DNA of 64,000 bases, taken from the NCBI RefSeq assembly GCF_041381155.1, contig NC_091142.1, positions 9,667,340 through 9,731,339 of the forward strand, given 5' to 3'. Made by a program: the position numbers and the translations under genes. This document shows positions 1-64,000 of the stretch, piece after piece. The notes beneath the pieces were generated by a model. It did not search any database. It was not told the DNA's origin and saw nothing but the letters and a program-made list of their open reading frames with translations. The DNA comes from Argopecten irradians (taxonomy: Eukaryota > Mollusca > Bivalvia > Pectinida > Pectinidae). The number at the start of each line of letters is the position of its first letter. The stretch's first letter is position 1.

Positions 1-806
1 AGGCTGATGTTTGGTACTATGTTGTAGGTTGATTTTTGGTAAAATGTTTAGGTTGATGTTTGGTACCATGTTGTAGGTTGATGTTTGGTACCATGTTGTA
101 GGTTGATGTTTGGTACCATGTTGTAGGCTGATGTTTGGTACCATGTTGTAGGCTGATGTTTGGTACCATGTTGTAGGTTGATGTTTGGTACCATGTTGTA
201 GGCTGATGTTTGGTACCATGTTGTAGGCTGATGTTTGGTACCATGTTGTAGGTTGATGTTTGGTACCATGTTGTAGGCTGATGTTTGGTACCATGTTGTA
301 GGTTGATGTTTGGTACCATGTTGTAGGCTAATGTTTTGGTACCATGTTTGAAGGCTGATGTTTGGTACCATGTTGTAGGCTGATGTTGTTTGGTACCATG
401 TTGTAGGCTTATTTTTTGGTACTATGTTGTAGGTTGATTTTTGGTAAAATGTTTAGGTTGATGTTTGGTACCATGTTGTAGGTTGATGTTTGGGAAGATG
501 TTGTAGGCTGATGTTTGGTACCGTGTTGTAGGCTGATGTTTGGTACCATGTTGTAGGTTGATGATGTTTGGTACAATGTTATAGGCTGATGTTTGGTACC
601 ATGGTGTAGGTTGATGTTTGGTACCATGTTGTAGGCTGATGTTTGGTACCATGTTGTAGGTTGATGTTTGGTACCATGTTGTAGGCTGATGTTTGGTACC
701 ATGTTGTAGGTTGATGTTTGGTACCATGTTGTAGGTTGATGTTTGGTACCATGTTGTAGGCTGATGTTTGGTACCATGTTGTAGGCTGATGTTTGGTACC
801 ATGTTG
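1..806 (+). repeat. 25-bp minisatellite carrying an SLC13-A 3' splice site and exon edge
   Basis: About 31 tandem copies of a 25-bp unit, TTGTAG + GCTGATGTTTGGTACCATG, with G[CT]TGATG variation between copies. The array enters from the left edge and runs straight into the exon beginning at 785. The real acceptor (TTGTAG, ending at 784) and the first 22 coding nucleotides of the exon match the unit exactly. A larger-scale duplication is visible: the variant units at about 1-67 recur at about 405-470. ORFs across the array on either strand are repeat artefacts. Confidence 0.5.
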
Positions 807-3800
807 CCCTGCTGGTTCCTGTCCATGTGGATGAGTAATACCGCCACGACAGCCATGATGGTTCCAATCCTTAACGCCATATTAGGTCAGATCAAGGAAT
901 CCCGACGGGTGGGTGAGTATTTCATATAACACCGACATCTCAACCAATCAAATCGTAGTCACTGTGACATCACATCATATCGCAACGTCACACTACTAAA
1001 CCTGTTGTCACAACGACATCGCTACAGAGTCATTACTCGTGTGCACGATTCCGGCAGACTTCTAGCAGAATTCGGGTTTACATTTGATTGAATAGATATA
1101 GACCGGTGTAACATTGAAAATAGATCCCCAATGCAATTGCCCTCTGGTCAATCACGGCTTATGAATAGACGACAGAATATTTCGGACTATTACAATAGCT
1201 TAAGGTAACCATTAACTATACACCTTATTATTTTCAGACATGAATGGCGATGCAGAGCATAAGACAATGACCGGAAAAACTGAGAACTCGACAGAACTAG
1301 AGGCCCTGAATACAACAGACAAAGAGATGTAGATTATCCGTTTACTTATTTTAAATTAATATTTAATGGCTTTCTTCTAATATTGTATTTTATATATCCG
1401 GGTATGATCTAAGCCTGAATAATCAACTTAGCGAATTAAAGTGCATATTCAGTATAAATGTGATTTTGAAAAATTTAGCGAATAAAAGTAACTATTCAGT
1501 ATAAAGGTGATTTCAAACAAATGTAGCGAATAAAAGTAACTTTTCGGTATACAGGCGATTTCAAACAAATATAGCGAATAAAAGTAACTGTTCAGTATAA
1601 AGGTGATTTCAAACAAATATAGCGAATAAAAGTAACTGTTCAGTATAAAGGTGATTTCAAACAAATGTAGCGAATAAAAGTAACTATTCGGTATAAAGGC
1701 GATTTCAAACAAATATAGTGAATAAAAGTAACTGTTCAGTATAAAGGGAATTTCAAACAAATACAGTGAATAAAAGTAACTGTTCAGTATAAAGGGAATT
1801 TCAAACAAATATAGTGAATAAAAGTAACTGTTCAGTATAAAGGGAATTTCAAACGAATGTAGCGAATAAAAGTAACTATTCGGTATAAAGGCGATTTCAA
1901 ACAAATGTAGCGAATAAAAGTAACTATTCGGTATAAAGGCGATTTCAAACAAATGTAGCGAATAAAAGTAACTGTTCATTATAAAGGCGACTTCAAATAA
2001 AAAGAAAATAGTACAGGTATCAATACAGTGGTTTCAACACTTCAACCTTCAAACTTTATTAGTCTCTTTACACAATACATTGTGTAGAGAAACATTTTTA
2101 CAACATTTAACAAATGTAACATAGAAGGACCACAAATTATGTAACTTTTTAAATATATCTTTGACAAATTTACATATATTTCTTAACATGTAACAAAGCA
2201 TCATGACTTGTTTACTTTTCTAGTGAGTATAAACCAGAACCTAAATATAACCAGGTTTGTAGACTGGACAACGAAGATGAGGATTTCATCAAGCTTGCTA
2301 AGACGTTCGCTTTGTGCATAGCCTTTTCAGCAAACATCGGAGGTATTGCTACCCTAACAGGAACTCCGCCAAACATCGTGTTCAAAGGTTTGGCAGACTC
2401 GTAAGTAAGAACTTTTCAGTGCCCACTAAGGTAAGGAAAACCAACAATGAAGAATAAATTTAACAATGATGCATTTTCATTCTCGAATATAAAACAACAC
2501 CTCATGTGCAAGCGATACCAACTGCTTCGCCAGACGTGGTACTACAATTCAATTGCTATCAGCTAACATTTATATTTCCCACTATTTTATATTCCATTTT
2601 CGGATTGTAGTATCCCTGTATTGACGGTGGTATAACGTGTGCAATGTCGGGGTATAGGATTTGTTTATATTATTATAGGTTATTTAACGACTATGGTACC
2701 GATTCCGGAATAACATTCGCTAACTGGCTGGTTGTAGGGTTTCCACTGTCTGTCATATGTCTAGCCTTCTGTTGGCTCTGGCTTCAGATCTACTACGAAG
2801 GGAAGGGGTGAGTGCAATAACAACAGACTTCAATTAAACTTAAAATGTTATATTGATTCAGAACATGCTGGTAATGATTTTGTTTCCATGTAAATGTTAT
2901 TTTCGCCTTCGACTAGATAAATGTGTGTTAACCACCATATTTCGTCAACTGTCAATCTAGTGTATGCAATACGTATCTTCAACTGTTAATCTAGTGTAAT
3001 CAATACGTTTCACCAATCGTCAATATAATGTACACGATACGTATCATCAACTGTCAATCTAGTGTAGGCAATATGTTTTATCACTTTACAATCTTGTGTA
3101 GGCAGTACGTATCAACTGTCAATCTAGTGTAGGCAATATGTTTTATCACTTGACAATCTAGTGTAGGCAATACGTATCAGCAGGCAATCTAGTGTACACA
3201 ATACGTATCATCAACTGTCAATCTAGTGTAGGTAATATGTTTTATCACTTGAAAATCTAGTGTGGGCAATACGTATCAATTTATCCCTTGTCCGTAATAA
3301 AATTACGTATTGTTTTTTTTTGTTTTGTTCCTAATTTCAAGGTTTTTCACCTGTAAGAAGAAGAGAAGTTCTTTTGACCAAGTGAAATATCACCTACAGA
3401 AGGAATACAACAGCTTGGGACCCATGACGTAAGTCCGCCTCTTTCTCTTAGCAGGTTTTCTAGATCTAGTGTATGCAATACGGTATGGAACTATAAAACG
3501 CAAAACAATGCTTAATACAGTTGTGCTCATTGATGAATCCTCGCGTTAGTGTTACAGAGATAAAACGACTAAATCATATATTAAATAAACACATATTTTT
3601 TTAGCATTATAAAAATACTTACAACATCAGTATTTATAAAAAAACGCCCACTTAAATGAAAAGAGCCATTGGTTACAGGTGTAACGTTATTAATCATATA
3701 AAATGTTTCGTTTGTCAAAATGAAAAATATCATGCAGACGAATAAGTTGGATAGCAGATGGATTGGGTGATGAAATATATAATTACATACTGTATAAATA

Positions 3801-6800
3801 CCAGTCTCGCGATCGACAGCTTTATATAATAGTCATTGTACAACATTTCCTACTGCTAGGTTTCATTTCTAAGTCATATCGCTGAATGCCAAGCACTACA
3901 ATCGTCACAACAAAGCTATCCTGGTGTAATTAATCACGTTAATGTCACATTTTCATGCCTTTTTTCACAGCGATTTAAATCGGATTAACCTGTGACTTTA
4001 AGTTGTTTTACAGCGCTTGTGTTTTACAGATTTGCGGAAGGCATCGTTCTCGTTGACTTTGTAACGTTGGCTGTACTCTGGGTGACCAGGAACCCCCAGT
4101 TCGTTCCTGGTTGGTCAGCCCTATTCCCCGACAAGTAAGAGTCTATATAGTAATATGTATGTACCGTAAAAACTCGTATAAAGTTCGCACCTTTGTAATT
4201 TTTGCAGGTACTTCTTGGATCTGAAAAATGAAAAGGAAGATTAGTGTTATCAATTTAGTTTGGCGTCTTTGTTTTATGACATGTAAAATAAATTATTTAA
4301 GGATTAACTTAAATTGACACATTTTATGTAAAAATCTTAACTTATACTGTTTTTTTTTATGAAAATACACTCAGATTTTTGAGTTGTATCTACATAACAT
4401 AAACATATATTCAAATTAATCCTAATGGATTCAATTTACTAAATATATTATCTTTATTTCGAATTCATTCTGGGACTCTATTTTTTCTATTAAATAATTA
4501 CGCCGTTATCTCAGCCATTCAAAAGCTACGTTACAAACGTCGACGCTATTTTTTTTCTTTACGAGCTGATAAAGTAAAGTTTTAAGCCAATGAAAACGCT
4601 CGTTACAGGCAAAATTTAATTATATTGTATATATTTAAGGATTAACTTGAATAGATTTTTTATGTTATGGAGTTATAACACAGAAATCTAAGTGTATGTA
4701 AGATGAGAGTACACAAAGATTTTTGTGTTATATATCTTCATAACATAAAAAATCTAGTTAATCATTATCATTCAATTTACTAAAACTAATTTCTTGAATA
4801 TTCAAAATTCATTTTGAGACTCTTTTGTCCCTGAAATCATCACGCCGTCATCTCCTCCAATCAAAAGCGACGTTACAAACGACGACGCCATTTTTTTCCT
4901 TTATGGGCTGATAAAGTAAATTTTTAAGCCAATGAAAATGCTCTTTACAAGCAAAATTGAATTAAAAATAATTTATACTAATGATAGTTGTTTATCTCGT
5001 TTTGATTTACAATAAGACGACCCAGAGTTTTATATAGGTTCTGTAGGAATTAGATTGACACTCATTTGTTATCTGCATATTATTCCACTTATCATTTTGT
5101 ATGCCATTTTGCCTGTTACTATTAAGGCAACCTTTAAAATGTTCAGATAAAATACGCAGTAAATCAGCGAGTAAGATTGCTGAACAGTTGTGTGTCTTTT
5201 TATGGGACTGTTTTCATTTTGTTTCTATGTCGGTAGCACTGATTTAGTAAACATCCTTTGTACTGTACAGGTATGTAGGAGATGCCTGTCCTGCTGTCCT
5301 GATGGCCGTCCTGTTATTTGTCCTTCCATCTAAACCACCAGATCTGTGGATCATCTTCAGACGAACTTCAAACCAAGATCGTAATATAGCTTGCTCATTT
5401 AAAAAAAAAAAATCTCCATTGTGTAAATTGAAATTTCGTACAATCAATATGATATTGTTTGAAAATTTTAAACCATGAAATTGATCTATACAGGAAAAGT
5501 ATATTTCTATAGTACTATGCAGTGATTTATATGCATTACGATATAGCAATTTAGAATATTACCACATATAACAATGGTACTATTATTATGACTCTCTCTC
5601 TCCTAAAATGTTTTTGCCTTCGTTAAATCTCCGTGACGCGCCAGTATACTATAGTAAGTTACCGTCGATACTCTTAGTGTTACTATTACTAACGTTACAT
5701 CCACCCCTAGATTATCTCCTAGTAAAACTGAAGGCAGTTCAAAAAATCTGAACCAATCATAGGACTGCAAAGATTTCTATTGAAGACTACCCAGAGAGAG
5801 AGCGACACCCAACTTCAAAGACACACGGTCAATCACAGTGTACCGTTATACGGCTCTTTTGATGTACATATCAAAGGACTATATTAAATTACCTATTCTG
5901 TTCTGTTGCCTCGAGTTTTTACTACGAGACAATCCAGGGGTAGATAAAATGTCAGTTATAATAACCCCTTAAGTATCGAGGATGACCAGCAAGAGCAAGT
6001 GTGACTATATATACAGTACGCGTCGGGTGGTTTTGTCCTCATCCACTTTCAGAGTTGTGAGTGTCACACGGAGATAGCAGCACGAAAATTCCACGTTTAC
6101 AGTATTAAAAAAGTAACTTCTATATCGTTATATTTACATTGCTATTGCACAGTACCTTTATGTTGCTAATAAGAATCAGAAAGTTAGTCCCTATAGCATT
6201 ATAGAGGAGGCGTGAAATGATGTGTACAGATTTAGAAAAGTAGTCCCTATATCGTTATAGAGGAGTTGTGTGATGATGTGTACATACAAATGTAATTAGA
6301 AAAGTAGTCTCTATATCGTTATAGAGGAGATGTGTGATGATGTGTACAAAATTAGAAAAGTAGTAGTCCTATATCGTTAAAGAGGAGATGTGTGATGATG
6401 TGTACAAAATTAGAAAAGTAATTCCTATATCGTTATAGAGGAGATGTGTGATGACGTGTACACAATTAGAAAAGTAGTTCCTATATCGTTATAGAGGAGT
6501 TGGGCGGTGAGGACGACGACGGCGAGGAGGATACAGCTACTGTAGTCCCACTGCTGGACTGGGAAACTGTCAACCGGAAAATGGCCTGGGGCGTCATTAT
6601 ATTGATGGGCGGAGGGTTCGCTCTGGCGGACGCTTGTAGTGTAAGTCCGAACAATACGGTAATTCGTCAACTGCGTTAACATATATTGAAAATCGGAGTG
6701 GAGAAATTTTGCTTGTATCTATCATTTTCAGCGGCCTAAATATATATGCATGGCGTGACTTTTTGGGGCTAACTTAAATACATTTTAGTTTTCCTAGTCA

Positions 6801-9800
6801 AAATGGAGCTAAGGGACAGCCAATTGGTTAATACGTATTCATATTAACATCTTTTCCTCTGAAAAGATGACCAAATGCTTACATTAATGTTTTACACTTT
6901 GGATAGTGTAATTTACCGTGTGAGTAACATTTCATATCAAAGGAACAACAACGCCGAACTTTCGCTACAACAAAAGCCTTCAGATAATTTTTGGTTACAA
7001 GTATTATTATTTTGAATAAAAACAATTTCAGCTATTAATGCTGAAGCTGTTGTCGAACTAGAAAGTGCTTTAAAACCTGCTTTGTTTTCTGTTTACATTT
7101 TATACAATGGCCCTACAGTTAGAATTTACCTGCTGCCCCTATTGCATGACGTAAAAGGCGACTTAATTTGGATCTTATCTTTTTCTTCTGCCCAATGACT
7201 TTGCACTAATGCCTCCCTTGGCACCACCTCACTTTTGGCCTTGAGATGAGCGTGCGCCCCTGTGAGAAAGGCTCTGGGTTCTGTCCCCTGGTCGATACAC
7301 ACCCAAGAAGTCTATACAAGTGGTAGTTTCTGCTCCTTTTTAAGCGCTCAGCATACAGGGAGTGGGACGACTGGTTCATCCGTTGTCAGTATTATGTGAC
7401 CGGGTGGGGTGTGTTGCTTGGTGTCTTCGGCGGCATGCTTCAGTGATATAGCACTATAAAAAGGGCAACAGTTCCACTATACAAGAAGACACAACATGAA
7501 TATACCGCAGTCTCCCAAAACACGCACCTCGCACAACATACACGCAACACACAACGCATGCATGGGAGGCCGTCCTTACATGACCATCGCTGTTGATAGG
7601 ACTTTAATAAATCAAACAAACAAACAACTCTTTTTCATTTTACCTTTAAATGTCATTAACTTACAATATCGTGCGGAATTATGAAAATTGACAAAATATT
7701 ACTACTCAAGCCTAATAACACAATTTGTCATAAATCACAAGAAAACTGAGTTAAAAAAATAAATATTCAGTCTTTAGAGTAGATATTGTATTACATATTG
7801 TAGCGCGAAAAGTGTACACATAGCTCTTATGGCTAAGGTAAAAAGGTTTTTTTTTTTGTAAAATACCTAAAAAACGAACTATAGTATGATCCTGATTATG
7901 TATTACACGTGCAGGCGTCCGGATTATCGGAGTGGGTGAGCGAGCAGTTGGTTGTACTAAATGTGATGCCACCCTGGGCAATAGCTTTGGTCCTAGCCTA
8001 CATCATAGCCGCGGCCACAAACATCACTAGTAACGCGGCCACCGCCACACTATTCCTGCCTATCGTCGGCAAACTGGTACGTACTAACTAACTATTCCTA
8101 ACTATTCTATATGAAAGAAGACAAATATCAGAACTTTTAATGTTATTTAAACTTTATTTATTACAATTTAATATATATATATATATATATAAATTTGAAA
8201 TATAGTTTGAAAGACGACCTGTAAACCAACTTTTAACTTGTGTCGCGACTTTACTACAATTACTAAGTATTGCGAATTCAGGAAAGTGAATTCTGCGGAA
8301 TCATTATTGAACCGAAATAAGTTACAATATTGATTTGATTTAAAAAAATATTATTTTGTTTGCTGTGTTTTAGTGATATTCTTATATTGCTAAATTAATA
8401 TAAGGGTTGTATACATTTTTTCTTGTGGATAAATTTTGTGAATTTACTTTGATCCCGAATTTCCCCGAAAGTAAATCACACGCGAAGGAAACTTGGATAA
8501 AAGTATCTCTATACCTATAATATATTGAAATATATTACATTATTTTAATGTGCAATCAACTTTTAATTCTCAATCGGTTTTGAATAGGTTAACAGAAAGA
8601 TCATTTTTTTTGCATTCGTAATATTATGTTTTGTTGTGTTTTTTTGGCTTTTTAAAAATAAAATTTTATAGAAAATATAAAATGCACGATTAAATTGAGT
8701 GTGAAAAGCGCGTAACTTCAAATCTGTACGTGTACAGTAACAATAAGTGTATGTTGTGTGCTGTTACCTTCTCGTTTAAGGCATCCTTTGTCCACTAACA
8801 GATAATGTAGGACTTAAGTTTCCTATTTTGGACTCTTACAGGCAATACAGCTCGAGACACATCCTCTATACTTCATGATACCGTGTGCCATATCAGCCTC
8901 GTTTGCGTTTCTACTTCCGGTTGGTACTCCTCCGAATGCCATCGTCTTCGCCACAGGGTACCTCAGTATAAAAGACATGGTATGGAATTTAGTAAATGCC
9001 TAAATGGTTAACGTCGATTCGGTTTGATTGACGACTTTTTAAAATACAAGTTTCGTTGCAAAGCAAAGTTTTCCTTTGTTTCGGATACATTTACATTGAA
9101 ACAACACTCCATAACTAATACCAGTTTCTCGTACTTTTCATTGGTCTCAAAAGAATAGTGAACTCACTCATCGTTACATTTATTTGATTATGTTATTTAT
9201 TTGGAAAATACTTATTTTGTTTCTTATCGATACCTTTTCCTGCCCACTGTAGAGAGTAATTATCGGTACCTTTTCCTATCCTCTGAAGTCAGCAATAATC
9301 GATACCTTTTCATATCCAATGTAGTCTGTAATTATCTATACATTTCATATTCACTGAAGTCAGTAATTATCGATATCTTTCCGATCCACTGCAATTAGTA
9401 ATTATGGATAACTTTTTCTATCAATTGTTGTCAATAATCATCGAAACCTTTCCTATTCACTGCTGTCAGTAATTATCGATATCTTTTCGTATCCACTTTA
9501 GTCAGTAATTGTCGATACCTTTCCTATCCACTATAATCAGTAATTATTATAGACACCTTTCCTATCAATTGTAGTCAGTAATTATTGATACCTTATTCCT
9601 ATCCACTGTAGTAAGTAATTATTGATACATTTTCATATCAACTGTAGTAAGTAATTATTGATACCTTTTCCTATCCACTGTAGCCAGTAATTATCGATAC
9701 CTTTTCCTATCCACTGTAGCCAGTAATTATCGATACCTTTTCCTATCCACTGTAGTCTGTAATTGTCGATACCTTTTCCTATCAGCTGTAGTCAGTAATT

Positions 9801-10272
9801 GTAGGTACCTTTCCTATCCACTGTAGTCAGTAATTATCGATACCTTTTCCTATCCACTGTAGTCAGTAATTATAGATACATTTTCCTATCCACTGTAGTC
9901 AGTAATTATCGATACCTTTTCCTATCCACTGTAGTCAGTAATTATAGATACAATTGTGCCTTTTCCTATCCACTGTAGTTAGTAATTATCGATACCTTTT
10001 CCTATCCACTGTAGTCAGTAATTATCGATACCTTTCCCTATCCACTGTAGTCAGTAATTATCGATACCTTTTCCTATCCACAGATGATTGGCGGCTCTGT
10101 CATCAATGTAGTTAGCGTCCTGTTCGTTTCTCTAGCGATGAACGCCTGGGCCAATCCATTTTACGAACTGTATACTTTACCCGAAGCTTTCCGGAAAGAC
10201 CCGATTACCATGACAACGGAAACCATGATAAACAGTTCATTAATATACAACGCCAGCAGCTGTGTATGCTAA
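785..10272 (+). CDS. SLC13A-like: SLC13-family sodium/carboxylate (or sulfate) cotransporter, copy A, 5' end outside the window
   Basis: Eleven spliced exons: 785-912, 1238-1328, 2224-2400, 2679-2807, 3342-3428, 4030-4134, 5271-5380, 6495-6640, 7915-8076, 8842-8979, 10084-10272. Phases join cleanly at every junction and give about 486 residues ending at TAA. Family motifs in order: SMWMSNTATTAMMVPI (first SNT sodium-site hairpin), NIGGIATLTGTPPN, LGPMTFAE, PLLDWETVNRKMAWG then GGGFALADA, NITSNAATATLFLPI (second hairpin), LLPVGTPPNAIVF, and a last membrane segment followed by a tail with two N-glycosylation sequons (NSS, NAS), as expected for the extracellular C terminus. SLC13 proteins are plasma-membrane symporters that move di- or tricarboxylates, or sulfate, with sodium. 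The missing first ~120 residues correspond to the first three exons seen in copy B at 57-60 kb. Donors at 1329 (GTAGAT) and 5381 (GTAATA) are non-consensus but phase requires them. Substrate cannot be decided from sequence. Five introns hold tandem arrays. Confidence 0.5.
1430..1995. repeat. 48-bp minisatellite in an SLC13-A intron
   Basis: About 11-12 copies of a 48-bp unit (core GCGAATAAAAGTAACTGTTC then AGTATAAAGG[TC]GATTTC) in the intron between exons ending at 1328 and starting at 2224. The array lies about 100 bp past the donor and 230 bp before the acceptor, so it does not include a splice site. The 176-aa minus-strand ORF here is the 16-residue translation of the unit repeated and is not a gene. 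Confidence 0.5.
2940..3285. repeat. 34-bp minisatellite in an SLC13-A intron
   Basis: About 10-11 degenerate copies of a 34-bp unit containing AATCTAGTGTAGGCAATACG followed by TATCATCAACTGTC. It lies in the intron between exons 2679-2807 and 3342-3428. One stray partial copy (TCTAGTGTATGCAATACGG) sits at about 3463-3482, on the far side of the next exon. Confidence 0.5.
4283..4970. repeat. Two diverged direct copies of a ~330-bp intronic repeat
   Basis: About 4283-4620 and 4640-4970 align along their length. Shared landmarks: TTTAAGGATTAACTT, TTCAATTTACTAAA, a CGCCGT[TC]ATCTC block, ACGTTACAAACG, GCTGATAAAGTAAA and AAGCCAATGAAAA. The second copy contains a palindrome around the sequence ATAACATAAAAAATCT. 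It lies in the SLC13-A intron between 4134 and 5271. Family not recognised. Confidence 0.5.
5661..5984. mobile_element. Long-TIR MITE, family A, copy 1
   Basis: The two ends are inverted repeats of about 70-75 bp. The left end begins CGATACTCTTAGTGTTACTA and the right end closes with ACCCCTTAAGTATCGAGG. Both arms carry a block like CCACCCCTAGATTATCTC. The interior (CAATCACAGTGTACCGTTAT and GGCTCTTTTGATGTAC) is shared with copies at 12425-12702 and 60855-61154. No coding capacity, so non-autonomous. Confidence 0.5.
6118..6494 (+). repeat. ~56-bp tandem array carrying an SLC13-A 3' splice site
   Basis: Six copies of a unit of 56-64 bp built around CTATATCGTTATAG followed by AGGAG[AT]TGTGTGATGATG. 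Acceptor-like AGs end at 6204, 6260, 6324, 6382 (degraded to AAAG), 6438 and 6494. The last is the real acceptor of exon 6495-6640. The first 8 coding nucleotides (AGGAGTTG) are identical to one unit variant, and similarity continues more weakly for about 15 nt. Confidence 0.5.
7120..7628 (+). mobile_element. Bivalve-type SINE, about 500 bp, near full length
   Basis: I recognise the consensus from memory as a common bivalve SINE: CTGCTGCCCCTATTGCATGA, TTCTGCCCAATGACTTTGCA, GGTTCTGTCCCC (a B-box-like block) and GTGACCGGGTGGGGTG. It closes with the typical CTGTTGATAGGAC and a tail ATCAAACAAACAAACAAC. The small ORF at 7496-7684 lies in its 3' part and is not a host gene. It is inserted in an SLC13-A intron in the same orientation as the gene. 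Confidence 0.5.
8168..8192. repeat. (AT)n microsatellite
   Basis: A short run of alternating A and T in the SLC13-A intron between 8076 and 8842. Confidence 0.5.
9217..10083 (+). repeat. 36-bp minisatellite carrying the 3' splice site of the last SLC13-A exon
   Basis: About 24 copies of a 36-bp unit: CCTTTTCCTATCCACTGTAG followed by TCAGTAATTATCGATA. Each unit holds a pyrimidine-rich tract and a TAG that looks like a 3' splice site. The array ends in CCTTTTCCTATCCACAG, the real acceptor of the terminal exon at 10084, where CTGTAG is replaced by CAG. Exon start (ATGATTGGCG) and unit (TAATTATCG) are only weakly alike, so exon sequence is less clearly included than in the 25-bp array. Confidence 0.5.
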
Positions 10273-10870
10273 TGTTTCAATGTGTATGCATTGATCACTG
10301 TTGTAGTTTTAGTGACAAAATAGTGACGCAATGTAACTCATGATATCTTCGTGTAAAACTCACGATGTATTCGTAAAACGGGGATAACTCACGATGTATT
10401 CGTAAAACGGGGACAACTCACGCCGTGTATAACCGCGACGATTCACTGACGTACGATTTCATCGTCTAAGTCTAACGACGACAAATAAAGATGTCTTCGT
10501 CTAACGACGACAACTGACGATCTTTTCGTCTTGCAGTGACAATTTACAACATCTTTGTTTTGTCAAATTCTACAAACAGCGACAAATGGCGATTTATTTG
10601 TCTAACAGCGACAAGTTTCGACACAATTCATGTTGTAAAATTCTTAAATCAGCAGCAATTTGTTCGTGTAACATTGATTGTGACAACTCTCGATTTATTC
10701 CAGTCTAACAGCTACAACAAATGACTTTATGATAAATAATTTGTCATTTCATTTCCCTCTGAAAGTAACATATACCACGACCATTCGTCCAGTAAAGATA
10801 ACTCACGATTTCCTCATCCTGTCGTGGTCTTCAGCGACATGTTGAAAATACCCGAAACTCAAAATTTCCA
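10273..10870 (+). other. SLC13-A 3' untranslated or downstream region with degenerate repeats
   Basis: Downstream of the TAA there are imperfect ~29-36 bp repeats with cores ACTCACGATGTATTCGTAAA and TTCGTCTAACGACGACAA, decaying toward 10720. A possible polyadenylation signal AATAAA lies at 10484-10489, about 215 bp past the stop. No gene seen. Confidence 0.5.
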
Positions 10871-11526
10871 AAATAGGAGCTCGCTTGTATGAACGGAAAT
10901 AAACAGCTTCCTAGTGATCGATTGTTTGATATTGATATAAATAATATCTGTTTTATAAATTTTGTTTGCTATATATGGGTAAAACATAATCACATATATA
11001 CGGTATTTATATTTTCTTGTTTGTCTACGAAGTACCGCATTCGATGTTGATAATTATCGTCATTGCGTATTGTTATGAGACAAACAGCATTAAAGCAAGT
11101 GTTTATCTATATTTATTTTTGTAAAGAGACCAATAATTTCAGGATAAAGATGGCATTTTTTAATCCGTATTTATGTTTTAGGTTTATTGCGAATTAAAAA
11201 AAAGTATCAAGCATTTGAATGTGTGAAAGTGTTTAAATTATATGAATTCCATACTTTGTATAGGCTATCCAAAATACTAGCATTGGTCCGCGATAATCAC
11301 CAGTGTAAAGAAGCTGACAAACAACACAAGAATCGTTTTGATTCTAACCCATCGATGATCGTACATGACGCTCTCATAACGTCAGACGTCAGGGTGATAG
11401 ATATTAAAAATATTGCAAAGAAGTTGATAAAGTATATACTGTAAGTACTGTGATGTTGCCGTTATATTTAGAACCGTTACTATCATACAGTTCTATACAT
11501 ATCTACTGTATCACTAACTTCCTATA
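10871..11526. other. AT-rich spacer without recognisable genes
   Basis: Nothing recognisable. An 85-residue ORF in this stretch is low-complexity and lysine-rich, with no splice or family support. Confidence 0.5.
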
Positions 11527-12181
11527 CATGCAGTGCAGCAATCAAATAGTTGATGGGAACTGGTAGGTTGGTTTGGTTGTTTTAAGTTGCGGGTTAGGTT
11601 ATAACTTTTTTGGTAACCATGCATATGCTACTTCCTCCACCGTTATGAACGTGGGCTTGGAATTAACTGGTTGATAGGACCTTGTTTCCAGATGTAGCCG
11701 ATCCTGTGACACTAAGCTTGGAAAATGTTACTTATTTTTGAAAAAGGGTGTGTAATTCGTCTACCGCTGAGCTGATAGCAATATCCGGTGTACGGTTACT
11801 GTACATGTACCCGCACGATGAGAGATGCTTGCCTTCCAAAATTATATACATATTACTGTAACGTCCTACACATGCAGTGCGAGCAATCAAGATAGTCTGA
11901 TGGGAACTGGTAGGTTGGTTGTGGTTGTTTTAAGTTGCGGGTTAGGTTATAACTTTTTTGGTAACCATCCATATGCTACTTCCTCTTCCGTTATGAACAT
12001 GGGCTTGGAGAGTTAACTGGTTGATAGGACGTCTTCGTTCCAGATGTAGCCGATCCTGTGACACTAAGCTTGGAAAATGTTACTTATTTTTAAGAAAGGG
12101 TGTGTCTTTCGTCTACCGCTGAGCTTGTAGCAATATCCGGTGTACGATTACTGTACATGTACCAGCACGATGAGAGATGCC
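11527..12181. repeat. Direct duplication of a ~300-bp segment
   Basis: About 11527-11827 and 11868-12181 are close copies. Shared blocks: GATGGGAACTGGTAGGTTGG, AGTTGCGGGTTAGGTTATAA, TTTTTTGGTAACCAT, CCAGATGTAGCCGATCCTGT, GACACTAAGCTTGGAAAATG and GCACGATGAGAGATGC. They differ by small indels and substitutions, which suggests a fairly recent local duplication. No coding potential. Confidence 0.5.
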
Positions 12182-12424
12182 TTTGCGGCTCTCTATAACC
12201 TTCCAACATGATCACATGATCCCTCTCATCCAATCACGTCTTGTCTACCATAATTGATAAGTTGCGCTCGCTCCAGAGATTACAAATCTAGTGTTTAAAC
12301 TGAATATCTTATTCCATACGTATCTATTGTTATATATTTTGTATATGGAAATGAATGCCAAGTTCATTGAATTATCCATAGTATTTATAAACTTATAATA
12401 GAATATGTCTCATTGTAGTAGCAG

Positions 12425-12702
12425 TATCCTCGATACTCAGGGGTTCCCACTTACGTGGACTATCTCATTAGTTGAAGCAGCTCAGCGGAAAACATTTGAC
12501 CAATCACAGGCTAGCAAAGATTTCCTTTGAAGATAAGAGAGAGCGACGCCTAACATCAATGAACCACAGTGTACCGTTATACGCAGACTTTTGATGTACA
12601 TCAAATGACTAAATTACCTATTCTATTCTGTTGCCTCCAGTTTTACTATGAGATAGTCCAGGGTGTAGAGATCGTAAGTGATCGGAACCCCTATCGAGGA
12701 TG
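12425..12702. mobile_element. Long-TIR MITE, family A, copy 2
   Basis: Starts TATCCTCGATACTCAGGGGT and ends ACCCCTATCGAGGATG, giving clear inverted ends. It shares ACCACAGTGTACCGTTATAC and CTTTTGATGTACATCAAATG with the copy at 5661-5984. Shorter than copy 1 through internal loss. Confidence 0.5.
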
Positions 12703-13160
12703 TAATAGCAGCGAATGTACGTAATGTGATCTAGAGGCGAACTTGTCAGAATATAGTACCGGCGATAACCATGATAAAACATGTTGTATATTAAAAATAG
12801 GAAATAATGATAGAATTCTATTTTGTTAATGATAAAATATAATCATCTTAGTTATAAACGAACAAAAAATACTTTATATAGCAATAGTTTCCCTTGTTTA
12901 AAACATAATGTGTTCCTATTTATATTGTAATAGTCAATGATCAACAGGGAAGAAGTGGGTACACTATCATAGTTACTAATAAGTAACGTACTGATATTTG
13001 TGCATGATACAGTCATTGTTAAGTTGCTTAATTTCAAAAAAATAAGAATTTTGTATCATTTGTTTAAATCGTTCCATTTTGTGCATTTTCGATTCCCAAG
13101 TGTTAAAATTAACTACGGTCACGTGCAATCCGTTTGTCAATTATTTTCAATAAGATATGT

Positions 13161-13516
13161 TTAAAGATGCTCCACCGCTGACAAATGGTATTTTTAACTA
13201 AAAAAAACAGGAGCAGACGAATTAGTATTTTTCTTCAGTTACAAAAATTGCTTACTTTACACCATTACCACCATTGAAAAGTCTGAGCTTCTAATTTTAC
13301 TTCAAGTTAAAAGTATGAAAAATAACTAATTGCATCCCGAAAAAATTCTGTGACACTATATCATATATGGAATAAAGTACCGATAGCGCCTGCACCAAAG
13401 AAGAAATAATGTATTTTATATTATTTTTTATTGTTATTAGGCATATATATACACGATTAAACACCAATTATTGTTCAAATATCATGTATGTTCTGTCGGC
13501 GGTGGAGCATCTTTAA
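13161..13516. mobile_element. TTAA-flanked MITE, family B, copy 1
   Basis: Begins TTAAAGATGCTCCACCGCTG and ends GTCGGCGGTGGAGCATC followed by TTTAA, so the ends form inverted repeats of about 20 bp starting at TTAA. The interior is AT-rich with no ORF. Related copies lie at 19015-19391, 24574-24932 and 33260-33632. TTAA target preference is typical of piggyBac-type elements, but no transposase is seen. Confidence 0.5.
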
Positions 13517-14573
13517 ATTACATTTAATTTACATATTTAACTATGAAATAACCCATGGGTGTTGGGGTTATGAGCGCACCCGCGGAAATCGAGGATGACT
13601 TTTGGGTTTAGCGTGACACCATAGAGTATCAATAAGTTTATATACTTATTATCTCCATCTAATTGTCATTCTTGTGACATATGTCTGGAAGCTATATATC
13701 ATATATTCTTGTTGTATTGTGTACGATTTACAGTTGTATTGTCTAATAGCAGACTTAGATCATTATACAGACATAGATCTATATATATATATTTGTATCA
13801 CTTGTTATGAAAACCGTTGGGTGGATGTTACGCTTCAGGTTATCTTACACTGTCAGTATCAGACACAAAATCAAAGATAATTTGTAAGGTTTTACATGCT
13901 GTTAAATTATTATCATAGTTTATTGCGTAGTGGCGGGCTTTAAAGGGTATTTGTTGTTAATAAATATTTATATATTAGCTCGCGTCTTGTTATTTTTAGT
14001 GACATTAAATACAGGTGTATACATTATAACCTGCCTATTAAGACCACTCAATGACCAAAGAGAATAATGGTCGTTATAGTCAAGTGGTCTTTATACACAG
14101 GTTGCATTTTGTTCAAATTGACCATTAGGGATGCAAGAATTGAATATCGAGATTTCAGATGGTGCCATTTGGTTGCTTTTGGCGGTTTTTTTTGCATGAT
14201 CTATTTTTATGCAAAAAAGTTAACACCAAATGAGTCATGCTGATACATCTGTAGGGTATATCAAATATTTTTCAGTCTGGTGATGTCATAGGAAATTAAA
14301 TCATTTTAAAGTATTATTTCAGGTAGGTACGTTATCTTTGATGCTAAGTGTTCAATGATAGACTTAGCTTGCCATGTCCATATATATACATGCACATAAA
14401 TATTTACATCCCTCGATACACTTATGTAATGCCACAAGGAATTTTTTTGATAATATAATAAATCATGATTTTGTTTGGGGAGAATATTCATAGAAGCTTT
14501 CAAAAATATACGGCTTTTCCTTTGCTGGTTTTTCCTATTATTTTGACTAAAGTTTACTAGCATTCTCATTGCT
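13517..14573. other. Intergenic AT-rich DNA
   Basis: No gene or recognisable element. A short inverted pair (AAGACCACT near 14040 and AGTGGTCTT near 14083) may be a decayed foldback. Confidence 0.5.
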
Positions 14574-15122
14574 TTTTTGGTTTACAAGGAACTGGAAGTA
14601 TGTTAAAACTCTGTTTGCCTTAAAATCTTCTACAGTAGAACCCCAACTTTTTGGGTTTGAGATCACATATTGTTTTCTTAGATGCACTAAATAATAGCAT
14701 CTCAGAGCCCAAAATTATCAAGAATTCATTCTATTAATAAAACATATCATGTCAATAGGAATATAATACTTCACACCCTTTGATTTATCATTATTTTAGC
14801 AATATAAGGATATATGATTTTTCTCGAAAAAAACTATAACGCGGTACTTAACCATTCGGTTGACAAATTTACCGGTCATGGAATTTTTTTTTTTGAAATT
14901 TTGAATATTGGTCTCTTACATAATGCTCTAAAGAGTTACTTATGTTTTTGGTGTACAAGAACCGTAAGTTGGTAAACTACTTCCGTTAAAACTCTGTTAA
15001 GCTACAAATCTTCTATAAAAAGCAAGCTATCTTTCGGGGTTTAAGATTAAATATTTTTTCTTAAATGCGCTAAATAATAACATTTCAGTGTCTAATATTA
15101 TCAGAAAATCATTCCATTAAGT
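14574..15122. repeat. Diverged direct repeats of ~180 bp
   Basis: About 14574-14750 and 14938-15122 share the order TTTACAAGGAACTG / TGTACAAGAACCG, TTAAAACTCTGTT, AAATCTTCTA, a C[AT]AAATAATA core and TTCATTC[TC]ATTAA. Old duplication or two copies of one repeat. No genes. Confidence 0.5.
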
Positions 15123-16199
15123 GAAGACATAACAAAGTTAATTATACTATAAAAATGAAAACTAGAACGAACCAAATATAAAAATCATGATTATTTATTC
15201 CAACATCACAATGAAATACATGATGTATACCCACAAAATCTTCACATTTACAATGTAAAGAGTATAAATCTGGGGAAAAATAAATATAGATACAGAGCGG
15301 TGCAAAAAATAAATTTATCATTTTTTTTTTACATCATATTCAATCATTTCATATTGAGCAAAGAAGCCTGACTGACAATGATTAAATAGTCTACACAGAT
15401 GACATAGCAAGGTCAGAAATTATAGTGTAGAGAATGAAATGGCATCGATTTAGTAAATACCAGTCTAATTAAAACCTAATATAAAAAGAAAAAAACAACA
15501 GAGTTGTTGTATTTTAGGCGCATGCACAATCAGAAATCAATCAATTTGGGTTTAAGATTGACTGAATATTTTTTCAAATGCAAAGAATTATTTTGTTTGA
15601 CTTTAAAGGTCTGTAAGAAACTAAACTGTTCAAGTTAAAAGTGTAAAGTATGTAAATTTTGTCACTGAGGAAAAATGTATTAGCACCATTCTTTAGTTGT
15701 TTTAATTGATTATGCTATTTGTCAGTTATGTAGTTTGCTATTGAAGATGGCATTACACTTTATTGAAATACAAAATTTTAGACTAGAAATAGCTTTTTTA
15801 CTTTTTCCCACCATAATGAAATAAAGCTTGTCCTAGATTTTTTTTATTGAATGTCATTTTTCTTAATTACAAATATAATTGATACCCATAATTCTATTTC
15901 TTCACGTTATGAATCTAAATATACACCAAAGGTGCCTTACTAGGAATCAAGATAACAGACGTATCAAAAAGAAACAAGTGAAAATTTGAACATGATCCAC
16001 AGATTGTGTAAGCTAGCTATACCCTACTAAAATAACAATGAACAAATGACGAGGGCATCAGCCGCTTTAACGTAGTGGAATAAGACGCAATGGGACAAGA
16101 CTACTTGTAAATCTAAACCCCCCTCCCCCAAATTTCATCAAATTGTTAAGACTTCAATGTAACAGTATCATATACTGCAACAGCTATGTTAAGTTAACG
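15123..16199 (-). other. GLE1 3' untranslated or downstream region
   Basis: AT-rich with no gene. On the minus strand, possible AATAAA polyadenylation signals lie at about 15843-15848 and 15759-15764, roughly 350-440 bp past the GLE1 stop. Weakly supported. Confidence 0.5.
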
Positions 16200-19100
16200 T
16201 TAAGATGAGCGCCAGAAATCAGCCGAGAGGAATCCCTCTGGATTTGGTATCTGTCTGTTATGTTTGAGACAGGTTTCTAAGAATGTCTCTAGCCGTGTGA
16301 GTGGTCCTCCCCCGGACGCTGAGGCCACCTGTTTCAGTTTTGGTAAGTACTCCTTGATGAGTAGGTATAAAAGTTTTTGGAATTGTTTCCCGTATCTTGC
16401 GTTGAGAGCGTTTCCTGTCACATGTAACATATCGTAGATCATGGTGGCGGTGATATCGGGGTGCGGGTGAATGTTCATTACCCGTGACAACCAGATCCAG
16501 GCGTTTTCTATCCCATGTGGGTGGGTATTTTGAGTTCCGCGAAGTGGAGGTGGTGGAGCTACCATTATGGCTGCATACAGACGCATCATTCCTGACATTC
16601 TTTTCAAGAACTGGTCCTGTTTTTCTACACTCCCATCAGCATTGTATCTGTAGCCCAACGCCCTGGAAATCAGAAATATAAGATGTCTTTTAAATACAAG
16701 ATATCATTAGGCAGACACAAGATGGATAACAAATTGAATACGGTCAGCAGTGGGAGAAATGAGATATCCTGACATATTACTGCAAACTTTCCATCTCTGG
16801 GTCAAGAGTTAAAATCCCAGGTTAAGCAGTTGCCAGATACTGACAGCTAGTCAGTATTTTTTCTCCAGGTACTCCAGCTTTCCTCTTCCTAAAAACCTAG
16901 CACATCCTTAAATTACTGTAAAAAAAACTATTTTCCTGGTAGTTTTATTTTAGAGTTTTTCGTGCTGTCGTTTAAGCTTAAATTCATGTACAGCACCAAA
17001 TTTAGTAAAAGGATATTTCTGGTATTGAATTGTGCTAATTTATATCTCTACTGATGATTATATTTTACCGGTACACATTTGAGCCAAGATCTGACAGCAC
17101 AAAAAATAGGTACTTTTATCACATATATGGCCCGTCCAGCCATGTCATACGGCGATGTCATACATATTGTAAGACCCATGTTTTGACCTCATAATATATA
17201 TATAACATTGCATGATTGTCTCATTAGACAGAGACATCATATCCGAGCCAGATTTCTACTGTTTTATATAGAGAGGAAATTTTTTGCTTATATTTCTATT
17301 AATAAAAGTTATGATAAATAGAATCTTACACTCATGACTATGTGATATGAAATTTATCAAACTCGTTAATGATTGTGGCATATCAAATTATTGAACTCGT
17401 TTGATACATTTCATATCACATAGCCATTCATGAAAGATCTTTTATTTACAATACCATTGATGTTAATAGGACCTTAGTCTAATCTGAGAGTGACTAATTG
17501 GTACCTGTGGTAGTCTTCCGTGGACTGTCCCTCTTGTCGTGGTATGTAGTAAGGGACAGTATAGGGACACGTGGTGTGTAGATGACTTAGGAACATGTTA
17601 CCAATATCTGGGTGTTCCAGCCACAGACCAACAAACACCATTGCCGTGGCAAACGCTGTTTCGTGTTTAGATGACACCTGTTCATCTCCTTTTTTCTAAA
17701 AGCAAAAAAAATTAATAAAAGTAGAAAAATGAAAACGTAAAAATAATTAAAATTTTATTACAGAAATTTTGACACCAAACATTTTATCCGCTTTACTATT
17801 ATTTTCTCAAAACATTTATCGTAGTAAACAAAGGTAACTATGTACACAACAAATTCCAATTGTCAAGAACTAATATGAGTTACCTGTTGGCCTTTTTGTT
17901 CTTCAATCAATTCCAAACATATAGTATATGGACAATTAAGAAACAATTAGAATAAGTCAACAACTACAGAATAAGAAAGATCCTGGCTTGATAAATCAAC
18001 ATGATAAAGAAATAGTGAAAACAAACTTCAATGGCAAAATTCCAACAAGAATGCCTTAAGCTGTATAGTATGCATAATTGTGAATATTCCTACACCAATC
18101 ATATACCACTTGGCAATGAGGCAGCTATCATGAATTTTCACCACATGACACTTGGGGCTCTTTATAATTCTGGAGAAATATTCTTTCAGTACTTCCAGAG
18201 AAAAAGAAGTAACATTCTTAAATATTACTACAATTATCCTAGGTGGGGGTATGTTAGCTTACACTCCAACCATTCCCTAAATGGAATATGTACTAATTAC
18301 TGAGAAAATCCTACGTATAATATTGACCAGGTTTTTATCACTTACCACAATCAATTTAGCGGCCAGGTTTTTATCACTTACCACAATCAATTTAGCGGCC
18401 AGGTTTTTATCACTAACCACAATCATTTTAGCAGCCAGGTTTTTATCACTAACCACAATCATTTTAGTGGCCAGGTTTTTATCACTAACCACAATCATTT
18501 TAGTGGCCAGGTTTTTATCACTTACCACAATCATTTTAGCCGCCAGGTTTTTACAGAACGTTAAAGCCTGTGGATGAACGCTGACATTCACTCGTTTATT
18601 GCCAACTTCAACGGACTTGCCCGACATTAAATCCAGCAGCCGCTTGAGTTTCTCTCGCAGATGCTCACCACTGACAGCAGATATGGCATTGATAGGAGTA
18701 TTCACAGCCTTTTGTAGGTCAAACTTTAACTTCTTAGACTGAAAAAGAGAAAATAAATTACATGAACAATTAAATCTTTGAGATGTATTCCAGATATAAT
18801 TCATCATTCAGCTTTGAAAACACAGAGAGAAAACCTCCCATTTCTAAAGAGTGGAACAGTTTATCACAAGTCTAATATTAAATCAAAGTTAGAGTGAATG
18901 AAAGATGTATTCAAATATTACTCGTTAAGAAACTTAATTCTTAAAACACCTCGTGTGCTGAGATGTAATTACATTGTATTTTGACAAAATCAGATTAATT
19001 AAAATACATAAACTTTAAAGATTCTACACTGCTGACAAATGGTATTTTTTTGCTATCAAAAACAGGAGCAGACAAATTTAGTATTTTTCTTCAGCAACAA

Positions 19101-22100
19101 AAATATATATATTTTACACCATTACCATCATTTAAAAGTGGTTTTTTTTTATTATTCTTTAAAATACTTGAATAATCAGAAATAATTAATTGCATCCATG
19201 ACACTAAGCCTTATATGGAATGAAGTACTGATTGCACACGCACCGAGAGCAAAATAAATTCAAACTAAATTATCTTATATGTACATGTATTTTTATTTTA
19301 ATTAGACAAATTAATACACACAATTACATACCAATTATTGTTCAAATGTGTATCCTTTAATTATGCTCTGTCGGCAGTGAAGCATCTTTAAAGACAATAG
19401 GCAGATTCCCTAAGTAACTACTGTTAATCACATATAACTGGCCCATCAAGACATGCCATACGGCCTTGTCATAAATATCGTAAGACACATATTTGATAAC
19501 ACTACTATAACGCCACATATAGTTTTGACATCATTATCTATATATGACGTTGCGTGATTGTCTAAGTAGACGGACCCATCACATCCAAGTCAGATTTCTA
19601 CTGTTTTATATACAGACAAAATTTAAAGTTTTACTTAAATTTCTATTAATAAAAGTTATGTGATAATAGAATCTTACACTCGTGTCTATGTAATATGAAA
19701 TTTATGAAACTTGTTGAATAATTTTATTTGGCAATCGCCTAAAGGCTAGTGGCATATCAAATTATTGAACTCATTTGATAAATTTCATATCTCATAGCCA
19801 CTCATGTAAGATCCTCTATATATAGATAAACCAGGTAGAACTGACCTCCGGGATAGACAGCGGTTTGATCAGCTCCTCCGTCTTTTTCAGGTCCTCCTGA
19901 AGTTTGGTGTACCACTGGAATGCCTCTAAATCTACACACTGAATTTCATCGTCAGCCACTGTAACAGAACAAAGTCCTGATAATCATTTGAAACTCCAAT
20001 AAAACAAACTTGGCTTATAAAATGCTCATGTATAACAAAATACTAATCCCCAATTTTACCTGGGTATATATTGAAGATTAAATAATTTAAAATAAATGTA
20101 AACTTACTTTGTATTTTACAAAACAAATTTTAGTTCATAATGAAATCAGAATTGAATTTTGTACACTTATACTTCAATGTCAATTTCCAAATATTTTATT
20201 GACAAATAGATATTAAATGTCAATAGGATTGGACATAAGGCATAGGCTTATTGCTCTCCTGATATAGAGGCAAAGTAAACATAAAACATATTAAAGATAA
20301 AGGTAAGGGGAGGCAACTCCCTGATGAAGAAAGAGAAATGATCAATTATTAATTATTTATTGTAACTCTTTAAATCTACATTTATCTTTTTAATGTGTTC
20401 ATCAAATTTGACCTATAGTTATTTACCTGTATGTCTGGTAAGCTTACATAGGAGGCCATATAGCATATATCCTACCAGGTTGACCTCTGACCTATACCAA
20501 TTATCTGTAGTGGGCCTACCATCAGGTGACACCAGATTGACCTCTGACCTATACCAATTATCTGTAGTGGGCCTACCATCATGTGACACCAGATTGACCT
20601 CTGACCTATACCAATTATCTGTAGTTGGCCTACCATCATGTGACACCAGATTGACCTCTGACCTATACCAATTATCTGTAGTGGGCCCACCATCTTGTGA
20701 CACCAGATTGACCTCTGACCTATACTGATTATCTGTAGTTGGCCTAACATCATGTGACACCAGATTGACCTCTGACCTATACTGATTATCTGTAGTTGGC
20801 CTAACATCATATGACACCAGATTGACATCTGACCTGTCCAGTACATCATGTGATACTTACAAGCTGCTGCTCCCCCTGAGGCCGAGCTATTTTTGTTTGT
20901 AGAAGCCCCGGCTTGGGCTGATGCTGCCGCGGCGGCCTTGGCCTGTATTAATCAATACACACAATCATAAATCCGAGATACAAGGGATTCAGTATTAAAC
21001 AAGTATTTGCCCACACAGATTTAGCAGATATTCATAATGATGCAAACATGAGAAAGCTAGTTATATTTAACAGGAAGAAATCTTGGATATTTTTGTTATT
21101 AATTTGTTTATCACTAAGCTAATTCCCAAATGATGAGGACTGCAGTGTGAAAAAAGAGATGAAAACAGAACAATCTGATTAAAATACAGCTCCTTATAAC
21201 CACTCTGTTCAATAGAGGGTCTGACAACATCCCATAAGAGGTCATGTTCAGATGAACTTTATACCACCTGTACTTCAGATCAAATTGCTACATCATTTTG
21301 TCCCATTATAGATATATCGGGTACATTTAGCTTTCGTCGTTCTCTTTAGGTGAAATGACTACATACACGAAAATAATTCTGACAGCTTTTTCAAACTATT
21401 TTGTCCCCCGAAATTCACTTTCAAGATTCTGAATGTAACAATTGGAAGTGACCCTTAATGGAATGTTGTCAGATTCTCTTATCAAATGAAGTTATAATTA
21501 GGATCTGTATTTAAATCAGATTGGAAGAATAAGTGACTTAAACAGGGGACTTTGTATAGGAAACTCTCATGCTCCCTCCTTACCCCTGGAATCCTCAGTT
21601 ACTCATTCACAAACGACCGACAAACCGACAGCCAGACAAGATAATACCTTCTCACTCTCCAAATCATAAACGATCGACAGACCGACAGTCAGACAGACAA
21701 AATATTACCCTCTCACACTCCGACTTACAAATGACCGACAGCCAGACAGACACAATAATACCCTCTCACTCTCCAACTCATAAACGATCGACAGTCAGAC
21801 AGACAAGATAATACCCTCTCACTCTCCGACTAATAAACGACCGACAGTCAGACAGACAAGATAATACCCTCTCACTCTCCGACTAATAAATGACCAACAG
21901 ACCAACAGTCAGACAGACAAGATAATACCCTCTCACTCTCCGACTAATAAACGACCGACAGTCAGACAGACAAGATAATACCCTCTCACTCTCCGACTAA
22001 TAAACCCACCGACAGTCAGACAGACAAGGTAATACCCTCTCACTCTCCGACTAATAAACGACCCATAAACGACCAACTGACCGACTGACAGACAGACAGA

Positions 22101-25100
22101 CAGACAAGATAATACCCTCTCACTCTGACTCACAAACAACTGACCGACAGACAGACTAGGTATATTCTCCCTCACTCTCTGATTCATAAACGACCAACTG
22201 ACCGACTGACAGACAGACAGACAAGATAATACCCTCTCACTCTGACTCACAAACAACTGACCGACAGACAGACTAGGTAATTCGCCCTCACTCTCTGATT
22301 TATAAACGACCAACTGACCGATTGACAGACAGACAGACAAGATAATACCCCTTCAATGTGACTCACAAACAATGGACTGACTGGCTGACAGTCAGACAGA
22401 CAAGATAATTCCTACTCAATCTCTGACTCATAAACGACTGACCGACAGACAGACTAGGTAATTCGCCCTCACTCTCTCACTCTCCAAACGACCGGCTGAC
22501 CGACCGACAGTCAGACAGACAAGATAATACCCTCTCACTCTGACTCACAAACAACTGACCGACAGACAGACTAGGTAATTCTCCCTCACTCTCTGATTCA
22601 TAAACGACCAACTGACCGACTGACAGACAGACAGACAAGATAATACCCTCTCACTCTGACTCACAAACAACTGACCGACAGACAGACTAGGTAATTCTCC
22701 CTCACTCTCTGATTCATAAACGACCAACTGACCGATTGACAGACAGACAGACAATATAATACCCCTTTCATGTGACTCACAAACGAAGGACAGACAGCTG
22801 GCTGACAGTCAGACAGACAAGATAATTCCTACTCAATCTCTGACTCATAAACGACCAGCCAACTGACCGACAGACAGACAGACAAGAGAAGATAATTCCG
22901 CCTCATTCTTACTCACAAACAACTTTTTTACTCACAAACAACTGACAGTGAAGGTAATTCCAGTATAAACACCTCTCTCCATTTTGTTGCGGGAGTGTAT
23001 AACAGCAGTAGGTATGACTTACCTGTTCCTCTTGTCTCTTAGCTTCAGCTGCTGCTTCTGCTGCAGCTACTTTCACTTTCTCTTCTTCTAGCTTTTGTTT
23101 TTTTTCTTCTGCAATATATATACCAATTGGTAAATATATAGGTCTACACTGGTCATGAGGAAATTTTGTTTTTATCTAGTATGCATCAGAATTATAAAAA
23201 CCCAATCATCTATCAAATATGTGAAGAATTCCTACTAGTAACTTATGTTTACAATGCCATTCAAAACTCATATTCTTATCATAATTAAATAATTCTGGAA
23301 AAGCACAACAAAATATTGCTAACCTATTCTCTTTGTGATAGCCTCGTAAGCATTCAGAGCAAACATGACGGCCTCCTTGAGTTTATCTTGTAGATTAGGG
23401 TTGACTTCTCCTGTCTGTGCCTCGCGTTTGATATGACCCTCCAGATCTGTGCTGGTCTTGTTGATGCGTTCTACTATCACTTTACACTGCTCCGACAGCT
23501 TTCTCTGTACTGAACAGTTGGGCTGTATAGCCACGATCCGATTTTGTACGGTCTTCAGGTCAGTAAATAACTGCTTTAATTTCTCCTCTCTGTCCTTCTT
23601 CTCTTGTTCTCTGTGAATCAAGTCGTAACAATTAATTAATCTGTGAATGCTGATAGTGTAACTAACACTGTAATGGCGATCAATGACAAAAGCAAAATTT
23701 ATTACAGTTAGACCCATAGAGGAAAATTTACTTACACAACTTCGACTGCCCTTACCATCCATCATTTGTACTCAGAGCTTTAAATCTCGCCAGATGTTGA
23801 TACTTTCACTGGAAGCAGCATGTTTTGTCTCTCAAATGTTATTCGTACCAAAATTTCACTTCATATTTTCCGAGTTTTTTTTAAGTTTTCTGAATTCAAA
23901 TTTTCTGAGCTCTTTTATCAAAGATTAAGAGGGATGTGTTAACGCTGTATATTTAAAGCTGCTACTTACTTTTTCCTTATTTCATCTTGGATCTGTTCAT
24001 GTTTTCTTTCTAACATCTAGTGGAAGTAAATAAAGAAAAATGTACACATAATTCCTGGTTAAAGATAACATTTTAGCAACTTGTAAATATCTTTTTTATT
24101 GATTTATTTCACTGTCTATAACATGTTCTATATATAATGTGCCTTGATTAAGGGGCAGATTTACTATCAATGGGGGGAAGTGGTGGCTGAGTGTTTAAGA
24201 TGTCGCGACATATTGCCACAAGCTCTCCATCTCTGGAATGCTATTCGGGGCAGTTACATTTTCTCGTGATACTCCACTACTATAAAAACCTAGCACATCC
24301 TAACATGAACCTGGCTGTAAATAGGACATAAATTAAACCACCACACCAATGGTTACCATGGTAACAATGACACATTGTAGGTTTTTACCTGGGCATGTTT
24401 CTTGTGATCTTCCTGCATCTTTTGGTAAGCTTTGGCTGACTCATCTCTCCTGCAAATAAAAAGGTGTATGATAATGATAATTGATGACACCAAACATTAA
24501 GTTCATCTGGCTTCCAGAATGTGACTGGTTTATGCCAACTTGACCAGAATGTTCAGCCATGCAACATGATGTATTAAAGATGCTACACTGCTAACAAATG
24601 GTATTTCTTCACTAAAAAACACAGAAGCAGACGAATTAGTATTTTTTCTTCAGTTACAAAAATTACTTACTTTACACCATTACCACCATTGAAAAGTCTG
24701 AGCTTCTAATTTTACTTCAAGTTAAAAGTATGAAAAATAATTATGTGCATCCCGAAAAAATTCCGTGACACTATATCATATATGGAATAAAGAACCGATA
24801 GCGCATGCACCAAAGAAGAAATAATGTATTTTATATTATTTTTTTATGTTAATTAGGCATATATATACACGATTAAACACCAATTATTGTTCAAATGTCA
24901 TGTATGCTCTGTCGGCGGTGGAGCATCTTTAAGGCTGCATTGTATTAGATGCCTTCTGTAAATATTTACACTTTTTGTACAGTTTCAGTATGATAATTAC
25001 CCTTTTTTGTGCTGCTGAAGAATGGTTTCTTGTTGCTGTTGAGCTTTGAGGATATTTTTACGTTCCAGATCCTTAAGTTGTCTTTCTGTTCTCTGCTGTA

Positions 25101-27776
25101 GCTGTTCACTGTGAGTCTGAAACTCTTTAGCTTTTTTTGATACTGCATCCTAGAAATTAAATGCCAGCTATTTACAACTTCAAGAAAGCAAATGCAATAT
25201 TAAAGTTGAAATTATATCAAACATTCAAACAAAGTTTTAATATTTAAAAAACATTGTTTGTCTCACAATGATACAAAATCCAACTGTAGTATTAGTATAT
25301 ATTCTTCATGTTACCATGAGTTTATCTCAATAGTTTGGCAGATAAAACATATCATTGAACATTTGCCTTCTAATAGTAAATCTGTCCCAGTTTATGAAAA
25401 TGCCCTTTGAATTATACAGAGAAAACAGTTATGTTGTAGACTCAGTATATATACGTACTAGTGATCTTACACATTTGAATTGTATGGGTGCTACCATGTA
25501 ACTTAGCCTCAGACCAGTGGATGTGTACTATTTCGTGAGAAAAACTAGTATCAGGTTCTCTGATATAAGAATTCTAATGCACTAAAATAAAGCCAATTAA
25601 AACCGTTAGAACTCTGACAAAACTGTTCCGTTTAATCCTTATACATGTATACTTAAGGAGACCTGATTCAGAATATGTGAGCCCCAGTGACGACAAGGGA
25701 GCTTGCAATTTTGGTCCTACCTTGACCTTTTTGTCACAAGAGCGTTGATAATCTTTGATAGCCTTTACGCTCCTGACAAAATCTGGAGACACAACGATGG
25801 TAGGCTTCCGTGGTGGGACCTGTAGCGCTTTTATTGTGAGTTGTCCTGAATCATCACTTTTGCTGAGGAAAAAAACAAAACTGATTATTAAACATTTTAC
25901 TTAGTTACTCATGTACAAATAATTCTAATGTTGGAAGAGTCTATCTGACCATGACATTATATAGCGGTGATAAGGATGGAAGAGTCCATCGTGATTTTAC
26001 AGGGGTGTTCAAGCTTAAACATGTAGGTTTCTAACACACATGGTCATTTTGTAAGTCTGTGATAAGGAGTAATTAAAATACATGAGACTGGAGTCATTGT
26101 CCATGGTTGTTTTTTCATCTTGTTGTCTGTGATATAATCAATAGTAATTGTTCGAACAATGAGCACAAGAACATTTTTAATAAAGGAAACATGGAAAATG
26201 ATATTCATATTTAAACATCACACAGTGAAAGAGAAAACTTACAAATCATACGATTCTTCACTGTGTTCTTGTTTTTCTTCATAGCTCTTTTCCTGCCTGT
26301 GATGTCCCTTTCCTTGTTGATAGTTTGGACTTACGGGCTTGTACCTGGATTCATCATGACATCGTGATAACTTTGGAATAGAAGAGACGTCTTCTAAGAA
26401 TTCCTGAAACAAAGAAAACATAATTCCATGATTTACAGGACTCTTCTAGATAAGTCCTGTCAGACATTTTGAAAAGCCTCTATTGCTCTTTGTAATATGG
26501 GACTCATAAAAAAATATGATTGATCGAAAGGCGTACATGTCATGTCAATGTGAGCGCAACAAAAATAATATCTCCCTTGAAATGTCTTTTCATGGTAGAA
26601 TCTGGTCGAATAATTCAGCACTAATTTTAATTAAACATAATGGCATGGTAATTGGTTATTTGGTGACAGAAATATATACGGAACACTGTGAACTTGTTAA
26701 ACTGAAATAAACAGTAATACCTTATTATATACATTTGTAAGGTTAGGCCTGATGCATATACATACACACTTTTTAGTCATGTTCATGGCATGCAAAGTGA
26801 TGCAAGTATATACCAAATGGTAGGCATACAAAATACCACTAGTTTAAACAGGGTCTAAACCTTAAATGTCAACTTCAATGCCATTAATGTGTGACTACTG
26901 CTTCTGAATTTTTCGTCTGACAAGGGAAATACATGTACTCCCATAACATGAGAGTCGACTGGTCAGCCTTTTTTTAATCAGACATTATTTGGCTGTTATG
27001 TTTTAATTTCAAAAGTGTCTCGTCGTGCTATACCTCTTACATTGTTGGAGTAGCAACGGAAAATGACATTGAGATATATCTATTTAAAGTGAAAGTAAAA
27101 ATGTTCTAATATATATATAGTTTTCTGGTTATGTATATATTCATGCATTGTATAGTATATTCAGAAAGCTAAGAATAGGACTGTAGGATTCTAATATAAA
27201 AATAGTTTCTAGCAGTAATTGAAAGCACACAATTAGCACAGATAATGAAGAAATATAATAAGAAATCAATCGTTTGATGGGTCAGGGGAGACAAATCTTT
27301 AATTTCGTCGCTGGAAAACCCCTTTTATATTTATATCACTATCCGACTATATTTAGTATCAGTTTAAAACAAACAAAGGGTCATCTGGTATGCTCTCAAA
27401 CAGATTTACTAATTACTAACACTAATGTTTCGTCCCAAAATTATTCAGAATATATCGAAATCAACTCGGGAGCGAACGGTATTTAGGGCGAAACGACCCG
27501 TCACCATTAATATTGGTAAGCATTTTTTAACAAATCTTTGAAATCCTTCTCTTCTGCAGAAATATATATGTTCTATCAAAATTTTGAAATGGTAATGTGG
27601 GTGTATTCACTATACAGACCCTCTAGCTTTGCAATTACCGTTCATTTTTTATTTGGATCAATCAATTTCATGATTTGTTTTACCTTTGTCACGTGTGGAC
27701 TTCTGTCGTAAGAAAGGCGACCTTTAGGTGTAGTTCTCAGACAAGCAACCACGTCAATATTTTGTGGAGATGACAT
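16200..27776 (-). CDS. GLE1: GLE1 mRNA-export factor, complete, 13 exons, 695 aa
   Basis: Exons in transcript order: 27776-27684, 26403-26243, 25862-25721, 25149-25001, 24449-24389, 24016-23970, 23610-23324, 23108-23023, 20942-20861, 19958-19846, 18738-18526, 17695-17505, 16662-16200. All phases agree, giving 695 residues (human GLE1 is 698). The N terminus keeps the TPKGRL / FLEDVSSIPKL block. Residues ~115-345 are Lys/Glu/Gln-rich coiled coil, then an Ala-rich linker. The C-terminal helical domain has FQWYTKLQ, HLHTTCPYTVPYY, FLKRMSGMMRLYAAI, HPHGIENAW and final GFLSADFWRSS. GLE1 acts at the cytoplasmic face of the nuclear pore, where with inositol hexakisphosphate it activates the DEAD-box helicase DDX19/Dbp5 to release exported mRNPs. 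Start: 27776 is the first ATG; an in-frame stop lies just upstream of the open frame. Odd feature: the exon ending after residue 478 continues into six tandem 36-bp units, each with its own donor. Confidence 0.5.
16780..16920 (+). mobile_element. SINE fragment in a GLE1 intron
   Basis: Shares with the copies at 24172, 33063 and 38554 the blocks AGTTGCCAGATACTGACAGC, TTTTTCTCCAGGTACTCCAG and CCTAGCACATCCTTAAAT. The tRNA-like head is worn and the 3' tail is missing. Old copy. Confidence 0.5.
17125..17440. mobile_element. Dispersed foldback-ended repeat, family E, copy 1
   Basis: Begins near GGCCCGTCCAGCCATGTCAT. It ends in a palindrome: GACTATGTGATATGAAATTT at about 17336 pairs with ATTTCATATCACATAGCC at about 17408. 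A second copy lies at 19428-19815. In a GLE1 intron; no coding potential. Confidence 0.5.
18301..18560 (-). repeat. 36-bp minisatellite of the GLE1 exon 11 donor site
   Basis: Six units of 36 bp. Read on the minus strand, each is AAAACCTGGC[GC]..., ACTAAAATGATTGTG or close variant, then GTAAGTGATA or GTTAGTGATA. The unit holds the exon end (encoding KNLAAKMIV) and the 5' splice site. Donor G positions are 18525 (GTAAGT), 18489, 18453 and 18417 (GTTAGT), then 18381 and 18345 (GTAAGT). I take 18525 as the main donor because MIV joins well to KKGDEQVSS of the next exon. The whole array is open in the GLE1 frame, each unit encoding VSDKNLA[AT]K[ML]IV. Confidence 0.5.
19015..19391. mobile_element. 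TTAA-flanked MITE, family B, copy 2
   Basis: Starts TTAAAGATTCTACACTGCTG and ends TGTCGGCAGTGAAGCATC then TTTAA. Interior colinear with 13161-13516 (AACAGGAGCAGACAAATT, TTTACACCATTACCA, CCAATTATTGTTCAAATG). More diverged than copies 1 and 3. In a GLE1 intron. Confidence 0.5.
19428..19815. mobile_element. Dispersed foldback-ended repeat, family E, copy 2
   Basis: Same order as 17125-17440: GGCCCATCAAGACATGCCAT, CAGATTTCTACTGTTTTATA, TTTCTATTAATAAAAGTTAT and the terminal palindrome with CATATCAAATTATTGAACTC. It has extra sequence in the loop region. In a GLE1 intron. Confidence 0.5.
20478..20857 (-). repeat. 57-bp minisatellite starting just past a GLE1 donor
   Basis: About 6.5 units of 57 bp. 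On the plus strand the unit reads ACCAGATTGACCTCTGACCT, ATACCAATTATCTGTAGTGG, GCCTACCATCATGTGAC. On the minus strand the donor of exon 20942-20861 is GTAAGTATCACATGATG; the unit's CACATGATG block starts about 6 nt inside the intron, in a shortened terminal unit. Exon sequence is not included. Long ORFs here are repeat artefacts. Confidence 0.5.
21590..22935. repeat. Compound minisatellite rich in CAGA/GACC in a GLE1 intron
   Basis: About 1.35 kb of alternating related units: ACTGACCGACTGACAGACAG, ACAAGATAATACCCTCTCAC, TCTGACTCACAAACAACTGA and GACTAGGTAATTC. A short unit of about 56 bp dominates at 21660-22060 and a longer compound unit of about 110-120 bp at 22060-22870. It starts about 90 bp from the donor of exon 23108-23023 and does not carry it. 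Confidence 0.5.
24172..24350 (+). mobile_element. tRNA-derived SINE in a GLE1 intron
   Basis: The tRNA-like head begins AAGTGGTGGCTGAGTGTTTA (A-box-like) and AAGCTCTCCATCTCTGG follows. The 3' part has CCTAGCACATCCTAACATGA and CTGGCTGTAAATAGGACAT. Same family as 16780, 33063 and 38554, inserted opposite to GLE1 transcription. Confidence 0.5.
24574..24932. mobile_element. TTAA-flanked MITE, family B, copy 3
   Basis: Starts TTAAAGATGCTACACTGCTA, ends GTCGGCGGTGGAGCATC then TTTAA. Nearly colinear and very similar to copy 1 (13161-13516) over its whole interior, so these two are probably the youngest of the four. In a GLE1 intron. Confidence 0.5.
26610..26960. repeat. Dispersed repeat shared with 40300-40610
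   Basis: Shares AAACATAATGGCATGG, GGTGACAGAAAT, TAGGCATACAAAAT and CACTAGTTTAAACAGGGTCT with the intergenic stretch near 40320-40580. Boundaries and family unclear. In the first GLE1 intron. Confidence 0.5.
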
Positions 27777-28194
27777 TTCAATATTCAACACAATCTCTTC
27801 ATTGTCTAGCAAAGGACTAATTTCAGTTTCTTTCAATTTCTATTCTGCAAATTCAAATCCTGTCGGGATCGCTTCCAATCCCCGCCATCTTTATTATTTT
27901 AAGTAAAGCTAACATTTTTGATGTAGACGAACTTTCGTATGATCACGAAACGTAAATATAACACATGTTTTTATTCTAAAAAAACTAAAACTTGCATAGA
28001 AGTATCCGTAATTATTAAGTAATTAGAATATATTATATTTCCATCTCTACGTATCAAAATAGCAGCTTTTCTTATTTCGTATCGAAAGCCCTTCTTGAGC
28101 TTAGTCTTACAAACGCTTTTGAGAGGAGAAAATGCGATCGAAATTAAGCTTTCTGCTGACGCAGATTCGCACATGGTGAAAGTGAAAGAAGAAA
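27777..28194. promoter_or_regulatory. Shared divergent promoter region of GLE1 and PTRH2
   Basis: 418 bp separate the GLE1 ATG (minus strand) from the PTRH2 ATG (plus strand). At 27882-27891 the minus strand reads AAGATGGCGG, the core of a YY1-type promoter element, about 105 bp before the GLE1 ATG. No TATA box is obvious. A bidirectional housekeeping promoter is inferred from spacing and orientation, not from expression data. Confidence 0.5.
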
Positions 28195-31100
28195 ATGGAC
28201 AGATTGTGTAGTAAAGAAGTGATCACTGCAACATGCCTAGGTGTAGGTGTTGGATTACTGATAGGATGGATAAGTCGTGGAAGAGTCATCAGAAGACGGA
28301 GACCGTCAACGGGAAATGGTGTCGGAGATTCCGGCGACGTGAGTACATTTGATTATCTGCCATTCCTCACGTGTTTGTTTACGTATGACAACCATCGCCA
28401 TCGGTAAATTTGATTCTATAAAACTAAGAGAGGCAGAGAAAAATATTACTTTTGAATTGAGTGTGAGGAAACCTAGATATTTGTTTGCATTGAATGATGT
28501 GTTGTTTATATATAACATAAGTATTTGCTCAACTAAACATTTTCTAATGCGTCATTCAGTAGCATATAATTGTAGACTTTGTGGCGTATTTTGCTTTGTT
28601 TTGGTGTTATGCTAATGATGTTGTATTTGTCTGATTGAGTGGAAAGACACTCAGTGTGCTGCTGTATGTGTAGATCTTGCTGTAACTGTATTGCATATAT
28701 CTGTAACATGAGAGGAGAAAATGTCATACATGCCATATTTTTTTAGGGGTGGAAAGGGAGATTGATAACCATTTTGAGGGATTTTGGTCTAAAAAGAGGG
28801 AGGTATACGCGCGACATATATGAATAAATTAAATATCTGCTTTTTTATGATGAAATTCTGCATTCATATTGAATTTTACTGAAATAAAGGAATGTGTGGT
28901 TTTTGCAAAAGTAGTCACATCCCTATATACACCCAGTTCTGGAGCAGTTTTTATTGTTCGAAATATTAGTCTGGGCTTTTTAATAATCTCTGACAATAAC
29001 GGATAATTAACTTAGATAAAGTTCTTAAATTTACAAGCATTAAATTAAAAAAAAAACCAGAATCGTTACAGTAGTATTCAAAATGTAATTTAATAGAGCA
29101 AACGGTAGGCCAATCAACTTCGCTTCGGTTTTATTTTTTTAAAAAACCACGTGTAATTGAAAGATTAAACAAAAATGCTAGCTAGTTAGAGTTTTTAAAG
29201 TAAAATCATGGTCTAAACATACACGACATGTTGTCAAATATTCAAATTGAACACGACTATTGCTGGTACCCGCATATAACTTTCGCGATATTCACGTTGC
29301 ATATACATGTAGCATATACATACGGTAGAATTTTGTTTATCTTTCAACTACACGTGGTTATTTAAAAAATAAAACGTGGAAGCGAAGTTGATTGGCTGCC
29401 GTTTTGCTCTACTAAATGGTGTATACGGCGGCCATTACAAATGTGTGAAATAGCCAATTGGTCTCGGAAGTATTTCATTGTACACAGTTTGTTTTAATTT
29501 CATAAATGGGATGTAACATGGGGGCAAAGGAGTACATAAGATCCCAATATAAAGGTATGTAAACGTTTTCTCGGCATTGCATGGACGATATATTAGAAAT
29601 ATGCCGCTGACGTAGCGTAGGCCAAATCTGGCCTACGATTTCACATTTTTAAGAGGTACCGCGAGCTGACTATATATTAGGCAAAAAAAAAATTAAAAAA
29701 AAAAAAAAAAAAGCCTAATAATATAGGCAGGTTTAGCGGACTACTGTATGTGTAGATCTTGCTGTAATGTATACGGGAGGTTTTGTCTCACGCCGGGAGG
29801 TATGGCATGTATGAAATGTAGCAGCCAGACCGGGATTTGAACCCGGGACCCTCAGAACACTAGCCGAGTGCTCTACCAACTGAGCTACCTGGTCACCGAT
29901 GATCGACCCAGTCCAATCCTGCTACACTCCTCCCTCCTTTCTCGAAGGCTTCGCCCTCGAAGACATACGAGACCCTTACAAACACCACCACCGTGGGTTA
30001 TTTAGTTGGGCGCCAGTTCTGTAACAAGAGAGGAGAAAATGTAGCAGCCAGACCGGGATTCGAACCCATGACCCTCAGAACACTAGCAGAGTGCTCTATT
30101 GACTGAGCTACCTGGTCGATGATCGACCCAGTCCAATCAGGCTACTTATCATTGTGTATCATTCTATTAGTTGTTTCCTTGTGTTTTAGCTTAGTGATAA
30201 CAACATGCTGTCAGACACTGGCGAGTACAAATTTATAGTGGCCGTTAGGACAGACCTAAGGATGGGAAAAGGGAAGATCGCTGCACAGGTTGGTTACTTT
30301 ATATCAAAAAAATTCTATTTTATTTATCGAGACATGTAAAATACCCCCTTGGGTTCAAGGGTTTAGGTCTAACATTAAATTTGTTTGAATTTGTGAGTCC
30401 CGTGGCCCATACAAATATATGAGAGTCCATTTTGAGTAACAGACATATGAATTATCTAGACTGAAAATTCTCAATTATTTACTTTCCATATTAATGTTGT
30501 AATTGAGACATGGGTAAGGTTGAGGCATTATAAACATTAAAACACAGACAGGACATGTTTAACGGTTCCATATGTCTGTTTGTGCGCTGTTTTGACTTAT
30601 TTTTAATGGATCCACATGTTTGACTATTTTAACAGGTTGCCCATGCTGCAGTCCATGCTAACAATTCCTGTGCTAAACATCACCCTGATATGTTGAAGGA
30701 GTGGAAATATTGTGGTCAACCAAAAATTGTGGTGAAAATAGACAGTGAAGCATCACTGTAAGTTTTTTCATCTTCTGATTTTACATCAATGTTTAATAGG
30801 AAAAAGTAAAATAGTAAAGATTGGTGGATCATAACAGCACAAATATACCAGGACCAAACTTATTCAATACTAGCTAATTTACAATAAGTGTATAGTAGAT
30901 TAAATTAATGTAATTATAAAAATTGATTTGACTGAAAAGGACCTAAGTCAGGGGTCAAGGTCAAAATTTTAAAAGTCAAGGTAAAACTTTAATATAATCT
31001 TTTAAATTTTAAATTGTAAACTGATCATGACTCTACCCTTAATGTGTTGAATATTTTATATCTTACAGAGTGGCTCTGGCTTCTAAAGCCAGGTCTATAG

Positions 31101-32503
31101 GTCTGAACGCAAGTGTGATTCGAGACGCTGGACGGACCCAGATTCCTGGAGGTTCTGTCACAGTCTGTGGAGTTGGTCCAGGTAAGTACTCACTGGGTCA
31201 GTGTGGAGTTGGTCCAGGTAAGTCTTGTAGAGTTGGTCCAGGTAAGTCTTCACAGGATTCTTGTGGAGTTGGTCCAGGTAAATCTTCACTGATTTCTTGT
31301 TGAGTTTGTCCAGGTAAGTCTTCACTGGGTCAGTGTGAAGTCGGTCCAGGTAAGTCTTCACTAGGTTCTTGTGGAGTTGGTCCAGATAAGTCCTCACATG
31401 GTCCTTATGGAGTTGATCTGGGTTTATGTTCACTGGGCCCATGTGGAGTTTGTCAATGTAAGTCTTCACTTGGTCCTTGCGGAGTTGGCTCAGGTTAATC
31501 TTCACTGGGACCATATGGAGTTGGTCCATGTAAGTCTTCACAGGCTCCTTGGTGAGTTGGTTCAGGTAAGTCTTCACTGGGTCCTTGTGGAGTTTGTCCA
31601 GGTAAGTCTTCACAGGCTCCTTGGTGAGTTGGTCCAGGTAGGTCTTCACTGGGTCCTTGTGGAGTTTGTCCAGGTAAGTCTTCACAGGGTCCTTGTGGAG
31701 TTGGTCCAGGTAAGTCTTCATTGGGTCCTTGTGGAGTTGGTCCAGGTAAGTCTTCACTGGGTCCTTGTGGAGTTTGTCCAGGTAAGTCTTCACAGGCTCC
31801 TTGGTGAGTTGGTCCAGGTAAGCCTTCATTGGGTCCTTGTAGAGTTGGTTCAGGTAAGTTTTCACAGGGTCCTTGTGGAGTTGGTCAAGGTAAGTCTTCA
31901 CTGGGTCCTTGTGGAGTTTGTCCAGGTAAGTCTTCACAGGCTCCTTGGTGAGTTGGTCCAGGTAAGCCTTCATTGGGTCCTTGTAGAGTTGGTTCAGGTA
32001 AGTTTTCACTGGGTCCTTGTGAAGTTGGTCCAGGTAAGTCTTCACAGGATTCTTGTGGAGTTGGTCCAGATAAGTCTTCCCAGGTAAGTCTTCACAAGGT
32101 CTTGTGGAGTTGGCCCAGGTAAGTCTTCACAGGGTCTTTGTGGAGTTGGTCCAGGTAAGTCTTCACTTGGTCCTTGTGGAGTTGGTCCAGGTAAGTCTTC
32201 AGTGGGACCATATGGAGTTGGTCCATGTAAGTCTTCACTGAGCCCATGTGGAGTTTGTTGATGCAAGTCTTCACTGGGTCCTTGTGAGATTGGAAACTTT
32301 ACATATATGAAAGTATATGTGTCAGATTTGGTTATAATAGAGTTTATCAATATAATTGGCAGTATATTTCATGCCTTAAACAACATCAAGGGCTTCAATT
32401 TAACAAAGCCATATATGATATATATCTCAGGTGTTTGTTTGTTTATGTTTCAGGGCCCAACGACCTTGTCAGCTCTGTAACAGGACATCTCAAGTTGTTA
32501 TGA
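28195..32503 (+). CDS. PTRH2: Peptidyl-tRNA hydrolase 2, complete, 5 exons, 175 aa
   Basis: Exons 28195-28338, 30190-30288, 30636-30757, 31069-31181, 32454-32503 join in phase to 175 residues (human PTRH2 is 179). Residues ~8-26 (VITATCLGVGVGLLIGWIS) form an N-terminal membrane anchor followed by Arg-rich sequence, as in the mitochondrial outer-membrane protein. The Pth2 domain spans ~61-175 with EYKFIVAVRTDLRMGKGKIA, QVAHAAVHA, LKEWKYCGQPKIVVK, RDAGRTQIPGGSVTV, GVGPG and C-terminal SSVTGHLKLL. Pth2 enzymes cleave peptidyl-tRNA that falls off ribosomes, and animal PTRH2 also acts in anoikis signalling. The last intron opens with a 36-bp array of the exon 4 donor. AATAAA signals lie at 32517-32522 and 32891-32896. 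Confidence 0.5.
29088..29417. mobile_element. MITE with ~80-bp inverted ends, family C
   Basis: Left end ATTTAATAGAGCAAACGG and right end CCGTTTTGCTCTACTAAAT are inverted. The pairing continues through CCAATCAACTTCGCTTC / GAAGCGAAGTTGATTGG and ACCACGTGTAATTGAAAGA / TCTTTCAACTACACGTGGT. Interior ~150 bp, no ORF. In PTRH2 intron 1. Confidence 0.5.
29606..29731. repeat. Small palindromes and A-rich run
   Basis: CGTAGGCCAAATCTGGCCTACG at about 29617-29638 is a perfect-looking short hairpin. TATATTAGGC and GCCTAATAATA flank an A-rich run at about 29671-29725, suggesting another hairpin or an old element tail. Confidence 0.5.
29822..29897 (-). mobile_element. tRNA-like sequence, probably a SINE head, copy 1
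   Basis: Minus strand: GACCAGGTAGCTCAGTTGGT (A box) and CGGGTTCAAATCCCG (B box and T arm), with a GACCAGG / TCTGGC acceptor-stem-like pair. The anticodon loop (around CTAGTGTT) is one base too long for the stem, and a near copy lies 216 bp away with the same flank. I read it as a dispersed tRNA-derived repeat, not a working tRNA gene. Confidence 0.5.
30038..30118 (-). mobile_element. tRNA-like sequence, probably a SINE head, copy 2
   Basis: Same arrangement as 29822-29897, with B-box GGGTTCGAATCCCGG and preceded by the same AGAGAGGAGAAAATG flank, which also occurs alone at about 28709. The T arm is altered (CATGGGTTCG), consistent with a decayed copy. Confidence 0.5.
31163..32290 (+). repeat. 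36-bp minisatellite of the PTRH2 exon 4 donor site
   Basis: About 30 units of 36 bp: GGAGTT[GT]GTCCAG + GTAAGTCTTCAC + TGGGTCCTTGT. The first unit is the real exon end (31169-31181, encoding GVGPG) with its donor at 31182. Most later units keep GTAAGT; a few have GTAAAT or ATAAGT. Donors 2 to 4 (G at 31218, 31242, 31278) can be reached in frame; a stop follows soon after. The 295-aa minus and 238-aa plus ORFs are the 12-residue translation of the unit and not genes. Confidence 0.5.
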
Positions 32504-32516
32504 CGACATTGAAAAA

Positions 32517-32896
32517 ATAAATTTAAGTTATTGATATTAATGCAATTCTCTTCATGAATAGTTTCATGTTCTCACTAATGGCTATCACAAGTGATGCATC
32601 TGACAGTGTGGTTACTGAAGCCATTCAGTGTATTGTCACCAGTAAAGAAGAAATACCACATCAACCCTTAGCATTGTGTTTTTTTCTGTGAGCATGCAGG
32701 TACATTTCCATTAAAACCATTCACTGGAAATGGATGATATGTTAAATACGATCTCAGTCAATGTCATAATATTATAATTCTACCAGTGACCGGGATATAT
32801 AATGTTCATTATATTGATGTTTAACTTGTTAAAATTGTTTTTATGCTTTTTGCATTTGTATTATAAGAAAAGTTTTGATATGTATTCTTCAATAAA
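32517..32896 (+). terminator. PTRH2 3' UTR with two AATAAA signals
   Basis: AATAAA at 32517-32522, 14 bp past the stop and probably too close to be the main site, and at 32891-32896, which would give a 3' UTR of about 400 nt. Confidence 0.5.
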
Positions 32897-33062
32897 TCAT
32901 GCTAAGTGTCTCATTATTGTATTGTTCTGATGTTGTCACATGACATGTACATGCAGATTCACATTTTCAAAATTTCTTCCAAAAATAGTTTTCTTATATT
33001 ATTACTACCACTGAAATCTAAATTTCTGACCATGACATGAGTAAGAGAAGCCTTTTGAAAGT

Positions 33063-33198
33063 GGGAGAGTTGCCAGGTACTGACCGCTTGTTGGTGATTT
33101 TTTCTCAGAGTACTCTGACTTCCTCCACCAACTTACCTGGCACATTCTTAAATGACCCTGGCTGTTAATAGGACATTAAACTTATTAAAAAAAACCCT
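33063..33198 (+). mobile_element. SINE 3' part
   Basis: GAGAGTTGCCAGGTACTGAC, a TTTTTTCTCAGAGTACTCTG block, CCTCCACCAACTTACCTGGC, then CCTGGCTGTTAATAGGACAT and an A-rich tail. Same family as 24172-24350, truncated at the head. Confidence 0.5.
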
Positions 33199-33259
33199 TG
33201 AAAATAATCTTATCTGTTCAAGACTATGATAATATTGCTTAACATATACCATCAATTAA

Positions 33260-33632
33260 TTAAAGATGCTCCAGAGCCGACTGAGCATAAATGATATTTA
33301 TCGTTTGAAATATAATTGGTGTTTAATTGTGGATGTATATATATATATTTTAATCAACACAAAAAATAATATGAAATAACTTATTTTGCTTTTGATGCAT
33401 GCGGAATCAGTACTTCATTACATATAGGACATAGGTCCATGGATTTTTTCGACACGCAAATAATTTATTTTTAATACACGTATTTTCATCTTGAAGTAAA
33501 ATTAGAAGCTCAAAACTTTCAAAGGTGGTAATGGAGTAAAGTAAATAACTTTTGTAATTGAAGTAAAATACTAAATCGCCTGCTCTTGGTCTTGATAGAG
33601 AAAAAATATCATTCAGCGGTGGAGCACCTTGA
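33260..33632. mobile_element. TTAA-flanked MITE, family B, copy 4, opposite orientation
   Basis: Starts TTAAAGATGCTCCAGAGCCG and ends GCGGTGGAGCACCTTGAA. The interior reads in reverse relative to copies 1-3 (AATTGGTGTTTAATTGTGG comes early). The right end has drifted from TTAA. The 104-aa minus-strand ORF at 33407-33721 mostly overlaps this element and is not a gene. Confidence 0.5.
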
Positions 33633-33854
33633 ACCTTTGCATAGTTATACAGAAGGAGCTGCGAAAGTAAATACAGTGTACACATGTATTTAGAGATTTC
33701 CGTTGAAATCGTGTTCATCATTTGTTGGTAATAACTTTCCTATTGTCTTTATCGACCTGCAGCTTTCGAACCCTTGATGATCTTCCTCATCAGTTGTAAC
33801 ATATATGTCACGAAACTTGAAATAGCAGATCGATCTACACATTTATGTATGTTT

Positions 33855-34815
33855 TATTATCCCCCGCCCAACGAAGTTGGCGGGGGATATACAAATGGGT
33901 TCCGTCCGTCCGTCTGTCCGTCCGTACGAATGGTTTCCGGAGCATAACTCTAAAACCAGTAGAGATATTTCCACGAAACTTCATACACACATTGGTCTTA
34001 TGGTCTAGTAGTGCCTTTTGCTATTTTTAGGTTTTCATTTTTTGCATTTTGTCCGTAACCATGGAAATATTGCTGAAAATATCATATTTTTGTACCAGGT
34101 TCGTTTCCGGAGCATAACTCTAAAACCAGAAGAGATATTTCCACGAAACTTCATAGACACATTGGTCTTATGGTTTAGTAGTGCCTTTTGCTATTTTAAG
34201 GTTTTCAGTTTTCGTATTTTTTTCTGTAACCATGGAAACATTGCTGAAAATGGCAGATTTTTGTGTAAGAATCGTTTCTGGAGCACAACTCTAAAACCAG
34301 CAGAGATATTTCCATGAAACTTCATAGACACATTGCTCTTATGGTCTAGTAGAGCCTTTTGCTATTTATAGGTTTTCATTTTTTGCACTTTTTCCGTAAC
34401 CATGGAAACACTGCTGAAAATATCATATTTTTGTACCAGGTTCGTTTCCGCAGCATGCACGGAACTCCATAGGCACATTATTCTTATGGTCTAGTAGTAC
34501 CTTTTGCTATTTTTAGGTTTTCATTTTTTGCACTTTTTCCGTTACCATGGAAACATTGCTGAAAATATCATGGTAAATGGTAAATGTTACTTTGCAAAAC
34601 TCCACCCATCTTTGTGTATATAGTCTAATATAAATGTCAAGGCTGTATACCTGATTCAACAATTGCAGCCCCGCTCTACTTGAATTATACTCCATCTTTC
34701 TTAAGCTCAACTTCCTTTTTCCTTTTTTTTTCATACACATAAGTCTCCACAATTAAACTTACTTCAGCTTTGATATCTCCATTGGCGGGGGATCTGAATG
34801 ACTATGTCCTTGTTA
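33855..34815 (+). mobile_element. Hairpin-headed repeat with ~165-bp internal tandem units, copy 1
   Basis: Head: CCCCCGCCCAACGAAGTTGG followed by CGGGGGATATACAAATG, then TCCGTCCGTC runs. The body is 3-4 copies of a ~165-bp unit (TTTCCGGAGCATAACTCTAA, GAGATATTTCCACGAAACTT, TCTTATGGTCTAGTAGTGCC, GTAACCATGGAAA). Tail: TTGGCGGGGGATCTGAATGA then CTATGTCCTTGTT. I know this head and tail as common in bivalve genomes. No transposase seen. Confidence 0.5.
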
Positions 34816-34841
34816 AACTTGTTGAACTCCCGAATGCATTT

Positions 34842-36315
34842 TTTATTATCCCCCGCCCAACGAAGTTGGCGGGGGATATACAAATGTGTTCCGTCCGTCC
34901 GTACGAATGGTTTCCAGAGCATAACTCTACAACCAGTAGAGATATTTCCACGAAACTTCATACACACATTGGTCTTATGGTCTAGTAGTGCCTTTTGCTA
35001 TTTTTAGGTTTTAATTTTTTGCATTTTTCCCGTAACCATGGAAACATTGCTGAAAATATCATATTTTTGTACCAGGTTCGTTTCCGGAGCATTACTCTAA
35101 AACCAGAAGTGATATTTCCACGAAACTTCATAGACACATTGGTCTTATGGTCTAGTAGTGCCTTTTGCTATTTGAAAGTTTTCACTTTTTGTACTTTTTT
35201 CTGTAACCATGGAAACATTGCTGAAAATGGCAGATTTTTGTGTAAGAATCGTTTCCGGAGCACAACTCTAAAACCAGCAGAGATATTTCCATGAAACTTC
35301 ATTGACACATTGTTCTTATGGTCTAGTAGTGCCTTTTGCTATTTTTAGGTTACATTTTTTGCACTTTTTCCATAACCATGGAAACATTGCTGAAAATATC
35401 ATATTTTTGTACCAGGTTGGTTTTTGCATCATAACTGGAAAACAGGTTGAAATATATGCACGGAACTCCATAGGCACATTAATCTTATGGTCTAGTAGTG
35501 CCTTTTGCTATTTTAAGGTTTTCACTTTTTGTACTTTTTTCTGTAATCATGGAAACATTGCTGAAAATGGCAGACTTTTGTGTAAGAATCGTTTCCGGAG
35601 CACAACTCTAAAACCAGCAGAGATATTTCCATGAAACTTCATAGACACATTGTTCTTATGGTCTAGTAGTGCCTTTTGCTATTTTTAGGTTACATTTTTT
35701 GCACTTTTTCCGTAACCATGGAAACATTGCTGAAAATATCATATTTTTGTACCAGGTTGGTTTTTGCATCATAACTGGAAAAATAGGTTGAAATATATGC
35801 ACGGAACTCCATAGGCACATTAATCTTATGGTCTAGTAGTGCCTTTTGCTATTTTAAGGTTTTCACTTTTTGTACTTTTTTCTGTAATCATGGAAACATT
35901 GCTGAAAATGGCAGACTTTTGTGTAAGAATCGTTTCCGGAGCACAACTCTAAAACCAGCAGAGATATTTCCATGAAACTTCATAGACACATTGTTCTTAT
36001 GGTCTAGTAGTGCCTTTTGCTATTTTTAGGTTTTCACTTTTTGTGCTTTTTTCTGTAACCATAGAAACATTGCTGAAAATATCATATTTTTGAAGCAGGT
36101 TCATTTCCGGACCATAACTCTAAAACCAGCAGAGATATTTCCACTTCATAGACACATTCATTTTATGGTCTAGTAGTACCTTTTGCTATTTTTAGGTTTT
36201 CATTTTTTGCACTTTTTCCTGGGTTTTTTTCCATACACATACGTCTCCACAATCAAACTAAACTCAGCTTTGATATCTCCATTGGCGGGGGATCTGAATG
36301 ACTATGTCCTTGTTG
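34842..36315 (+). mobile_element. Hairpin-headed repeat with ~165-bp internal tandem units, copy 2
   Basis: Same head (from TTATCCCCCGCCCAACGAAG) and same tail (TTGGCGGGGGATCTGAATGA, about 36280-36300) as copy 1, but with about twice the number of internal units. At 35400-36000 two nearly identical ~310-bp double units follow each other. It starts right after the tail of copy 1, so the two are in tandem. ORFs of 91-110 aa here are in the repeat unit. Confidence 0.5.
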
Positions 36316-37046
36316 TATTATTTTCCTTGGTTACTGTTTATCCATCGATTTCGCCGTTGCAATGGCAGAGAAATAACATTTTGGAAGGATTTCACCCTAA
36401 AGACAAAATGTGGTTCTCCAAATGCAGATTACATTTTCATCTACTGTACCATAATTAAGTTACTTCACTCTGATGGATGAGAATTTATAGATTAAAACTT
36501 GAAATGGTTACGGTATATCACCGCAAATAAGACCATTACCTTTGTTGCATGTGCTTTAGTAAACGAAGCCATGAATAGATTATTTAAACTAGATTGCAAT
36601 GCAATGTACATTGTCCTAACCAGGTATATTTCAACTTGATTCAAGAATCTGTATCGACCAGCACTAAGTCTCAGTCAATATGTATATTAATAATAATTAA
36701 GCGTCTTTTCTTTGGCGTCATGCGTCGTCGGCCGTAAACCTTCAAAACAGTGTAATTTCTCCTTCAAAGGTTTTGAAGATGTTTTTCGATGAGGCAGAAT
36801 TAAGTCTAAATAATTATTTTTTCTTTGTTTCTGGCTTTCTGATTGGCCTATTCATTTTTTTCATCATTCCACGATGAAAACAAATCATCCGAGAATGGCG
36901 CGGAAACACGACGTTGTCGTGACGTCACAATAAAAACATTGACATTGTGTTTTGATCTTGAAAAAATGATCCCTTGGAAAGAAATCAATGGAATCGTACC
37001 TGTAATCGTATTTCATTTTATAAACTAGCATGGAAAATTAATTATA

Positions 37047-37158
37047 AGCATTGAAGTCACTGTTTTTTAATTTCATCGCGTAGCGGATTCTCACAAAAGT
37101 TTGCAAACAAAATTTCTTGCATACCCCGATGAAATTAAAAAATAGTGACTTCAATGCT
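37047..37158. repeat. Foldback, ~32-bp arms
   Basis: AGCATTGAAGTCACTGTTTT and TTTAATTTCATCG on the left pair with CGATGAAATTAAAAAATAG and TGACTTCAATGCT on the right, around a ~48-bp loop. Probably a small MITE or the ends of one. Confidence 0.5.
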
Positions 37159-37415
37159 CAAATGATTGACTTATTAAAGTGATTTTGTATGACTTATATT
37201 TATTGTACACTTGTACACCCGCCCGTTTAGATACATACACAAAATGCCTCGCGAGGAAAATGTATTTGACAATATACAAATCGGTATCTAGACAATAAAA
37301 CATTACATATATCCATATTCATGTAAAACTCCACACTGAAGAAACCAATATTCACCAACAGCAGGGATGATAGAGTAAAGTCTTTGGCGGACAGACGATA
37401 TTATAACATATTTTT

Positions 37416-38067
37416 AGCCCACCATCATCAGATGCCCTTCAAATCGCCTTTCGTCCGTGGTCCGTGGTCCGTCCGTCCTTCCGTACGTTAACAATTCTTG
37501 ATATCGCTATTTATCAGAAAGTTCTGAAGAGATTTCATGTGCATGTTCCCCTAGGTCCCTTGTTTTACATATTGCATTTTGGGACCGATCGGTGAACAAG
37601 ATGGCCGACAGGACGCCATCTTGGGTTTTGCCAATTGAAGTGTTCAGAAAGAACTGAAGAGAAATGTCTTAAATTTCATGTGCAGGTTCTCCTAGGGGTC
37701 TTCTTGTACATATTGCATTTTCAGTCTGATTTGTGAACAAGATGGCCGTCTGGGATTTTGATAATTGAAGTTTGCTACCGCTATTTCTCAGATAGTACTC
37801 GAGCGATTTGTCTCAAATTACATATTTAGGTCCCCCTAGGACCTTAGTTGTGCATATTGCATTTTGAGATCAATCGGTCAACAAGATGGTCGAAAGGCCG
37901 ACATCTTGGATTTTTATAATTGAAATTTGTAACTGAGATATCTCTCTCAAATTTCGTCTTTAGTATGTAGAAAAGTTTGAAAAGCAGAGAAAAAATCAAT
38001 CTTTCCATTGTCAGACGTAGATCATTCTTTGGTGGACGCTAAGATCCCTCTGGGATCTCTTGTTAAT
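37416..38067 (+). mobile_element. Bivalve-type dispersed repeat with AAGATGGCCG blocks
   Basis: Starts TAGCCCACCATCATCAGATG and ends GATCCCTCTGGGATCTCTTG. The body is about four ~120-bp degenerate units with CAGAAAGTTCTGAAGAGA, CCCCTAGG and TGCATTTTGGGACCGATCGG / GAACAAGATGGCCG. Family familiar from mollusc genomes; no ORF. Confidence 0.5.
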
Positions 38068-38357
38068 TGAACACCACTGATATGATTTCCTTGATGTATT
38101 CCAGTACATTCATACACCAAGGAAACAAAAAAAATACCAAATTATTGAACTCGTTTAGGAAACTTTTTATTGTAAGTCACTCGAGGAAGTTTCTCTAGAC
38201 ATTTTAGTGTTGCTAATTTTTGTCTTGGACTCCATTTATTTCTATTATGAGCAATTGTTGATACCCGGGTAGCAGAATACCTGGTCGCGCAAGAGTGTGC
38301 CATAATGATTACGTCCTTATATATATGATGGTCCACTTCATGCTGTGTTTATATAAT

Positions 38358-38553
38358 TAGGATGACATTGGAGTTGCCGGGCAGGCACGGTCTATTCCAG
38401 GCGGTATTTAGGATGTCATTGGAGTTGCTGGGCAGTTACGATCCACCCCAGGCGCTATTTAATATGACATTGGAGTTGCCGGACAGTGGCGGTCCACCAA
38501 TGCGGTATTTAGGATAACATTTGGAGTGTTGCCGGGCAGTGACGGTCCACTAT
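38358..38553. repeat. ~56-bp intergenic tandem repeat, four units
   Basis: Four copies of TTAGGATGACATTGGAGTTG, CCGGGCAG..ACGGTCCA..CCAGGCGGTAT, with variation between units. Confidence 0.5.
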
Positions 38554-38690
38554 CGTCCTATTAACAGCCAGGATCATGTAAGGACGTGCTAGGTTTGTTG
38601 GTGGAGGAAAGTCGGAGTACCCGGAAAAAATCACCGATAAGCGGTTTTTACCTGGCAACTGTCCCAAAGTACTCGGCAACTACTCCACAA
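38554..38690 (-). mobile_element. SINE copy in reverse orientation
   Basis: Reads GTCCTATTAACAGCCAGGAT, GGACGTGCTAGGTTTGTTGG, TGGAGGAAAGTCGGAGTACC and CTGGCAACTGTCCCA, the reverse of the copies at 24172 and 33063. An isolated tail piece of the same family (CCAGGCTGTTAATAGGACG) occurs at about 39263. Confidence 0.5.
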
Positions 38691-38717
38691 CACTCGGCCA
38701 CCGCGACCCCACATTTA

Positions 38718-39482
38718 TTAGGGCTTTCACCTATGGGTGAAAAGACCTATTATTTTTGTTCTGTTTTTATTATTCTGCACACAAAAAGTTGTATTCAAAA
38801 GATCTCCAATGAGTGTGTCTTCATATTGCATTAATTGTAGGGCATGAGTTGAAGGTGTGACAGCATCATTTTTATGTCGGTCAAAAATCCAATATGGCCG
38901 CCTATAACATCATTTCCGGTTGTAAGCTTATGTTTATGTCAATATCTCATTAACGACTTGTTAAAAATCTTCTCAAGTTCCAGAAAGCCAAGAGACCTAA
39001 ACATATCTGTTGTATGCTGACATAAAAGTATACAAATTTTGTTAATGTGAATGACCTTGACCTTTATCCAATGTCACATGGGCCAAAATTTTCAAAAAAC
39101 TTCTTTTGAAGTTCTAGAAGGCCTAACATTAGGCATGTAGTATGCCTACTTAGTTTGTTAATATAATAGACCTTGGCCTGTATTCAAGGTCTCAGATTTT
39201 TGTTTAAAAAATATCAGGTTTTCATTCCTAATATATTCGAGAAGTCATTTGAAGATTTTGATCCAGGCTGTTAATAGGACGATAAACTAATAAAACCAAA
39301 TAACCCTAATAGCTACTATTGGTTAGAGATTCGTGTCAGGTCCCTGTGCTTGAAATTCATGTTCTACAATATGGTTACACGTTCATTTGCATATCTCTGA
39401 TTATTTCGGAGATCCTTTGTATACAACTTTTTGTGCAGAAGCAAAATATTTCATCATGGATAGGCAAAAAGCCCTTAATATA
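38718..39482 (+). mobile_element. Dispersed element with GGGCTTTCACC head
   Basis: Begins TAGGGCTTTCACCTATGGGT and seems to end TGGATAGGCAAAAAGCCCTT. Contains AAAGTTGTATTCAAAAGATC near the left and ACAACTTTTTGTGCAGAAG near the right (partly inverted). The boundaries are an inference from these matching ends. No coding capacity. Confidence 0.5.
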
Positions 39483-40149
39483 GATCTCCTTCAAACGGCC
39501 AAACTACATGATAAATAACATTGATTTTTTTCCGGACAAATTGATTTATTTAAAAATAATTATACTTCAAATTGTTATTAAAATTGGAAGCACATCACTT
39601 TAACTTTCAGATATGTGCTGTTTTATTATCAAATAATCTAGCCCTACTAAGATCGGCTGCTTCCTGTTAAATCCGTAGATATATAGTCATTCCTCAATTT
39701 TGTAAAACAATGGGGTTTTCGTGTGATTATGATTGAATAAATAATATGTTCTTATACTTAGTTGAAGTAATGTAAGCTACAAACTCATACACGAATAAAC
39801 TAACTGTGGACGAAGCACACTTTAATATTTGCTCTGAGAGACTAGACATAAAGTGTAAGTTTGCATTTTTTTCTCAAAACTAGTCTTCGTTTCATGTTCA
39901 GTGTTCCAAAAAGTATATACGCATTTCAGATGATTAAAATGCCTTCCTTTATACTATATTTGCATCATATAATCTACAGTCGCCATTTTCCTGACAAGGT
40001 CAAAAAGGACTTGATATGTATGCCTAAGTTGTAAAGTCGAATTCGGTCAAATCCATATACTTATAGGACTTTTTGGGACAAAATATGCAGATTTCTGGAA
40101 ATGCACTTATTTGTAAAAAAAAATTAACAACCCGATATTCGAACTATGT

Positions 40150-40770
40150 TCAGATGACATCATAACATTGCATATGTATATTAGTATCAATTAGGGGACG
40201 TCCCATGTATATCACATTTGCATAATCTACTGCCGCCATTTCCCTTACAAGACCAAAAAGAAATCGACGTGTATGCCTTTGTGAAGTCGAATCCGGACAA
40301 ACCAGTGCTCATAGTACATGCTATAAATACTAGTAAACATAATGGCATGGTTATTCGGTGACAGAAATTTGCACTGAATTCTGTGAAATTGCAATTCTGA
40401 AATGTACATATTTTTTTGCATATTTTGCTAAAATTGACTTCAACAACACAACAATCTAGGAGTCTAAAGTAGTAGCTGAGGTTAGGCGGACATAAACACT
40501 TGATACTAACTAAGTTATGTTCAAGTACACCTGAGCAGTGATAGGCATACAAAAAATCACTAGTTTAAACAGGGTCTTCATCATTGGGCATACCGAATCT
40601 TGGAAGACATACTCCATAGGCTCTCCAAAGTTTACATTCCTAAGCATTATATACAGGTGCGGTCTTAAACCAAGGTATTGGACATATATGTTAATACGAT
40701 ACAGTACTTCCCATTTACGGAAAGTACTGAATTGGAAGGTCATAAAGGTCGCACCTTGTCAGTAACGAAG
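40150..40770. other. Intergenic stretch with dispersed repeat; ORFs not supported
   Basis: Shares blocks with 26610-26960 (AAACATAATGGCATGG, CACTAGTTTAAACAGGGTCT). A 121-aa minus-strand ORF (40187-40552) overlaps the repeat and shows no family, splice or domain signal. Confidence 0.5.
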
Positions 40771-40999
40771 TCGAGGCTATGATTTATTGATATACATGTA
40801 GACACAAGCTAGAGAAATAAGGTCTTTGGTATACGTTTTGGTTATACACAGTAGAAATGGTCAGCAATGTCATTGACAAAACTGTACAACTATTGAACCG
40901 TAGTTTGAATCGTGATGGTTGACCCTACCATCACCTGTAGGTTCTCTAACTCTTCCGGAGTGTGTGGTCCGTCAAATTATCTAACGCTGTCTAAACTAT

Positions 41000-41175
41000 T
41001 TGTTCGCATATAATTCAGTTTACTCTTTGCGGCAAGGTATGGATTGTGACGTCATTTATTTGTTTGCAAGCATTACGTCGTTTTCTATAAAATACATGCC
41101 GTTTTGCATGAAAACAATTACGTCACAGTCGATACCTACCAACAAGAGCTGATAACTTTGTGATATACAATACAG
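41000..41175. mobile_element. Foldback element with TGACGTCA in its arms, family F, copy 1
   Basis: Left arm GGCAAGGTATGGATTGTGAC GTCA pairs imperfectly with right arm ACGTCACAGTCGATACCTAC. The outer parts (CATATAATTCAGTTTACTC / AGCTGATAACTTTGTGATAT) pair weakly. Family member at 57637-57820. Confidence 0.5.
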
Positions 41176-42450
41176 AATACGATATATGGTGTGTTTTTTT
41201 TTCAAAAGTTAGCTCTAGTGTCCTTCACGTGTTCATAGACATAACGTTTATCATTTGAAAAAAAAGAAATCAATTTGATACTAAGGACAGTTTCGTGTTC
41301 TAGATTTTTTTGACATTAACTTTCTTTTAAAGCTTCTTCCGTTTACAATTAGTATGCAATCTGTGTAAATCTCCTGGGTAACTGATTCGTAACCATCCTG
41401 ACATTGGGGACAGTTAAGCGTCCCAGAAGTGTGACGATTTACGGTCGGACCCTGTCAGGTGTGTCAGCAAGGTCGATCTGTCACCTGTACAGCACTGTGC
41501 TGACAAACGATGATGGGCAATCATCTTAATTACCTGGCACAGGTAAAAACCATACAGGTGTGGGATGAGCACCAGACCACGGGCCTATGGATTGCATAAT
41601 TTGGATATATTTTAACAAGGATTTAAACGAAAATCATCTTTGATTGGTGAGAAAAAATATTTGTATCGACTTCATTACATAGTTGAATTTAAGTATTATT
41701 TTCTGAAATGCTCGTCCATTTGTAATTATGTGCAGTAGAATTTAAATGTTCTTTCGCATGCATTTCCGCAATAGGATTTGCAGTTTCAGAGAACTATTTA
41801 AAGTTTACTGGCCTATGATTTCATGTATATTTTGAAATTATTTTACTATGTAAAACGTTAAGATGTTCTTACACCTTTTGTATTCCATATTTTTATCGCT
41901 TTTCAGAGGTAAGCTAATTTTATCCACAAATTTACTGATGATGATATTAAGAGAATTTTGATCTACAGGAAAATAATACCATATTCCGATAAGTGTTACC
42001 CATTTTTAGTACAGTGTTTGCATATGTATATGTATATATTCTCACTTTCCATTTTGTCACCTTACAAACTACGCAACAACTTATTTATTTTGTTAGCATT
42101 TTGTTTTCATTCTGTCTGGTCCTTTCTATATAAATATATCTGCGATTTTTGAGTGCATTGTCTCCCCTTTAAAACAATTTGCGTTTTTCTTTATGCGACT
42201 AATTATCGTTGTATCGATAATTTTGTGAGCGTTATTAGTTTTTGTGTGCCGATTTGTGTAGACTTTGTTACCGGTAGTAAACTTCCCGTTTTTTCGACTA
42301 TAATGAATCAATGTCCATTTGAATAGTGTATGACTTAGAATGATGCGTGAGCATAAACACGATATGATGTGATTTATAATGAAATGTATCTTTTTCAAAG
42401 ATAATTATTTCTATTGTATAACAAAATCAGTACAGATGATCGTTTCTTTT
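41176..42450. other. Intergenic DNA, no gene recognised
   Basis: A less AT-rich patch at about 41390-41590 stands out from its surroundings, but no ORF, splice signals or known element could be assigned. The rest is AT-rich without features. Confidence 0.5.
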
Positions 42451-42808
42451 CATAATATCATTTACATGACAAATTGGCTGATGGAATTCTAGAATTAAGA
42501 ATGAGTTGCAGCTGATTAACTTTTAGAAAACTCGAGAGACAAACTTAGGACAAAACACAATCAAAGAAAGATTTACGATACCGGGTGCAACCCTGGTACC
42601 GGATGCTATAAATAAATAACAAAACACCTCATAATATCATTTACATGACAAATTGGCTGATGGAATTCTAGAATTAAGAATGAGTTGCAGCTGATAAACG
42701 TTTAGAAAACGCGAGAGACAAACTTAGGACAAAACACAAGCAAAGAAAGATTTACGATACCGGGTGCAACCCTGGTACCAGGTGCTATATATAAATAACA
42801 AAACACCT
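42451..42808. repeat. Tandem duplication of a 179-bp unit
   Basis: 42451-42629 and 42630-42808 are almost identical (ATAATATCATTTACATGACA, GGAATTCTAGAATTAAGAAT, TTTACGATACCGGGTGCAAC, AAATAACAAAACACCT), with only a handful of differences. A recent duplication. No ORF. Confidence 0.5.
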
Positions 42809-43814
42809 ATCAGTTTTTTTTTCAAAAGAGTATAGTTCATGATATAATTTAAAATTCTTCATATATAATCATTTACTTTCGAAGTTTTGGAAGAACTATA
42901 TAATTGTGTAAGGTCTCACTATGTGTTTGTCATATCATGGCCTATTTACTTTGCTCTCACTCTATACAAGATGCATTATGGCAATCGTGTCAAAATGCCC
43001 AGGCAAACGTTTGAAAAACATCCGCCAGTTCACTTTGACTTCTGCTTTGAAAATGGTGGCATTAAAACGTAGACAATGTTGGGTCGTTATTGGCTAGAGC
43101 TCGAGTGCTGCGACTTGAAGCGGGGTTAGGTGTGTCAAATTTCCTTTATTTATGTAAAACCATCTTGATTTGCTTGATATTTTGTTTTAAAAGAAAATGT
43201 GTCATATTAAAGTCCAAACAAGAAAATCATTTTACTGATATAGGAGTTTTAGTCAATTAAGTTTTACTTAATCAAACCGGGTAAAGAAGGAAACGGCTAA
43301 TTCAAATGTTTAATCTTTATTACAGTAGCTGTGGCGTACAATCAAAACGCGTTCCCTCTTTTTCGTACTGATTTTGCATGTGAATTACGGTTCAAATACG
43401 TTTTGATGCATCGATATTCAATGTTTTGTTAACCTCCGTTGCTAGTTGCCGGAGTCTCGGGGGTCGGTGTAATGGTATTTTCGCTGTTCTAAATAAACTT
43501 AACGTGCGTATAGCAATATAAAGCGTGTCATATACACCATCTTAGTTTGTTCGTCTTTTCGAAAGCCCAGGAGGTTTGCTTTACAATCAGAAGAAAATCT
43601 TAACCACATATAAATAAAATACAAAATATCGTACGACTATAGTGTTTTGCCTGTAGACGATGAGAGTTAGGGTTTAGACCATAGACAACAGATATGGCCA
43701 GAGATTCTCCATCAATCAGGCCGTGACACATTCTGTCCACCACATGGTAGAGACATGTTCTACTAACACATGTAAGGCGGAAATAATGGAGATGTAATAC
43801 ACATCTAACACGGA

Positions 43815-44075
43815 AACAGACATACGTATTTTCTGTGTGGAACCATACACTATAATCATGATAACTTGGGCCATTCTAAATGTATGGAAGCAGACATACA
43901 TATTGTCTGTGTGGAACCATACACTGTGGTCATGATAGCTTGGGCCATTCTTAATGTATGGAAGCAGACGTACATATTGTCTGTGTGGAACCATACACTA
44001 TAATAATGATATCTGAGGTCATTCTAAATGTATGGAACCATACACAATAGCCTTGATATCTGAGGTCATTCCAAA
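43815..44075. repeat. ~73-bp intergenic tandem repeat, 3-4 units
   Basis: Units contain ATTGTCTGTGTGGAACCATA, CACTATAATCATGATAACTT, GGGCCATTCTAAATGTATGG. Overlapping minus-strand ORFs are artefacts. Confidence 0.5.
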
Positions 44076-47000
44076 TGTATGGAACATAAGCAATATCTAT
44101 GCGGCCACACTCAGTTTTCGTTAATTCCATTTTCGGGTTTGTACTAGTTATGCATTGAAGGTTTGCATTAATATCCAATTTCAATGGTAACTTTCAGTAT
44201 AACGATAATGTAATATCAATTTTTCATTTTGTATTCTTTATGGATTTGGAATCATGTTTGAGAAAGAGGTCTTTCATATCCTTGAAATGCACACATATAA
44301 ATACATCTTATATAGAATAAAATTGATTTAATTTATCTGAGATATTGCTGTTTCAACTTTTCGTACAGACTTACGAATCAGTTTTAAACTGTATTGATGT
44401 TACTTGCAAGTTATTTCAACATTTGGTATATCTGTTGGCTTTGCGTTTTGTTCCTTTTTTTCGTTGTCGCAATAATACCATTACAGTGTAAAATATGGGT
44501 GAAATATGTTTGTGTAGAACGAATATTTATCGGAAATACACGGGAACAATCGGTAAAGGCCTGTATAAGTAGGCGAGCATTGCCCCCTTATAGTGTAGAT
44601 TCAGATTTGAATATGGACCACAGAATGCTATTGGACTTTGGTAAACATTATAAAAACCATAGGGATAAATTCCAAGTGAAGGTTGAACAAAATCAATTTA
44701 GATAACATGCAGATTTGTCAAAGGTCAGAAAGACTATGAAGATGATATCTATATGGGAGCTTTGGTAAAAGTTAGACAAATTTTGAGGATAACATCGAAA
44801 GGAAAGCTATGAAGGGACCATCTTTCGTTTGAAATTATTTCAAGATGCCGAAATAATACTAAATGAGGTTTTCTAAGCAATGAAAAGATTAATCTTTACA
44901 TTAACATTACAGTGACCTATTAAAGTTAAATAAAACTTTCTGAAAGAACTTATTTCTCAAAATGAATTAAATCGACCCTCATATTAAAACAGTCCATGAT
45001 CTCTTCTAACTATGGTTATATAACCGATATACATAAAAGAAATTTAAAGTATAGAACGTCAACACTTTCGCGTGGTTTACACCAAAACGATACAAAGTGG
45101 GGGTTTATCTAAACGGCAATCCTCATTTTTAATGATGACAATTGTCAGTCCCAGTTGTGCACACATGCCTATATAGTTTACGGATGGAAATTGCGGAAAT
45201 AACTCCCCGCGAAAATGTTCACGTTTGCAGAAAGCGATTCAAATCATTTTATTACATCAAGTATTTTTTAATTCCATTTGCACAAATGTTAGAAGACTTT
45301 ACAAAAAATCTCACTCCATCTTGTTTATACTTGACACTAATTTTGTAAATTATAGTACAGAAAAGGAAATAAAATAAAATAAAGTTTATAGGCCTATCAA
45401 AATAAACATATATGTGTGTCTACCGTAGTGTAGACTTAAAGCATCATAAATTATTTTGTTTAATTGAAAACATTTATCAACACTTTCGAAATTAATCTCT
45501 GTTATTAATTACATAGAAGTTTATTTGTTACCTTTTGACTGTGAATGTCCATTTAAGGTAGTATAACTGCATTCTTCTCATGACTATTATATTTCTTGGG
45601 AACATTTACATCCAGTTCACTTTCTCATCGTATGCTATTAAAGATGAGTTTCATTCTCCGTAAACATATCTATTTTTTTGTATTTTTCATATTTGTTTTT
45701 GTTATATAAGCTATGAGGTTAGTGTTATAATACCAAATATCAAGCATCTCGCTGTAAAAGTTATTAGAGATATATCTCTGACTTAGTTCAAACCCATAAT
45801 AAATACAAAAAGGAGGTAAATTAATAGTTAATTTTATGCTGCAATGTTATACAAACCGGAAAAAAATAAATTGCTGAAAGCATTAAATTGGGAGCAATTA
45901 CACATGAATAAATATACAAACACAATTTATAGATATTATTGTAGTAAATTGTACAAACAAATATTTCGGTAGTTTTATATACAATATGTAACATTAAAAC
46001 TCAAATTGTACACAGTTTTCCAGGTATATGTGCTAATACATTACACACACGTCAGTTCCCATACACCGTCCATGTGCGTTCATCTAAAGGCAACGTCAAT
46101 ATTATATGCTGTGCCCAGCTACTGGTACTGCTATGCATCATGTCACTCCAGTACGCAATTAACTAAAGAACGAATATACCTACCTGGCCTACTACACCTG
46201 TCGTAGTATAGCACTGCCTCCGAAAATCACTCGGGCACAGTTTTCTATACGTTTTGGTAGGTTTCCAATTATCTTATGCGTATACATGCATTTACATATT
46301 ATTTTTGTCCAGAACAAACTACCATTCTTAATCTCTATCGTACCGCTCACAAGACGTCAAATTCACAATTTGTGGACTTGCCGTATAGATTCTCTTCAGA
46401 AAGACCTTCATATGTATTATGTTAAAAAAATAATGCCTTGATGAGAATTTGATATTTTTTGTGGTTCAGTTTCATTGCCTAGTAGGTAAGCGATATCAAA
46501 CAAGTACGATAAAATGCAAACAAACGTTTTATAATGGTTTGCATAATCATTTCTTTGCTCCATTAGAAGTAATAGACATCAATGACACCTTTTTCTGTCT
46601 ATAAGTCTTTTGAGCTACAGTATTGCAGCTTAATTAACTACAGTACACTGGGCATAGCATTTTTCATCAAGATTTTTCTCAATCAGTATGACTAAGAGAC
46701 AATCTATCAATTAATCATTGGAATTAACTCCTACGTTTTCATTATTTTTTTGTCATTAATTGTTAGAGTAACGTTTGTTCTGACCAGATCATCATCAGAT
46801 TTCTAGTCAGGTGACACTATTTTATCACGTTTGTATTGACATAATTAGGTCAAGGTGTGATAGATTCACTAATTAATTAATTGGTCATTGTCCCTTCATC
46901 AAAGAAAACGTCAATCAAGGTATTAACAAATTAATTAAATAAGTGATGCGGAGAAAACAACATATCCAAGATCTAGATTCATTTTCTTCACTTTAAAACA

Positions 47001-47106
47001 TTTGTACAATGTTAAACGTACTTATTTTATCGCAACCGAATTTTAGCAAACGTGAAGAAATGTTAATTATGATTATGATTAGCACGGATATAAATCAACG
47101 CATTGA
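44076..47106. other. Gene-poor AT-rich intergenic stretch
   Basis: No supported gene. The longest ORF (103 aa near 44394-44705, a hydrophobic start followed by charged sequence) has no recognisable domain, no splice context and no paralogue in the window. Confidence 0.5.
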
Positions 47107-47339
47107 AACGTGTGGTTTATAACAAAGAACGTGTGTGTTTAAGATGATACCGGTAATACCCCTTTACAAAAGTTATCGCTGTATACGATCAAATAAGTAG
47201 GGTTACAGTTACCATGACTACCTATCAATTTTCAAATTATTAAACAATACAAATAATAATAGCCCAACACATTACTGTGATAAATATCATGATGAAATAT
47301 CATATTAAACACACACGTTCTTTGTTATAAACCACACGG
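47107..47339. mobile_element. Small MITE with ~33-bp inverted ends
   Basis: Left ACGTGTGGTTTATAACAAAG then AACGTGTGTGTTTAA; right TTAAACACACACGTTC then TTTGTTATAAACCACACGG. The arms match nearly perfectly around a ~165-bp AT-rich interior, so this insertion is probably young. Confidence 0.5.
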
Positions 47340-48467
47340 CCAGTACATAATACGATACCAGAAAACACGGGAAACAATGACGCAGATTAAATCCTATGCT
47401 AATAATATAATTTGAACTATGTATTGTTTTTTTTTCTGGCAATATGCCGCACACTACAAATATCTATACCGCAACTAATGTAGGCACTAGGTATTTGTTC
47501 TTTTCAAAAACGAACAGAGAATCATATTAGTTATTATCATAATAATTATAATAATCATATTTGAAAAGGAAAAGAAGAAATATTTCCGAAACGAACATTT
47601 CTACTTTTCAGATAAATGTATGATGTCTATTGGCTTTGTTGTCCCCACGGTGGAATGGCGGTTTTCCCTTGTGGTTTTCCTCCACCATTAGACAACAACA
47701 AATGTCAGTGCATTCTTGGGGGGCTGGGTGTATATGGTAATAGTTAAATTAATTGTGTATGGTTGCATGTGCATGTTTGTTTATAAATTGTAGTTAGTTT
47801 GTGTTGGTAGAGTTGGTTGTTGGATGCCATAAACACTAAACCCAGTAATCCCTTGTGGAGTGTATCTGACTTCGTTGTGGGTGCTCCGAAAAATAAAAGG
47901 AAGAATTTACGTTGTTACATACATACATACATGACGGCTAGCAGAAAACGAGTGGGCCCATTTACCATCGTCGGTTACCCACGTGATCATCCTACACCGG
48001 GACTGATAAATGGAGTTTGTGGAGACATTGTGGCATCCGAAGGCGCATTTTCTCAGTAACGAGTGACCACAACTATCTCTCAAACGACAAGAGGCGAGCC
48101 TGGCCTTATTGGAAACACATAAATAATCAATCGGAACAGGGAACATCAGGGGCCTAGCCACGAGGTTTGGGTCACCTGGCCGTTCTATACCACGCGCCAT
48201 AATACTGCGGGGTCATTCATCAAGATAGAAAGTGGGGGCTGAGGTGTCCAAGTGGACAGAAAGTACAAATGTGTGGTGAGCTAGGCCATGATGGGCCTGG
48301 AGCTATTATACTACCAATGTCTCATTAATTCTAATGATAATGTGTGTAAAGTCGTGTAAAGAGACAGCTATGTGCAATCTATCCATAACATGGAACTACA
48401 CAAAGTGGTAGTGCGGTTTACTTAAGATTTTCTGTCTGGATGGGCATATTATTCCTACTGAAGAAAT

Positions 48468-50250
48468 TAATAATATTGATGTCTAGAACGGATTAATGAA
48501 CACGAAACATTATCTTTCGCATAAGATGCCTAGCTTGTTGTTGTTGTTGTTGTTAGAAAGACATATGCGAGCTTCCAATTAGTTCCCCTATAGTTTTACA
48601 AGGTTAATTTCACAGTTAACTTTAAGTTAAAGCCTAGCTTTCGGATACATACGTAGCTTTTCATCTGAATCTAGTTCCAAATGCCTGAAAGATTCAAGAG
48701 AGATTATCAATATTAGTCGTTATAAACACATTTTTTGTGACCATGTTTGAAATGGTATTACTCGAAAGCTATGTGTTTATAAGGCAAACTAAGAATTTCT
48801 GTTAATTCTTGAGTTTTAGAATGAAGAATGAAAGTTCTGGATGAAGGTTTTGATTTAGACGCAAACAAGACTTTTGGTGTAGATGCAAACAAGAAAAAAA
48901 TTGATGTAGATGCAAACAAGAGAAGTAAAATATGATAATGAATGCTATCCTAGATGTATGTCGGTGATTTTGTTTGTGGTACTGATATAAAACATAAAAC
49001 TCAAAACATTGCTCAGGTTCAACAGATTGTCAATAACCGCTTGCTTCGGTAAACCCATCCTCGATTTTCAGGGATTACGATCACTTATACCAAATATGAT
49101 CGTAACCCCAGGGAATCTACATGTAGGATGCGTTAAACCACACTAATATTAATAGCGTACATTCCGGTCACAACACATTAACTATATCAAGTTTGCAAAC
49201 AATACAGTTATGGATATTCGTACAAATGTATTAATGCATGTTTGTTTTATATTTAATACTCCTTTTATTCAGATGTATTTCAAATACATATTTATCTTAG
49301 CATATATAACCTGCAAATGGTGAACATTTTCGTCATTCTGATATTATTATTTCTATGACTGCTTATGTATATACACTATGTAACGTGTGCATGTGCGTGT
49401 CTGTATGTGCATGACTGTATGCATGTAATAAATATGTGAGTGGCAATTATTTCTTTCTTTAATATTATTATTAATTTTTGTATACATGAAGAAATAAAGG
49501 AAACGATGATAATAATAATAATGGAAATTTAAGTCGATTTCCATTCCAAAATTTATGACTTTATGAACATGTCACTAACATTTATATGGTAGGTATAATT
49601 AACATGTAAGGGATTACTAGCTTGTCAGTAACGACTTCTACTATATAGGCTCCTTATACATCTTAACCCTTTACCATTACTTTGCTTTTCGTAATTTTGG
49701 ATTGTGGATTTTGAAGTCGATAGTCTTTTTATTATGGTAGACTAGAAAAGTCTCTCGCATTTACGATGTGTAGAGCAAGATATACGATTGTAAATCTCGA
49801 TACATATTTATGCTGAACATCTAGTTCTACATAATATCTGGGTTGAACCCATAAAGAGGATACCTTTCCTTATCTTATGAACACATTTAACGGCATTTTG
49901 TGCTATGTTTTGTCACCAAAATATGTTATTTCATATGCTGAAAATTTGGTTTATAATTCTTTAGAAATATTATTCTTGTAGTATTATATAAGTAAACTTA
50001 TGTTCCTATTAATTTGCCAAGGAAGACAAAAACTGCAATATATTTTCATAATATACACTAATTTATTAAAGATGGACAATGTCATAACAATCAACGCGAA
50101 CGAACAATCTCAAAAATAAAATTGTAATCCTGTGTCTATGAATGGACAGATTGTTCCAACTTAGGTAATTAATGAGCATGACGTCCAGAACGGATTAATG
50201 AACAAAAACATTATCAGTCGCTTAAAATGCATAGCTTGTTGTTGTTGTAA
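48468..50250. repeat. Pair of related ~85-bp repeats at 48468-48557 and 50165-50250
   Basis: Both carry AGAACGGATTAATGAACA, a CATTATC block and AGCTTGTTGTTGTTGT. Between them lies AT-rich DNA with a short inverted pair at about 49055-49125 (GGGATTACGATCA / TGATCGTAACCCC) that resembles the ends of MITE family A. No gene. Confidence 0.5.
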
Positions 50251-51882
50251 GAAATTAATCAGGAACATTAATAGCGTATAAATCAACGTTAAATGACTGT
50301 TGTTAAAATTACAGCTACATAATAGTGGCATTAATATGTTTTTACGTACAATGAAGGTATGTCAACATCATTAGATTTCGTGCTATGGCGGACAAAGACG
50401 GACAATATCCTTGTATTTTCATTACAGAGCCTATCCAATAGCGACTTCCTACGACAAGCGGCAGAATTATATGTAAAGAATGGGAAAATGAAATAAAATC
50501 GTCTTCAAAATGCATTTTGTTTGAAAAATCATTTGACATAATCGATAGATTTTTCTAATCGAATGCAATTAAAAAATATATACCGTCACATTATATATAA
50601 CTTAAAACACATGTACTAGTTTTGAAACATGTAGATGTAATGACACAGATAGAAAAAAACGCAATAAAAACTAGAGAAGTTGTTCAACATTGAAGGTGTA
50701 CTCTATTTTGTACTTAAATGTGATACAAGTTAAGAAAACGACTTGCGTGTATTGAGAAATATTAAGTAAGACCTAGCATCTTTAAATGTTTAGAAATAAG
50801 AAAAGCATGGATACAGTTTTTGAGATCCGGCCTTCGGCTGCCACTTGCCGAAGGGTAAACTGCGCTCCATTGTGCTGTATAGTTTAATATTTGTCTATTT
50901 TGTCCCGCATTACCGTTCGTATCGTATAATGTTATCGTGTTCGTTTTGTATGTCTTGATAAAGGGAAGATCGCCTCGGAAATTTGACAATTTAGTTTTGT
51001 CCATACGGTTGGAATTACTTCCTTGTCCCAGAAATAAGAAAAGAAAACTTATTTTTTTTTAAATGTATGCGTGTCTTGATAAAGGGTCAGAAATATATTT
51101 TGTCTTCACGGTTTGGATTACCTCCTTGCTCCATAACGAACTACTTTTTCAGTAATATACATGGTGCGTATTGTAAACGTGTAAATTTACGCGTAATGTA
51201 CATGGTGCATATTTGATGTAACAGTCGTTATAGTAATAAAGTATTGCTCATAACCCTGTTTTGGTTCTTTATAAAATGCTCTTACTTGAAACTTAAAAAA
51301 TAGTTTGTTGACTGAATTGTATTTTCATAGAAGTGGACAACGCGTTCAGGAAGATAGTAAGCACTAAAACAGAGTTATAACAATACTTTTCAGTTTTAAA
51401 GTGCCATTTATCATTTCAGCCATTTTAATGACTATTATTTCTGTGTTTTCATTTATTTGTTGAACATGTAATGTTTCAATATCATGTCCTGAAAAATAAA
51501 AAAAAATGAATAAATATGCAAATTGACTAAGTTAGCTAATTATATGTCAGATAAGCCATTAATTAAATCTAAATATTATGTTTTTTCTCGTTGTAACAGG
51601 ATATTCTTTTTACAGGTGAATAGTGATCCAGTCAGAACTCACTGAGGAAGCACTGTGGTTGGTGGCTTTTAACAATGTAGACTCTCCCCTATGCACAATT
51701 GAATATCTGTGTTGAAATATCTGGTTTCTTATGGTAGACATTACTTCATTTTAAAATTTTACGTGAATCACAGCATTTATCAGCCAGTTTGTATACTTTA
51801 CCTGCGTGGTAACCAGTCAGTGTAATGTTTTGTGATAGTTTTATAATTTTTCGGTTGTAGATTACAAGACTAGCCTTTAAGT
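50251..51882. other. Intergenic and upstream region of the VWA/chitin-binding gene
   Basis: No gene. Two weakly similar segments at about 50945-51035 and 51070-51130 share CTTGATAAAGGG, CGGTTGGAATTACTTCC / CGGTTTGGATTACCTCC. No clear promoter motif was identified. Confidence 0.5.
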
Positions 51883-54386
51883 ATGGGGAACGCTATGCTT
51901 TGGATCGTCATTCTGTCATTGTATACAACACATTTAGGTAAGTAAATAATACTTATATTTAATTCTGATATATATTCCTTTTATGGCCTAAATTAATCTT
52001 AATTCAAAGAGATGATTTGAGATGGTGATGGATTTTGAAAACATTCAGATTATTAATTGCCAAGTTTACCTTCTTATGGTTAAACTCTTTTATCAATTAG
52101 AATACAGTCGTTCTTCAGTTATAATAGGATCATTAAGAGCAGAATAATTTTGTGAAATATGTGAAATATAATGGTATTTTAGTTCGCCTCTAACATCATT
52201 TCATCAATAATTGTTATTTTGTTTGTTGATCACTGAACACATTAGTATTCCATCTTATTCTTATTTCCACACAACTACAAACGTACATTGTGTTTGGCGT
52301 TTTGCGTACATTGCATATCCCATTTCACATAAAGAAATAATTTTAAAATTAGTCCTATTTTTATTACACAATATCCAATGAAAGCAGTAGCTTATTTGTG
52401 TATCATGAGTATGAAATGGTGTCTTTTAATTTCAGTGAAATGCGATTGTGGAGGGAAGGCAGATATAATTTTTGCGGTTCCAGGAAATCTCGAAATTCCG
52501 GGAGAAGAATTTTTCCCGTTTGAACGGTTTTTAGTTATGTTAGTGGACCATTTCGTTTTAAGTGCTGACGATATCAATGTTGGCCTTGTTCTCTATGGAA
52601 ACGAACCGATCGCAGTATCGTACCCTCAACCCTTTAGGGACCAGGCGGCTACCAATGCCAGAATAACATTGATGTCACAACGAAGTTTATACGTAAACAA
52701 AATGTATGGAAGGTCTGACGTCACAGCAGCCATTACGTTGATGCGTCACATGTTCCAAAACCCAGCAGGGTTTCCATTGGTTAATCCTAGACCAGGAGTG
52801 AAGAAAATTGGAGTGTTATTTACATATGGACGACTGGATGCGGAGGAAAGTCAGGCGGCGGTAAACGCAACATATGGCATCAAAAGTGATGACGTCACGA
52901 TGTATGTGATTGGCCGCGCTCCGATTGGACCAGAGTTTATGGAGTTTGGATCCGATCCATGTAAGCTGTTTTCTATGGGGAGCTTTATTGATGGACTTCC
53001 GAGTTTGTTACCTTACCTAGGGAGCAGTATCTGTACAGGTAAGCAACCAATCGTGAAGAAGGGAAATCAATAAGAATTCCTCTATCACTCAATGATTAAA
53101 TTTCATTCATAGACATGTTTTCTTTAATAAGAAGGTTTTCTTAGGGGGCTTGATGTATCTCTATGTTTATATTCGATATTTCTTTCCAAATAATCATTTT
53201 CTTTACAGTCATTGTGGATATTTGATGGTTTGGAGTGTTTTAGAATTGCACTTTGGTTGAATGTATTCTGTAATAGTTAATTTTGTCATAGTTTCGTAGT
53301 TGTCATTGAATTGCTTGTGGGTATAATGATTGTTTTGCTTTCAAAACGATAATACCTAGTTATTACTCAATGCAACATTTATTTAACAAGCGATATGTGT
53401 TCGCGTTTCAGCATTACAGCCGTCCATCAATGTGACAGAGCAAAACTGCTTCCCAAGTGAGTATTTTATACAATCATATGGATTTATTTTTTATGGAGCC
53501 CCGTTTTTAGAATTTATCTGAAAAATGTGATATTAATAAAATGGTATTATATTTAAAATTATGATAAAACAAATGTAATTATATCTGTAATTAATTAATG
53601 ATTTTATTTCAGTGATGCGTGTATCTTAATCATAAGCATCATAAGTATCTTCTGACATCTTAGATTATATTTAGTGATACACACATGCGAATAAATGATA
53701 AATAAAAATTCAGGGGCATTCACCGACATCATTAATTCTTCGATATTTTGTGAAAACGACTTCTCCTGTCTTAGAGGTGTCACTAATATTTGCAACTTTG
53801 TACAAAGATATCCACAAAATATTGTTCTTATAACTGATATTACAACTTAGATCAATGCAACGTGCCTTGATCATCATTATCCCAAATATGGTTTTGGTTT
53901 AAATCCTCTATTGCTTGTCCTTCATTTTGGGTTCGAGTGATCCCGTACGAAATGATGAGTAATCATTTCTGTATGTGATAGGCCATGGTTTGTGATATAG
54001 TTTCGTTTCCCCTCACAGAATTTTGGCAGCCTGATCCTAATCCGCCAGTGGTATGCCCCTCCCTGAACGCCATGTTCCAGGATCCCTACAACTGCGCCTA
54101 CTACTACAAATGTTTCCAGAATATCCCCATCAGAGAGGCCTGCCCAGACAACATGCTGTTCGACAACAACATCAAGACGTGTAACCTGAAAGAGTCAGTC
54201 GGCTGCTTCACCCAGGTCCAGTGTCCGCAGCCTGTAGGGCTCTTCAAACATCCATTCGATTGTACCAAGTTCGTGAACTGTTTTGACAACATCCCATACA
54301 TACAGAAATGTAACGCCATGTTGTACTTTGATGAAGATGAGAAACGGTGTCGGGACAGGGCAATGGTCAGATGTCCGGTTCATTAA
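51883..54386 (+). CDS. Secreted VWA-like plus two chitin-binding domain protein, Pif/BMSP-like, 356 aa
   Basis: Exons 51883-51937, 52436-53038, 53412-53456, 54019-54386 join in phase. Residues 1-18 are a hydrophobic signal peptide (MLWIVILSLYTTHL core). Residues ~25-215 look like a von Willebrand factor A fold: ADIIFAVPGN, NVGLVLYGNEP, GRSDVTAAITLMRHMF, KKIGVLFTYGRLD, DDVTMYVIGRAPIG. The last exon carries two peritrophin-A (CBM14) chitin-binding domains at ~247-290 and ~300-353, each with spaced cysteines and aromatics (CAYYYKCFQN, CTKFVNCFDN). VWA plus peritrophin-A is the layout of molluscan Pif97/BMSP shell-matrix proteins, so an extracellular chitin-associated role is inferred. The metal-site DxSxS motif is absent. 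Expression tissue cannot be judged from sequence. Confidence 0.5.
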
Positions 54387-57181
54387 ACAACGTGACTGTT
54401 GATAAATGCGAAAGTGACTTGGGCCCAATGTTGAAACAGTGATTGGTGAAATTTTCTTTTTCTCGTTTACTGCAAAACCTATAATTATATATTGTCTAAT
54501 ACGTACAAGTAGTTCTATGATTAGCCATAATATACTTTGAACACCTGGCTGGGTCCTTGATATAAATGTGAACAGTACTGAGTATAACCTGTCATACGTA
54601 CTGTTAGATGATAATTTGGATGTGTTAATAATGATAAATTTCAAATTATGTCTTTTAATTTAACTTTACTTCATTTTTCAATCTACAGAAGTCCTGGTCA
54701 CAGTAAAAAGTGTGTGAACAGTCAAAGGCGAGGTACAAACTTATGTGTGAACTGTTGGACAATTTTGTGTGGACGGTTGGGCACATTATTAAATGGCATT
54801 ATTTGGGCAAATGTTAATAGGTGTTACCTGCCCTCGTATGATAATATAATGTGTAGGTCTGTATATTCATGGCTTATTTCCTTATAATGCCAGATGATAT
54901 GTTTTAATCGTATCAGTTATTCTGACCATAAATAGAACATCGTTCTATTAACAACATCGTATTACCCTAAACCTGATGACAGATAACTTTAATCTAATGC
55001 AACACGTCGACTAAAATGTATTTCACGTAATTTACTATGCACAAACCAAGTGAACTAATCTAGAATTTCTATGAACCTCTTTTCGCATTTAATCGTCAAA
55101 ATTGAAGAAATGTAGGTCTGCAAAATGGATATTTTTCCTTTTTTCAGATTTAATTACTTAATCTTATTTTCATCTACAAAATACGAAATAATTTATTTAC
55201 AGTAGTTTATCGGGGAAATTTCAAGACTTATTTTCTATCATCACCGTTTTGTATGAGCTACCTTTCTCGTCATCCTCTTGTATTAATGATAACATCTGCC
55301 AAATAAAGTCATAATTTTATATGGCTCTAACAAATAAAAAGATACTTGATATACAAATCATTTTATCAAATGTATTTTTTCGCTCTCCTTCCTTTTATAT
55401 GTAAATTTTGGTACGAGAAAATAAACAGTTATACGAAAATCAACTGTTGATTATATTTTTGATTTCTTGTGTATAAATGTTTGATTTGTTGATTGATGGG
55501 GCTTAAGGTCCTTGGCTCGAGTATAACCTTATATACATTATGTAAGATGCATACTAATTATATTCCTTGATTGGAAACTGGTGAAACTAATCTACTGATT
55601 CAGAATAAGATACACTTAATTTTCATCAACTATTAGCCACTTTTGATGATTTTTTTGCTGAGTAGCAGGTATTGTCCACTGAAAACCATGCAACATATTC
55701 AATCATTCAGTCAACACTAGTGAATAGTAACAACTTAATTCATCCAATGATGAACATATACATCTATACTAAATAAAAAAATCGATTTAATATTCACTTT
55801 TTATCGCACTCCGCTATATATACACTAACGGAAAGATATAGCACTGGCCTAAAGACAATTAGGAACTTTGAGTTAATAGCTCATGCTACGAATTGGAAAT
55901 CATGAAAAATTCCGACGCCATCACTCATCCCTGTCAACAGTGGATTGTTCTGTAAGCCACGATTGGAATATAACACGTCATTCAAATATTGATGACGTCA
56001 ACAATTTCTGACGTGACACTTATAAAAAATAAGTTAGGATAAAGGTTGAAAATCCCGATCAATCGGAATGAGATAAATGAAATATTAATATATTTATTCC
56101 CGCACATTAAGACAATGGCGAGAGTAGTTACACGACATCTTATGGAAGAAATGTACAAAGTTGCTACTCTCTTAAAAATTGTAAACTTTTCTCGCTCTTT
56201 GAAGGCAATACCATATATATTCATATATGATCTAACACGTGTGTTTTATGTTATCTCTGTCCATCATCATCCGTGGTATGTCTTTAAAATCGGGACCTTA
56301 TGTGGTCTTTCTAGTATCCAGATGAATTTGCATAATTGCAAAAGTTAACACATTGTTTAATACTTTTGATGTTGGTGCGTACATTTTTCATTCTCATACG
56401 AATGAAAAATGTTTCTTTCCATAGATTTACTTTGTTTCACATCCCAATAATAATGACCAGTCCTGGACAGGAGTGTTCGACACAATTTAACTAACATCCT
56501 GGTTCTAGCGGACAAAAACATGGTTTCTGTGGTGGTTCTAGTATTATTTGTCACATTTACGAGAAAAAAATCACGTAAGAAGGGCTTGGGTATATTCTAA
56601 AGTTAGGCGATAAAGGTTGGAAGCTACCTAAATGTTATCATGGATCGTGAACATGCATAACTAGTATATACATGTAACTACAACGCCTGCTGACCTGTAC
56701 AGCGACAGACTGTGACAATATTCCTACATGTGTTCACGCATAATTTACAGTTGTAACTACTGTATGTTGAATTGATGTTGTGACATTGATGCTAACTATG
56801 TATGAATATGAAATAGAGAAGTTGGATGAAATCATCTATAAATGGAGATTTAACAAAAATATTTAATATTTCTCAACCTGTTCTGGGTGAATGTTGTTTC
56901 AAGAAAAGTTGAGAAATCAACACGTGTTCTGGATGAACAACAAAGGGAGATTACGTTTTGATGTTGAATGGTTGATAATATTCAATATGAATTTGAAGAA
57001 TCGATATTGAACATGGATTTCAATACAAGGATATTCAAGTGTGATGGGCATGTACATTACAGCGAGATTCAGTTTTTGATGATGAATATGTAAGGAATTG
57101 ATACACAATCTGACTTTCAATACATGGGGATTTATCTGTGATTGACAATTAATACCTATCTTGGATGTACAATTTTCAGAC
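54387..57181. other. 3' region of the VWA/chitin-binding gene and spacer before SLC13-B
   Basis: An AATAAA at 55302-55307 is a candidate polyadenylation signal about 915 bp past the stop. The rest is AT-rich with no supported gene; the ORFs of 65-100 aa have no family or splice support. Confidence 0.5.
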
Positions 57182-60100
57182 ATGGGTATTTTAAGAGACA
57201 TCTGGAGAATCAGGAGCTACCTGATTGTCATGGTAACACCTGTGCTGTTACTACCGCTACTGCTACTTTCCGACAGGCAGGTTAGTTTTTTTGAAAGAAG
57301 TGTAGAGCGAGAGCGACCAACACATCCTCTCTGTTTAAAAGCCTACCAGTCCATGTAGATTCACAGCCAATATTTCTCGTAAATTTTATCATTATTTCCC
57401 GCTTAAACTCATACGACATGCACGTGAATGTCGCCAAGCGGAGCGCATTTAATTATTTTATGCTAAGTTATTTCTGACGACATAGTAACTATGAACAAAA
57501 TAATAAAGTTGTACAAGGCAAGCTCAATCATAATCACAGAATAGACTTAATTGATTAATTAATAATTGTGATATTGGTAATAGTCAATGGTGAAGTTAAC
57601 TCTTTTATGTCATTATAAGAACAAAAGCATGGTTATTCCGTCTTTGCGTATTACAGAGTTAGCTCCTTTGCGGGAGGTATCGATTGATACGTCATTATTA
57701 TGTGAGCGCAATATTCACGTCGTTTTCTCCGAAACGTATGACGTTACGCTCGCTAAAACATGACGTCACAATCAATACCTTCCCACAAGTGCAGATAACT
57801 CTGTAATATGCAAATTCGGAATTGGTGTATTATCATTTTTTTTCAAATCATGAACATTAGACAGTATGTTGTTTATGTTTAGAACACAATAGTATGTACA
57901 ATCCAGAATAGCAATATAGGTAAAGAAAGACTGAAATGGAACCATTATCTAGTGAGAAACGAGCATTACTAAGTATGTAATGCGTTATGAAGAAAACAAG
58001 TGCAACGTTTATATCATACCCGAACGACTCGCGCAACTACAAAAATGCGTATGCATGTTAAACTGTAAAGGTCCTTAAGATAGATGTAGGAATTTCGTCT
58101 AGACAGTCAACAGTAAAAGAAGAAGCTAAGTATACGAAATCGATAACACTGGAACATTATTTAAATGACTTCTATATTGATTTCATGACAGGTGTTAGTT
58201 TCTGACTATGATATGCATTTTCATATATAGATTTCAATATATTAATCATACAATTTTGTAAATATTAATTGGAACCTGTGAGAACTTGAGATTTCTTTTT
58301 AGATTCACCTCTAATTCCTGAATTAAGAGTCTTTCTTCTTCTACTTGGTGTTTCTTGTCTTGATCTTTTCCGCCGCCATTTTTGACGATTTTATCGATCA
58401 ATCAGTCAATCTTCTATCAATTCATTGTTTTCGACATTTATCATTACTGTGTGATGGGCCCAAGACGAACTAAATAGCCGCATGGTGCAGTCTTAATTCT
58501 ATATACTGCAACAGTGTTACTGCACTACAACATATACAGGGTCATAATGTTTATAAAGGTGAAAACAAGACGCACTACCTCTCGGGGCTTCTCTTTAGCT
58601 CAAATGGTTGGTCGTTAAACTAGTAAACCAGAGGTCCCTACTTCGATTCCTAATGTAGGCAGTAATGCAATGTATATATCAACATTTTGTTATAGACTCT
58701 CATTACTCTAATGATAATTATGATACAATGTATGTATTATGACTGAATAAATCAAGGATTGTTAGCTTGTAATTATTATGAACGCTTTTCTGCCACACAG
58801 ACAGGGTTATGCCTCTAATAATTGCAATATAACATTATCTAATTGTTTAATAAAATCTTTCACTCTGTCACATTGTCGCCATGTTACTCAGTCATTTTCC
58901 ACAATTATCGATGTTAACTCTTGAAACTCGAGGAAGAGTTCCTTCTTGGAAGAGAAATATGTAACTTGAATACTAGCCGCATAATAAAGTTCCGAGTTCA
59001 ATCCCTTGCGAATGCGATGACATATTTTTATTGAAAATCCAGAACTTTTCGTTTCTTTTGGACGTTATTAAACATATATGGATTCGCTGACCTTGGCCAT
59101 TGCCACAAGTGACTGTTGACTGCAATTTCTATTGCAGATGTATCAGAAAAAGGAGAAAAACCAGTCGGAATTCACAATTTTTTTTTCATCATTTATAACT
59201 TTATAGGAAACCAAATGTGCCTATGTAGTATTACTGTCTGCCATATACTGGATAACCGAAGCACTGCCTATTGCTGTGACGTCATTGCTTCCTGTGGTAG
59301 TTTTCCCGATTATAGGCCTGATGTCCGCCTCGGCCACCTCATCGGCTTACATTAATGTAAGAACGTATTCCGTAATATTTGTGTATCATGGGGTAGTCTA
59401 CCCTTGCAGGCAGTTGTTGATAGTGACGTAATGTCACACTTTTCATAGTAAGCGACTTGTGTTTCGCTCACAAAATAATAACGCCATAATAGATAACTTT
59501 TTGCAAGGGAGGTAACCCTACTGACAGAATACTTCACTGTTCTGCCCGTAAACAGCACACAGTGTCTAGGATATAACGAAAGTTAATGTTTGATGATTTA
59601 TAAAGTGCTACCACATACATTTTAGTAATTGATATAGGCTCGTATAAGATGAAACAAATCTTAGAAAATATTTTTTGCGAACCCTGGAGAGCAAAAATGA
59701 CAATTGCGAGGGGAGTTCCATTAAAGGCCCACTACCTTTCCGAAACGGTTTTTAAATTTTGAAATGAGAATGTAAAACGAGATCGATAAATTTGTAGAGA
59801 CACAATAGTTATTAACTTACCACTTGTACTACACGTATCATTACATTCTGGATAATTTGTTTAAAGTAAGTAAAATGTTTTTTTTTTATAATGCGGGTCG
59901 TCTTATGTTTCCCACCGTAGTCCTAATTACCGCGCGGTAGTTGACTATCACTGCGCAAGACGGCAAAGCAGCGAAATTACTTACTATCTTCTGTTATCAT
60001 ATATTACGCAGGAAACCTTGCATATGTTTGATGTTGTAAGCCCATTTTAGGCCATAGGTATATATTATCTGGTGTTATTTATGTTTTAAAGAAACATTAA

Positions 60101-62873
60101 TGTTTTACTCCGGAAAGGTAGTGGGCCTTTAAAGTTTATATGTAATAAACACGTTAAGATACATTTTATCACATTAACAACAACCGACATTACGAAAATT
60201 TCAAAGCCAAAATGTGTTACACAAGTGGAGACAGCCATATTGTCCAGCCGCATATTACGTTTCTCTTATGACGTCATGATAGATTTTCTGCATGGTACAC
60301 TCAATGGATTTTTTTAAATCCTTTTTTTATTGGACGTTAACTTTGCAGGACACTTCAATGCTTTTTATTGGGGGACTCATCCTCGCAGCAGCCATAGAAC
60401 ACTGGAATATACACAAGAGGATAGCCCTAAGAGTATTAATTCTAGTCGGGTCGGATCCGGCTCGGTAAGTACATTGTATAGTTTACACTGCTTTTATTCC
60501 TGCAAAAATACTCAATAGATGAAGGTAGTACGTCGACATCATCGCCCGAGATATATTGCTAGTCGAACATAGAGACATGATTTGAAGATGTGTGTCAAAA
60601 TCCAGTGACCAATGTTACATATGTACTTTACATGTACCAATCAGAAACGTGCATCTTGGTTGATACATTGAAGCGAAAAAGGCAGCGTATTCACGATTAA
60701 TAAAGCTTCATATTATAAAACACTTACCGAACTAAGTTTGGGTGCGTGTTAGAATTTTTAGCTTCTAAGAAGATATTTTCCTTGGCCTTCAATTTCGACT
60801 AAATATATGGTAGTATTTATACATCGTTAGGTCCACATTTTTATACTTTATGAGAATAAGACGCTTAGGGGTTACTACTACTGACGTTATATCCGCCCCA
60901 TGGCTATCTCATAGTGAAACAAAGGCAATTCAGAAGAAAAACTCTGACCAGTCACGGGCCTGCAATTTTTTTTTGAAAACTATGTGGAGTGATGTCCAAC
61001 CTCAAAGCCACACAGTCAACCACAATGTATCGTTATACGGCTCTTTTGATGTAAAACAATGGACTAGATAACCTTTTATGTTCTATTGCCTCCAGTTTTA
61101 ATCCAGGGGTGGATATAATGACAGTGATAGTAACCCATAGAGTATAGAGGATAGCATTATACGTAAGATATAAGGCGATAAAAAGAGGAGAAAAAGGAGG
61201 TACCTAGTCGAATCACTTTGACCAATATGTTTATCATCGACAATGATTTTTGCAGATTGCTGTTGGGTATGATGTTACCCACGTGGTTTCTGTCTATGTG
61301 GATCAACAATACTGCCACGGCAGCCATGATGGTCCCGATCTCTCACGCCGTCATGGAACAGTTCCGAGAAGTCCAACAGGAAACTAGAAGTTCCCGGACA
61401 GTGCAGAAAGGTAGGGTCACCAAATCTCTTAATTTTAACACATCAACATATATAAGAAAAACAACCCAGAACATGAAACAAAAGTCATCACTCATGACTA
61501 TCAAATTGGGACTAGCAACATTTTTCTTACCCTACAATGCATAGACTTTCCCCAATAAGTGACAGTTATTTATCATGATTATCAGATTTAGTTAATATTC
61601 AAATTTAGAAAAGACAAACACTTTAGTGGGTGTGATTTCAAAGTTTTAAAATTAAAAAGCGAGAGCTTGGTAAACATAATAAATAACAGTCTTGCGTTAG
61701 GTGAACAGCTGTTTCTCGGCTCATTCGGTCAAGCTAACCGGCACATATCTTTCAAAATATCTTTCCAACAAAAAATAAAGTACCGAACTACAGAGTCAAT
61801 ATTCTGTTGGTTATACTTTAAATAAAACAACTACCTGTTATAAAAGCAATTTAAAAGAAAATGTGCTAAACAAAATATTCCATCAAAGTTGAAAGCCAAT
61901 CGGAATCAAGATAGGTTAAAAATAACCGATGAGAGTCGCCAGAGTGGGGCATGTTAACATAAACATTATTTAACTGCTGTGAAATTTATCTTACGATTGT
62001 GAAGCATGCAAAGTTAAGGGATAAAATGATGTACCAAATCCTGTTCTGACACGTTTACTTCTGTTCTGACACGGTGACTTGATAAAAACAGGGAAGTTTC
62101 CAAAGTTCAGGTCCTCTACGTGGTAAACCAGGAAACACATGATAACGTGGTAAAACATGAATATTTACCACAACTTCAGAATATCCATATTACTATTCTT
62201 TTTCTTGGAAACCAACATTTCTTATATTTACATACCATACCTTAAATGTGTTCTTCTCACTTTTGACTTTAATCTGTACCTTTCCTTACCCGTACATTGT
62301 ACTAATGTATGTGGTATACATAATCCGCAAGGACATAAATTCAGCTGTTAGCATGTTTAATGAGTTGGTCAGACTGGCATGCTACTGTAGTATCATGTCT
62401 TACACATCAACAGGCTAATTATATTTTGTTTTCTTTAGTTCGTGTAAAGAGTTGAAATACCAAGTATATACTCTTAAAGTTAATTTTAGTGGATTTTATT
62501 TCCTTTTATCTACAAAACCATGAAAAAATCGTAATTTGTGACTGACAACACATTTGATAGAACTCATTGGGCATAGAAATGTACATTTTGACACAAATTA
62601 ATCTAGAATGCTTTGAACAATGATATTCTCGACGAAAAAAATCTGTTTAAGTTTAAGTCTTCCATGTATCAGAAGACACTTTCCTGGTGTTGCCTTTAAC
62701 TGTAGGACATTTGTAGCATCCTTTGATATCGAAATAAAATTGGTGTCAGAATGCTGGGACAACGATGCTGTGGAACTAACAGATGATGAATGTAGACTCA
62801 GAAATGGTTACCGGGAATTACCTGGCTCATACAACGATGATGATAAAGAGGACGATGAAGATGACATTATAGA
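57182..62873 (+). CDS. SLC13A-like: SLC13-family cotransporter, copy B, 3' end outside the window
   Basis: Exons 57182-57280 ([23 protein letters not shown]), 59207-59356 ([20 protein letters not shown], then [17 protein letters not shown]), 60349-60464 ([30 protein letters not shown]), 61256-61410 ([28 protein letters not shown]) and a less certain acidic-loop exon ending at 62873. That last exon may start at 62750 or 62717; both fit the phase. The first four exons hold the N-terminal membrane segments and first hairpin of SLC13 transporters. Exon 4 matches the first visible exon of copy A at the same phase and first-block length. The family's first SNT motif reads NNT here. Start: the ATG at 57182 follows a splice-like TTTCAG, so an upstream untranslated exon is possible. 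Confidence 0.5.
57637..57820. mobile_element. Foldback element with TGACGTCA in its arms, family F, copy 2
   Basis: Left TTTGCGTATTACAGAGTTAG and GGGAGGTATCGATTGATACG pair with right ACGTCACAATCAATACCTTC and GATAACTCTGTAATATGCAA, giving arms of about 60 bp. Same family as 41000-41175. In SLC13-B intron 1. Confidence 0.5.
58590..58668 (+). mobile_element. tRNA-like sequence, probable SINE head
   Basis: TTTAGCTCAAATGGTTGGTCG resembles an A box and AGGTCCCTACTTCGATTCCT a B box and T arm. The stems do not pair well enough for a working tRNA. In SLC13-B intron 1. Confidence 0.5.
59721..60132. mobile_element. TTAA-flanked MITE, family D
   Basis: TTAAAGGCCCACTACCTTTC at the left and CGGAAAGGTAGTGGGCC then TTTAA at the right are inverted repeats of about 20 bp within TTAA. 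412 bp, no ORF. In SLC13-B intron 2. TIR sequence differs from family B. Confidence 0.5.
60855..61154. mobile_element. Long-TIR MITE, family A, copy 3
   Basis: Left CGCTTAGGGGTTACTACTAC and ATCCGCCCCATGGCTATCTC; right TCCAGGGGTGGATATAATGA and AGTAACCCATAGAGTATAG. Interior shared with the copies at 5661 and 12425 (GTATCGTTATACGGCTCTTT). It lies about 100 bp before the acceptor at 61256 of SLC13-B. Confidence 0.5.
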
Positions 62874-63751
62874 GTAGGTAATGGTATTAATTATAGAGTG
62901 GTAATATCAAATATTTCATGGGGATTAATGTGGAATTATTCTGTTTGTTATAGTAAAATTAAGTATTTTTGCATTAATCGTCTTTCAAACTAGATATTAT
63001 TAAACTGTAAATCATAATGTTATTAATATATTGTTATTCATCTGTCTCTCCCTTCCAGTCTTATATTATTGTATTAATCATCTTTCAAACTAAATATCAA
63101 TGAACTGTTACATTAAATCATAATAAAATCTATATTTTTTCATATCATAACTTAAGATAAGAAAATAGCAAAATTCTTAAAATGATCAGTTCATTTCAAA
63201 CCAAATAGATGGGTGGATGGATAGCTAGATAGAGGAATGCTTACTGAATGAATACATAAATACTAACAGAATACTTTAATAAATGCATAAATAGAGGATG
63301 CACGGGTGGACGTACATGTGTGAAAGGAGGGAGGGATCAATGTGTAAACAGAGGTAGGGACAGATGAATAAATCGAACAATATTAATATATAAAACAGAA
63401 TAGTATACATATTTCTCTCATACCTACACTCGCAATACTGACTATTCTTCAAAACACTCATGTCGCCTTAAGCTGCATTGCATGGCTACCTATGCAATAA
63501 AGCCTCGTGACGTCACAGCGTCGACAAAATTACTATTTTCTATGTGCAATTTTAACATTTTTTTTCCAGAAAGTAGGATGGATTTACTTTGAAAGATACA
63601 AACAACGGGATTTGCTTTGAAAATATCACGCATATTTTCATGTATGGAGAATTGACCTGCAGTCGCGTTTTTTTCGATTTTTTTTTCAAAATGGCGGAAA
63701 ATTATAGTAGTAAAATTGCAATAAAACGTTGAGACATGAGAGAAAAATCCT

Positions 63752-63900
63752 CTCTTTCATACGTTGATATGAAGGATAAGGATATTCTAACCTCGGAATC
63801 ACAAAATGTTATAAAACCCTCGGCAAGCCTCGGGTTTTACAACATTTTGTGACCCTCGGGTAGAATATCCCTATCCTTCATATCCACATATGAAAGAGTC
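63752..63900. mobile_element. Near-perfect foldback, ~70-bp arms
   Basis: TTGATATGAAGGATAAGGAT, ATTCTAACCTCGGAATCAC and AAAATGTTATAAAACCCTCGG pair with CCTCGGGTTTTACAACATTT, TGTGACCCTCGGGTAGAATA and TCCCTATCCTTCATATC, with only a few bases of loop. In the last visible SLC13-B intron. Confidence 0.5.
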
Positions 63901-64000
63901 TTATAATCCTGTCTTTTGAATTGGCGTCCACACATATGGAATGTTACAGGCCGACTAACGACGATGGGATGAGCAATCCTCCTGAGCTGGTCCGCCTGGG

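Follow-up and report, generated by a model that had tools for sequence, protein, structure and literature searches.

The window analysed here is a stretch of 64,000 nucleotides of the Argopecten irradians genome (RefSeq assembly GCF_041381155.1, contig NC_091142.1, positions 9,667,340 to 9,731,339), in which the genes SLC13-A, GLE1 and PTRH2 have been modelled by eye from the sequence and by script. SLC13-A has 11 exons within the window, extending from 785 to 10272, which when joined give a single continuous reading frame. The last seven exons of GLE1, on the minus strand, also join in a continuous frame, and PTRH2 consists of five exons from ATG to stop, encoding 175 residues. Comparison with solved structures aligned the SLC13-A protein to the SLC13A2 structure 8w6c (E 5.6e-98), the GLE1 protein to the GLE1 structures 7tbl and 6b4f (E 1.3e-85) and the PTRH2 protein to the Bit1/PTRH2 structure 1q7s (E 2.1e-43); Pfam agrees with these identities (PF00939, PF07817 and PF01981, respectively). 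Altogether 21 introns were modelled: 10 of SLC13-A, 4 of PTRH2, 6 of GLE1 (its 5' part being left out) and 1 of the paralogue SLC13-B. The evidence for the junctions consists of joined reading frames and homology, in the DNA sequence of one haplotype. The alignments to homologues that cross 10084, 18525 and 31182 contain no inserted repeat; the outermost junctions at these sites thus yield the conserved protein.

Tandem arrays were found by TRF and then parsed unit by unit; the features are collected in Table 1. The counts exclude TRF rows with about two copies (10357, 10470, 13750, 30954, 48848 and 62041), as well as arrays lying beyond the modelled introns (at 33.9-36.2, 38.4, 42.4 and 43.8 kb). 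In a junction-recurrence test, 50 nt across each junction were compared with the same intron for a second copy scoring at least 40. The 43 junctions comprised the 42 of the modelled introns and the acceptor at 785.

Table 1. Minisatellites and associated exons in the analysed window
Feature	Position	Strand	Basis and context
25-bp minisatellite of about 32 copies, cut by the window edge	1..806	+	TRF, parse; partial SLC13-A intron; spans acceptor 784/785
SLC13-A exon, beginning with the final array copy (22 nt)	785..912	+	Gene model, SLC13A2 alignment, parse
48-bp minisatellite, clear of both junctions (counter-example)	1429..2001	+	TRF, gene model; SLC13-A intron 1329-2223
34-bp minisatellite, clear of both junctions (counter-example)	2945..3278	+	TRF, gene model; SLC13-A intron 2808-3341
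56-bp minisatellite	6174..6510	+	TRF, parse, junction-recurrence test; SLC13-A intron 5381-6494, includes acceptor 6494/6495
36-bp minisatellite	9224..10081	+	TRF, parse; SLC13-A intron 8980-10083
36-bp minisatellite at GLE1 donor	18327..18553	-	TRF, gene model, GLE1 alignment, parse, readthrough
57-bp minisatellite, not junction-spanning	20474..20835	-	TRF, parse, junction-recurrence test; GLE1 intron 20860-19959
53/116-bp minisatellite, clear of both junctions (counter-example)	21629..22852	-	TRF, gene model; GLE1 intron 23022-20943
36-bp minisatellite at PTRH2 donor 31181/31182	31166..32293	+	TRF, gene model, PTRH2 alignment, parse, readthrough
SLC13-B paralogous exon, its intron matching that of SLC13-A 785 in position and phase	61256..61410	+	TRF, junction-recurrence test, paralogue comparison

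The parse of the arrays shows that several units are composite, being part exon and part intron. The unit of the 25-bp array comprises 22 exonic and 3 intronic nt, that of the GLE1 donor array 28 exonic and 8 intronic nt, and that of the PTRH2 array 16 exonic and 20 intronic nt. The 56-bp array at 6495 takes in 5 exon nt according to TRF and up to 16 according to the parse, in which 12 of the 16 match the unit. The sequence-only reading had placed the splice site within an array at five junctions. This is borne out at 785, 6495, 18525 and 31182, and fails at 10084, where 2 nt separate the end of the array from the junction. The 22 coding nt it had assigned to the 25-bp array are confirmed (22/22 exon nt match the unit). 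It was also right that exon is included in the GLE1 and PTRH2 arrays, although the lengths given, about 22 and 13 coding nt, have to be raised to 28 (27/28 matching) and 16 (16/16 matching). The 57-bp array, which had been put a few bases past a GLE1 donor, begins 25 nt beyond the donor at 20860, and its extension to about donor +5 depends on a weak, partial match (z 4.2).

At the acceptor 785, the upstream exon lies beyond the window edge and the SLC13A2 alignment begins at the first codons of the exon. The exonic part of the unit encodes LMFGTML, which is aligned with LILGFML of SLC13A2 and LLLGMML of SLC13-B. This alignment of the exon residues with homologues indicates that the exon is the older element and that the array consists of exon copies. 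TAG forms the end of 30 of the 31 complete upstream copies, and a stop follows all 31 upstream acceptor copies, the phase being taken from the model. These stops further support the acceptor at 785, as does SLC13-B, whose intron agrees with it in position and phase. Neither junction of the SLC13-B intron 60465-61255 carries an array by TRF or by the junction-recurrence test; the intron at 785 is therefore older than its array. The exon copy at 785 reads TAG|GC rather than AGGT, and many inner copies read TAGGT. At 6495 a stop is found in 5/5 upstream acceptor copies. This acceptor falls in a non-conserved loop, at a gap in the SLC13A2 alignment, and its assignment depends on the reading frame only. 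The array at 10084 contributes a pyrimidine tract only, the AG (10082-10083) and the exon lying outside it.

In GLE1, the last exon base before the array-bearing intron is 18526 and the intron starts at 18525. GT is present at all six donor positions of the array, and at three of them it forms GTAAGT (the canonical 18525, and 18381 and 18345); the other three (18489, 18453 and 18417) read GTTAGT. The inner donors at 18381 and 18345 are identical to the canonical one over 9 nt. Readthrough from the exon remains in frame and is open through the whole array up to a stop at 18279.

The column test in PTRH2 covered 28 of the 31 donor positions, counting the canonical one; three copies that were gapped, carried insertions or were cut at the end were set aside. 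GTAAGT is present at 21 of these 28 positions, and 17 have the full CAGGTAAGT (CAG|GTAAGT). Readthrough is open to a stop at 31301, past three inner donors at 31218, 31242 and 31278, and 27 of the 30 inner copies start after this stop. The intron measures 1272 nt, a length not divisible by 36, and the array does not extend to its acceptor. The donor columns show no special conservation, ranking 8 of 36 circular windows (0.925 vs 0.900 overall). This rank gives no sign of selection keeping decoy sites, and the same column test gives no sign that decoy donor sites are being purged. The suggestion that arrays altering splicing have been retained thus finds no support in this array.

Unit copies outside the arrays were sought for the nine units across the window, with 15 shuffles for each. 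Copies above the null maximum were recorded for the 34-bp (34 vs 33), 56-bp (36 vs 31) and 57-bp (30 vs 28) units, that of the 56-bp unit lying directly upstream of its own array; for the other six units no copy within the window exceeded the null maximum. The 34-bp copy is at 3464-3486, in the next intron beyond an 87-nt SLC13-A exon, and with its score of 34 against 33 it is only suggestive.

The window contains further repeats and a further candidate gene. A 170/340-bp tandem satellite at 33845-36314 consists of two blocks about 90% alike (TRF and self-BLAST), and presumably resembles bivalve satellite-like repeats. On the minus strand, PTRH2 intron 1 holds a pair of tRNA-like sequences (29821-29894 and 30044-30117) whose anticodon loop is unusual. 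They lie within a 112-bp repeat, the copies of which are 89% alike, and the first of them meets the Rfam threshold for tRNA; they are probably a tRNA-derived repeat. Self-BLAST also revealed a dispersed element, 75-81% alike, at 5670-5944 (in the SLC13-A intron 5381-6494), 12489-12669 and 60861-61100 (in the SLC13-B intron). A dispersed repeat of about 360 bp occurs at 13157-13524, 24569-24932, 33254-33633 and 19014-19139, two copies being 94% and the others 77-85% alike. Two GLE1 introns carry a related MITE-like element (17180-17439 and 19522-19829), 83-92% alike and with internal inverted repeats. Open stretches at 52333-54383 match VWA and two chitin-binding Peritrophin-A (CBM_14) domains in Pfam, and may be exons of a single secreted matrix protein.

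The original description of repeats across exon-intron boundaries, under the name of mirages, is reportedly that of Canestro 2002. In amphioxus Adh3, tandem repeats with units of 10-72 bp run across exon-intron boundaries, and the globins BflGb6 and BflGb9 contain boundary-spanning repeats with units of 150-160 bp, as given in the available parts of PMC3087553 and PMC3902484; PGBD5 and troponin C are listed as further carriers in the available part of the latter. According to the accessible sections of PMC3087553, mirages occur at both 5' and 3' boundaries and splice signals are present in many copies, with splicing apparently undisturbed on the evidence of RT-PCR and Adh3 data. Together with the donor repeats of human IFI6 (excerpts of PMC4526556), these cases show that a class of this kind, not known to the sequence-only reading, has been described.

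The arrays of the scallop window resemble amphioxus mirages in having units of exon plus intron at both 5' and 3' boundaries, in their copies of splice signals and in unit sizes of similar order. Units that include the junction are found at 785, 6495, 18525 and 31182, and neither at 10084 nor in the 57-bp array; copies that carry splice signals are found in the PTRH2, GLE1 and 785 arrays. They differ from mirages in belonging to three other genes of another animal, a bivalve, and in being known from the DNA of one haplotype alone. The border-spanning arrays found in the literature are mainly those of amphioxus, and the open-access literature yielded no report of border-spanning minisatellites in molluscs. 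In earthworm metallothionein, tandem repeats lie within the first intron and, in the available part of PMC12783039, are not described as border-spanning. The border arrays reported here are an extension of an already described phenomenon.

The four border arrays are probably minisatellites of the mirage type, that is, neutral duplications across a border which expanded into the intron. The arrays, their exon-derived units, the junctions as defined by homology and frame, and the outermost copy that keeps the conserved protein are all directly observed; we infer the order of events, their neutrality and the copies used in RNA. A short tandem duplication would by chance have extended across a pre-existing exon-intron border, the overlap being smaller than a full unit, and would be harmless as long as the outermost junction still joined the same exon. 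Unequal exchange or slippage would then expand the duplication into the intron, and splicing would use the border-proximal copy and leave the inner copies as decoys, with a possible exception for low-level use of in-frame inner donor copies in GLE1 and PTRH2. The exonic part aligns with homologues at 785, 18525 and 31182, which indicates that the exon preceded the array and that the array arose by copying it. The exon overlaps (22/25, 28/36, 16/36 and 5-16/56 nt) are each smaller than one unit, as the model of harmless duplication requires. The stops behind the upstream acceptor copies at 785 and 6495, the unremarkable donor columns of PTRH2, the array-free intron of SLC13-B and the likeness to amphioxus mirages also speak for this reading. 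The 17 of 28 perfect CAG|GTAAGT sites of PTRH2 could well tempt the spliceosome, so the harmlessness of the array is not certain.

These donor copies bear on a different reading, that the GLE1 and PTRH2 arrays act like the repeat of human IFI6, with inner donors adding in-frame repeats of 12 residues and copy number tuning the isoforms. Both units are 36 nt long, equal to 12 codons, the readthrough frames are open past inner donors in both genes, and the inner donors include exact copies of the canonical site. In the excerpts of PMC4526556, two downstream repeat units serve as donors in human IFI6 isoforms. The likeness extends to the position of the array at a donor and to in-frame donor motifs of the inner copies in GLE1 and, for the first three inner copies, in PTRH2. 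It ends at the use of inner donors, which that source reports for IFI6 and which is only possible in GLE1 and PTRH2. Homologues of both proteins show no insertion at these sites, three of the five inner GLE1 donors read GTTAGT instead of GTAAGT, and nearly all inner PTRH2 copies lie behind the stop. An IFI6-like role is considered unlikely.

Whether the arrays favour borders has been assessed by a placement null, in which each of the eight arrays with known introns was moved along the intron that holds it and could project beyond it by less than one unit. Three of the eight cross a junction against 1.51 expected (P 0.18), four lie within 2 nt of one (P 0.055) and five within 30 nt (2.7 expected, P 0.08). 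About 1.5 crossings in eight are expected at random because intronic arrays occupy much of their introns. The earlier argument that several such cases would be unlikely if arrays were seeded at random is consequently not upheld. When the 25-bp array, whose intron is cut by the window edge, was added with an assumed free length of 100-1500 nt, four of nine arrays cross (P 0.085-0.046) and five of nine fall within 2 nt, with P 0.024-0.011 at a post hoc threshold. The arrays themselves are certainly beyond chance and their placement at junctions is borderline, with uncorrected P values spanning 0.01 to 0.19 depending on the definition in a region picked for showing the pattern.

The junction-recurrence test addresses coverage, whereas the placement null addresses edges. 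Five of 43 junction 50-mers recur, compared with 47 of 210 random intronic 50-mers (one-sided P for an excess 0.97), in a test that is harder on junctions, half of each piece being exon, and with controls (ten from each of the 21 introns) that are not independent. In four of the five the recurrence passes through the junction; at 10084 it breaks off 2 nt ahead of the junction.

A duplication mechanism with a preference for borders, which might act by AGGT microhomology or by breaks linked to the spliceosome or to R-loops, would gain from the nine-array counts and from the occurrence of the pattern in three unrelated genes; the five of nine edges within 2 nt count against purely random placement. 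Against it stand the eight-array crossing count, the lack of an excess of recurring junction pieces and the fact that region and threshold were chosen post hoc. AGGT microhomology in particular fits 785 poorly, with 3 intronic nt in the unit and TAG|GC in the exon copy, in spite of the many inner TAGGT copies. Such a mechanism is quite unlikely, and the case that this stretch alone makes for a border bias is weak: the placement is compatible with chance or with a mild excess. It is very unlikely that this is a non-chordate genome where minisatellites have a preference for arising at borders and would provide housekeeping genes such as GLE1 and PTRH2 with alternative in-frame donors, the protein changing with repeat number in steps of 12 residues.

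The arrays have also been considered as intermediates of intron gain by tandem duplication of exonic AGGT, or as dual-specific splice sites of the polyubiquitin type. The PTRH2 units do carry CAG|GT, a potential donor or acceptor. Dual-specific sites in tandem repeats are described for UBC, and human tandem-repeat introns have an excess of them, in the available text of PMC10809524; intron gain has been proposed for amphioxus mirages in that of PMC3087553 and is reviewed, as a result of tandem genomic duplication, in that of PMC3443670. A short tandem duplication with splice motifs is common to the arrays and to the latter model as set out there, from which they differ in that the duplication lies on an existing intron. 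PTRH2 resembles the UBC type in its AG|GT units and departs from it in the position of its acceptor and in its intron length. At 785 intron gain is rejected, the same intron position and phase being present without a junction array in SLC13-B, which is a paralogue and not another species; for the set as a whole this origin is extremely unlikely. It is likewise extremely unlikely that some junctions are wrongly assigned, with arrays that would be repeats of the ordinary intronic or exonic kind: the assignments come from DNA, 6495 lies in a variable loop and the exon upstream of 785 is beyond the window, but the frames are continuous and the homologue alignments cross 10084, 18525 and 31182 and, at 785, begin with the first codons of the exon.

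Each of the four border arrays offers a natural experiment on the choice of the spliceosome among many identical sites, and together they are a clean starting point for testing border bias across the genome. Four border arrays within about 32 kb, maybe in another phylum, would suggest that such structures are a common by-product of the birth of minisatellites in intron-rich genomes.
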